Source: Pegea sp. RAD2-039
Taxonomy: Eukaryota; Chordata; Thaliacea; Salpida; Salpidae
Direction of reading: 5' to 3'
Assembly: GCA_034620365.1 (NCBI GenBank)
Contig: JAQGEQ010000318.1
Span: forward strand, 405,570 to 469,569
DNA length: 64,000 nt
Below the pieces are notes generated by a model, which did not search any database, was not told where the DNA came from, and saw only the letters and a list, made by a program, of their open reading frames with translations. A program made the translations under genes and the position numbers. Below, piece by piece: positions 1 through 64,000 of the stretch. Numbering within the stretch: the first letter of the stretch is position 1; every line of letters begins with the position of its first letter.

Positions 1-1
1 G

Positions 2-316
2 TTATATTGTAAATTTATTTAATATTTTCATTTTATAAGATTCCCATTCATCTACATCAAACTTATCATCTTCATAATCAGTTATTTCATTCATAATCTG
101 AAAATAATTGATTCTTTCTAATGTTTTTTTATCATATTACAATTTATATATATGTTAAAAATGATATTTTATAAAATGTCAAATTAACACAAATACCATC
201 AAATAAAAAATAACATTTAGAAAGAAACCTTTTGACTCATATTTTCATTAGCAAGAAGAGATAAAGGATCTCCTGATAAAGGATTCATTGATGATAAGGG
301 ATCTACAAACTCAGCT
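2..316 (-). CDS. Possible VPS35L-like gene, two N-terminal-region exons
   Basis: Two minus-strand exons are seen, 229-316 and 2-97, separated by a 131-bp GT-AG intron (acceptor TTTTCAG) at phase 0. The first encodes AEFVDPLSSMNPLSGDPLSL followed by a short polar stretch. The second is acidic and contains DVDEWESYKMKILNKFTI, then reads into a TAA at 2-4. The paired VDPLS and DPLS motifs after AEF, followed by an acidic stretch and a W-K-IL-F/Y-T motif, resemble my recollection of the N-terminal region of VPS35L (C16orf62), a subunit of the retriever endosomal recycling complex. The first exon opens after a TAG acceptor, so an upstream exon is expected, but none is evident before the array begins near 507. 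The early stop suggests a truncated copy, or that the exon end is misjudged at the window edge. Confidence 0.45.
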
Positions 317-506
317 CTACAAATGAAAAATTGATTTATAATTATTACTAAAATTTATTTTGACAACAATTTAAGATAATTGAAAAGTGATTAAAATATG
401 AATACTTTGAAACAATTTTATTAAAAAGTTCAAATTTTATCCAAATAGTTCGTTTTAAAGTTTCTTTTGTTTTTAAAATTATTTGTTGGTATATGCAACG
501 ATTTTC
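317..506. other. AT-rich sequence between the left flank gene and the array
   Basis: I see no gene or repeat here. The first exon of the minus-strand VPS35L-like gene would be expected in or beyond this stretch, but no start codon with a usable splice donor is apparent. Confidence 0.4.
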
Positions 507-1885
507 AAATATTATCAGAGATTTATAGTAGTAAGTAAATATGCTGGAAGCATAAAGTTTGAGAGTAGGTAATTACTATTAATATATGATTATCTATCAC
601 GATGATTATCTAGGTTGAAATTCAATCAATTGTCTAAAGTCGTTTTATTTCCACAAATATTTCTCTTTGTTTAATAGATTAGTAGTTAGATTTACCTCCA
701 CAGTTTATAAAACCTAATATTTGACTATATTAAAATTTCAAGTCATTTTAGTGTAACCAACCATTATCCTTATAATAATAATGAAAGTTTTAGAAAAGTA
801 ATATTTTTTACTTTTTATAAAATTTATCGTATTTGGGTCATAAGATAAGATTTCAAAGAAATAATAATGAAATCAAAATAAAATATTTGGAAAGTAGTTA
901 GAAAAGACTCTTGTTGAAGCAGTTAATAATCAATTGTAAACTAAACTGAGTTTTTCAAATACGTTTCAGTGTTCACTTTCAGTAAAAGTTTAATTTTGAC
1001 ATTTGTATTTAGGAAATATTTATGTAAGTTATTGTTATAAAACATTTCAGTTTAAACAAAACTGTCAAATAATTTCAAAACTTTTATTAATTCATGCTTT
1101 TACAAACCACATTTATATAAATAATGAAATTTTAAAGTTAATAAATTATTATTATCAAACAACTATACAAAAAATTAAGTTTCAGTTTATCTAAGAATCA
1201 TTTTTCTATCATTGTTCATTATTAAATGTCAACCAGAATGTTGATCTTAAAACAGCAGAAAATTGAAGAAAATAAACTTCCAGAATTTTTAAATGAATGT
1301 TTTTACTACTAATTAGATGGAATAACAACGAATTGGAGAAAGGTTAAATCGATTGTATATAAAAATGTGGTTTATAAAATTAAGATAGATTCCACCTTTG
1401 TCGTAAAAGATACAAAAATATTTATACTTGATAAAGAGTAATGTTTCCTATCGAACGCTGAAGTTATCTTTCCAAACTATGGATGAATAAGTTGTTTCAA
1501 AAAAAGGTGTAATAGTAAACCATGAAAGAAAATTTTTATTTATTGATCTCGAATCTACTTTTTATATCATAAACATCTATATAATAGACTTCTATTGTAA
1601 ATTCAATAAATATATATAATTGAATTTCAATAGAGAAAGTATCAATTTCTTTCTATCTACATAGCTTACAAAATTCAGCAGAAATTCTTTTAGTTGTTTA
1701 ATAATTAATTTTCAGAGTTTTATTTACATTTTGAAAAAATAAATTAAAATAACTGTTTGACTTTATTGTTGTAAATAGTAAAAGATAATCCCTTTAATAA
1801 TCTCTTCAGCGACTTTTCATCAGCCACCTCATGATATCATCATGAAGCTTATTTCGGCTCACCAATAGCATCCTCAATACCATTA

Positions 1886-2100
1886 GAAGCTGATATCAGC
1901 ATCTGCATCAGTAGGACACCTGGTACATTTAATCTGGCATAATACAAAGCTATCTTTTAAAACCAAGGCGACCATTTATAGAGCGTTTGTCTCTTGTAGG
2001 CTATCGTACGTTAGCAAAACATGGACTTTGTCGAAAGCTAAAGAAATTAAAATAAAGACGTTCTATTTTCCATTTTTCTTGTCTCTGTCAAAAATTGAAT
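1886..2100 (+). mobile_element. Decayed LINE reverse-transcriptase fragment, unit 1
   Basis: Read in broken frames, this encodes a segment like SASASVGHLVHLIWHNTKLS, then FKTKATIYRAFVSC, then SKTWTLSKA. This matches the C-terminal end of many non-LTR retrotransposon reverse transcriptases (an S-A-S-x-x-FGRL element, then SLKTK-IYKAVV-TLLYGSETWTL). Only this piece is recognisable, with no endonuclease or tail. It sits at the same place in every unit, so it was inserted before the array expanded. Confidence 0.65.
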
Positions 2101-2554
2101 TTAACGTGACAGAAAAAGATGTCAAACTAGAAAGTTTTGAAGCAAACTAATCTGCCAACAATGTAGTTCATGCTAAACATCAAAGGCTTCACATGCTCTA
2201 CTACTTTTACTAATAATTTCAGAAAGGTCTTAAACAAATTATTTTTTCTAGTTACTATATAATGTTAATTATGAAAATGATTTTTCGATTTCTTTCAACA
2301 AGTTAGAGAAAATAAAAATATTTTTCTAATTTTCTAGATTGATTTATTTTTGAAATTAATTTATAGCGTTATACGTTTTTCTAATTTCGAATTATTCTAA
2401 CTTTTCCTGATGAGTCTTCTTATATGCTTTTAACAAATGTTAATATTATTTATTATTATTTAACATATATTGTAATTATTCATTTATAGATTTTCAAAAT
2501 TCAACTTATACTACTTTTATTTATAACTACCTATAATATAATTGTAAAATATTT

Positions 2555-2575
2555 GCCGCCGACGTAAATGGTTTT
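2555..2575 (+). promoter_or_regulatory. Invariant GC-rich element upstream of each gene
   Basis: The phrase TTGCCGCCGACGTAAATGG stands out in DNA of about 75% AT. It lies roughly 670 bp before the start codon and is unchanged in all eight units (near 11781, 18464, 27152, 33698, 41341, 50628 and 59367). It could be a distal promoter element or part of a 5' exon. There is no direct evidence of function. Confidence 0.3.
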
Positions 2576-3156
2576 CATCATTCGTTTTCAGATTACTGTC
2601 ATCTACTAATTAACTACTTGTAGCTAGCGTCTATCATTCGTGTAGTTGTCAATATTGTTAGTTGTCTTCTTATTACTTTGAATAAATCTCTTTATAAGAA
2701 TTATCTTTACTTTCATTGAAAGATTTATCATCGTTTTGTTTATCTACTATTTTTTTTTTAATTTTTGGAAAACATTTTTAATTAATCTTTTTCTAAATTT
2801 TTCTTTTTATATCAAACTTTTTTAATTTATTTTAGTGAAATATTTTTCTTTTAATTTTAAAGATGCTACTTGATTGAACTAATTTTTATAATTTAATACA
2901 TTTTCTTATGATTTTATATTTTTGTATTTAATTTTAACTAATTTAACCTTGGTAGTTTATGATTATAATAATTACTTTTTATCAAAATATGTTCGGCGTT
3001 TTACTGTTACAAGTTCTAAAATATTTCTTTTAAAAGTTTTAAAAAAATTGCTAATATTTAATTCAAATACTTTTTTTCTTTTGATATTATTTATTATTTA
3101 TTTTAGATTATTTATCCGATATTTCGATTTATTTGGTAGTTTTAAAATTAAACTGT

Positions 3157-3187
3157 TTATATAAATCAACTAATTCATTTATATAAC
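3157..3187 (+). promoter_or_regulatory. TATA-like core promoter candidates of gene 1
   Basis: Two TATATAA-type sequences lie about 45 to 75 bp before the start codon, one in tttatataaatc and one in tttatataacatc. The same pair precedes the other genes. The start codon context, catcaaaATGg, has A at -3 and G at +4, favourable for eukaryotic initiation. The transcription start is not determined. Confidence 0.35.
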
Positions 3188-3230
3188 ATCAGCAGTTGGT
3201 AGATTTTCTAAACTTGTTAAATACATCAAA

Positions 3231-6062
3231 ATGGTAGATAGATTAAATAGCAAAGTTGTTTTCGATTCAATTATGCCACCTACAGATGATAAAAGGTTAG
3301 TAGAATTTTGTGTCTTCACTTAAAATTGTTCGCTAAGTAAACTTACTTTAAATTCACTTTTTATTTGAAATAAACACAGATTAGAAAATTATTTATGTTG
3401 CATTTAAAAAGATTAATAACTTAAATTCTATCAATTTTAACTTGTAATTATTATATTTCTAAATTGTTTTAGAGTCATTTTAGTGTTACTCAATCATTTA
3501 AAAGAATTTAAATTTTATTGTTTTATTTATTTATAAATTTAAGAACTGAATTAAGTATTTTTGATTTTAATTATTCACTTTTTTTATTTTATCAAACTTG
3601 TTTCTAATTCTTTATTTATAATTTGATACTAAAGTAAATTATACTTTTGATAATTTTAGAGATGAAGTTTCGGAAGTTGATAATTGTACAAATCTTCATC
3701 AACTTAAACTGAATGACTCTCCTGAAGATTCTCAGGTTCAAGATGTTAACATCAAAGTGAAATTAAATGAATTTGAAAGAAGTTTCAATTGTGACAAACG
3801 TATATTAGTTGCTGCTTCACCTTATTTTGAAGCAATGTTTCGTGGTAAGTTAGATTCAAGATTCAACTTCAGTTGTAAAATAACTGAATATACAAAAAAC
3901 TATTTGAATTTATTAAGGTGGATTTAAAGAATCATATTCCCGTGAAGTTACCTTAAATGAGGTAGACCCAAATGTATTCTCTGATCTTCTAGGATACATT
4001 TACTCAAAAAAAATACAAATCAATCAAGAAAACGTTGAGAAACTGATGATTGCAGATTCCATGTATCAAATAAATGGTTTAGAGAAGTTATGTAGCAAGT
4101 AAGCTAGTTTTTTCAAATCCGTTTCTTTCAATAGTTTTTGTAATTATACTTTATCAATTACAGCTTTTTGGAAAGTCAAATAGAGATTTCCAACTGCTTC
4201 GAATTTGCAACATTTGCTGAGAATTATGGATTTTTGGAGCTTTCAACGAAAATAGGAAAATTTATTGGAAAAAACTTTATAGAAGTAAGAAAATAGAGAA
4301 ATGATATTTTTTTGGCTAAAACATTTTAAGTAGAAAGATTTTTTCTACTTCAAACTTAAATATTTATGAAATATTTACTTGCTTCGTTATTTCTACTGAT
4401 TTTGTTCTTTTCATATTTAATAAGAAAAAGTTTTTGATTGATCTCATGATATTTACCAGATTTCAAAAAGTGATGAATTCAAATTACAACCAGACTCTGT
4501 AATTTGTAAAATAATTTCAAACGATGAGCTTCATGTGATTTGTGAATCCCAAGTATTCAATGCTCTTTTAGATTGGATCAAATATGATTTAACTTCAAGA
4601 AAACATTGTTTAAATAAATTAATTAAGAACGTAAGTATCTAGAAACTATAAAGTTGTAGACTTGTGAGTATAAAATTGTGATTTCTCTAGGTACGATGCC
4701 ATTTAATAAATCCAAATTTTATTTGGATGAAATTAGAAAGTTGTGATGTAATTAGAGATACTTGTCATGAGTATCTCAGCAAGGTCCTCGATGACCTGAA
4801 AGCTTACATCCCAATTGAAAGTAAGCAAAGACAACTTGATATTCGGCAGGTAAGATTATTTAATTAAATACTTTTCACTTCAACCACTGACATATGACGT
4901 CACAGGTGATCTACATCATTAATGAATCCGATAGATCTGATGAGAAATCTTTGGAAAGTCAAAAGTTCCGTTTGTCTGAAACGGATGTTTGGTTTAAACT
5001 TCCGAAGATATGTCTTTCAGGAACTTTAAGATCTGTTGTCATCAACGGTTTCATTTATATGTTAAAGTGGAATGGTGATATGGAAAGGTTAGAAGCATGA
5101 AGCAAATGATGACATCATCATTGCAAACTAAATATGACGTCATCACATTTCTAGATACGACCCAATTTTAAATGAGTGGAAGAAGTGCAAAAGTTTAAAA
5201 GTTTATTATTTTTTTGAGATAGGATGGTCGAAAATGGAAGTTGTTGAAAATGAATTGTATCTTTTTCCTGTTAACACAATATTTAATAAGTGAGTGATGA
5301 AATGAGATTTCAACCAAAATTTCATTTGCCAAAAACTATTATGTTATTTCCAGATACGATCCGATCACTGATGAATGGACGCAAAGAGCTTCATTAAATA
5401 GAATTCGTGACTCTTTCGGTTGTGCTGTCTTCAACCGGATGTTGTATGTTGTCGGTGGTTACGATTTGAGAAACTCAGTTGCTAGTGTGGATAAATATGA
5501 TCCACAGAGGGACGAATGGAGTTCTGTAAAATCGATGTTGACACTTCGAAGGGATCTAGGTATTTTCTGATGACGTCACGATGACGTTTTGATCTTATGA
5601 TGATAACTAATTCTAAAATCATTAAAGATGTAGTCACACTTGGCAACTATATCTACGCCATTGGTGGTTATAATGAAGGAGCATATTTAAAGACTGTTGA
5701 AAGATACGATGTCCTCAATGATAATTGGGAGTTTGTAGCAAGTATGAAATATGCCAGGAGATGCCCAAAAGCTGTTGTCTTTAATAAGAAGATTTATGTT
5801 TTTGGTAAAACTTTTCTTATGTTTGGAATTGAAAATTTTTAATAAAATTTTTATGATGTTTACAACAATTTGCATAATTGTGATGAGCTTGTTGATTGTT
5901 TCAGGAGGTTATTATGGAGGAGAAGATGTAGAATTTGTCGAATGTTACAATGAAGTAACAAATGAATGGAAAGAAGTTGCAAGAACGAATGAAACAATTG
6001 AACATGTCATAGTCAGTTATCAACCATGTGTACCTGACATCTGTGTAAATTTCCCATTTTAA
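3231..6062 (+). CDS. Gene 1: BTB-BACK-Kelch protein (KLHL-like), 579 aa
   Basis: Eleven exons: 3231-3295, 3660-3844, 3918-4098, 4164-4284, 4460-4630, 4691-4849, 4906-5087, 5155-5289, 5354-5559, 5628-5804, 5905-6062. All junctions are GT-AG and phases agree throughout, giving 580 codons. Residues about 50-145 form a BTB domain (RILVAASPYFEAMF, then GGFKES), 150-255 a BACK domain, and 295-575 six Kelch blades with GG doublets and YDP...W signatures (YDPITDEW, YDPQRDEW, YDVLNDNW). The family typically links substrates to CUL3 ubiquitin ligase. Loops include NRIRDSFG and YNEGAYLK. Exon 8 differs from all other copies (KVYYFFEIGW). Intron 10 is 100 bp with an in-frame stop, unlike the 102 bp of the other copies. 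AATAAA overlaps the TAA stop. Confidence 0.9.
4895..5578 (+). promoter_or_regulatory. Three intronic TGACGTCA palindromes in gene 1
   Basis: The perfect 8-bp palindrome TGACGTCA occurs at 4895-4902 (intron 6, next to the acceptor), 5135-5142 (intron 7) and 5571-5578 (intron 9). It is the consensus cAMP-response (CREB/ATF) octamer. The same three positions are kept in the other genes, except intron 6 of gene 4, where it reads TGATTTCA. It could be a regulatory site or a shared ancestry signal of the introns. Confidence 0.35.
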
Positions 6063-6590
6063 TAAATAAATTTTACTAGTAGATTGCTGTGAAGTTTATT
6101 TTCAGTATAAAGTTGCTTTTGAGGTCGTGTTTATTTTCAAAAATATTTAGAATAAAATCAAAATGTTCTTTCATGAATATTTTCATATTTTTTAATTGTT
6201 TGATAATTTACAAAATATAAAAAAGTTTGTTAAATTTAGAGATTTGTTTTAATCATCAAATCAGATCTTTTTTGTTTGAAGTTTTTTAGAAATTGAAGTT
6301 CATTAAATTTTTAACAAATTTTTGTCTAATAAGAAACAAATTGTGTGAAATTAGAAAATTTATTAACGATACATCTTATAGTGAAGTTCTAAACAAAAGT
6401 AGGATTTGATTAATTACTAAAAGTTAACGATTTAAAGATTTGTTCATTCGTCATTTTCGACATAAACGAAAACGCATTCAGTTCTGACTACAAAATTTTA
6501 TAATAAATTGTTTAATCAAGATAAAAACTAAAAAAATATTTCACTTTATTCAACGAAATTTTGCAACTTTTCTAAATATTTTTATAAGTA

Positions 6591-6609
6591 TCATTGACCT
6601 CGTCAATGA
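6591..6609. repeat. Perfect 8-bp inverted repeat in spacer A
   Basis: TCATTGAC-CTC-GTCAATGA is a perfect hairpin with a 3-base loop. It is kept in every spacer A: 22498-22516, 30191-30209, 45383-45401, 54741-54759 and 63484-63502. Unit 3 carries a deletion of about 0.5 kb starting about 40 bp downstream of it. Its function is unknown. Confidence 0.5.
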
Positions 6610-8733
6610 TTTCATATAACATGATACCATGTTTCAAGGTTCTTGTGGTTTATTCTGTACATTAGTCTGACTTTCTCATTATTATTTCTTTGAATATTAT
6701 GATGAGATTAAATGTTAGTTGGCTCTGAAACTCGCCCAGAAACACAAACAGATTCACAAGGTTCTCTTATTATAGATTTTATGGTGATAACCAGAATTAC
6801 ATACAGATAGATATTTGAGGTTTTTAAACTTGTGGCCTGAAACATTTGCAGCGATGATATTGACCTCAATAATAAAAGCAATTACAGCAAATAACTTCTA
6901 TTTTTATCTGAAAAATAATTTCCTGGTGAGAGTTAACTCAAAGAATTTAAAGAATATTAACTTCACTAAACAAATTTGTCAAACTATTTTACTTGCTTAT
7001 AATATTATACAAAGAGAAAGTTTCTACAATTAGTTTACTATTTTAATGTATGCTCTTTACTTATAATAATATCAGAATAGTGAACACTGTTTCAAAGTTT
7101 TTATTAACATCAAATTTATCAAACTGAATATAAAGTATTAAGTTAAAAACAGACTAATATTTGATAATATGTCAAGTTAAAAATATACAAAATTTGTAAA
7201 TTGTACATATTTGACTGTTCATTATACATATCAAATTAACACATTAAAAGGCTTTCAATGCTAAAATATTAACAAAAAATATTAAATAGTTTATTTATAC
7301 TAATTATTAGCTAAAACATCACAGAAAAAAGCTTTTAAAATAAAGCATTTCCAAAATTATTGAAATGTTAAATCATATAAAAACTTAAACTTGCTTTTTA
7401 GATCTTTCAAAATTGGTTTGGTTCAATTATTTGAGTTAATCAGGAAATTAAAGAAGACTTTAAAATAAAAAAACAATCTTTCGGAACTAGATTGAAAAGT
7501 TTAGCATGAAAAATTTTAACAACTAAAGCTGATAAAAATAATAATTGAAATTAATAATCTTTTTGAAAATAGTTAAAACACTTTTTCACTGTAATTTCTA
7601 AAAGTGGAACAGATACTCATGAGAAAAGTTATGTGATTTTTGAAGAGATCTTGCTGATATAAAATATTTGTTTTTGTTAAAACAATTGTTTGATTTATAA
7701 AATGTTACAAAATAAGTCTTGAAAACGCTCAAGTCACAAAGAAAACGGTTTGAAAAAGTTTAATTAAAATGCTGAATATTCTGAAGGGAAATGTCATCTA
7801 TTGAGAAACCATCAAATTATGAGTTTTAATAACTTCTGTTATTCTCATTTGACAGGTTTTCTTATCTGACTACAAATCGTCAGACTTTTGTCCAGCTGTT
7901 GATACAAAATTAATAATTTTAAGAAATCAAATATAACAAGTTTTACTTTTACAGCTTAAATTAAAATTTCCTGATAATCATTTCAATACAAACTGTATGT
8001 CCTCTTCTTGTGCAAAAAAAACTTTTTACATTTCTGCTTAATTTTTTTAAAGTAATTTTACTTACGACAAAAATTGAATATTTTGTAGAAAGACCCTTCG
8101 TGAACATATGAAGAATAACCCATAAAATCAAAAAACGCAATTCCACTTTGCTTATGCTTATTTTCTTTCCTATTTTCAAAACACGAAAAATTGAAATTGG
8201 ATATAGAGGATACAACTTTAGATTTTAATGTCTTGTTTATAAACTGGTTTAATTTTAGTTGTTTACTCAATTTTCACGGGAAATAACTTTATCTTTACAA
8301 GTAATTTCATTTGAAAACTTTTTAGTAAAAAATTAACATAAGGGTAGATATTTGAAACCGTTTAAAAAATTTAACACAAAGTTATAAACTTACTGTCTAT
8401 AAATATATAATAATCCTAAACATGATAAAAGTTTAACTGGATTTAGATAACAAATTTAGAAGCAAACATTTTATCAGATCTTCATCTTTTTGTTTATCAG
8501 TAACTTCTTCTTTTGCAGGACTTTTGGTAACATTATCATCAGTTACTGGGAAAGTATCAGGTTTTGGCGATGTCAAAAATTATAAATTAAATGATTTCAG
8601 ATAAATATATTTAAATATATATATATTGAATAGATATAGAAAGTTATAAGTTGCAAAAAATCAAGACTAATAATAATTTTATTTATGGTAATTTAATTTT
8701 TTTATACATTGTTACAAAAGCTCGATAATAAGA

Positions 8734-8982
8734 TCAAGAAATTATAGCAAATAGACCAGATCGTCTTCTAGATCCAAAAATTATGCTTACTAATTGGTGT
8801 TGAAGTACCAAGTGATGCAAATGTAAGTAAAAAGGTACTACTTGATATTGAAGTACCAAGTGGTGCAAATGTAAGTATGCTTTTACACATTTTACACAGA
8901 CAACTTTTACTGTCTCATATCCCCCACAAACTAAGCATCGCATCTTAACCGCTTTACTGCAATTAACTTCGTTCCACTTCAT
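8734..8982 (-). CDS. Hypothetical CxxC protein with 16-aa repeats, unit 1
   Basis: An 82-codon minus-strand ORF. It starts MKWNEVNCSKAVKMRCLVCG and has two CxxC pairs 11 residues apart (CLVC and CVKC), a possible metal-binding knuckle. It then has 1.7 copies of a 16-residue repeat (YLHLHHLVLQYQVVPF). I do not recognise a family. It may be a first exon, a decayed gene or chance. The reading frame survives in units 3, 6 and 7 despite repeat-number change, which mildly favours coding, but the DNA is near-identical anyway. Confidence 0.25.
   Translation of the reverse strand: MKWNEVNCSKAVKMRCLVCGGYETVKVVCVKCVKAYLHLHHLVLQYQVVPFYLHLHHLVLQHQLVSIIFGSRRRSGLFAIIS
8800..8879. repeat. 48-bp minisatellite, 1.7 copies, unit 1
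   Basis: Repeat phrase ttgaagtaccaagtgatgca, 48 bp period. The period is a multiple of three, so it adds whole 16-residue blocks to the minus-strand ORF. Confidence 0.75.
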
Positions 8983-9410
8983 TAATCTTTAATTTTATTC
9001 ACTAAAAAATAAATGAGTTAAATATTGTTACAGGGTTAAGTTTTTGAACAGATATTAAATTTGATATTTTACAATTTACTTTTGTATTTGTTTTTACAGA
9101 AGAATTATCTATAGAAATATCTTAAGATAACCTAGAGGTATTTCTTGGACGATGCTAACTGCTATAATTTGCAAAGAACAAAGTTTGTCGGTGAACTTGT
9201 CAAGAAATTTCATGTTTAGTAAAAACGCTGTTTGTTAATTAACTTTTTGATAAAATTAATCTAAAACTAACTACAAAAGATTGGTCTCGACCTGTCAAAG
9301 TAACGTGGTCTGATATTCGAGTTCCTCTCTTGTTCAAATTACAGAAACGAGAACTACATATGTCAGTCATCAATCAAACATATCCAAAAATTAATTCAAC
9401 TTACTATGTA

Positions 9411-12400
9411 ACTTGGTCAGCATTTACAGTCATTACACGTGTAACTTCATTTTGTATTTTTACAGTATTACGTTTTAACCAAAACTGAATTTGATTTAAA
9501 AATTTATTATAAGAGTTTCTATGAGGCTATAAATTATTCAGGAATTGTGCAAAAATGAAAGTCCCATGATCGTATATGTTTGCAGCTGTAACTTTTTCAA
9601 ATATTATCAGAGATTTATAGTAGTAAGTGCATATGCTGGAAGCATAAAGTTTGAAAGGTGGTAATTACTTCAGTTTTTTAATGCCAAAGCTTCGTATTCG
9701 AAAGCTGATGAAAGCATTACATTAAGAAAGTTTACTTTAATAAGCTCATATCAATGTAAGATTGTTTACTAAATTATTTGATAAAGAAAGTAAAAATTTC
9801 AAAATATAGACTATAGAAACTATCACGATGATTATCTAGGTTAAAATTCAATCAAATGTCTAACGTTATTTTATTTCTATAAATATTTCTCTTTGTTTAA
9901 TAAATTATTGGTTAGATTTACCTCCACAGTTTATAAAACCTAATATTTGACTATATTAAAATTTCAAGTCATTTTAGTGTAACCAACTAATATCCTTATA
10001 ATAATAATGAAAGTTTTAGAAAAGTAAAATTTTTTACTTTTTATAAAATTTATCGTATTTGGGTCATAAGATAAGATTTTAAAGAAATAATAATGAAATC
10101 GAAATAAAATATTTGGAAAGTAGTTAGAAAATAATCTTGTTGAAATAGTTAATAATCAATTGTAAACTAAACTGAGTTTTTTAAAGACGTTTCAGTGTTC
10201 ACTTTCAGTAAAAGTTCAATTTTGACATCTGTATTTAGGAAATATTGATGTAAGTTATTGTTATAAAACATTTCAGTTTAAACAAAACTGACAAATAATT
10301 TCAAAACTTTTATTAATTCATGCTTTTACAAACCACATTTATATAAATAATGAAATTTTAAAGTTAAGAAATCATTATTACCAAACAACTATACAATATA
10401 TTAAGTTTCAGTTGATCTAAGATTCATTTTTCTATCATTGTTCATTATTAAATGTTGACCAGAATGTTGATCTTAAAACAGCAGAAAATTGAAGAAAATA
10501 AACTTCCAGAATTGTTAAATGAATGTTTTTACTACTAATTAGATGGAATAACAACGAACTAGAGAAAAGTTAAATCAGTTGTATATAAAAATGTTGCTTA
10601 TAAAATTTAGATAGATTCCAACTTTGTCGTCAAAGATACAAAATATTTATACTTGATTAAGAGTAATGTTTCCTATCTAACGCTGAAGTTGTCTTTCCAA
10701 ACTATAAATGAATATAGTTGTTTCAAAAAAAGGTGTAATAGTAAACCATGAAAGCAAATTTTTATTTATTGATCTCGAATTTACTTTTCATATCATAAAC
10801 ATCTATATAATAGACTTCTATTGTAAATTCAATAAATATATATAATTGAATTTCAATAGAGAAAGTATCAATTTCTTTCCATCTACATAGCTTACAAAGT
10901 TCAGCAGAAATTCTTTCAGTTGTTTAATAATTAATTTTCAGAGTTTTCATTACATTTTAAAATAAGTATAATAAAATAACTGTTTGACTTAATTGCTGTA
11001 ACTAATAAAAGATAATCCCTTTAATAATCTCTTCAGCGACTTTTCATCAGCCACCTCATGATAGCATCATGAAGCTTATTTCGGCTAACCAATAACATCA
11101 TTAATGTCAATAGAAGCCGAAATCAGCATCTGCATCAGTAGGACACCTGATACATTTAATTTGGCATAATACAAAGCTATCTTTTAAAACCAAGGCGACC
11201 ATTTATAGAGCGTTTGTCTCTTGTACGCTATCGTACGTTAGCAAAACATGGACTTTGTCGAAAGCTAAAGAAATTAAAATAAAGACGTTCTATTTTCCAT
11301 TTATGTTGTCTCTGTCAAAAATTGAATTTAACGTGACAGAAAAAGATGTCAAACTAGAAAGTTTTGAAGCAAACTAATCTGACAACAATGTAGTTCATGC
11401 TAAACATCAAAGGCTTCACATGCTCTACTACTTTTACTAATAATTTCAGAAAGGTCTTAAACAAATTATTTTTTCTAGTTACTATATAATGTTAATTATG
11501 AAAATGATTTTTCGATTTCCTTCAACAAGTTAGAGAAAATAAAAATATTTTTCTAATTTTCTAGATTGATTTATTTTTGAAATTATTTTGTAGCGTTTTA
11601 CGTTTTTCTGATTTTGAATTATTCTAACTTTTCCTGATGAGTCTTCTTATATGCTTTTAACAAATGTTAATATTATTTATTATTATTTAACATATATTGT
11701 AATTATTCATTTATAGATTTACAAAATTCAACTTATACTACTTTTATTTATAACTACCTATAATATAATTGTAAAATATTTTGCCGCCGACGTAAATGGT
11801 TTTCATCATTCGTTTTCAGATTACTGTCATCTGCTAATTAACTACTTGTAGCTAGCGTCTATCATTCTTGTAGTTGTCATTATTCTTAGTTGCTTCTAAT
11901 TACTTTGAATAAATCTCTTTATAAGAATTATCTTTACTTTCATTGAAAAATTTACCATCGTTTTGTTTTATCTAATATTTTTTTAATTTTTGGAAAACAT
12001 TTTTAATTAATCTTTTTCTAAATTTTTCTTTTTATATCAAACTTTATTAATTTATTTTAGTAAAATATTTTCTTTTAATTTTAATGATGCTACTTGATTG
12101 AAATATTTTTATAATTTATCTCATTTTCTTATGATTTTATTATTTTGTATTTGAATTTAACTTGTTTAAACTTGGTGGTTTATAATTATAATAATTACTT
12201 TTTATCAAAATATGTTCGGCGTTTTACTGTTACAAGTTCTAAAAAATTTCTTTTAAAAGTTTTAAAAAAATTGCTAATATTTAATTCAAATACTTTTTTT
12301 CTTTTGATATTATTTATTATTTATTTTAGATTATTTATCCGATATTTCGATTTATTTGGTAGTTTTAAAATTAAACTGTTTATATAAATCTACTAATTCA

Positions 12401-12453
12401 TTTATATAACATCAGCAGTTGGTAGATTTTCTAAACTTGTTAAATACATCAAA
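9411..12453 (+). other. Unit 2 upstream block
   Basis: Full-length version of the shared upstream block, starting at the ggtcagcattt junction that follows both spacer types. It includes the phrase gagtttctatgaggctata near 9515, the LINE relic, the GC-rich element near 11781 and TATA-like sequence. An AT-rich ORF at 12145-12387 parallels one upstream of gene 1 and starts on a non-ATG codon. I see no supported gene. Confidence 0.65.
11113..11325 (+). mobile_element. Decayed LINE fragment, unit 2
   Basis: Same reverse-transcriptase C-terminal remnant as in unit 1. It reads SFKTKATIYRAFVSCTLSYV then SKTWTLSKA in one frame, with stops on both sides. Confidence 0.6.
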
Positions 12454-14247
12454 ATGGTAGATAGATTAAATAGCAAAGTTGTTTTCGATTCAATTATGCC
12501 ACCTACAGATGATAAAAGGTTAGTAGAATTTTGTGTCTTCACTTAAAATTGTTCGCTAAGTACTTACTTTAAATTCACTTTTTATTTAAAATAAACACAG
12601 ATTAGAAAATTATTTATGTTGCATCTAAAAAGATTAATAACTTAAATTTTATTAATTTTAACTTGTAATTATTATATTTCTAACTTGTTTTAGAGTTATT
12701 ATAATAGTATTATAGTGTTACTCAATCATTTAAAAGAATTTAAATTTTATTGTTTTATTTATTTATAAATTTAAGAACTGAATTAAGTATTTTTGATTTT
12801 AATTATTCACTTTTTTATTTTTATCAAACTTGTTTCTAATTCTTTATTTTTAATTTGATACTAAAGTAAATTATACTTTTGATAATTTTAGAGATGAAGT
12901 TTCGGAAGTTGATAATTGTACAAATCTTCATCAACTTAAACTGAATGATTCTTCTGAAGATTCTCAGGTTCATGATAAGGCTTGCATCTCAATTGAAAGT
13001 AAGCAAAGACAACTTGATATTCGGCAGGTAAGATTATTTAATTAAATACTTTTCACTTCAACCACTGACATATGACGTCACAGGTGATCTACATCATTGA
13101 TGGATCTTATAGATTTGATGAGATATCTTTGGAAAGTCAAAAGTTCCGTTTGTCTGAAACAGATGTTTGGTTTAAACTTCCGAAGATATGTCTTTCAAGA
13201 ACTGAGAGATCTGTTGTCATCAACGGTTTCATTTATATGTTAAAGTGGAATGGTGATTTGGAAAGGTTAGAAGCATGAAGCAAATGATGACATCATCATT
13301 GCAAACTAAATATGACGTCATCATATTTCTAGATACAACCCAATTTTAAATGAGTGGAAGGAGTGCAAAAGTTTAGACGATAAATTGCGTATGCCGAAAA
13401 TGGAAGTTGTTCAAAATGAATTGTATCTTTTTAAAAATCAGAATGGAAAAGATTTGATGAAGTGAGTGATGAAATGACAATTCAACCAAAACTTTATATT
13501 CCAAAAACTCTTTTGTTATTTCCAGATACGATCCGATCACTGATGAATGGACGCAAAGAGCTTCATTAAATAGATATCGTGAATTTTTCGGTTGTGCTGT
13601 CTTCAACCGGATGTTGTATGTTGTCGGTGGTAACAACGATTTGTATAACCCAGTTTCTTGTGTGGAGAAATATGATCCACAGAGGGACGAATGGAGTTCT
13701 GTAAAATCGATGTTGACACCTCGAAGTTATCTAGGTTACTTAGCTGATGACGTCACGATGACGTTTTGATCTTATGATGATAACTAATTCTAAAATCATT
13801 AAAGATGTAGTCACGCTTGGCAACTATATCTACGCCATTGGTGGTTATAATGAAGAAGATGAAGTTTTAAAGACTGTTGAAAGATACGATGTCCTCAATG
13901 ATAATTGGGAGTTTGTAGCAAGTATGAAATATGCGAGAGGATTCCCAAAAGCTGTTGTCTTTAATAAGAAGATTTATGTTTTTGGTAAAACTTTTCTTAT
14001 GTTTCGAATTGAAAAACTTTTTAATAAAATGTTTATGATGTTTACAATAATTTGCATAATTGTGATGAACTTGTTGATTGTTTCAGGAGGTTTTTCTGGA
14101 AGAGATGATGTTGTTAAAATTGTCGAATGTTACAATGAAGTAACAAATGAATGGAAAGAAGTTGCAAGAACGAATGAATGGATTGATCAAGTAGTAGTCA
14201 GCTATCAACCATGTGTACCTGACATATGTGTAAATTTCCCATTTTAA
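12454..14247 (+). CDS. Gene 2: Kelch-only derivative lacking BTB and BACK, 353 aa
   Basis: Seven exons: 12454-12518, 12892-13027, 13084-13265, 13333-13461, 13526-13734, 13805-13984, 14087-14247. The total is 354 codons with all phases intact. Exon 2 is a fusion: the start of the ancestral exon 2 (through SEDSQVHD) joins directly to the end of ancestral exon 6 (KACISIESKQRQLDIRQ). About 1.05 kb encoding BTB, BACK and four introns is gone, and the frame is kept. Residues 68-350 give six Kelch blades. Without BTB it should not bind CUL3 as a KLHL adaptor. It could act as a decoy, a dimer-free binder, or be a decaying copy. Loops include SRTER (shared with gene 6), NNDLYNPVS and GFSGRDDVVKI. Intron 10 equivalent (13985-14086) is 102 bp with no stop. 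Confidence 0.85.
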
Positions 14248-16100
14248 TAAATAAATTTTACTAGTAGATTGCTGTGAAGTTTATTTTCAGTATAAAGTTG
14301 CTTTTGAGGTCGTGTTTATTTTCAAAAACAACTGATGCTGATGTTTTTATGATTTTATTTTTCGTTGATTCATTTGAAACATTTAGTAGAATTGATTTAT
14401 TATTGAAAGATGTTGAACCAACTTAGTAAAACGTGTTGATGTCGTTTATTTCAGAAGATCATTATCCTCTACTGACTTTAGGAAAGTTTGAAAATCTTCC
14501 TTTGATCATATTTTTAGAGTTTGAGATGTTGATGATTCTATTTCAAAGTTCTTAAGAGTAATATCAGCCAGGGTTTACACAGTTTAGGTGATGCTAGAGA
14601 ATTTTGTTTTGAAGTTATTCTTCATTTAAGAAGTTTGAATATTTTCTTTAGTTTGATATTTCAAAGTTTCTTTTAGTTACAATAGCATATGAGGCTTACT
14701 AAGCTTGGATCTCATTTATCAAGTCTTCTTTTTAAGAGGTTAACTTTTAAACAAGTCCTTATTTTCAGCATGTATCTTGGTACTTGGTAAATCTAAACTA
14801 CTTTTACTTGGTTTATTTATCATTTTATATTCTTTACACAACTACGTAAAAAAACTGAAAAAACCAGTAGCCTATTTTTGGCATTTTTCATCTAACACAG
14901 AAGATTAAATGCTTATTTCGTCATGCAGTATTTGAAATGACTCCATGCTTCACAGTAAATGTAATATACTCGTGATAATTACTTATCATTAATGCTATCT
15001 AAGCATATATCATTAGTGATAGATGTATTAGGATCTTTCTGTAATATGTCAGTATCAATTATAAAGTATAACATATAAGCTTATTCAAATAATATAATAA
15101 ATATGGCCACAATTTCCGATTAGTAATATTTATATAAACGTAATTAAGACTTCTAAAATAAAAATATTTGAATAAGTTAAGTGTTTATTAGTAGTAAGTT
15201 TTGATTGTTTTTAATCAAACATGAAATTAAACGCAAGCAGGTTATTGATTAGCTTTCAAAGTGAGTAAAAAATGGTTTGTTTACGATGCTAGGAAAAGAA
15301 ATTCTTTTATGATTATTGAAGTGAAACCATTGATTTTGCTCAATGTCATGATATTTGCATCGCATATGTCTTCTTGATCTTCTTTTTCTCCATCACTTGG
15401 TTAACATTTCTTTGAGATTAGGCAATCTGCAAGTTCTTTATTGTTTCTAAGCTAATCAAGTTGTAAAGTGACAAATAGTAGTCACAAAATCAGAATCATA
15501 AAATCAGAAATAACAAATTTATTAATTTGTGAATTGTTTTTAATATTCTACGTAAAAGAAGGTAATTTATTTGTTGCAATTCTTGTAAAATCAAATGTTA
15601 TGAAACGGCATCATACAAATTCAAGAAATGGAATAAAAACAGCTAAAAAAAACTGCAAATGAGAAAATATTGACAATTTTCTTTTACAGAAGACTTGTTT
15701 CAAGTCAAACTTGATTTTAATCACAAATAGATTAGATATATTTTTTCATCACTACAAAATTCTTTCAGTTTAAATGAACATTGATGTCAAATAGCAACTA
15801 AACAAAACATCTAATTTAATAAATTTCGTATTATTGATTATTACACTGATGTTTAAGAAGTTAAAACATACTATTTATTCATTTCAATCATACTTCAATC
15901 TAACTTTGTTATTTACCCTTTTAGTAAAACAAAATTTTATACAATTAATATATCAACGATTATGTATCTAAAAACATTTGAAATTTTAAAATCTAGTATC
16001 AACTTTATGTTAAATTAATGTTTTTAAACATTCATTTTGTTGATATATTTTAGTTTATTTTTTCGATTTAATATATTTAGTTAATATATATATATAATTT
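14248..16100. other. Spacer B of unit 2
   Basis: After the shared 3' UTR-like tail, the sequence from about 14328 is unrelated to spacer A. Minus-strand fragments read like protein: a 27-codon ORF at 14740-14823 (INKPSKSSLDLPSTKIHAEN) and, near 14490-14580, LADITLKNFEIESSTSQ followed by a stop. They look like remains of a gene, family unknown. A + ORF at 15468-15662 starts at GTG and is weak. The spacer ends in an AT microsatellite just before 16100. Confidence 0.5.
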
Positions 16101-19100
16101 GGTCAGCATTGGCAGTCATTAAACGTTTAAATTCAATTAATATTTTTACAATATTACATTTTAGCAAGAACTGAATTTGATTTTCAGAATTGTCTTGTAA
16201 GAGTTTCTATGAGGCTATAAAGTATTCAGGAATTGTGCAAAAATGAAAGTCCCATGGTCGTATATGTTTGCAGCTGTAACTTTTTCAAATATTATCAGAG
16301 ATTTATAGTAGTGAGTGCATATTCTAGAAGCATAAAGTTTGAAAGGTGGTAATTACTTCAGTTTTTTTATGTCAAAGCTTCGTATTCGAAAGCTGATGAA
16401 AGCATTACATTAAGCAAGTTTAGTTTAATAAGCTCATATCAATGTAAGATGGTTTACTAAATTCTTTGATAAAGAAAATAAGAATTTTGAAAAAAGAATA
16501 TAGAAACTATCACAATGATTATCTAGGTTAAAATTCAATTAATTGTCTAAAGTTGTTTTATTTTCACAAATATTTCTCTTTGTTTAATAGATTAGTGGTT
16601 AGATTTACCTCCACAGTTTATAAAACCTAATATTTGACTATATTAAATTTTCAAGTCATTTTAGTGTAACCAACCATTATCCTTATAATAATAATGAAAG
16701 TTTTAGAAAAGTAATATTTTTTACTTTTTATATAATTTATCGTATTTGGGTCATAAGATAAGATTTTAAAGAAATAATAATGAAATCAAAATAAAATATT
16801 TGGAAAGTAGTTAGAAAAGATTCTTGTTGAAGTAGTTAATAATCAATTCTAAACTAAACTGAGTTTTTTAAAGACGTTTCAGTGTTCACTTTCAGTAAAA
16901 GTTTAATTTTGACATTTGTATTTAGGAAATATTTATGTAAGTTATTGTTATATAACATTTCAGTTTAAACAAAACTGACAAATAATTTCAAAACTTTTAT
17001 TAATTCATGCTTTTACAACCCACATTTTTGTAAATAATGAAATTTTAAAGTTAAGAAATCATTATTACCAAACAACTATACAATATATTAAGTTTCAGTT
17101 GATCTAAGAATCATTTTTCTATCATTGTTCATTATTAAATGTTGACCAGAATGTTGATCTTAAAACAGCCGAAAATTGAAAAAAATAAACTTCAAGAATT
17201 TTTAAATAAATGTTTTTACTACTAATTAGATGGAATAACAACGAACTAGAGAAAAGTTAAATCAGTTGTATATAAAAATGTGGTTAATAAAATTAAGATT
17301 GATTCCAACTTTGTCGTCAAAGATACAAAATATTTATACTTGATTAAGAGTAATGTTTCCTATCGAACGCTGAAGTTATCTTTCCAAACTATGGATGAAT
17401 AAGTTGTTTCAAAAAAAGGTGTAATAGTAAACCATGAAAGAAAATTTTTATTTATTGATCTCGAATTTACTTTTTATATCATAAACATCTATATAATAGA
17501 CTTCTATTGTAAATTCAATAAATATATATAGTTGAATTTCAATAGAGAAAGTATCAATTTCTTTCCATCTACATAGCTTACAAAGTTCAGCAGAAATTCT
17601 TTCAGTTGTTTAATAATTAATTTTCAGAGTTTTCATTACATTTTAAAATAAGTATAATAAAATAAATGTTTGACTTAATTGCTGTAACTAATAAAAGATA
17701 ATCCCTTTAATAATCTCTTCAGCGACTTTTCATCAGCCACCTCATGATAGCATCATGAAGCTTATTTTGGCTAACCAATAACATCATTTATATCAATAGA
17801 AGCCGAAATCAGCATCTGCATCAGTAGGACACCTGATACATTTAATTTGGTATAATACAAAGCTATTTTTTAAAACCAAGGCGACCATCTATAGAGCGTT
17901 TGTCTCTTGTACGCTATCGTACGTTAGCAAAAGATGGACCTTGTCGAAAGCTAATGAAATTAAAATAAATACTTTCTGTTTTCGATTTTCTTGTTTCTGT
18001 CAAAATAAATTTTAACGTGACAGCAAAAGATCTCAAACTAGAAAGTTTTGAAGCAAACTAATCTGCCAACAATGTAGTTCATGCTAACATCAAAGGGTTC
18101 ACATGCTCTACTACTTTTACTATTAATTTCAGAAAGGTCTTAAACAAATTATTTATTCTAGTTACTATATAATGTTAATTATGAAAATGATTTTTCGATT
18201 TCTTTCAACAAGTTAGAGAAAATAAAAATATTTTTCTAATTTTCTAGATTGATTTATTTTTGAAATTATTTTGTAGCGTTTTACGTTTTTCTAATTTCGA
18301 ATTATTCTAACTTTTCCTGATGAGTCTTCTTATATGCTTTTAACAAATGTTAATATTATTTATTATTATTTAACATATATTGTAATTATTCATTTATAGA
18401 TTTACAAAATTCAACTTATACTACTTTTATTTATAACTACCTATAATATAATTGTAAAATATTTTGCCGCCGACGTAAATGGTTTTCATCATTCGTTTTC
18501 AGATTACTGTCATCTGCTAATTAACTACTTGTAGCTAGCGTCTATCATTCTTGTAGTTGTCATTATTGTTAGTTGTCTTCTTATTACTTTGAATAAATCT
18601 CTTTATAAGAATTATCTTTACTTTCATTGAAAGATTTATCATCGTTTTGTTTATCTACTATTTTTTTAATTTTTGGAAAACATTTTTAATTAATCTTTTT
18701 CTAAATTTTTCTTTTTATATCAAACTTTTTTAATTTATTTTAGTGAAATATTTTTCTTTTAATTTTAATGATGCTACTTGATTGAAATATTTTTATAATT
18801 TATCTCATTTTCTTATGATTTTATTATTTTGTCTTTGATTTTAACTAACTTAAACTTGGTAGTTTATGATTATAATAATTACTTTCTATCAAAATATGTT
18901 TGGCTTTTTACTGTTACAAGTTCTAAAAAATTTATTTTAAAAGTTTTAAAAAAATTGCTAATATTTAATTCAAATACTTTTTTTCTTTTGAGATTATTTA
19001 TTATTTATTTTAGATTATTTATCGGATATTTCGATTTATTTTGAAGTTTTAAAATTAAACTGTTTATATAAATCAACTAATTCATTTATATAACATCAAC

Positions 19101-19137
19101 AGTTGGTAGATTTTCTAAATTTGTTAATTTCATCAAA
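16101..19137 (+). other. Unit 3 upstream block
   Basis: Full-length upstream block entered from spacer B. It carries the LINE relic, the GC-rich element near 18464 and the TATA-like pair. An ORF at 18829-19044 is AT-rich and starts on a non-ATG codon. I see no supported gene. Confidence 0.65.
17799..18015 (+). mobile_element. Decayed LINE fragment, unit 3
   Basis: Equivalent remnant. In this copy the text after WTLSKA matches units 4, 5 and 8 (TLSKANEIK) rather than units 1, 2 and 6 (TLSKAKEIK), a marker for which upstream blocks are most related. Confidence 0.6.
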
Positions 19138-21971
19138 ATGGTAGATAGATCAAATAGCATAGTTGTTTTCGATTCAATTATGCCACCTACAGATGATAAA
19201 AGGTTAGTAGAATTTTGTTTCTTCACTTAAAATTGTTCGCTAAGTAAACTTACTTTAAATTCACTTTTTATTTAAAATAAAAACAGATTAGAAAATTATT
19301 TATGTTGCATCTAAAAAGATTAATAACTTAAATTTTATTAATTTTAACTTGTAATTATTATATTTCTAACTTGTTTTAGAGTTATTATAATGTTACTCAA
19401 TCATTTAAAAGAATTTAAATTTTATTGTTTTATTTATTTATAAATTTAAGAACTGAATTAAGTATTTTTGATTTTAATTATTCACTTTTTTTATTTTATC
19501 AAACTTGTTTCTAATCCTTTATTTTTAATTTGATACTAAAGTAAATTATACTTTTAATAATTTTAGAGATGAAGTTTCGGAAGTTGATAATTGTACAAAT
19601 CTTCATCAACTTAAACTGAATGACTCTTCTGAAGATTCTCAGATTCATGATGTTAGCATCAAAGTGAAATTAAATGAATTTGAAAGAAGTTTCAATTGTG
19701 ACAAACGTATATTAGTTGCTGCTTCACCTTATTTTGAAGCAATGTTTCGTGGTAAGTTAGATTCAAGATTCAACTTCAATTGTGAAAATAACTGAATATA
19801 CAAAAAACTATTTGAATTTATTAAGGTGGTGGATTTAAAGAATCATATTCTCGTGAAGTTACCTTAAATGAGGTAGACCCAAATGTATTCTCTGATCTTC
19901 TAGGATACATTTCCTCAAAAAAAATACAAATCAATGAAGAAAACGTTGAGAAACTGATGATTGCAGATTCCATATTTCAAATAAATGGTTTAGAGAAGTT
20001 ATGTAGCAAGTAAGCTAGTTTTATAATTCAGTTTCTTTCAATAGTTTTTGTAATTATACTTTATCAATTACAGCTTTTTGGAAAGTCAAATAGAGATTTC
20101 CAACTGCTTCGAATTTGCAACATTTACTGAGAATTATGGATTTTTGGAGCTTTCAACGAAAATAGGAAAATTTATTGGAAAAAACTTTATAGAAGTAAGA
20201 AAATAGAGAAATGATATTTTCTTGGCTAAAACATTTTAAGTAGAAAGATTTTTTCTACTTCATCAAACTTAAATATTTATGAAATATTTACTTGCTTCGT
20301 TATTTCTACTGATTTTGTTCTTTTCATATTTAATAAGAAAAAGTTTTTGATTGATCTCATGATATTTACCAGATTTCAAAAAGTGATGAATTCAAATTAC
20401 AACCAGATTCTGTAATTTCTAAAATAATTTCAAAAGATGAGCTTCATGTGATTTGTGAATCCCAAGTATTCAATGCTCTTTTAGATTGGATCAAATATGA
20501 TTTAACTTCAAGAAAACATTGTTTAAATAAGTTAATTAAGAACGTAAGTATCTAGAAACTATAAAGTTGTAGACTTGTCAGTATAAAATTGTGATTTCTC
20601 TAGGTACGATGCCATCTGATAAATCCAAATTTCATTTCGATGAAATTAGAAAATTGTGAATTGATTAAAGATACTTGTTATGAATATCTCAGCCAGGTCC
20701 TCGATGACCTTAAAGCTTTCATCCCAATTGAAAGTAAGCCAAGACAACTTGATATTCGGCAGGTAAGATTATTTAATTAAATACTTTTCACTTCAACCAC
20801 TGACATATGACGTCACAGGTGATCTACATCGTTGATATATTCAATAGATCTGATGACAAATCTTTGGAAAGTCAAAAGTTCCGTTTGTCTGAAACAGATG
20901 TTTGGTTTAAACTTCCGAAGATATGTCTTCGAAATATTTCAATATCTGTTGTCATCAACGGTTTCATTTATATGTTAAAGTGGAATGGTGATTTGGAAAG
21001 GTTAGAAGCATGAAGCAAATGATGACATCATCATTGCAAACTAAATATGACGTCATCACATTTCTAGATTCAACCCAATTTTAAATGAGTGGAAGAAGTG
21101 CAAAAGTTTAGACGGTCAATTGTGTTGGCCGAGATTTGGAGTTATTGAAAATGAATTGTATCTTTTTCAAGGTGGTTATAAAACTAGAATAGTAAAGTGA
21201 GTGATGAAATGACATTTCAACCAAAACTTCATTTGCCAAAAACGATTATGTTATTTCCAGATACGATCCGATCACTGATGAATGGACGCAAAGAGCTTCA
21301 TTAAATACACTTCGATACTGGTTCGGTTGTGCTGTCTTCAACCGGATGTTGTATGTTTTCGGTGGTTACGATTTGAATAACATAGTTTCTTGTGTGGAGA
21401 AATATGATCCACAGAGGGACGAATGGAGTTCTGTAAAATCGATGTTGACACCTCGAATTGATCTAGGTATTTGTTGATGACGTCACGATGACGTTTTGAT
21501 CTTATGATGGTAACTAATTTTAAAATCATTAAAGCTGTAGTCACACATGGCAACTATATCTACGCCATTGGTGGTTTGAATTACGGAGAAGGAAATTTAA
21601 AAACTGTTGAAAGATACGATGTCCTCAATGATAATTGGGAGTTTGTAGCAAGTATGAAATATGCAAGAGAAAATCCAAATGCTGTTGTATTTAATAAGAA
21701 GATTTATGTTTTTGGTAAAACTTTTCTTATGTTTAGAATTGAAAAACTTTTTAATAAAATTTTTATGATGTTTACAATAATTTGCATAATTGTAATGAGC
21801 TTGTTGATTATTTCAGGAGGTTATTGTGGAAAAGATAATAAAATTGTCGAATGTTACAATGAAGTAACAAATGAATGGAAAGAAGTTGCAAGAACGAAAG
21901 AATGGATTTATAAAGTCATAGTCAGTTATCAACCATGTGTACCTGACATATGTGAAAATTTCCCATTTTAA
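19138..21971 (+). CDS. Gene 3: BTB-BACK-Kelch protein (KLHL-like), 578 aa
   Basis: Eleven exons: 19138-19202, 19567-19751, 19826-20009, 20074-20194, 20373-20543, 20604-20762, 20819-21000, 21068-21196, 21261-21466, 21535-21714, 21817-21971. Phases agree and no internal stop is present. The BTB exon 3 begins with an extra glycine codon (GGG rather than GG before FKES). Blade 2 reads RFNPILNEW where other copies have RYDP or RYNP. Loop cassettes: DIFNRSDDK, RNISI, NTLRYWFG (also in gene 5), LNYGEGNLK (also in genes 5 and 6), GYCGKDNKI (the shortest last-blade loop). Intron 10 (21715-21816) is 102 bp and open in frame. Confidence 0.9.
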
Positions 21972-24792
21972 TAAATAAATTTTACTAGTAGATTGCTGTG
22001 AAGTTTATTTTCAGTATAAAGTTGCTTTTGAGGTCGTGTTTATTTTCAGAAATATTTAGAATAAAATCAAAATGTTCTTTCATGAATATTTCATATTTTT
22101 TAATTTTTTGATAATATACAAAATATAAAAAAGTTTGTTAGAATTTAGAGATTTATTTTAATCATCAAATCAGATCTTTTTTGTTTGAAGTTATTTAGAA
22201 ATTGAAGTTCATTAAATTTTTAACAAATTTTTGTTTAATAAGAAACAAATTCTGTGAAATTAGAAAATTTATTAACGATACATCTTATAGTGAAGTTCTA
22301 AACAAAAGTAGGATTTGATTAATTACTAAAAGTTAACGATTTAAAGATTTGTTCATTCGTCATTTTCGACATAAACGAAAACGCATTCAGTTCTGACTAC
22401 AAAATTTTATAATAAATTGTTTAATCAAGATAAAAACAAAAAATATTTCACTTTATTCAACAAAATTTTACAACTTTTCTAAATATCTTTATAAGTATCA
22501 TTGACCTCGTCAATGATTTCATATAACATGATACCATGTTTCAAGGTTAATATGTCAAGTTAAAAATATACAAAATTTGTAAATTGTACATATTTGACTG
22601 TTCATTATAAAAATCAAATTAACACATTAAAAGGCTTTCAATGCTAAAATATTAACAAAAAATATTAAATAGTTTATTTATACTAATTATTAGCTAAAGC
22701 CGCACAGAAAAAAGCTTTTAAAATAAAGCATTTCCAAAATTATTGAAATGTTAAATCATATAAAAACTTAAACTTGCTTTTTAGATCTTTCAAAATTGGT
22801 TTGGTTCAATTATTTGAGTTAATCAGGAAATTAAAGAAGACTTTAAAATAAAAAAACAATCTTTCGGAACTAGATTGAAAAGTTTAGCTTGAAAAATTTT
22901 AACAACTAAAGCTGATAAAAATCATAATTGAAATTAATAATCTTTTTGAAAATAGTTAAAACACTTTTTCACTGTAATTTCTAAAAGTGGAACAGATACT
23001 CATGAGAAAAGTTATGTGATTTTTGAAGAGATCTTGCTGATATAAAATATTTGTTTTTGTTAAAACAATTGTTTGATTTATAAAATGTTACAAAATAAGT
23101 CTTGAAAACGCTCAAGTCACAAAGAAAACGGTTTGAAAAAGTTTAATTAAAATGCTGAATATTCTGAAGGGAATTGTCATCTATTGAGAAACCATCAAAT
23201 TATGAGTTTTAATAACTTCTGTTATTCTCATTTGACAGGTTTTCTTATCTGACTACAAATCGTCAGACTTTTGTCCAGCTGTTGATACAGAATTAATAAT
23301 TTTAAGAAATCAAATATAACAAGTTTTACTTTTACAGCTTAAATTAAAATTTCCTGATAATCATTTCAATACAAACTGTATGTCCTCTTCTTGTGCAACA
23401 AAAACTTTTTACATTTCTGCTTAATTTTTTTAAAGTAATTTTACTTACGACAAAAATTGAATATTTTGTAGAAAGACCCTTCGTGAACATATGAAGAATA
23501 ACCCATAAAATCAAAAAACGCAATTCCACTTTGCTTATGCTTATTTTCTTTCCTATTTTCAAAACACGAAAAATTGAAATTGGATATAGAGGATACAACT
23601 TTAGATTTTAATGTCTTGTTTATAAACTGATTTAATTTTAGTTGTTTACTCAATTTTCACGGGAAATAACTTTATCTTTACAAGTAATTTCATTTGAAAA
23701 CTTTTTAGTAAAAAATTAACATAAGGGTAGATATTTGAAACCGTTTAAAAAATTTAACACAAAGTTATAAACTTACTGTCTATAAATATATAATAATCCT
23801 AAACATGATAAAAGTTTAACTGGATTTAGATAACAAATTTAGAAGCAAACATTTTATCAGATCTTCATCTTTTTGTTTATCAGTAACTTCTTCTTTTGCA
23901 GGACTTTTGGTAACATTATCATCAGTTACTGAGAAAGTTTCAGGTTTTGGCGATGTCAAAAATTATAAATTAAATGATTTCAGATAAATATATTTAAATA
24001 TATATATATTGAATAGATATAGAAAGTTATAAGTTGCAAAAAATCAAGACTAATAATAATTTTATTTATGGAAATTTAATTTTTTTATACATTGTTACAA
24101 AAGCTCGATAATAAGATCAAGAAATTATAGCAAATAGACCAGATCGTCTTCTAGATCCAAAAATTATGCTTACTAATTGGTGTTGAAGTACCAAGTGGTG
24201 CAAATGTAAGTAAAAAGGTACTACTTGATATTGAAGTACCAAGTGGTGCAAATGTAAGTATACTTTTACACATTTTACACAAACAACTTTTACTGTCTGA
24301 TATCCCCCACAAACTAAGCATCGCATCTTAACCGCTTTGCTGCAATTAACTTCGTTCCACTTCATTAATCTTTAATTTTATTCACTAAAAAATAAATGAG
24401 TTAAATATTGTTACAGGGTTAAGTTTTTGAACAGATTTTAAATTTGATATTTTACAATTTACTTTTGTATTTGTTTTTACAGAAGAATTATCTATAGAAA
24501 TATCTTAAGGTAACCTAGAGGTATTTCTTGGACGATGCTAACTGCTATAATTTGCAAAGAACAAAGTTTGTCGGTGAACTTGTCAAGAAATTTCATGTTT
24601 AGTAAAAACGCTGTTTGTTAATTTACTTTTTGATAAAATTAATCTAAAACTAACTACAAAAGATTGGTCTCGACCTGTCAAAGTAACGTGGTCTGATATT
24701 CGAGTTCCTCTCTTGTTCAAATTACAGAAACGAGAACTTCGTATGTCAGTCATCAATCAAACATATCCAAAAATAAATTCAACTTACTATGT
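21972..24792. other. Spacer A of unit 3
   Basis: Same as spacer A of unit 1 but with about 0.5 kb missing at 22547, which removes the 72-codon + ORF seen at 6815-7033. Hairpin at 22498-22516. Minus ORFs at 23344-23653 and the CxxC ORF at 24117-24365 are retained. Confidence 0.5.
24117..24365 (-). CDS. Hypothetical CxxC protein with 16-aa repeats, unit 3
   Basis: An 82-codon copy of the minus-strand ORF. Differences from unit 1 are few (GGYQT for GGYET and KVYLHL for KAYLHL). The minisatellite spans 24183-24262 with 1.7 copies. Family unknown. Confidence 0.25.
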   Translation of the reverse strand: MKWNEVNCSKAVKMRCLVCGGYQTVKVVCVKCVKVYLHLHHLVLQYQVVPFYLHLHHLVLQHQLVSIIFGSRRRSGLFAIIS

Positions 24793-27700
24793 AACTTGAT
24801 CAGCATTTACAGTCATTACACGTGTAACTTCATTTTGTATTTTTACAGTATTACGTTTTAACAAAAAGTGAATTTGATTTAAAAATTTCTTATAAGAGTT
24901 TCTATGAGGCTATAAAGTATTCAGGAATTGTGCAAAAATGAAAGTCCCATGATCGTATATGTTTGCAGCTGTAACTTTTTCAAAAATTATCAGAGATTTA
25001 TAGTAGTAAGTGAATATGCTGGAAGCATAAAGTCTGAAAGGTGGTAATTACTTCAGTTTTTTTATGTCAAAGCTTCGTATTCGAAAGCTGATGAAAGTAT
25101 TACATTAAGCAAGTTTAGTTTAATAAGCTCATATCAATGTAAGATGGTTTACTAAATTATTTGATAAAGAAAGTAAGAATTTCGAAATGAAGATTATAGA
25201 AAAAATCACAATGATTATCTAGATAAAAATTCAATTAATTGTCTTAAGTCGTTTTATTTCTACAAATATTTCTCTTTGTTTAATAAATTAGTGGTTAGAT
25301 TTACCTCCACAGTTTATAAAACCTAATAATTGACTAGTTTAAACTTTCAAGTCATTTTAGTGTAACCCACTAACCACCTTCTAATGATAATGAAAGTTTT
25401 AGAAAAGTAATATTTTTTACTTTTTATAAAATTTATCGTATTTGGGTCATAAGATAAGATTTTAAACAAATAATAATGAAATCAAAATAAAATATTTGGA
25501 AAGTAGATAGAAAATATACTTGTTGAAATAGTTAATAATCAACTCTAAACTAAACTGAGTTTTTTAAAGACGTTTCAGTGTTCACTTTCAGTAAAAGTTC
25601 AATTTTGACATTTGTATTTAGGAAATATTGATGTAAGTAATTGTTATAAAACATTTGAGTTTAAACTAAACTGACAAATAATTTCAAAACTTTTATTAAT
25701 TCATGCTTTTACCACCCATATTTTTGTAAAATATGAAATTTTAAAGTTAAGAAATCATTATTACCAAACAACTATACAAAAAATTAAGTTTCAGTTTATC
25801 TAAGAATCATTTTTCTATCATTGTTCATTATTAAATGTTGACCAGAATGTTGATCTTAAAACAGCAGAAAATTGAAGAAAATAAACTTCCAGAATTTTTA
25901 AATAAATGTTTTACTACTAATTAGATGGAATAACAACAAATTGGAGAAAAGTTAAATCAGTTGTATATAAAAATGTGGTTTATAAAATTTAGATTGATTC
26001 CAACTTTGTCGTCAAAGATACAAAATATTTATACTTGATAAAGAGTAATGTTTCCTATCTAACGCTGAAGTTATCTTTCCAAACTGTGAAGGAATATAGT
26101 TGTTTCAAAAAAAGGTGTAATAGTAAACCATGAAAGAAAATTTTTATTTATTGATCTCGAATTTACTTTTCATATCATAAACATCTATATAATAGACTTC
26201 TATTGTAAATTCAATAAATATATATAATTGAATTTCAATAGAGAAAGTATCAATTTCTTTCTATCTACATAGCTTATAAAATTCAGCAGAAATTCTTTTA
26301 GTTGTTTAATAATTAATTTTCAGAGTTTTATTTACATTTTGAAAAAATAAATTAAAATAACTGTTTAACTTTATTGCTGTAACTAATAAAAGATAATCCT
26401 TTTAATAATCTCTTCAGCGACTTTTCATCAGCCACCTCATGATATCATCATGAAGCTTATTTCGGCTAACCAATAACATCATTAATATCAATAGAAGCTG
26501 AAATCAGCATCTGCATCAGTAGTGCACCTGGTACATTTAATCTGGCATAATACAAAGCTATCTTTTAAAACCAAGGCGACCATTTATAAAGCGTTTGTCT
26601 CTTGTACGCTTCATACGAGCAAAAGATGGACCTTGTCGAAAGCTAATGAAATTAAAATAAAAACTTTTTGTTTTCGATTTTCTTGTCTCTGTCAAAATAA
26701 ATTTTAACGTGACAGCAAAAGATCTCAAACTAGAAAGTTTTGAAGCAAACTAGTCTGCCAACAATGTAGTTCATGCTAACATCAAAGGGTTCACATGCTC
26801 TACTACTTTTACTATTAATTTCAGAAAGGTCTTAAACCGATTAATTTTTCTAGTTACTATATAATGTTAATTATGAAAATGATTTTTCGATTTCTTTCAA
26901 CAAGTTGGGGTAAATAAAAATATTTTTCTAATTTTCTAGATTGATTTATTTTTGAAATTATTTTGTAGCTTTTTACGTTTTTCTAATTTCGAATTATTCT
27001 AACTTTTCTTGATGAGTTTTATATTTTTTAACAAATGTTAATATTATTTATTATTATTTAACATATATTTTAAATATTCATTTATAGATTTACAAAATTC
27101 AACTTATACTACTTTTATTTATAACTACCTATAATATAATTGTAAAATATTTTGCCGCCGACGTAAATGGTTTTCATCATTCGTTTTCAGATAACTGTCA
27201 TCTACTAATTAACTACTTGTAACTAGCGTCTATCATTCTTGTACTTGTCATTATTGTTGGTTGTCTTCTTATTACTTTGAATAAATCTCTTTATAAGAAT
27301 TATCTTTACTTTCATTGAAAGATTTATCATCGTTTTGTTTATCTACTATTTTTTTTTTTAATTTTTGGAAAACATTTTTAATTAATCTTTTTCTAATTTT
27401 TCCTTTTATATCAAACTTTTTTAATTTATTTTAGTGAAATATTTTTCTTTTAATTTTAAAGATGCTACTTGAATGAAATATTTTTATAATTTAATACATT
27501 TTCTTATGATTTTATATTTTTGTATTTAATTTTAACTAATTTAAACTTGGTAGTTTATGATTATAATAATTACTTTCTATCAAAATATGTTCGGCGTTTT
27601 ACTGTTACAAGTTCTAAAAGAATTATTTTAAAAGTTTTATAAAAATTGCTAATATTTAATTCAAATACCTTTTTTCTTTTGAGATTATTTATCTTAGATT

Positions 27701-27821
27701 ATTTATCCGATATTTCGATTTATTTGGTAGTTTTAAAATTAAACTGTTTATATAAATCAACTAATTCATTTATATAACATCAACAGTTGGTAGATTTTCT
27801 AAACTTGTTAAATACATCAAA
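24793..27821 (+). other. Unit 4 upstream block
   Basis: Full-length upstream block with LINE relic, GC-rich element near 27152 and TATA-like pair. I see no supported gene. Confidence 0.65.
26493..26707 (+). mobile_element. Decayed LINE fragment, unit 4 (longest open copy)
   Basis: This copy keeps one frame open from about 26507 to the stop at 26705-26707. It reads SASASVVHLVHLIWHNTKLS, FKTKATIYKAFVSCTL and WTLSKANEIKIKTFCFRFSC. A small deletion replaces the LSYVSKT segment seen in other units with HTSKR. It matches the C-terminal end of a LINE-type reverse transcriptase. Confidence 0.7.
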
Positions 27822-29662
27822 ATGGTCGATAGATCAAATAGCAAAGTTGTTTTCGATTCAATTATGACACCTACAGATGATAAAAGGTTAGTAGAATTTT
27901 GTTTCTTCACTTAAAATCGTTTTCTAAGTAAACTTACTTTAAATTCACTTTTTATTTAAAAGAAACTCAGATTAGAAAATTATTTATGTTGTATCTAAAA
28001 AGATTAATAACTTAAATTTTATCAATTTTAACTTGTAATTATTATTTTTCTAATTTGTTTTAGAGTCATTTTAGTGTTACTCAATCATTTAAAAGAATTT
28101 AAATTTTATTGTTTTATTTATTTATAAATTTAAGAACTGAAATAAATATTTTTGATTTTAATTATTCACTTTTTTTATTTTTATCAAACTTGTTTCTAAT
28201 TCTTTATTTATAATTTGATACTAAAGTAAATTATACTTTTGATAATTTTAGAGATAAAGTTTCGGAAGTTGATAATTGTACAAATCTTCATCAACTTAAA
28301 CTGAATGACTCTTCTGAAGATTCTCAGGTTCATGATAAAGCTTGCATCTCAATTGAAATTAAGCAAAGACAACTTGATATTCGGCAGGTAAGATTATTTA
28401 ATTAAATACTTTTCACTTCAACCACTGACATATGATTTCACAGGTGATCTACATCGTTGATAGATTCAATGGATCTGATGACAAATCTTTGGAAAGTGCA
28501 AAGTTCTGTTTGTCTGAAACGGATGTTTGGTTTAAACTCCCAAAGATATGTCTTCGAAACACTTGGGGATCTGTTGTCATCAACGGTTTCATTTATATGT
28601 TAAAGTGGGTAGGTGATATGGAAAGGTTAGAAGCATGAAGCAAATGATGACATCATCATTGCAAACTAAATATGACGTCATCACATTTCTAGATACGACC
28701 CAATTTTAAATGAGTGGAAGAAGTGCAAAAGTTTAGAAGATGACTTGTATTTAGACGGTCGAATATGTTGGCCGAGATTTGGAGTTATTGAAAATGAATT
28801 GTACATTTTTCAAGATTATTATGAAGATTATCATTTAAAATATGATGAAGATTTTCATTATTTAAAAAAAACTAGAATAGTAAAGTGAGTGATGAAATGA
28901 GATTTCAACCAAAACTTCATTTGTCAAAAACTATTATGTTATTTCCAGATACGATCCGATCACTGATGAATGGACGCAAAGAGCTTCATTAAATAGATAT
29001 CGTGACTTTTTCGGTTGTGCTGTCTTCAACCGGATGTTGTATGTTGTCGGTGGTAACAACACTTTTTATAAACCAGTTTCTTGTGTGGATAAATATGATC
29101 CACAGAGGGACGAATGGAGTTCTGTAAAATCGATGTTGACACCTCGAAGTGGTCTAGGTACTTGCTGATGACGTCACGATGACGTTTTGATCTTATGATG
29201 ATAACTAATTTTAAAATCATTAAAGCTGTAGTCACGCTTGGCAACTATATCTACGCCATTGGTGGTTATGGTGACGGAGAAGGTTTAAAGACTGTTGAAA
29301 GATACGATGTCCTCAATGATAATTGGGAGTTTGTAGCAAGTATGAAATATGCAAGAGGATTTCCAAAAGCTGTTGTCTTTAATAAGAAGATTTATGTTTT
29401 TGGTAAAACTTTTCTTATGTTTGGAATTGAAAAACTTTTTAATAAAATGTTTAAGATGTTTACAATAATTTGCATAATTGTGATGAACTTGTTGATTGTT
29501 TCAGGAAGTCATTCTGAAAGAGAAGATGTAGAAATTGTCGAATGTTACAATGAAGTAACAAATGAATGGAAAGAAGTTGCAAGAACGAATGAATGGGTTG
29601 AACATGTCATAGTCAGTTATCAACCATGTGTACCTGATATATGTGTAAATTTCCCATTTTAA
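27822..29662 (+). CDS. Gene 4: Kelch-only derivative lacking BTB and BACK, 372 aa
   Basis: Seven exons: 27822-27886, 28252-28387, 28444-28625, 28693-28884, 28949-29157, 29226-29402, 29505-29662, 373 codons with phases intact. It has the same BTB-BACK deletion junction as gene 2 (SQVHD joined to KACISIEIKQ), so one event gave both. Unlike gene 2, its blade 3 carries a long acidic-aromatic loop (DYYEDYHLKYDEDFHYLKK), and it is followed by spacer A rather than B. Cassettes: DRFNGSDDK, RNTWG, NNTFYKPVS, YGDGEGLK, SHSEREDVEI. The last blade has GS in place of GG. The intron before exon 3 lacks the TGACGTCA found in the other copies. The last intron (29403-29504) is 102 bp and open. Confidence 0.85.
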
Positions 29663-31894
29663 TAAATAAATTTTACTAGTAGATTGCTGTGAAGTTTATT
29701 TTCAGTATAAAGTTGCTTTTGAGGTCGTGTTTATTTTCAAAAATATTTAGAATAAAATCAAAATGTTCTTTCATGAATATTTCATATTTTTTAATTGTTT
29801 GATAATTTACAAAATATAAAAAAGTTTGTTAGAATTTAGAGATTTATTTTAATCATCAAATCAGATCTTTTTTGTTTGAAGTTATTTAGAAATTGAAGTT
29901 CATTAAATTTTCAACAAATTTTTGTCTAATAAGAAACAAATTCTGTGAAATTAGAAAGTTTATTAACGATACATCTTATAGTGAACTTCTAAACAAAAGT
30001 AGGATTTGATTAATTACTAAAAGTTAACGATTTAAAGATTTGTTCATTCGTCATTTTCGACATAAACGAAAACGCATTCAGTTCTGACTACAAAATTTTA
30101 TAATAAAGTGTTTAATCAAGATAAAAACTAAAAAAATTTTTCACTTTATTCAGCGAAATTTTACAACTTTTCTAAATATTTTTATAAGTATCATTGACCT
30201 CGTCAATGATTTCATATAACATGATACCATGTTTCAAGGTTCTTGTGGTTTATTCTGTACATTGGTCTGACTTTCTCATTATTATTTCTTTGAATATTAT
30301 GATGAGATAAAATGTTAGTTGGCTCTGAAACTCGCCCAGAAACACAAACAGATTCACAAGGTTCTCTTATTATAGATTTTATGGTGATAACCAGAATTAC
30401 ATACTGATAGATATTTGAGGTTTTTAAACTTGTGGCCTGAAACATTTGCAGCGATGATATTGACCTCAATTATAAAAGCAATTACAGCAAATAACTTCTA
30501 TTTTTATCTGAAAAATAATTTGCTGGTGAGAGTTAACTCAAAGAATTTAAAGTATATTAACTTCACTAAACAAATTTGTCAAACTATTTTACTTGCTTAT
30601 AATATTATACAAAGAGAAAGTTTCTACAATTAGTTTACTATTTTAATGTATGCTCTTTACTTATAATAATATCAGAATAGTGAACACTGTTTCAAAGTTT
30701 TTATTAACATCAAATTTATCAAACTGAATATAAAGTATTAAGTTAAAAACAGACTAATATCTGATAATATGTCAAGTTAAAAATATACAAAATTTGTAAA
30801 TTGTACATATTTGACTGTTCATTATACATATCAAATTAACACATTAAAAGGCTTTCAATGCTAAAATATTAACAAAAAATATTAAATAGTTTATTTATAC
30901 TAATTATTAGCTAAAACATCACAGAAAAAAGCTTTTAAAATAAAACATTTCCAAAATTATTGAAATGTTAAATCATATAAAAACTTAAACTTGCTTTTTA
31001 TATCTTTCAAAATTGATTTGGTTCAATTATTTGAGTTAATCAGGAAATTAAAGAAGACTTTAAAATAAAAAAACAATCTTTCGGAACTAGATTGAAAAGT
31101 TTAGCTTGAAAAATTTTAACAACTAAAGCTGATAGAAATAATAATTGAAATTAATAATCTTTTTGAAAATAGTTAAAACACTTTTTCACTGTAATTTCTA
31201 AAAGTGGAACAGAGATACTCATGAGAAAAGTTATCTAAGTTTTGAAGAGATCTTGCTGATATAAAATATTTGTTTTTATTGAAAACAGTTGTACTACTTG
31301 ATAGAAAGTAAAAAGGTATTACTTGATATTGAAGTACCAAGTGATGCAAATGTAAGTATGCTTTTACACATTTTACACAAACAACTTTTACTGTCTGATA
31401 TCCCCCACAAACTAAGCATCGCATCTTAACCGCTTTACTGCAATTAACTTCGTTCCACTTCATTAATCTTTAATTTTATTCACTAAAAAATAAATGAGTT
31501 AAATATTGTTACAGGGTTAAGTTTTTGAACAGATTTTAAATTTGATATTTTACAATTTACTTTTGTATTTGTTTTTACAGAAGAATTATCTATAGAAATA
31601 TCTTAAGGTAACCTAGAGGTATTTCTTGGACGATGCTAACTGCTGTAATTTGCAAAGAACAAAGTTTGTCGGTGAACTTGTCAAGAAATTTCATGTTTAG
31701 TAAAAACGCTGTTTGTTAATTTACTTTTTGATAAAATTTATCTAAAACTAACTACAAAAGATTGGTCTCGACCTGTCAAAGTAACGTGGTCTGATATTCG
31801 AGTTCCTCTCTTGTTCAAATTACAGAAACGAGAACTACGTATGTCAGTCATCAATCAAACATATCCAAAAATAAATTCAACTTACAATGTAACT
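29663..31894. other. Spacer A of unit 4, internally deleted
   Basis: Retains the hairpin at 30191-30209 and the 72-codon + ORF at 30415-30633. A minus ORF at 30212-30469 (85 codons, containing IIREPCESVCVSGRVSEP) is antisense to part of it and frameshifted in units 6 to 8. About 1.2 kb between the left part and the minisatellite is lost near 31290-31315. Confidence 0.5.
31173..31463 (-). pseudogene. Truncated CxxC ORF, unit 4
   Basis: The start matches the other CxxC ORFs (CLVCGGYQTVKVVCVKC), but only one repeat remains. The deletion then fuses it to unrelated sequence (STTVFNKNKYFISARSLQ), giving 96 codons with a new C-terminus. It is likely non-functional. Confidence 0.35.
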
Positions 31895-32511
31895 TGGTCA
31901 GCATTGAGAGTTATTAAACGTGTAACTTCATTTTGTATTTTTACAGTAATATGTTTTAGTGAGAGGTATAGTTGATTAACAATAATTAATTTTTCTTATA
32001 AGAGTTTCTATGAGGCTATAAAGTATTCAGGAATTGTGCAAAAATGAAAGTCCCATGATCGTATATGTTTGCAGCTGTAACTTTTTCAAATATTATCAAA
32101 GATTTATAGTAGTAAGTGCATATGCTGGAAGCATAAAGTTTGAAAAGTGGTAATTACTTCAGTTTTTAACGTCAAAGCTTCGTATTCGAAAGCTGATGAA
32201 AGCAATACATTAAGCAAGTTTAGTTTAATAAGCTCATATCAATGTAAGATGGTTTTTTCTACTGATTAGATGGAATAACAACGAATTGGAGAAAATTTAT
32301 TTCAGTTGTATAGAAAAATGTGGTTTATAAAATTTAGATAGAATCCAACTTTGCCGTCAAAGATACAAAATATTTATACTTGATAAAGAGTAATGTTTTC
32401 TATCGAACGCTGAAGTTATCTTTCCAAACTGTGGATGAATATAGTTGTTTCAAAAAAATGTGTAATAGTAAACCATGAAAAAAAATTTTTATTTATTGAT
32501 CTCGAATTTGC

Positions 32512-32711
32512 TTTTTTTTTTTTTATATATATAAATGCGAAGGAGGGTGCCTAAAGAGAGCACAACTCACTAACACACATTCTCAGGAGTTTTTTATGGT
32601 TTTTTTTTCTCAGGAGTTTTATATGTCTCCACCTGGGTTCGAACCCGGTACTTCCAAACTAGATGTTCCTTGTAGCTAGGTGTAGTAACCGCTTCGCCAT
32701 CAAGCAGGACA
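32512..32711 (-). mobile_element. tRNA-derived SINE, minus orientation, unit 5
   Basis: Read on the minus strand, a tRNA-like head carries an RNA polymerase III A box (TGGCGAAGCGGTTA, plus positions 32686-32699) and a perfect B box (GGGTTCGAACCC, 32635-32646), about 40 nt apart. The body has two copies of an aaaactcctgag phrase, and the element ends in an A-rich tail (poly-T at 32512-32524 on the + strand). The acceptor-stem halves pair poorly, so it is not a working tRNA. Most other units show the uninterrupted site (cttttcatatcataaac, near 26165 in unit 4), which confirms an insertion. I see no clear target-site duplication. Confidence 0.8.
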
Positions 32712-33033
32712 ATCATAAACATCTATATAATAGACTTCTATTGTAAATTCAATAAATATATATAATTGAATTTCAATAGAGAAAGTGTCAATTTCTTTCT
32801 ATCTACGTAGCTTACAAAGTTCAGCAGAAATTCTTTCAGTTGTTTAATAATTAATTTGTCAGAGTTTTCTTTAAATTTTTGAATAAATAAAATAAAATAA
32901 CTGTTTGACTTTATTGTTGTAACTAATAAAAGATAATCTCTTTAATAATCTCTTCAGCGACTTTTCACCAACCACCTCATGATAGCATCATGAAGCTTAT
33001 TTGGGCTAACCAATAACATCATTAATATCAATA

Positions 33034-33250
33034 GAAGCTGATATCAGCATTTGCATCAGTAGGACACCTGGTACATTTAATCTGGCATAATTCAAAGCTA
33101 TCTTTTAAAACTAAGGCTACCATTTATAGAGCGTTTGTCTCTTGTAAGCTATCGTACGTTAGCAAAACATGGACCTTGTCGAAAGCTAATGAAATTAAAA
33201 TAAAAACTTTCTGTTTTCGATTTTCTTGTTTCTGTCAAAATAAATTTTAA
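33034..33250 (+). mobile_element. Decayed LINE fragment, unit 5
   Basis: Same remnant as in unit 4 but with the LSYVSKTWTLSKANEIK version. Close to the unit 8 copy. Confidence 0.6.
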
Positions 33251-34398
33251 CGTGACAGCAAAAGATCTCAAACTAGAAAGTTTTGAAGCAAACTAATCTA
33301 ACAACAATGTAGTTCATGCTAAACATCAAAGGCTTCACATGCTCTACTACTTTTACTATTAATTTCAGAAAGGTCTTAAACAAATTATTTTTTCTAGTTA
33401 CTATATAATGTTAATTATGAAAATGATTTTACAATTTCTTTCAACAAGTTAAGGAAAACAAAAATATTTTTCTAATTTTCTAGAGTGATTTATTTTTGAA
33501 ATTATTTTGTAGCTTTTTACGTTTTTCTGATTTCGAATTATTCTAACTTTTCCTGATGAGTCTTATATGCTTTTAACAAATGGTAATATTATTTATTATT
33601 ATTTAACATATATTTTAATTATTCATTTATAGAATTTCAAAATTCAACTTATACTACTTTTATTTATAACTACCTATAATAAAATAGTAAAATATTTTGC
33701 CGCCGACGTAAATGGTTTTCATCATTCGTTTTCAGATTACTGTCATCTGCTAATTATCTCTATGTAACTAGCGTCTATCATTCTTGTACTTGTCATTATT
33801 CTTAGTTGTCTTCTTATTACTTTGAATAAATCTCCTTATAAGAATTATATTTACTTTCTTTAAAAAATTTATCATCGTTTTGTTTATCTAATATTTTTTT
33901 AATTTTTGGAAATCATTTTTAATTAATCTTTTTCTAAATTTTTCTTTTTATATAAAACTTTTTTAATTTATTTTAGTGAAATATTTTTCTTTTAATTTTA
34001 ATGATGCTTCTTGATTAAATCGTTTCTATAATTTAATATATTTTCTTATGATTTTATATTTTTGTATTTGAATTTAACTTGTTTAAACTTGGTAGTTTAA
34101 CCTATGTAGTTAAACCTTTTTAGTTTATGATTATAATAATTACTTTTTATCAAAATATGTTCGGCGTTTTACTATTACAAGTTCTAAAAAAATTATTTTA
34201 AAAGTTTTATAAAAATTGCTAATATTTAATTCAAATACTTTTTTTCTTTTGAGATTGTTTATTATTTATTTTAGATTATTTATCCGATATTTCAATTTAT
34301 TTGGTAGTTTTAAAATTAAACTCTTTATATAAATCAACTAATTCATTTATATAACATCAACAGTTGGTAGATTTTCTAAATTTGTTAATTTCATCAAA

Positions 34399-37315
34399 AT
34401 GGTAGATAGATCAAATAGCAAAGTTGTTTTCGATTCAATTATGCCACCTACAGATGATAAAAGGTTAGTAGAATTTTGTGTCTTCACTTAAAATTGTTCG
34501 CTAAGTAAACTTACTTTAAATTCACTTTTTATTTAAAATAAACACAAATTAGAAAATTATTTATGTTGCATCTAAAAAGATTAATAACTTAAATTTTATC
34601 AATTTTAACTTGTAATTATTATATTTCTAATTTGTTTTAGAGTCATTTTTGTGTTACACAATCATTTAAAAGAATTTAAATTTTATTGTTTTATTTATTT
34701 ATAAATTTAAGAACTGAAATAAATATTTTTGATTTTAATTATTCACTTTTTTTATTTTATCAAACTTATTTCTAATTCTTTATTTATAATTTGATACTAA
34801 AGTAAATTATACTTTTGATAATTTTAGAGATGAAGTTTCGGAAGTTGATAATTGTACAAATCTTCATCAACTTAAACTGAATGACTCTTCTGAAGATTCT
34901 CAGGTTCATGATGTTAGCATCAAAGTGAAATTAAATGAATTTGAAAGAAGTTTCAATTGTGACAAACGTATATTAGTTGCTGCTTCACCTTATTTTGAAG
35001 CAATGTTTCGTGGTAAGTTAGATTCATGTTTCAACTTCAATTGTGAAAATAACTGAATATACAAAAAACTATTTGAATTTATTAAGGTGGTGGATTTAAA
35101 GAATCATATTCTCGTGAAGTTACCTTAAATGAGGTAGACCCAAATGTATTCTCTGATCTTCTAGGATACATTTACACAAACAAAATACAAATCAATGAAG
35201 AAAACGTTGAGAAACTGATGATTGCAGATTCCATGTTTCAAATAAATGGTTTAGAGAAGTTATGTAGCAAGTAAGCTAGTTTTATAAATCAGTTTCTTTC
35301 AATAGTTTTTGTAATTATACTTTATCAATTACAGCTTTTTGGAAAGTCAAATAGAGATTTCCAACTGTATTGGATTTTCAACATTTGCTGAGAATTATGG
35401 ATTTTTGGAGCTTTCAACGAAAATAGAAAAATTTATTGGAAAAAACTTTATAGAAGTAAGAAAATAGAGAAATGATATTTTCTTGGCTAAAACATTTTAA
35501 GTAGACAGATTTTTTCTACTTCATCAAACTTAAATATTTATGAAATGTTTACTTGCTTCGTTATTTCTACTGATTTTGTTCTTTTCATATTTAATAAGAA
35601 AACTTTTTGATTGATTTCATGATATTTACCAGATTTCAAAAAGTGATGAATTCAAATTACAACCAGACTCTGTAATTTGTAAAATAATTTCAAAAGATGA
35701 GCTTCATGTGATTTGTGAATCCCAAGTATTCAATGCTCTTTTAGATTGGATCAAATATGATTTAACTTCAAGAAAACATTTTTTAAATAAGCTAATTAAG
35801 AACGTAAGTATCTAGAAACTATAAAGTTGTAGACTTGTGAGTATAAAATTGTGATTTCTCTAGGTACGATGCCATTTAATAAATCCAAATTTTATTTCGA
35901 TGAAATTAAAAAGTTGTGATGTAATTAGAGATACTTGTTATGAATATCTCAGCAAGGTCCTCGATGACCTCAAAGCTTTCATCCCAATTGAAAGTAAGCC
36001 GAGACAGCTTGATATTCGGCAGGTAAGATTATTTAATTAAATACTTTTCACTTCAACCACTGACATATGACGTCACAGGTTATCTACATCATTGGTGGAT
36101 CCGGTAGATCTGATGAGAAATCTTTGAAAAGTGTAAAGTTCCGTTTGTCTGAAACGGATGTTTGGTTTAAACTTCCGAAGCTGTGTCTTGGAAATAATTC
36201 AAGATCTGTTGTCCTAAATGCTTTCATTTATATGTTAAAGAATAATGGTGATATGGAAAGGTTAGAAGCATGAAGCAAATGATGACATCATCATTGCAAA
36301 CTAAATATGACGTCATCACATTTCTAGATACGACCCAATTTTAAATGAGTGGAAGAAGTGCAAAAGTTTAGAAGATGAATTGTATTTAGACAGTCGAATG
36401 TGTTGGACGAAATTTGGAGTTATTGAAAATGAATTGTACATTTTTAAAGATTATTATGAAGATTATTATGAAGATTATTATTCAGAATATGATGATGATG
36501 TTTTTGATTATTTAAAAAAAACTAGATTGATGAAGTGAGTGATGAAATGAGATTTCAACCAAAACTTCATTTGCCAAAAACTATTATGTTATTTCCAGAT
36601 ACGATCCGATCACTGATGAATGGACGCAAAGAGCTTCATTAAATACACTTCGTTACTGGTTCGGTTGTGCTGTCTTCAACCGGATGTTGTATATTGTCGG
36701 TGGTTACGATTTGAATAACCCAGTTTCTTGTGTGGAGAAATATGATCCACAGAGGGACGAATGGAGTTCTGTAAAATCGATGTTGATACCTCGAATTGAT
36801 CTAGGTATTTGTTGATGACGTCACGATGACGTTTTGATCTTATGATGGTAACTAATTTTAAAATCATTAAAGCTGTAGTCACGCTTGGCAACTATATCTA
36901 CGCCATTAGTGGTTTGAATTACGGAGAAGGAAACTTAAAAACTGTTGAAAGATACGATGTCCTCAATGATAATTGGGAGTTTATAGCAAGTATGAAATAT
37001 GCAATGATATGCCCAAAAGCTGTTGTCTTTAATAAGAAGATTTATGTTTTTGGTAAAACTTTTCTTATGTTTGGAATTGAAAAACTTTTTAATAAAATGT
37101 TTATGATGTTTACAATAATTTGCATAATTGTGATGAGCTTGTTGAATGTTTCAGGAAGTCATTCTGGAAGAGAATATTATGTTAAAATTGTCGAATGTTA
37201 CAATGAAGTAACAAATAAATGGAAAGAAGTTGCAAGAACGAATGAAAAGATTAATCAAGTCATAGTCAGTTATCAACCATGTGTACCTGACATATGTGAA
37301 AATTTCCCATTTTAA
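34399..37315 (+). CDS. Gene 5: BTB-BACK-Kelch protein (KLHL-like), 606 aa
   Basis: Eleven exons: 34399-34463, 34828-35012, 35087-35270, 35335-35455, 35633-35803, 35864-36022, 36079-36260, 36328-36534, 36599-36804, 36873-37052, 37155-37315. Phases agree across 607 codons. It is the longest copy because exon 8 (207 nt) encodes the largest loop, three DYYE/DYYS repeats followed by EYDDDVFDYLKK. Cassettes: GGSGRSDEK, GNNSR (unique), NTLRYWFG (as gene 3), LNYGEGNLK (as genes 3 and 6), SHSGREYYVKI (related to gene 4). Two GG doublets are altered: AISG in blade 5 and FGS in blade 6. BACK reads NCIGFSTFAENYG rather than NCFEFATFAENYG. Intron 10 (37053-37154) is 102 bp and open. Confidence 0.9.
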
Positions 37316-39007
37316 TAAATAAATTTTACTAGTAGATTGCTGTGAAGTTTATTTTCAGTATAAAGTTGCTTTTGAGGTCGTGTTTATTTTCAAAAACAAC
37401 TGATGCTGATGTTTTTATGATTTTATTTCTTGTTGATTCATTTGAAACATTTAGTAGAATTGATTTATTATTGAAAGATGTTGAATCAACTTAGTAAAAC
37501 GCGTTGATGTCGTTTATTTCAGAAGATCATTATCCTCTACTGACTTTAGGAAAGTTTGAAAATCTTCCTTTGATCATCTGTTTTAGAGCCTGAGATGTTG
37601 ATGATTCTAATTCAAAGTTCTTTACAGTAATATCAGCCAGGGTTTACATAGTTTAGGTGATGCTAGAGAATTTTGTTTTGAAGTTATTCTTCATTTAAGA
37701 AATTTGAATATTTTGTTTAGTTTGATATTTCAAAGTTTGTTTTAGTTACATTAGCATATGAGACTTACTAAGCTTTAATCTCATTTATCAAGTCTTCTTT
37801 TAGGAGGTCAACTTTTAAACAAGTCCTTAGTTTCAGCATGTATCTTGGTACTTGGTAAATCTAAGCTACTTTTACTTGGTTTATTGATCATTTTACATTC
37901 TTTACACAACTACGTAAGAAAACTGAAAAAACCAGTAGCCTCTTTTTGGCATTTTTCATCTTACACAGAAGATTAAATGCTTAATTCGTCATGCAATATT
38001 TGAAATGACTCCATGCTTCACAGTAAATGTAATATACTCGTGATAATTACTTATCATTGATGCTATCTAAGCATATATCATAAGTGATAGATGTATTAGG
38101 CTCTTTCTGTAATATGTCAGTATCAATTATAAAGTATAACATATAAGCTTATTCAAATAATATAATAAATATGGCCACAATTTCCGATTAGTAATATTTA
38201 TATAAACGTAATTAAGACTTCTAAAATAAATAGATTTGAATAAGTTAACTGTTTATTAGTAGTAAGTTTTGATTGTTTTTAATCAAACATGAAGTTAAAC
38301 GCAAGCAGGTTATTGATTAGCTTTCAAAGTGAGTAAAAAATGGTTTGTCTACGATGCTAGGAAAAGAAATTCTTTTATGATTATTGAAGTGTAACCATTG
38401 ATTTTGCTCAATGTCAGGATATTTGCATCGCATATGTCTTCTTGATCTTCTTTTTCTCCATCACTTGGTTAACATTTCTTTGAGATTAGGCAATCTGCAA
38501 GTTTTTTATTGTTTCTAAGCTAATCAAGTTGTAAAGTGACAAATAGTAGTCACAAAATCAGAATCATAAAATCAGAAATAACAAATTTATTAATTTGTGA
38601 ATTGCTTTTAATATTCTACATAATAGAAGGTAATTTATTTGTTGCAATTCTTGTAAAATCAAATGTTATGAAACGGCATCATACAAATTCAAGAAATGGA
38701 ATACAAACAGTTAAAAAAACTGCAAATTAGAAAATATTGACAATTTTCTTTTACAGAAGACTTTTTTCAAGTCAAACTTGATTTTAATCACAAACAGATT
38801 AGATATATTTTTTCATCACTACAAAATTCTTTCAGTTTAAATGAAGATTGATGTCAAATAGCAACTAAACAAAACATCTAATTTAATAAATTTCGTATTA
38901 TTGATTATTACACTGATGTTTAAGAAGTTAAAACATACTATTTATTCATTTCAATCATACTTAAATCTAACTTTGTTACTTACCCTTTTAGAAAACTAAA
39001 ATTTTAT
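37316..39007. other. Spacer B of unit 5
   Basis: Second copy of spacer B. Minus-strand protein-like traces are better kept here than in unit 2: near 37530-37650 ADITVKNFELESSTSQALKQ continues to a stop after KVSRG, and 37808-37891 encodes MINKPSKSSLDLPSTKIHAE followed by TKDLFKS. The + ORF at 38536-38730 starts at GTG and diverges at its end. The junction to the next upstream block lies about 70 bp further into the block than in unit 3. Confidence 0.5.
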
Positions 39008-42000
39008 ACAATTAATATTTTTACAATAATACAATTTAGCAAAAACTGAATTTGATTTTCAAAACTTTCTTATAAGAGTTTCTATGAGGCTATAAATTTA
39101 TCAGGAATTGTGCAAAAATGAAAGTTCTATGGTCGTATATGTTTGCAGCTGTAACTTTTTCAAATATTATCAGAGATTTATAGTAGTGAGTGCATATGCT
39201 AGAAGCATAAAGTTTGAAAGGTGGTAATTACTTCAGTTTTTTTATGTCAAAGCTTCGTATTCGAAAGCTGATGAAAGCATTACATTAAGCAAGTTTAGTT
39301 TAATAAGCTCATATCAATGTAAGATGGTTTACTAAATTCTTTGATAAAGAAAATAAGAATTTTGAAAAAAGAATATAGAAACTATCACGATGATTATCTA
39401 GGTTAAAATTCAATTAATTGTCTAAAGTTGTTTTGTTTCCACAAATATTTCTCTTTGTTTAATAGATTAGTGGTTAGATTTACCTCCACAGTTTATAAAA
39501 CCTAATATTTGACTATTTTAAAATTTCAATTCATTTTAGTGTAACCAACCATTATCCTTATAATAATAATGAAAGTTCTAGAAAAGTAATATTTTTTACT
39601 TTTTATATAATTTATCGTATTTGGGTCATAAGATAAGATTTTAAAGAAATAATAATGAAATCAAAATAAAATATTTGGAAAGTAGTTAGAAAAGATTCTT
39701 GTTGAAGTAGTTAATAATCAATTCTAAACTAAACTGAGATTTTCAAAGACGTTACAGTGTTCACTTTCAGTAAAAGTTTAATTTTTACATTTTTATTTAG
39801 GAAATATTGATGTAAGTTATTGTTATAAAACATTTCAGTTTAAACAAAACTGACAAATAATTTCAAAACTTTTATTAATTCATGCTTTTACAAACCACAT
39901 TTATATAAATAATGAAATTTTAAAGTTAATAAATCATTATTACCAAGCAACTATACAAAAAATTGGGTTTCAGTTTATCTAAGAATCATTTTTCTATCAT
40001 TGTTCATTATTAAATGTCAACCAGAATGTTGATCTTAAAACAGCCGAAAATTGAAGAAAATAAACTTCCAGAATTTTTAAATAAATGTTTTACTACTAAT
40101 TAGATGGAATAACAACGAATTAGAAAAAGGTTAAATCGATTGTATATAAAAATGTGGTTTATAAAATTTAGATAGATTCCAACTTTGTCGTCAAAGATAC
40201 AAAATATTTATACTTGATAAAGAGTAATGTTTCCTAACGAACGCTGAAGTTATCTTTCCAAACTGTGAAGGAATATAGTTGTTTCAAAAAAAGGTGTAAT
40301 AGTAAACCATGAAAGAAAATTTTTATTTATTGATCTCGAATTTACTTTTCATATCATAAACATCTATATAATAGACTTCTATTGTAAATTCAATAAATAT
40401 ATATAATTGAATTTCAATAGAGAAAGTATCAATTTCTTTCTATCTACATAGCTTATAAAATTCAGCAGAAATTCTTTTAGTTGTTTAATAATTAATTTTC
40501 AGAGTTTTATTTACATTTTGAAAAAATAAATTAAAATAACTGTTTGACTTTATTGTTGTAAATAGTAAAAGATAATCCCTTTAATAATCTCTTCAGCGAC
40601 TTTTCATCAGCCACCTCATGATAGCATCATGAAGCTTATTTCGGCTCACCAATAACATCCTTAATACCATTAGAAGCTGATATCAGCATCTGCATCAGTA
40701 GGACACCTGGTACATTTAATTTGGCATAATACAAAGCTATCTTTTAAAACCAAGGCGACCATTTATAGAGCGTTTGTCTCTTGTACGCTATCGTACGTTA
40801 GCAAAACATGGACTTTGTCGAAAGCTAAAGAAATTAAAATAAAGACGTTCTATTTTCCATTTTTCTTGTCTCTGTCAAAAATTGAATTTAACGTGACAGA
40901 AAAAGATGTCAAACTAGAAAGTTTTGAAGCAAACTAATCTGACAACAATGTACATCATGCTAAACAACAAAGGCTTCACATGCTCTACTACTTTTACTAT
41001 TAATTTCAGAAAGGTCTTAAACAAATTATTTATTCTAGTTACTATATAATGTTAATTATGAAAATGATTTTTCAATTTCTTTCAACAAGTTAGAGAAAAT
41101 AAAAATATTTTTCTAATTTTCTAGATTGATTTATTTTTGAAATTATTTTGTAGCGTTTTACGTTTTTCTAATTTCGAATTATTCTAACTTTTCCTGATGA
41201 GTCTTCTTATATGCTTTTAACAAATGTTAATATTATTTATTATTATTTAACATATATTTTAATTATTCATTTATAGATTTACAAAATTCAACTTATACTA
41301 CTTTTATTTATAACTACCTATAATATAATTGTAAAATATTTTGCCGCCGACGTAAATGGTTTTCATCATTCGTTTTCAGATTACTGTCATCTGCTAATTA
41401 ACTACTTGTAGCTAGCGTCTATCATTCTTGTACTTGTCATTATTCTTACTTGTCTTCTTATTACTTTGAATAAATCTCTTTATAAGAATTATCTTTACTT
41501 TCTTTAAAAAATTTATCATCGTTTTGTTTATCTAATATTTTTTTAATTTTTGGAAAACAGTTTTAATTAATCTTTTTCTAAATTTTTCCTTTTATATCAA
41601 ACTTTTTTAATTTATTTTAGTGAAATATTTTTCTTTTAATTTTAATGATGCTTCTTGATTAAATCGTTTCTATAATTTAATACATTTTCTTATGATTTTA
41701 TATTTTTGTATTTGAATTTAACTTGTTTAAACTTGGTGGTTTATGATTATAATAATTACTTTTTATCAAAATATGTTCGGCGTTTTACTGTTACAAGTTC
41801 TAAAAAAATTATTTTAAAAGTTTTATAAAAATTGCTAATATTTAATTCAAATACTTTTTTTCTTTTGAGATTATTTATTATTTATTTTAGATTATTTATC
41901 CGATATTTCAATTTATTTGGTAGTTTTAAAATTAAACTGTTTATATAAATTAACTAATTCATTTATATAACATCAGCAGTTGGTAGATTTTCTAAACTTG

Positions 42001-42014
42001 TTAATTACATCAAA
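39008..42014 (+). other. Unit 6 upstream block
   Basis: Upstream block entered from spacer B, lacking its first tens of bases (no ggtcagcattt). It holds the LINE relic, the GC-rich element near 41341 and the TATA-like pair. I see no supported gene. Confidence 0.65.
40672..40889 (+). mobile_element. Decayed LINE fragment, unit 6
   Basis: Same reverse-transcriptase remnant, TLSKAKEIK version as in units 1 and 2. Confidence 0.6.
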
Positions 42015-44854
42015 ATGGTCGATAGATCAAATAGCAAAGTTGTTTTCGATTCATATATGCCACCTACAGATGATAAAAGGTTAGTAGAATTTCGTGTCTT
42101 CACTTAAAATTGTTCGCTAAGAAAACTTACTTTAAATTCACTTTTTATTTAAAATAAACACAGATTAGAAAATTATTTATGTTGCATCTAAAAAGATTAA
42201 TAACTTAAATTTTATCAATTTTAAATTGTAATTATTATATTTCTAATTTGTTTTAGAGTCATTTTAGTGTTACTCAATCATATAAAAGAATTTAAATTTT
42301 ATTGTTTTATTTATTTATAAATTTAAGAACTGAATTAAGTATTTTTGATTTTAATTATTCACTTTTTTATTTTTATCAAACTTGTTTCTAATTCTTTAAT
42401 TATAATTTGATACTAAAGTAAATTATACTTTTAATAATTTTAGAGATGAAGTTTCGGAAGTTGATAATTGTACAAATCTTCATCAACTTAAACTGAATGA
42501 CTCTTCTGAAGATTCTCAGATTCATGATGTTAGCATCAAAGTGAAATTAACTGAATTTGAAAGAAGTTTCAATTGTGACAAACGTATATTAGTTGCTGCT
42601 TCACCTTATTTTGAAGCAATGTTTCGTGGTAAGTTAGATTCAAGATTCAACTTCAATTGTGAAAATAACTGAATATACAAAAAACTATTTGAATTTATTA
42701 AGGTGGTGGATTTAAAGAATCATATTCTCGTGAAGTTACCTTAAATGAGGTAGACCCAAATGTATTCTCTGATCTTCTAGGATACATTTACACAAACAAA
42801 ATACAAATCAATGAAGAAAACGTTGAGAAACTGATGATTGCAGATTCCATCTATCAAATAAATGGCTTAGAGAAGTTATGTAGCAAGTAAGCTAGTTTTT
42901 TCAAATCAGTTTCTTTCAATAGTTTTTGTAATTATACTTTATCAATTACAGCTTTTTGGAAAGTCAAATAGAGATTTCCAACTGCTTCGAATTTTCAACA
43001 TTTGCTGAGAATTATGGATTTTTGGAGCTTTCAACGAAAATAGGAAAATTTATTGGAAAAAACTTTATAGAAGTAAGAAAATAGAGAAATGATATTTTCT
43101 TGGCTAAAACATTTTAAGTAGAAAGATTTTTTCTACTTCATCAAGCTTAAATATTTATGAAATATTTACTTGCTTCGTTATTTCTACTGATTTTGTTCTT
43201 TTCATATTTAATAAGAAAACTTTTTGATTGATTTCATGATATTTACCAGATTTCAAAAAGTGATGAATTCAAATTACAACCAGACTCTGTAATTTGTAAA
43301 ATAATTTCAAAAGATGAGCTTCATGTGATTTGTGAATCCCAAGTATTCAATGCTCTTTTAGATTGGATCAAATATGATTTAACTTCAAGAAAACATTGTT
43401 TAAATAAATTAATTAAGAACGTAAGTATCTAGAAACTATAAAGTTGTAGACTTGTGAGTATAAAATTGTGATTTCTCTAGGTACGATGCCATTTAATAAA
43501 TCCAAATTTTATTTCGATGAAATTAGAAAGTTGTAATGTAATTAGAGATACTTGTTATGAGTATCTCAGCAAGGTCCTTGATGACCTCAAAGCTTACATC
43601 CCAATTGAAAGTAAGCCAAGACAACTTGATATTTGGCAGGTAAGATTATTTAATTAAATACTTTTCACTTCAACCACTGAAATATGACGTCACAGGTGAT
43701 CTACATCATTGGTAAATTCAATAGATCTGATGAGAAATCTTTGGAAAGTGTAAAGTTCCGTTTGTCTGAAACAGATGTTTGGTTTAAACTTCCGAAGATA
43801 TGTCTTTCAAGAACTGAGAGATCTGTTGTCATCAACGGTTTCATTTATATTATAAAGATGAATGGTCATTTGGAAAGGTTAGAAGCATGAAGCAAATGAT
43901 GACATCATCATTGCAAACTAAATATGACGTCATCACATTTCTAGATACGACCCAATTTTAAATGAGTGGAAGAAGTGCAAAAGTTTAGACGGTCGATTGT
44001 ATTGGCCGAAAATGGAAGTTATTGAAAATGAATTGTATCTTTTTCAAGGTGGTATTGAAAACAGATTGATGAAGTGAGTGATGAAATGACATTTCAACCA
44101 AAACTTTATATTCCAAAAACTCTTTTGTTATTTCCAGATACGATCCGATCACTGATGAATGGACGCAAAGAGCTTCATTAAATAGATATTGTCTCTTTTT
44201 CGGTTGTGCTGTCTTCAACCGGATGTTGTATGTTGTCGGTGGTTACGGTTTGTATAACCCAGTTTCTTGTGTGGAGAAATATGATCCACAGAAGGACGAA
44301 TGGAGTTCTGTAAAGTCGATGTTGACAGCTCAAAGTTATCTAGGTATTTTCTGATGACGTCACGATGACGTTTTGATCTTATGATGGTAACTAATTTTAA
44401 AATCATTAAAGCTGTAGTCACGCTTGGCAACTATATCTACGCCATTGGTGGTTTGAATTACGGAGAAGGAAATTTAAAAACTGTTGAAAGATACGATGTC
44501 CTCAATGATAATTGGGAGTTTGTAGCAAGTATGAAATATGCAAGAGAAGATCCAAAAGCTGTTGTCTTTAATAAGAAGATTTATGTTTTTGGTAAAACTT
44601 TTCTTATGTTTCGAATTGAAAAATTTTTTGATAAAATGTTTATGATGTTTACAATAATTTGCATAATTGTGATGAGCTTGTTGATTGTTTCAGGAGGTTA
44701 TTATGGAGGAGAAGATGATCTTAAAATTGTCGAATGTTACAATGAAGTAACAAACGAATGGAAAGAAGTTGCAAGTACGAATGAAAGGATTTATCAAGTC
44801 ATAGTCAGTTACCAACCATATCTTCCTGACATATGTGTAAATTTCCCATTTTAA
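42015..44854 (+). CDS. Gene 6: BTB-BACK-Kelch protein (KLHL-like), 580 aa
   Basis: Eleven exons: 42015-42079, 42444-42628, 42703-42886, 42952-43072, 43250-43420, 43481-43639, 43696-43877, 43945-44073, 44138-44343, 44412-44591, 44694-44854. Phases agree across 581 codons. Exon 8 is the short form (129 nt). Cassettes: GKFNRSDEK, SRTER (as gene 2), NRYCLFFG, YGLYNPVS, LNYGEGNLK (as genes 3 and 5), GYYGGEDDLKI (close to gene 1). Distinctive changes: LTAQSYL where others have LTPRSYL, LDIWQ for LDIRQ before the propeller, and YQPYLPD for YQPCVPD near the C-terminus. Intron 10 (44592-44693) is 102 bp and open. Confidence 0.9.
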
Positions 44855-47526
44855 TAAATAAATTTTACTAGTAGATTGCTGTGAAGTTTATTTTCAGTAT
44901 AAAGTTGCTTTTGAGGTCGTGTTTATTTTCAGAAATATTTAGAATAAAATCAAAATGTTCTTTCATGAATATTTTCATATTTTTTATTGTTTGATAATAT
45001 ACAAAATATAAAAAAGTTTGTTAGAATTTAGAGATTTATTTTAATCATCAAATCAGATCTTTTTTGTTTGAAGTTATTTAGAAATTGAAGTTCATTAAAT
45101 TTTTAACAAATTTTTGTCTAATAAGAAACAAATTCTGTGAAATTAGAAAATTTATTAACGATACATCTTATAGTGAAGTTCTAAACAAAAGTAGGATTTG
45201 ATTAATTACTAAAAGTTAACGATTTAAAGATTTGTTCATTCGTCATTTTCGACATAAACGAAAACGCATTCAGTTCTGACTACAAAATTTTATAATAAAT
45301 TGTTTAATCAAGATAAAAACTAAAAAAATATTTCACTTGATTCAACAAAATTTTACAACTTTTATAAATATTTTTATAAGTATCATTGACCTCGTCAATG
45401 ATTTCATATAACATGATACCATGTTTCAAGGTTCTTGTGGTTTATTCTGTACATTAGTCTGACTTTCTCATTATTATTTCTTTGAATATTATGATGAGAT
45501 AAAATGTTAGGGGCTCTGAAACTCGCCCAGAAACACAAACAGATTCACAAGGTTCTCTTATTATAGATTTTATGGTGATAACCAGAATTACATACAGATA
45601 GATATTTGAGGTTTTTAAACTTGTGGCCTGAAACATTTGCAGCGATGATATTGACCTCAATAATAAAAGCAATTACAGCAAATAACTTCTATTTTTATCT
45701 GAAAAATAATTTCCTGGTGAGAGTTAACTCAAAGAATTTAAAGAATATTAACTTCACTAAACAAATTTGTCAAACTATTTTACTTGCTTATAATATTATA
45801 CAAAGAGAAAGTTTCTACAATTAGTTTACTATTTTAATGTATGCTCTTTACTTATAATAATATCAGAATAGTGAACACTGTTTCAAAGTTTTTATTAACA
45901 TCAAATTTATCAAACTGAATATAAAGTATTAAGTTAAAAACAGACTAATATCTGATAATATGTCAAGTTAAAAATATACAAAATTTGTAAATTGTACATA
46001 TTTGACTGTTCATTATACATATCAAATTAACACATTAAAAGGCTTTCAATGCTAAAATATTAACAAAAAATATTGAATAGTTTATTTATACTAATTATTA
46101 GCTAAAACATCACAGAAAAAAGCTTTTAAAATAAAGCATTTCCAAAATTATTGAAATGTTAAATCATATAAAAACTTAAACTTGCTTTTTAGATCTTTCA
46201 AAATTGATTTGGTTCAATTATTTGAGTTAATCAGGAAATTAAAGAAGACTTTAAAATAAAAAAACAATCTTTCGGAACTAGATTGAAAAGTTTAGCTTGA
46301 AAAATTTTAACAACTAAAGCTGATAAAAATAATAATTGAAATTAATAATCTTTTTGAAAATAGTTAAAACACTTTTTCACTGTAATTTCTAAAAGTGGAA
46401 CAGAGATACTCATGAGAAAAGTTATGTGATTTTTGAAGAGATCTTGCTGATATAAAATATTTGTTTTTGTTAAAACAATTGTTTGATTTATAAAATGTTA
46501 CAAAATAAGTCTTGAAAACGCTCAAGTCACAAAGAAAACGGTTTGAAAAAGTTTAATTAAAATGCTGAATATTCTGAAGGGAATTGTCATCTATTGAGAA
46601 ACCATCAAATTATGAGTTTTAATAACTTCTGTTATTCTCATTTGACAGGTTTTCTTATCTGACTACAAATCGTCAGACTTTTGTCCAGCTGTTGATACAG
46701 AATTAATAATTTTAAGAAATCAAATATAACAAGTTTTACTTTTACAGCTTAAATTAAAATTTCCTGATAATCATTTCAATACAAACTGTATGTCCTCTTC
46801 TTGTGCAACAAAAACTTTTTACATTTCTGCTTAATTTTTTTAAAGTAATTTTACTTACGACAAAAATTGAATATTTTGTAGAAAGACCCTTCGTGAACAT
46901 ATGAAGAATAACCCATAAAATCAAAAAACGCAATTCCACTTTGCTTATGCTTATTTTCTTTCCTATTTTCAAAACACGAAAAATTGAAATTGGATATAGA
47001 GGATACAACTTTAGATTTTAATGTCTTGTTTATAAACTGGTTTAATTTTAGTTGTTTACTCAATTTTCACGGGAAATAACTTTATCTTTACAAGTAATTT
47101 CATTTGAAAACTTTTTAGTAAAAAATTAACATAAGGGTAGATATTTGAAACCGTTTAAAAAATTTAACACAAAGTTATAAACTTACTGTCTATAAATATA
47201 TAATAATCCTAAACATGATAAAAGTTTAACTGGATTTAGATAACAAATTTAGAAGCAAACATTTTATCAGATCTTCATCTTTTTGTTTATCAGTAACTAC
47301 TTCTTTTGCAGGACTTTTGGTAACATTATCATCAGTTACTGGGAAAGTTTCAGGTTTTGGCGATGTCAAAAATTATAAATTAAATGATTTCAGATAAATA
47401 TATTTAAATATATATATATTGAATAGATATAGAAAGTTATAAGTTGCAAAAAATCAAGACTAATAATAATTTTATTTATGGTAATTTAATTTTTTTATAC
47501 ATTGTTACAAAAGCTCGATAATAAGA

Positions 47527-47823
47527 TCAAGAAATTATAGCAAATAGACCAGATCGTCTTCTAGACCCAAAAATTATGCTTACTAATTGGTGTTGAAGTA
47601 CCAAGTGATGCAAATGTAAGTAAAAAGGTACTACTTGATATTGAAGTACCAAGTGATGCAAATGTAAGTAAAAAGGTACTACTTGATATTGAAGTACCAA
47701 GTGGTGCAAATGTAAGTATGATTTTACACATTTTACACAAACAACTTTTACTGTCTGATATCCCCCACAAACTAAGCATCGCATCTTAACCGCTTTACTG
47801 CAATTAACTTCGTTCCACTTCAT
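47527..47823 (-). CDS. Hypothetical CxxC protein with 16-aa repeats, unit 6
   Basis: A 98-codon version with one extra repeat. YLHLHHLVLQYQVVPF occurs twice, followed by a diverged third (YLHLHHLVLQHQLVSI). The CLVC and CVKC pairs are kept. The repeat gain adds exactly 16 codons to the unit 1 version. Family unknown. Confidence 0.27.
   Translation of the reverse strand: MKWNEVNCSKAVKMRCLVCGGYQTVKVVCVKCVKSYLHLHHLVLQYQVVPFYLHLHHLVLQYQVVPFYLHLHHLVLQHQLVSIIFGSRRRSGLFAIIS
47593..47720. repeat. 48-bp minisatellite, 2.7 copies, unit 6
   Basis: Repeats at 47593-47640, 47641-47688 and a partial 47689-47720. Units 1, 3 and 7 have one fewer. Confidence 0.8.
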
Positions 47824-48254
47824 TAATCTTTAATTTTATTCACTAAAAAATAAATGAGTTAAATATTGTTACAGGGTTAAGTTTTTGAACAGATTTTAAA
47901 TTTGATATTTTACAATTTACTTTTGTATTTGTTTTTACAGAAGAATTATCTATAGAAATATCTTAAGGTAACCTAGAGGTATTTTTTGGACGATGCTAAC
48001 TGCTATAATTTGCAAAGAACAAAGTTTGTCGGTGAATTTGTCAAGAAATTTCATGTTTAGTAAAAACGCTGTTTGTTAATTTACTTTTTGATAAAATTAA
48101 TCTAAAACTAACTACAAAAGATTGGTCTCGACCTGTCAAAGTAACGTGGTCTGATATTCGAGTTCCTCTCTTGTTTAAATTACAGAAACGAGAACTACGT
48201 ATGTCAGTCATCAATCAAACATATCCAAAAATTAATTCAACTTACTATGTAACT

Positions 48255-51200
48255 TGGTCAGCATTTACAGTCATTACACGTGTAACTTCATTTTGTATTT
48301 TTACAGTATTACGTTTTAACCAAAACTGAATTTGATTTAAAAATTTATTATAAGAGTTTCTATGAGGCTATAAAGTATTCAGGAATTGTGCAAAAATGAA
48401 AGTCCATGGTCGTATATGTTTGCAGCTGTAACTTTTTCAAATATTATCAGAGATTTATAGTAGTAAGTGCATATGCTGGAAGCATAAAGTTTGAAAGGTG
48501 GTTACTACTTCAGTTTTTTGACGTCAAGGCTTCGTATTCGAAAGCTGATGAAAGCATTACATTAAGCAAGTTTAGTTTAATAAGCTCATATCAATGTAAG
48601 ATGGTTTACTAAATTATTTGATAAAGAAAGTAAAAATTTCAAAATATAGACTATAGAAACTATCACGATGATTATCTAGGTTAAAATTCAATCAAATGTC
48701 TAAAGTTATTTTATTTCTATAAATATTTCTCTTTGTTTAATAAATTATTGGTTAGATTTACCTCCACAGTTTATAAAACCTAATATTTGACTATATTAAA
48801 ATTTCAAGTCATTTTAGTGTAACCAACTAATATCCTTATAATAATAATGAAAGTTTTAGAAAAGTAAAATTTTTTACTTTTTATAAAATTTATCGTATTT
48901 GGGTCATAAGATAAGATTTTAAACAAATAATAATGAAATCAAAATAAAATATTTGGAAAGTAGTTAGAAAATATTCTTGTTGAAATAGTTAATAATCAAT
49001 TGTAAACTAAACTGAGTTTTTTAAAGACGTTTCAGTGTTCACTTTCAGTAAAAGTTCAATTTTGACATCTGTATTTAGGAAATATTGATGTAAGTAATTG
49101 TTATAAAATATTTCAGTTTAAACGAAACTGACAAATAATTTCAAAACTTTTATTAATTCATGCTTTTACAAACCACATTTATATAAATAATGAAATTTTA
49201 AAGTTAATAAATCATTATTACCAAACAACTATACAAAAAATTAGGTTTCAGTTGATCTAAGATTCATTTTTCTATCATTGTTCATTATTAAATGTTGACC
49301 AGAATGTTGATCTTAAAACAGCAGAAAATTGAAGAAAATAAACTTCCAGAATTTTTAGATAAATGTTTTTACTACTAATTAGATGGAATAACAACGAACT
49401 TCTTTTTAGAGAAAAGTTAAATCAGTTGTATATAAAAATGTTGCTTATAAAATTTAGATAGATTCCAACTTTGTCGTCAAAGATACAAAATATTTATACT
49501 TGATTAAGAGTAATGTTTCCTATCTAACGCTGAAGTTGTCTTTCCAAACTATAAATGAATATAGTTGTTTCAAAAAAAGGTGTAATAGTAAACCATGAGA
49601 AAAAATTTTTATTTATTGATCTCGAATTTGCTTTTCATATCATAAACATCTATATAATAGACTTCTATTGTAAATTCAATAAATATATATAATTGAATTT
49701 CAATAGAGTAAGTATCAATTTCTTTCTATCTACATAGCTTATAAAATTCAGCAGAAATTCTTTTAGTTGTTTAATAATTAATTTTCAGAGTTTTATTTAC
49801 ATTTTGAAAAAATAAATTAAAATAACTGTTTGACTTTATTGTTGTAAATAGTAAAAGATAATCCCTTTAATAATCTCTTCAGCGACTTTTCATCAGCCAC
49901 CTCATGATAGCATCATGAAGCTTATTTCGGCTCACCAATAACATCCTTAGAACCATTAGAAGCTGATATCAGCATCTGCATCAGTAGGACACCTGGTACA
50001 TTTAATTTGGCATAATACAAAGCTATCTTTTAAAACCAAGGCGACCATTTAGAGAGTGTTTGTCTCTTGTACGCTATCGTACGTTAGCAAAACATGGACT
50101 TTGTCGAAAGCTAAAGAAATTAAAATAAAGACGTTCTATTTTCCATTTTTCTTGTCTCTGTCAAAAATAAATTTTAACGTGACAGCAAAAGATCTCAAAC
50201 TAGAAAGTTTTGAAGCAAACTAATCTGACAACAATGTAGTTCATGCTAAACATCAAACGCTTCACATGCTCTACTACTTTTACTAATAATTTCAGAAAGG
50301 TCTTAAACAAATTATTTATTCTAGTTACTATATAATGTTAATTATGAACATTTTTTTTTCAATTTCTTTCAACAAGTTAGGGAAAATAAAAATAATTTTC
50401 TAATTTTCTAGAGTGATTAATTTTTGAAATTATTTTGTAGCGTTTTACGTTTTTCTAATTTCGAATTATTTTAACTTTTCCTGATGAGTCTTCTTATATG
50501 CTTTTAACAAATGTTAATATTATTTATTATTATTTAACATATATTGTAATTATTCATTTATAGATTTACAAAATTCAACTTATACTACTTTTATTTATAA
50601 CTACCTATAATAAAATTGTAAAATATTTTGCCGCCGACGTAAATGGTTTTCATCATTCGTTTTCAGATTACTGTCATCTGCTAATTAACTACTTGTAACT
50701 AGCGTCTATCATTCTTGTAGTTGTCATTATTCTTAGTTGTCTTCTAATTACTTTGAATAAATCTCTTTATAAGAATTATCTTTACTTTCATTGAAAAATT
50801 TACCATCGTTTTGTTTTATCTAATATTTTTTTAATTTTTGGAAAACATTTTTAATTAATCTTTTTCTAAATTTTTTTTTTTATATCAAACTTTTTTAATT
50901 TATTTTAGTAAAATATTTTCTTTTAATTTTAATGATGCTACTTGATTAAATCGTTTCTATAATTTAATATATTTTCTTATCACTTTAGATTTTTGTATTT
51001 AAATTTAACTTGTTTAAACTTGGTAGTTTATGATTATAATAATTACTTTTTATCAAAATATGTTCGGCGTTTTACTGTTACAAGTTCTAAAAAATTTATT
51101 TTAAAAGTTTTAAAAAAATTGCTAATATTTAATTCAAATACTTTTTTTCTTTTGATATTATTTATTTTAGATTATTTATTATTTATTTTAGATTATTTAT

Positions 51201-51315
51201 CCGATATTTCAATTTATTTGGTAGTTTTAAAATTAAACTGTTTATATAAATCAACTAATTCATTTATATAACATCAACAGTTGATAGATTTTCTAAACTT
51301 GTTGATTGCATCAAA
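48255..51315 (+). other. Unit 7 upstream block
   Basis: Full-length block with LINE relic, GC-rich element near 50628 and TATA-like pair. Near 49392 an 8-bp insert (ttcttttt) is unique to this unit. The ORF at 48406-48612 is open only here because of a one-base loss in agtccatgg, so I do not call it. Confidence 0.65.
49959..50177 (+). mobile_element. Decayed LINE fragment, unit 7
   Basis: A mosaic of versions: upstream part as in unit 6 (TLSKAKEIK), downstream part (acagcaaaagatctc) as in units 3 to 5. This suggests recombination inside the relic. Confidence 0.6.
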
Positions 51316-54211
51316 ATGGTAGATAGATTAAATAGCAAAGTTGTTTTCGATTCAATTATGCCACCTACAGATGATAAAAGGTTAGTAGAATTTTGTGTCT
51401 TCACTTAAAATTGTTCGCTAAGTAAACTTACTTTAAATTCACTTTTTATTTAAAATAAAAACAGATTACAAAAATATTTATGTTGCATCTAAAAAGATTA
51501 ATAACTTAAATTTTATCAATTTTAACTTGTAATTATTATATTTCTAATTTGTTTTAGAGTCATTTTAGTGTTACTCAATCATTTAAAAGAATTTAAATTT
51601 TATTGTTTTATTTATTTATAAATTTAAGAACTGAATTAAGTATTTTTGATTTTAATTATTCACTTTTTTTATTTTATCAAACTTGTTTCTAATTCTTTAT
51701 TTATAATTTGATACTAAAGTAAATTATACTTTTGATAATTTTAGAGATGAAGTTTCGGAAGTTGATAATTGTACAAATCTTCATCAACTTAAACTGAATG
51801 ACTCTTCTGAAGATTCTCAGGTTCATGATGTTAGCATCAAAGTGAAATTAAATGAATTTGAAAGAAGTTTCAATTGTGACAAACGTATATTAGTTGCTGC
51901 TTCACCTTATTTTGAAGCAATGTTTCGTGATAAGTTAGATTCAAGATTCAACTTCAATTGTGAAAATAACTGAATATACAAAAAACTATTTGAATTTATT
52001 AAGGTGGTGGATTTAAAGAATCATATTCTCGTGAAGTTACCTTAAATGAGGTAGACCCAAATGTATTCTCTGATCTTCTAGGATACATTTACACAAACAA
52101 AATACAAATCAATGAAGAAAATGTTGAGAAACTGATGATTGCAGATTCCATGTTTCAAATAAATGGTTTAGAGAATTTATGTAGCAAGTAAGCTAGTTTT
52201 TTCAAATCAGTTTCTTTCAATAGTTTTTTGTAATTATACTTTATCAATTACAGCTTTTTGGAAAGTCAAATAGAGATTTCCAACTGCTTCGAATTCGCAA
52301 CATTTACTGAGAATTATGGATTTTTGGAGCTTTCAACGAAAATAGGAAAATTTATTGGAAAAAACTTTATAGAAGTAAGAAAATAGAGAAATGTTATTTT
52401 CTTGACTAAAACATTTTAAGTAGAAAGATTTTTTCTACTTCATCAAACTTAAATATTTATGAAATATTTACTTGCTTCGTTATTTCTACTGATTTTGTTC
52501 TTTTCATATTTAATAAGAAAAAGTTTTTGATTGATTTCATGATATTTACCAGATTTCTAAATGTGATGAATTCAAATTACAACCAGACTCTGTAATTTGT
52601 AAAATAATTTCAAACGATGAGCTTCATGTGATTTGTGAATCCCAAGTATTCAATGCTCTTTTAGATTGGATCAAATATGATTTAACTTCAAGAAAACATT
52701 GTTTAAATAAGTTAATTAAGAACGTAAGTATCTAGAAACTATAAAGTTGTAGACTTGTGAGTATAAAATTGTGATTTCTCTAGGTACGATGCCATTTTAT
52801 AAATCCAAATTTTATTTCGACGAAATTAGAAAGTTGTGATGTAATTAGAGATACTTGTCATGAGTATCTCAGCAAGGTCCTCGATGACCTGAAAGCTTAC
52901 ATCCCAATTGAAAGTAAGCCAAGACAACTTGATATTCGGCAGGTAAGATTATTTAATTAAATACTTTTCACTTCAACCACTGACATATGACGTCATAGGT
53001 GATCTACATCGTTGATGGATCCAATATATCTGATGAGAAATCTTTGGAAAGTGCAAAGTTCTGTTTGTCTGAAACAGATGTTTGGTTTAAACTTCCGAAG
53101 ATATGTCTTCGAAAAACTTGGGGATCTGTTGTCATCAACGGTTTCATTTATATGTTTAAGTGGAATGGTGTAATAAAAAGGTTAGAAGCATGAAGCAAAT
53201 GATGACATCATCATTGCAAACTAAATATGACGTCATCACATTTCTAGATACGACCCAATTTTAAATGAGTGGAAGAAGTGCAAAAGTTTAGAAGATAAAT
53301 TGTATTTAGACGGTCGAATATGTTGGCCGAGATTTGGAGTTATTGAAAATGAATTGTACATTTTTAAAGATTATGATGAAGATTATTATTCAGAATATGA
53401 TGAAGATTTTCATTATTTAAATAAAACTAGAATAGTAAAGTGAGTGATGAAATGAGATTTCACCCAAAATTTCATTTGCCAAAAACTATTATGTTATTTC
53501 CAGATACGATCCGATCACTGATGAATGGACGCAAAGAGCTTCATTAAATAGATATCGTAACATTTTCGCTTGTGCTGTCTTCAACCGGATGTTGTATGTT
53601 GTCGGTGGTTACGATTTTAATAACATAGTTCCTCGTGTGGAGAAATATGATCCACAGAGGGACGAATGGAGTTCTGTAAAATCGATGTTGACACCTCGAA
53701 GTTATCTAGGTATTTGCTGATGACGTCACGATGACGTTTTGATCTTATGATGATAACTAATTCTAAAATCATTAAAGATGTAGTCACACTTGGCAATTAT
53801 ATCTACGCCATTGGTGGTAATAATGGAGAAAAATATTTAAAGACTGTTGAAAGATACGATGTCCTCAATGATAATTGGGAGTTTGTAGCAAGTATGAAAT
53901 ATGCAAGATACTTCCCAAAAGCTGTTGTCTTTAATAAGAAGATTTATGTTTTTGGTAAAACTTTTCTTATGTTTCGAATTGAAAAACTTTTTGATAAAAT
54001 GTTTATGATGTTTACAATAATTTGCATAATTGTGATGAGCTTGTTGATTGTTTCAGGTTATTATGGAAATGAAGATGTAGAAATTGTCGAATGTTACAAT
54101 GAAGTAACAAATGAATGGAAAGAAGTTGCAAGAACGAATGGAAGGATTGATCAAGTCATAGTCAGTTATCAACCATGTGTACCTGACATATGTGAAAATT
54201 TCCCATTTTAA
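51316..54211 (+). pseudogene. Gene 7: BTB-BACK-Kelch copy with lost exon-2 splice donor
   Basis: Expected exons: 51316-51380, 51745-51929, 52004-52187, 52254-52374, 52553-52723, 52784-52942, 52999-53180, 53248-53439, 53504-53709, 53778-53954, 54057-54211; if spliced normally this gives 598 aa. The donor after exon 2 is AT instead of GT (cgtGATAAGT at 51930, where the other BTB-bearing copies read cgtGGTAAGT). If the intron is retained, translation stops at 51971-51973 after 97 residues, within the BTB domain. The rest of the frame is intact, so the loss is recent, or an alternative donor or internal start is used. The exon 8 loop is long (DYDEDYYSEYDEDFHYLNK). Cassettes: DGSNISDEK, RKTWG, NRYRNIFA, NNGEKYLK. 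The last blade has a single G (FGYYGNED). Acceptor of intron 6 reads cgtcatag. Confidence 0.75.
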
Positions 54212-57200
54212 TAAATAAATTTTACTAGTAGATTGCTGTGAAGTTTATTTTCAGTATAAAGTTGCTTTTGAGGTCGTGTTTATTTTCAAAAATATTTAGA
54301 ATAAAATCAAAATGTTCTTTCATGAATATTTTCATATTTTTTAATTTTTTGATAATTTACAAAATATAAAAAAGTTTGTTAGAATTTAGAGATTTATTTT
54401 AATCATCAAATCAGATCTTTTTTGTTTGAAGTTATTTAGAAATTGAAGTTCATTAAATTTTTAACAAATTTTTGTCTAATAAGAAACAAATTCTGTGAAA
54501 TTAGAAAATTTATTAACGATACATCTTATAGTGAAGTTCTAAACAAAAGTAGGATTTGATTAATTACTAAAAGTTAACGATTTAAAGATTTGTTCATTCG
54601 TCATTTTCGACATAAACGAAAACGCATTCAGTTCTGACTACAAAATTTTATAATAAAGTGTTTAATCAAGATAAAAACTAAAAACATTATTCACTTTATT
54701 CATCGAAATTTTGCAACTTTTCTAAATATTTTTATAAGTATCATTGACCTCGTCAATGATTTCATATAACATGATACCATGTTTCAAGGTTCTTGTGGTT
54801 TATTCTGTACATTAGTCTGACTTTTTCATTATTATTTCGTTGAATATTATGATGAGATAAAATGTTAGGGGCTCTGAAACTCGCCCAGAAACACAAACAG
54901 ATTCACAAGGTTCTCTTATTATAGATTTTATGGTGATAACCAGAATTACATACAGATAGATATTTGAGGTTTTTAAACTTGTGGCCTGAAACATCTGCAG
55001 CGATTATATTGACCTCAATAATAAAAGCAATTTCAGCAAATAACTTCTATTTTTATCTGAAAAATAATTTCCTGGTGAGAGTTAACTCAAAGAATTTAAA
55101 GAATATTAACTTCACTAAACAAATTTGTCAAACTATTTTACTTGCTTATAATATTATACAAAGAGAAAGTTTCTACAATTAGTTTACTATTTTAATGTAT
55201 GCTCTTTACTTATAATAATATCAGAATAGTGAACACTGTTTCAAAGTTTTTATTAACATCAAATTTATCAAACTGAATATAAAGTATTAAGTTAAAAACA
55301 GACTAATATCTGATAATATGTCAAGTTAAAAATATACAAAATTTGTAAATTGTACATATTTGACTGTTCATTATACATATCAAATTAACACATTAAAAGG
55401 CTTTCAATGCTAAAATATTAACAAAAAATATTAAATAGTTTATTTATACTAATTATTAGCTAAAACATCACAGAAAAAAGCTTTTAAAATAAAGCATTTC
55501 CAAAATTATTGAAATGTTAAATCATATAAAAACTTAAACTTGCTTTTTAGATCTTTCAAAATTGGTTTGGTTCAATTATTTGAGTTAATCAGGAAATTAA
55601 AGAAGACTTTAAATTAAAAAAACAATCTTCCAGAACTAGATTGAAAAGTTTAGCTTGAAAAATTTTAACAACTAAAGCTGATAAAAATCATAATTGAAAT
55701 TAATAATCTTTTTGAAAATAGTTAAAACACTTTTTCACTGTAATTTCTAAAAGTGGAACAGATACTCATGAGAAAAGTTATGTGATTTTTGAAGAGATCT
55801 TGCTGATATAAAATATTTGTTTTTGTTAAAACAATTGTTTGATTTATAAAATGTTACAAAATAAGTCTTGAAAACGCTCAAGTCACAAAGAAAACGGTTT
55901 GAAAAAGTTTAATTAAAATGCTGAATATTCTGAAGGGAATTGTCATCTATTGAGAAACCATCAAATTATGAGTTTTAATAACTTCTGTTATTCTCATTTT
56001 ACAGGTTTTCTTATCTGACTACAAATCGTCAGACTTTTGTCCAGCTGTTGATACAAAATTAATAATTTTAAGAAATCAAATATAACCAGTTTTACTTTTA
56101 CAGCTTAAATTAAAATTTACTGATAATCATTTCAATACAAACTGTATGTCTTCTTCTTGTTCAACAAAAACTTTTTACATTTCTGCTTAATTTTTTTAAA
56201 GTAATTTTACTTACGACAAAAATTGAATATTTTGTAGAAAGACCCTTCGTGAATATATGAAGAATAACCCATAAAATCAAAAAACGCAATTCCACTTTGC
56301 TTATGCTTATTTTCTTTCCTATTTTCAAAACACGAAAAATTGAAATTGGATATAGAGGATACAACTTTAGATTTTAATGTCTTGTTTATAAACTGATTTA
56401 ATTTTAGTTGTTTACTCAATTTTCACGGGAAATAACTTTATCTTTACAAGTAATTTCATTTGAAAACTTTTTAGTAAAAAATTAACATAAGGGTAGATAT
56501 TTGAAACCGTTTAAAAAATTTAACACAAAGTTATAAACTTACTGTCCATAAATATATAATAATCCTAAACATGATAAAAGTTTAACTGGATTTAGATAAC
56601 AAATTTAGAAGCAAACATTTTATCAGATCTTCATCTTTTTGTTTATCAGTAACTTCTTCTTTTGCAGGACTTTTGGTAACATTATCATCAGTTACTGGGA
56701 AAGTTTCAGGTTTTGGCGATGTCAAAAATTATAAATTAAATGATTTCAGATAAATATATTTAAATATATATATATTGAATAGATATAGAAAGTTATAAGT
56801 TGCAAAAAATCAAGACTAATAATAATTTTATTTATGGTAATTTAATTTTTTTATACATTGTTACAAAAGCTCGATAATAAGATCAAGAAATTATAGCAAA
56901 TAGACCAGATCGTCTTCTAGACCCAAAAATTATGCTTACTAATTGGTGTTGAAGTACCAAGTGATGCAAATGTAAGTAAAAAGGTACTACTTGATATTGA
57001 AGTACCAAGTGGTGCAAATGTAAGTATACTTTTACACATTTTACACAAACAACTTTTACTGTCTGATATCCCCCACAAACTAAGCATCGCATCTTAACCG
57101 CTTTACTGCAATTAACTTCGTTCCACTTCATTAATCTTTAATTTTATTCACTAAAAAATAAATGAGTTAAATATTGTTACAGGGTTAAGTTTTTGAAAAG

Positions 57201-57562
57201 ATATTAGATTTGATATTTTACAATTTACTTTTGTATTTGTTTTTACAGAAGAATTATCTATAGAAATATCTTAAGGTAACCTAGAGGTATTTCTTGGACG
57301 ATGCTAACTGCTATAATTTGCAAAGAACAAAGTTTGTCGGTGAACTTGTCAAGAAATTTCATGTTTAGTAAAAACGCTGTTTGTTAATTTACTTTTTGAT
57401 AAAATTAATCTAAAACTAACTACAAAAGATTGGTCTCGACCTGTCAAAGTAACGTGGTCTGATATTCGAGTTCCTCTCTAGTTCAAATTACAGAAACGAG
57501 AACTACGTATGTCAGTCATCAATCAAACATATCCAAAAATAAATTCAACTTACTATGTAACT
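54212..57562. other. Spacer A of unit 7
   Basis: Complete spacer A: hairpin 54741-54759, + ORF 54964-55182 (PETSAAII here against PETFAAMI in units 1 and 6), minus ORFs 56161-56419 and CxxC ORF 56883-57131. Confidence 0.5.
56883..57131 (-). CDS. Hypothetical CxxC protein with 16-aa repeats, unit 7
   Basis: An 82-codon copy, identical in predicted protein to unit 3 as far as I can see. Minisatellite at 56949-57028. Family unknown. Confidence 0.25.
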   Translation of the reverse strand: MKWNEVNCSKAVKMRCLVCGGYQTVKVVCVKCVKVYLHLHHLVLQYQVVPFYLHLHHLVLQHQLVSIIFGSRRRSGLFAIIS

Positions 57563-58179
57563 TGGTCAGCATTGAGAGTTATTAAACGTGTAACTTCATT
57601 TTGTATTTTTACAGTAATATGTTTTAGTGAGAAGTATAGTTGATTAACAATAATTAATTTTTCTTATAAGAGTTTCTATGAGGCTATAAAGTATTCAGGA
57701 ATTATGCAAATATGAAAGTCCTATGGTCGTATATGTTTGCAGCTGTAACTTTTTCAAATATTATAAAAGATTTATAGTAGTAAGTGAATATGCTGGAAGC
57801 ATAAAGTTTGAAAGGTGGTAATTACTTCAGTTTTTAATGTCAAAGCTTCGTATTCGAAAGCTGATGAAAGCATTACATTAAGCAAGTTTAGTTTACTAAG
57901 CTCATATCAATGTAAGATGGTTTTTTCTACTGATTAGATGGAATAACAACGAATTGGAGAAAATTTATTTCACTTGTATATAAAAATGTGGTTTATAAAA
58001 TTTAGATTGATTCCAACTTTGCCGTCAAAGATACAAAATATTTATACTTGATAAAGAGTAATGTTTCCTATCGAACGCTGAAGTTGTCTTTCCAAACTGT
58101 GGATGAATATAGTTGTTTCAAAAAAATGTGTAATAGTAAACCATGAAAAAAAATTTTTATTTATTGATCTCGAATTTGC

Positions 58180-58380
58180 TTTTTTTTTTTTTATATATAT
58201 AAATGCGAAGGAGGGTGCCTAAAGAGAGCACAACTCACTAACACACATTCTCAGGAGTTTTTTATGTTTTTTTTTTTCTCAGGAGTTTTATATGTCTCCA
58301 CCTGGGTTCGAACCCGGTACTTCCAAACTAGATGTTCCTTGTAGCTAGGTGTAGTAACCGCTTCGCCATCAAGCAGGACA
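58180..58380 (-). mobile_element. tRNA-derived SINE, minus orientation, unit 8
   Basis: Same element at the same site as in unit 5. A box at 58355-58368 and B box at 58304-58315 (minus strand). It differs mainly in the length of internal T runs. It is a co-duplicated copy of one insertion, not an independent one. Confidence 0.8.
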
Positions 58381-58702
58381 ATCATAAACATCTATATAAT
58401 AGACTTCTATTGTAAATTCAATAAATATATATAATTGAATTTCAATACAGAAAGTGTCAATTTCTTTCCATCTACATAGCTTATAAAGTTCAGCAGAAAT
58501 TCTTTCAGTTGTTTAATAATTAGTTTGTCAGAGTTTTCTTTACATTTTTGAATAAATAAAATAAAATAACTGTTTGACTTTATTGTTGTAACTAATAAAA
58601 GATAATCTCTTTAATAATCTCTTCAGCGACTTTTCACCAACCACCTCATGATAGCATCATGAAGCTTATTTGGGCTAACCAATAACATCATTAATATCAA
58701 TA

Positions 58703-58920
58703 GAAGCTGATATCAGCATTTGCATCAGTAGGACACCTGGTACATTTAATCTGGCATAATACAAAGCTATCTTTTAAAACTAAGGCGACCATTTATAGAG
58801 CGTTTGTCTCTTGTAAGCTATCGTACGTTAGCAAAACATGGACCTTGTCGAAAGCTAATGAAATTAAAATAAAAACTTTCTGTTTTCGATTTTCTTGTTT
58901 CTGTCAAAATAAATTTTAAC
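58703..58920 (+). mobile_element. Decayed LINE fragment, unit 8
   Basis: Same remnant, TLSKANEIK version as unit 5. Confidence 0.6.
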
Positions 58921-60067
58921 GTGACAGCAAAAGATCTCAAACTAGAAAGTTTTGAAGCAAACTAATCTAACAACAATGTAGTTCATGCTAAACATCAAAG
59001 GCTTCACATGCTCTACTACTTTTACTATTAATTTCAGAAAGGTCTTAAACAAATTATTTTTTCTAGTTACTATATAATGTTAATTATGAAAATGATTTTA
59101 CAATTTCTTTCAACAAGTTAGGGAAAATAAAAATATTTTTCTAATTTTCTAGAGTGATTTATTTTTGAAATTATTTTGTAGCTTCTTACGTTTTTCTGAT
59201 TTCGAATTATTCTAACTTTTCCTGATGAGTCTTATATGCTTTTAACAAATGGTAATATTATTTATTATTATTTAACATATATTTTAATTATTCATTTATA
59301 GAATTTCAAAATTCAACTTATACTACTTTTATTTATAACTACCTATAATAAAATAGTAAAATATTTTGCCGCCGACGTAAATGGTTTTCATCATTCGTTT
59401 TCAGATAACTGTCATCTGCTAATTATCTACTTGTAACTAGCGTCTATCATTCTTGTAGTTGTCATTATTTTTAGTTGTCTTCTTATTACTTTGAATAAAT
59501 CTCCTTAAAAGAATTATATTTACTTTCTTTAAAAAATTTATCATCGTTTTGTTTATCTAATATTTTTTTAATTTTTGGAAAACAGTTTTAATTAATCTTT
59601 TTCTAAATTTTTCCTTTTCTATCAAACTTTTTTAATTTATTTTAGTGAAATATTTTTCTTTTAATTTTAATGATGCTTCTTGGTTAAATCGTTTCTATAA
59701 TTTAATATATTTTCTTATGATTTTATATTTTTGTATTTGAATTTAACTTGTTTAAACTTGGTAGTTTAACCTTTGTAGTTAAACCTTTTTAGTTTATGAT
59801 TATAATAATTACTTTTTATCAAAATATGTTCGGCGTTTTACTGTTACAAGTTCTAAAAAATTTATTTTAAAAGTTTTATAAAAATTGCTAATATTTAATT
59901 CAAATACTTTTTTTCTTTTGAGATTATTTATTATTTATTTTAGATTATTTATCCGATATTTCGATTTATTTGGTAGTTTTAAAATTAAACTGTTTATATA
60001 AATCAACTAATTCATTTATATAACATCAGCAGTTGGTAGATTTTCTAAACTTGTTAAATACATCAAA

Positions 60068-62955
60068 ATGGTAGATAGATTAAATAGCAAAGTTGTTTTC
60101 GATTCAATTATGCCACCTACAGATGATAAAAGGTTAGTAGAATTTTGTGTCTTCACTTAAAATTGTTCGCTAAATAAACTTACTTTAAATTCACCTTTTA
60201 TTTAAAATAAACACAAATTAGAAAATTATTCATGTTGCATTTAAAAAGATTAATAACTTAAATTTTATCAATTTTAACTTGTAATTATTATATTTCTAAT
60301 TTGTTTTAGAGTCATTTTAGTGTTACTCAATTATTTAAAAGAATTTAAATTTTATTGTTTTATTTATTTATAAATTTAAGAACTGAATTAAGTATTTGTG
60401 ATTTTAATTATTCACTTTTTTATTTTATCAAACATGTTTCTAATTCTTTATTTATAATTTGATACTAAAGTAAATTATACTTTTGATAATTTTAGAGATG
60501 AAGTTTCGGAAGTTGATAATTGTACAAATCTTCATCATCTTAAACTGAATGACTCTTCTGAAGATTCTCAGATTCATGATGTTAGCATCAAAGTGAAATT
60601 AAATGAATTTGAAAGAAGTTTCAATTGTGACAAACGTATATTAGTTGCTGCTTCACCTTATTTTGAAGCAATGTTTCGTGGTAAGTTAGATTCAAGTTTC
60701 ATCTTTAATTGTGAAAATAACTGAATATATCAACAAAAAACTATTTGAATTTATTAAGGTGGATTTAAAGAATCATATTCTCGTGAAGTTACCTTAAATG
60801 AGGTAGACCCAAATGTATTCTCTGATCTTCTAGGATACATTTACACAAACAAAATACAAATCAATGAAGAAAACGTTGAGAAACTGATGATTGCAGATTC
60901 CATATTTCAAATAAATGGTTTAGAGAAGTTATGTAGCAAGTAAGCTAGTTTTATTAATCAGTTTCTTTCAATAGTTTTTGTAATTATACTTTATCAATTA
61001 CAGCTTTTTGGAAAGTCAAATAGAGATTTCCAACTGTATTGGATTTGCAACGTTTGCTGAGAATTATGGATTTTTGGAGCTTTCAACCAAAATTGAAAAA
61101 TTTATTGGAAAGAACTTTATAGAAGTAAGAAAATAAAGAAATGATATTTTCTTGGCTAAAACATTTTAAGTAGAAAGATTTTTTCTACTTCATCAAACTT
61201 AAATATTTATGAAATATTTACTTGCTTCTTTATTTATACTAATTTTGTTCTTTTCATTATTAATAAGAAAAAGTTTTTGATTAATCTCATGATTTTTACC
61301 AGATTTCAAAAAGTGAAGAATTTAAATTACAACCAGACTCTGTAATTTGTAAAATAACTTCAAAAGATGAGCTTCATGTGATTTGTGAATCCCAAGTATT
61401 CAATGCTCTTCTAGAGTGGATCAAATATGATTTAACTTCAAGAAAACATTATTTAAATAAATTAATTAAGAACGTAAGTATCTAGAAACTATAAAGTTGT
61501 ATATTTGTGAGTATAAAATTGTGTTTTCTCTAGGTACGATGCCATTTTATAAATCCAAATTTTATTTCGACGAAATTAGAAAGTTGTGATGTAATTAGAG
61601 ATACTTGTCATGAGTATCTCAGCAAGGTCCTCGATGACCTGAAAGCTTACATCCCAATTGAAAGTAAGCCAAGACAACTTGATATTCGGCAGGTAAGATT
61701 ATTTAATTAAATACTTTTCACTTCAACCACTGACATATGACGTCATAGGTGATCTACATCGTTGATGAATTCGGTAGATCTGATGACAAATCTTTGGAAA
61801 GTGCAAAGTTCTGTTTGTCTGAAACGGATGTTTGGTTTAAACTCCCAAAGATATGTCTTCGAAACACTTGGGGATCTGTTGTCATCAACGGTTTCATTTA
61901 TATTATAAAGAGGAATGGTGATATGGAAAGGTTAGAAGCATGAAGCAAATGATGACATCATCATTGCAAACTAAATATGACGTCATCACATTTCTAGATA
62001 CGACCCAATTTTAAATGAGTGGAAGAAGTGCAAAAGTTTAGAAGATGACTTGTATTTAGACGGTCGAATATGTTGGCCGAAATTTGGAGTTATTGAAAAT
62101 GAATTGTACATTTTTCAAGATTATTATGAAGATTATTATGAAGATTTTCATTATTTAAGAAAAACTAGAATAGTAAAGTGAGTGATGAAATGAGATTTCA
62201 ACCAAAACTTCATTTGCCAAAAACTATTATGTTATTTCCAGATACGATCCGATCACTGATGAATGGATGCAAAGAGCTTCATTAAAGAGAGGCTTCTGGT
62301 TCGGTTGTGCTGTCTTCAACCGGATGTTGTATGTTGTCGGTGGTTACGACTTGCATAACACAATTGCTAGTGTGGAGAAATATGATCCACAGAGGGACGA
62401 ATGGATTTCTGTAGAATCGATGTTGACACCTCGAAGTTATCTAGGTATTTGCTGATGACGTCACGATGACGTTTTGATCTTATGATGATAACTAATTCTA
62501 AAATCATTAAAGATGTAGTCACACTTGGCAACTATATCTACGCCATTGGTGGTTGTAATTACGGAGTAGGAAATTTAAAAACTGTTGAGAGATACGATGT
62601 CCTTAATGATAATTGGGAGTTTGTAGCAAGTATGAAATATGCAAGGAAATGCCCAAATGCTGTTGTATTTAATAAGAATATTTATGTTTTTGGTAAAACT
62701 TTTGTTATGTTTGGAATTGAAAAACGTTTTAATTAAATTTTGATGATGTTTGCAAAAATTTGCATAATTGTGATGAGCTTGTTGATTGTTTCAGGAGGTT
62801 TTTCTGAAAGAGAAGTTGATGTTAAAATTGTCGAATGTTACAATGAAGTAACAAATGAATGGAAAGAAGTTGCAAGAACGAATGAAAGGATTTATCAAGT
62901 CATAGTCAGTTATCAACCATGTGTACCTGACATATGTGAAAATTTCCCATTTTAA
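60068..62955 (+). CDS. Gene 8: BTB-BACK-Kelch protein (KLHL-like), 595 aa
   Basis: Eleven exons: 60068-60132, 60496-60680, 60759-60939, 61004-61124, 61303-61473, 61534-61692, 61749-61930, 61998-62177, 62242-62444, 62513-62692, 62795-62955. Phases agree across 596 codons. Exon 3 has GG before FKES, as in gene 1. Exon 8 (180 nt) carries the loop DYYEDYYEDFHYLRK. Exon 9 is one codon shorter than in gene 1 because of the unique cassette KRGFWFG. Other cassettes: DEFGRSDDK, RNTWG (as gene 4), YDLHNTIAS, CNYGVGNLK, GFSEREVDVKI. BACK reads NCIGFATFAENYG. Intron 10 (62693-62794) is 102 bp but has an in-frame TAA, so intron retention would truncate. Confidence 0.9.
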
Positions 62956-64000
62956 TAAATAAATTTTACTAGTAGATTGCTGTGAAGTTTATTTTCAGTA
63001 TAAAGTTGCTTTTGAGGTCGTGTTTATTTTCAAAAACAATTAGAATAAAATCAAAATGTTCTTTCATGAATATTTTCATATTTTTTAATTGTTTGATAAT
63101 TTACAAAATATAAAAAAGTTTGTTAGAATTTAGAGATTTATTTTAATCATCAAATCAGATCTTTTTTGTTTGAAGTTTTTTAGAAATTGAAGTTCATTAA
63201 ATTTTTAACAAATTTTTGTCTAATAAGAAACAAATTCTGTGAAATTAGAAAATTTATTAACGATACATCTTATAGTGAAGTTCTAAACAAAAGTAGGATT
63301 TGATTAATTACTAAAAGTTAACGATTTAAAGATTTGTTCATTCGTCATTTTCGACATAAACGAAAACGCATTCAGTTCTGACTACAAAATTTTATAATAA
63401 ATTGTTTAATCAAGATAAAAACTAAAAAAATATTTCACTTTATTCAGCGAAATTTTACAACTTTTATAAATATTTTTATAAGTATCATTGACCTCGTCAA
63501 TGATTTCATATAACATGATACCATGTTTCAAGGTTCTTGTGGTTTATTCTGTACATTGGTCTGACTTTCTCATTCTTATTTCTTTGAATATTATGATGAG
63601 ATAAAATGTTAGGGGCTCTGAAACTCGCCCAGAAACACAAACAGATTCACAAGGTTCTCTTATTATAGATTTTATGGTGATAACCAGAATTACATACAGA
63701 TAGATATTTGAGGTTTTTAAACTTGCGGCCTGAAACATTTGCAGCGATGATATTGACCTCAATAATAAAAGCAATTACAGCAAATAACTTCTATTTTTAT
63801 CTGAAAAATAATTTGCTGGTGAGAGTTAACTCAAAGAATTTAAAGAATATTAACTTCACTAAACAAATTTGTCAAACTATTTTACTTGCTTATAATATTA
63901 TACAAAGAGAAAGTTTCTACAATTTGTTTACTATTTTAATGTATGCTCTTTACTTATAATAATATCAGAATAGTGAACACTGTTTCAAAGTTTTTATTAA
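62956..64000. other. Spacer A of unit 8, cut by the window edge
   Basis: First 1 kb of spacer A: hairpin 63484-63502 and the + ORF from 63708, which here loses its usual stop (aatTTG for aatTAG) and reads on to 63959. A minus ORF at 63544-63774 is antisense to its start. Confidence 0.5.

Follow-up and report, generated by a model that had tools for sequence, protein, structure and literature searches.

Organization of the array

The window, by which we mean the whole stretch of 64,000 nucleotides of Pegea sp. RAD2-039 DNA analysed here, lies at the end of a contig, where at least 26 BTB-BACK-Kelch copies stand in tandem in one array. Eight genes (genes 1 to 8, or W1 to W8) were modelled in it, all on the + strand. 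Gene 1 (3273..6062) has 11 coding exons in a GT-AG model with no internal stop: exon 0 (3273-3295), E1 (3660-3844), E2 (3918-4098), E3 (4164-4284), E4 (4460-4630), E5 (4691-4849), E6 (4906-5087), E7 (5155-5289), E8 (5354-5559), E9 (5628-5804) and E10 (5905-6062). Exon 0, with its ATG at 3273, is the probable first exon. Searching by pattern did not find this exon; tblastn with the N-termini of relatives as queries recovered it in all eight window genes. The gene 1 product scored above the Pfam cut-off for every domain (BTB, 86.6 bits; BACK, 85.7 bits; Kelch_1, 143 bits), with BTB at 18-127 and BACK at 133-230, and shows the BTB, BACK, Kelch order of KLHL proteins.

Full BTB-BACK-Kelch genes were also found at 19180..21971 (gene 3), 34441..37315 (gene 5), 42057..44854 (gene 6) and 60110..62955 (gene 8). 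Two genes are kelch-only: gene 2 (12496..14247; E1-E10 at 12892-14247) has lost BTB and BACK in frame with Kelch intact, and gene 4 (27864..29662; E1-E10 at 28252-29662) carries an in-frame deletion whose junction coincides with that of gene 2. Kelch-only genes, which depart from the BTB-BACK-Kelch order, made up six of the 68 copies examined. Gene 7 (51358..54211; E1-E10 at 51745-54211) has a full reading frame, and normal splicing may fail there because the donor of E1, the first BTB exon, is AT instead of GT. We also considered whether gene 7 was a frame-broken pseudogene and rejected this, since its frame is open with a proper exon-10 acceptor and the splice donor alone is lost. Gene 7 was excluded from most counts, and "the seven window genes" below are the eight minus gene 7.

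Genome-wide, one intron anchor mapped the family to 201 places and a second to 200, while backward controls gave 0. The expansion is large, and it appears lineage-specific in that close named relatives were absent among the matches listed (the best 120 of 349). A single-exon KLHL gene (L005) was noted as well. A COX1 family search came back empty, and an 18S primer sequence matched a single place, C27:4256. A frame filter was passed by 55 of the 68 copies, which were used for the entropy measurements, and 13 were set aside. These 13 failures, the lost splice donor of gene 7 and the occurrence of near-identical pairs such as W8/L014 are what might be seen if the array were a decaying repeat and pseudogenes or mis-assembly had created the loop pattern. 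We regard this as extremely improbable. A further 18 of 20 copies also had open frames, and nearly all open-frame copies in both sets had canonical splice sites, with indels in multiples of three; gene 7 and L064, both among the 13, turned out to be open-frame too; BTB-BACK is constrained (ω of 0.5, see below); and related proteins are present in other datasets.

Fold of the propeller and position of its loops

The closest solved sequences were entries for KEAP1 and for SAKe, the latter designed propellers. A structure model (pLDDT 86.9) was made for the relative P0002, which has 61% identity to the query across 66% of the query length, rather than for a window protein. It forms a six-blade propeller whose best PDB match in Foldseek was the KEAP1 Kelch domain (E 2e-29, TM by target 0.83). 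Across the six blades, the 12 b-c and d-a loops were defined as top loops and those of the opposite face as bottom loops.

In gene 1 the b-c loops lie on the + strand at 4924..4950 (blade 1, ESDRSDEKS), 5068..5085 (blade 2, WNGDME), 5270..5287 (blade 3, where length varies most of all loops), 5460..5483 (blade 4, YDLRNSVA), 5669..5692 (blade 5, YNEGAYLK) and 5910..5933 (blade 6). The d-a loops, also on the + strand, lie at 5011..5031 (blade 1 to 2, CLSGTLR), 5198..5233 (blade 2 to 3, of varying length among copies), 5397..5420 (blade 3 to 4, NRIRDSFG), 5538..5558 (blade 4 to 5), 5747..5770 (blade 5 to 6) and 5988..6005 (blade 6 to 1). The loop peptides that first drew attention to the locus were found in the translated window within 4906-62955, a span whose limits coincide exactly with the start of the first Kelch exon in gene 1 and the gene 8 stop. 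The blade-4 loop of gene 5, YDLNNPVS, was missing from that list.

Distribution of variation among copies

Variation between copies is concentrated in the top loops. Across the 55 copies, with loop limits drawn from the Kelch sequence pattern once the variation had been seen, mean entropy was 1.38 bits in the top loops (115 columns) versus 0.25 in the bottom loops (34 columns), 0.30 in the strands (146 columns) and 0.31 in BTB-BACK (272 columns); the difference between top loops and strands had a Mann-Whitney p of 8e-30. The loops also bear in-frame indels between copies. The P0002 model has strand state in 109 of the 146 pattern-strand residues and also in 27 of the 92 aligned top-loop residues, and a plain strand/non-strand cut on this model gave a smaller contrast (0.52 versus 0.78 bits). 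Three relatives from metagenome sets differ mainly in the same places, with identity of 29-39% in the top loops versus 81-86% in the strands.

The original prediction held that BTB, BACK and the blade strands were almost unchanged while short propeller segments varied. The entropies bear this out, with the qualification that BTB-BACK is deleted in genes 2 and 4. Its description of the introns as almost unchanged is only approximately right: among the seven window genes they diverge by 4.1% on average, with intron 6 lowest at 0.5% and intron 7 highest at 7.9%. Its assignment of the variable segments to the substrate-binding face known from KEAP1 agrees with the P0002 model and its KEAP1 match. 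Nine KEAP1-Nrf2 ligand-contact positions fall on highly variable sites: mean entropy there was 2.05, versus 0.44 in the rest of the aligned part.

Selection on the top loops

The ring of top loops is positively selected while the bottom loops and BTB-BACK are held. The ratio ω was estimated from pairwise and minimum-change counts; tree-based site models were avoided because linkage between sites drops steeply within tens of bases. Top-loop ω was 2.34 (1.53-4.05) for the seven window genes, 2.20 (1.50-3.42) with gene 7 included, 2.39 (1.68-3.62) for the 23 C116 copies and 2.12 (1.58-2.90) for all 55. Under an intron-derived mutation spectrum it was 1.5-1.7. In BTB-BACK, ω was 0.49-0.50; in the strands it was 0.94 in the window, not clearly below 1 (0.51-2.08). 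In 35 copies, the top loops carried 320 nonsynonymous and 44 synonymous changes (p = 2e-6 by site counts, 9e-4 under the intron mutation spectrum). One of the 12 loops, the d-a loop from blade 5 to 6, gave an ω of 0.76 in the C116 set, a single-loop value without an interval.

A comparison of dN/dS by region with intron divergence had been proposed with the original prediction, and it came out in favor of a diversifying recognition face on a constant scaffold: besides top-loop ω above 1, top-loop dN in the seven window genes was 0.33 versus an intron divergence of 0.041. Across copy sets the corresponding values were 0.27-0.34 versus 0.036-0.045, a 7- to 8-fold excess. Neither of the outcomes named in advance as speaking against the prediction, loop dN/dS no higher than that of the strands or loop divergence on a par with the introns, was found.

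Synonymous change was also higher in the top loops (0.14 versus 0.05-0.08 in the other classes in the window, approximately 1.5-2.7 fold), so that age, exchange or mutation, and not selection, accounts for part of the excess. This rise, the strong exchange between copies and the in-frame loop indels could together suggest that conversion equalizes introns, strands and BTB-BACK while unconstrained loops drift, their indels blocking conversion. Such an escape from homogenization seems improbable to us as the source of the pattern, given that ω exceeded 1 by three ways of counting and that top-loop dN is 7-8 times intron divergence. When only ungapped columns were used, as a check on misaligned loops, the ratio was still above 1 in three sets of copies (p = 0.0003-0.0035). 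A mere lack of constraint is further disfavored because the C75 sister array, whose intron divergence (6.4%) is above that of C116, has kept its loops, with a top-loop dN of 0.024 and an ω of 0.42 (0.12-1.92) in four copies. In the C50, C182 and C198 arrays, top-loop ω was 1.30 with an interval of 0.84-2.15, not confidently above 1.

Exchange between copies

All 55 copies had distinct loop sets. The loops are combined almost independently of one another, and the passage of short tracts between copies mixes them into new sets. The mean correlation between loops was 0.071 versus 0.245 expected without recombination (lowest of 100 runs, 0.157), and PHI was lower than in all 1000 permutations. Linkage (r2) fell from 0.18 for sites within 10 bases of each other to 0.04-0.07 for those more than 25 apart; 0.037 is expected for unlinked sites. 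Mosaics were seen at the level of exons, together with tracts matching donor copies, and loop exchange occurs even between copies that are 99% alike. Short-tract shuffling of loops, like the kelch-only copies and the differences in diversification from array to array, had not been part of the original prediction.

Palindromes and pairing in the introns

The palindrome TGACGTCA occurs three times in gene 1: in intron 5 (4895..4902; at the same place in the other window genes except gene 4), intron 6 (5135..5142) and intron 8 (5571..5578), the last two at the same place in all eight genes. These palindromes are mostly intact in the arrays where loops diversify and absent from C75, a correlation across three related subfamilies. 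They would fit a scheme in which diversity is generated by mutation directed to the loops, through hypermutation or motif-guided conversion, with selection secondary, and the raised synonymous change in the loops points the same way. We consider this very improbable: mutation alone would give an ω near 1, the motif correlation amounts to three related subfamilies, and TGACGTCA is also a plain CREB/ATF site and could be an enhancer. It is likewise highly doubtful that the three palindromes promote exchange of Kelch-exon cassettes, which would make the shuffling programmed and possibly individual-specific and would lead to an intracellular, ubiquitin-ligase-coupled repertoire.

An 11-base stretch of intron 6 has its complement in intron 8. 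RNA pairing between these introns, with a role in splicing, was considered and set aside: the predicted duplex between introns 6 and 8 has -28.2 kcal/mol, but those of introns 3 and 9 and of introns 6 and 9 in the same gene have -32.0, and we make no splicing claim because duplexes between other introns are equally strong.

Proposed function and comparable systems

Loop diversification and reshuffling are as expected of a repertoire facing many changing targets. The reading that we favor, and consider probable, is that substrate adaptors of the CUL3 ligase have been turned into a germline repertoire of recognition faces, most likely directed at foreign or antagonistic proteins. BTB-BACK would dock CUL3, and each Kelch face would bind a different or fast-changing protein and mark it for ubiquitination. 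Viral, microbial or selfish proteins would be the most likely targets. Kelch-only copies may serve as binders or as decoys unable to recruit the ligase. An immune function of the array is putative.

Recognition of the animal's own proteins would yield an identical loop signal. Copies might have specialized on endogenous substrates, such as fast-evolving reproductive or developmental proteins, through subfunctionalization or through sexual or allorecognition conflict rather than defence, and KLHL proteins of known function act mostly on host proteins. We view this as possible though unlikely; in our judgement, some 200 places, a constant scaffold and exchange between copies 99% alike fit moving targets better.

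The family shares with the KEAP1/KLHL adaptors of CUL3 the domain order and, by the model of the relative, the six-blade fold, and nine KEAP1 contact positions coincide with highly variable sites in it. Named KEAP1/KLHL proteins are 26-35% identical to it among the best 120 of 349 matches. KEAP1 is a single conserved gene with known ligands, whereas this family occupies approximately 200 places with copies that differ in the putative binding face. The sea urchin 185/333 (SpTransformer) genes and other shuffled invertebrate immune families likewise consist of near-identical tandem genes with elements mixed between paralogues, as among the window copies from one genome; the 185/333 products are secreted effectors, while those of the window are predicted intracellular ligase adaptors.

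In 2006 Thomas reportedly described expanded nematode MATH-BTB and F-box adaptors whose substrate-binding domain is under positive selection. PMC5392922 describes these adaptors as large lineage-specific families, positively selected in the domain that binds substrate, and some of them as induced in C. elegans by virus and microsporidia. A big expansion of ligase adaptors with a positively selected substrate domain is common to both systems. The substrate domain is a different one, however, and in the window family all 12 top loops of the propeller vary and are traded between copies in short tracts. Induction by infection is described for some of the nematode adaptors, whereas the window family is not known to be linked to infection. 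Chlamydiae also have large BTB-box and F-box adaptor-like families, which arose by birth and death with positive selection unsupported, according to PMC4209131. As described there, these genes encode bacterial effectors, whereas the window genes are eukaryotic and carry introns.

If the proposed reading is correct, the family would be a naturally occurring set of binding faces built on one propeller scaffold and coupled to protein destruction, equivalent within the cell to variable immune receptors. It would reveal which KEAP1-type loop positions tolerate change with the fold kept, which would be useful for the design of propeller binders and targeted degraders, and it would make testable how animals without adaptive immunity track changing targets.

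The locus and the gene family

The window forms the final 64 kb of contig C116 (positions 405570-469569 of 469,569) in a eukaryotic assembly of 105.7 Mb and 387 contigs. Its eight plus-strand tandem genes share an 11-exon plan, and two of them are shortened by deletion. The exon model of gene 1 was assembled by hand: exons 1 to 10 begin at 3660 on the plus strand and reach the stop at 6062, with GT-AG limits and no internal stop, and a probable short first exon with its ATG at 3273 (plus strand) was located via the N-termini of related proteins. BTB and BACK are encoded by exons 1 to 5 and the Kelch domain by exons 6 to 10. In gene 7, the splice donor of the first BTB exon reads AT for GT (51930-51931); the frame is otherwise open.

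The family extends well beyond the window. Searching the genome with the blade-4 exon gave at least 150 matches (scored out of 392 candidates, and a lower bound), a 38-base stretch of intron 6, allowing up to 3 mismatches, was found at 201 places, and a 23-base stretch over the intron 5/exon 6 border matched 200 places with at most 2 mismatches; backward controls gave 0 for both stretches. On C116 itself, the intron-6 stretch was found at no fewer than 26 places and the blade-4 exon at 27; one of the latter, at 317869, was left out of the copies read. We read 88 copies: the eight in the window, 60 more and 20 from other subfamilies. A stop and frame filter was passed by 55 of the first 68 (49 full-length and 6 kelch-only) and by 18 of the further 20. 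Some of the 13 copies set aside were re-inspected, and the frames of gene 7 and of L064, a copy outside the window whose stop comes two codons later, proved open, so 55 is a lower bound. Indels between copies fall mostly in exons 6 to 10 and, with few exceptions, have lengths divisible by three. The arrays on C116 (254-470 kb) and on contig C97 (104-253 kb) are mostly in opposite orientation and each ends less than 8 kb from a contig end; they may be two halves of a single array of at least 43 copies, split in the assembly.

Variation between copies

Kelch strands a to d were assigned by sequence pattern, and each position was classed as strand, top loop (b-c or d-a), bottom loop (a-b or c-d) or BTB-BACK. 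The b-c and d-a loops form the ligand face of KEAP1. Across 55 copies, mean entropy was 1.38 bits in the top loops (115 columns), 0.25 in the bottom loops (34 columns), 0.30 in the strands (146) and 0.31 in BTB-BACK (272). The bottom loops serve as an internal control, since they are also loops yet hardly vary.

To check the strand assignment, we used the structure predicted for the relative P0002 (61% identical; pLDDT 86.9), for which the best PDB matches were KEAP1 Kelch domains. The model has strand at 109 of 146 pattern-strand residues, but also at 27 of 92 aligned top-loop residues. A plain strand/non-strand cut on the model gave 0.52 versus 0.78 bits, a contrast that is small at least partly because the conserved bottom loops are then pooled with the top loops. 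We also used the positions of nine KEAP1 contact residues (F478, R483, S508, Y525, Q530, S555, Y572, F577 and S602). In an alignment to KEAP1, with one two-residue gap in the part used, they fall at the 80th to 100th percentile of Kelch-domain variability, with a mean entropy of 2.05 versus 0.44 in the remaining aligned part (p 2e-6).

Selection on the top loops

Pairwise omega was calculated from Nei-Gojobori counts, with bootstrapping over codons. The original prediction, that selection diversifies substrate recognition, held in both comparisons that bear on it. Top-loop omega was 2.34 [1.53-4.05] in seven genes of the window (2.20 [1.50-3.42] when gene 7 is included), 2.39 [1.68-3.62] for 23 C116 copies and 2.12 [1.58-2.90] for all 55, above the 0.94, 0.69 and 0.65 of the strands; BTB-BACK gave 0.49, 0.50 and 0.49. 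Top-loop dN in the same sets (0.33, 0.27 and 0.34) was likewise far from equal to intron divergence (0.041, 0.036 and 0.045). Point estimates in the C116 set exceed 1 in 11 of the 12 single loops, the d-a loop from blade 5 to 6 giving 0.76.

When every change was counted once, nonsynonymous to synonymous changes in the top loops numbered 173:23 in the window, 265:38 in 23 copies and 320:44 in 35 copies. The p values were 2e-4, 5e-5 and 2e-6, and 0.0035, 0.0025 and 0.0003 once gapped columns were dropped. Because the locus is AT-rich, a mutation spectrum derived from introns was also used instead of site counts, and top-loop omega was then lower, at 1.74, 1.52 and 1.62 (p 0.0055, 0.0075 and 0.0009). 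Synonymous change in the window was also higher in the top loops, at 0.14 versus 0.05-0.08 in the other classes; some of the diversity is therefore older or imported and not due to selection.

Whether loops diversify depends on the array. In the array on contig C75 (4 intact of 6 copies), introns diverge by 6.4%, more than in C116, while the four intact copies have a top-loop dN of 0.024 and an omega of 0.42 (0.12-1.92). In some arrays, therefore, loops cannot drift freely. The 14 copies on contigs C50, C182 and C198 gave 5.0% for introns, a top-loop dN of 0.13 and an omega of 1.30 (0.84-2.15).

Shuffling of loops

The set of 12 loops is distinct in each of the 55 copies. Distances at different loops show almost no correlation, with a mean of 0.071 (35 copies; the neighbouring pair d-a2/b-c3, r 0.78, excluded). 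Simulation without recombination gave a mean of 0.245 on the Kelch tree, the lowest of 100 runs being 0.157, and means of 0.41-0.67 on the trees of six single loops. In 28 copies, the PHI statistic lay under all 1000 permutations, and r2 fell from 0.18 at up to 10 bases to 0.04-0.07 past 25, with an unlinked expectation of 0.037.

Individual copies outside the window are mosaic. Between L019 and L029 there are differences at 1 of 158 exon-10 bases and 30 of 206 exon-8 bases; between L051 and L052, at 2 of 209 exon-8 bases and 24 of 161 exon-10 bases. A long blade-6 loop is common to L015 on C116 and L067 on contig C81, and six of their other loops differ. In pairs 98-99% alike in the Kelch part, such as L032 and L041, the differences are partly short clusters whose versions recur elsewhere; some clusters have a donor match among the copies read and others are without one.

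Relatives and kelch-only copies

Among the 120 matches listed, the named relatives are animal KEAP1/KLHL proteins (26-35% identity) and the near relatives come from metagenome sets (55-62% identity over 52-66% of the query). Three metagenome proteins share with one another 29-39% identity in the top loops, 81-86% in the strands and 71-79% in the bottom loops, so the pattern is wider than the Pegea genome studied.

BTB-BACK has been lost in 6 of 68 copies on three contigs, by a single common in-frame deletion junction: gene 2 (12892-13027), gene 4 (28252-28387), L020, L034, L040 and L055. P0012, one of the three metagenome proteins, also lacks BTB-BACK, with a different junction. The six copies diverge by 34.5% in the top loops versus 7.9% in the strands and thus keep the same pattern without the predicted ligase-docking part. 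They are possibly a class of decoys or regulators.

Intron palindromes and other features of the window

The window contains 24 occurrences of the palindrome TGACGTCA versus 0.44 expected, 23 of these in introns 5, 6 and 8 (4895, 5135 and 5571 in gene 1; like sites in other genes). The palindrome is intact in introns 5, 6 and 8 of 63, 65 and 62 of the first 68 copies, and of 12, 0 and 11 of the 14 copies on C50, C182 and C198. In the non-diversifying C75 set, none of the 6 copies has it intact in any of the three introns. The motif is thus mostly intact in diversifying arrays and absent in C75, three subfamilies being too small a sample to test this link. Among C116 copies, intron 6 varies least of all introns (0.8% versus 6.6% for intron 7). 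However, intron 4, where the window search found no TGACGTCA, is as conserved as intron 6 across all 68 copies, so conservation alone does not single out intron 6. The octamer was also present, anywhere in the locus, in 5 of 6 other Kelch loci scanned. The motif could be bound by a transcription factor, could act as a signal related to recombination, or could mark active arrays.

In six of the eight window genes (genes 2, 3, 4, 5, 6 and 7), intron 9 keeps the reading frame open, at 13985-14086, 29403-29504 and the corresponding positions in genes 3, 5, 6 and 7. Read through it, exons 9 and 10 form a frame of 158-161 amino acids with a hydrophobic insert, and the relative P0004 has a similar in-frame insert; a retained-intron form is possible. 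An open frame repeated in the upstream spacers (1887-2147, 11114-11374, 17800-18012 and others) presumably resembles the terminal part of the reverse transcriptase of a non-LTR retrotransposon. The gene 6-7 spacer contains a 48-base tandem unit in 2.9 copies (47581-47718), inside open frames of both strands.

A probable repertoire of diversified adaptors

The observations best fit a reading in which the window genes encode CUL3-ligase adaptors whose binding face forms a germline repertoire, selected for diversity and mixed by short exchange. Nematode MATH and F-box adaptors are described as expanded, under positive selection in their substrate domains and partly induced by infection (PMC5392922). 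As a concept, a diversified adaptor family is thus already known; unlike such cases, the Pegea genes have a propeller in which all twelve top loops vary, together with loop shuffling, kelch-only forms and intron motifs. By analogy with the nematode adaptors, the diversity of recognition in this family would suggest a role in defence.
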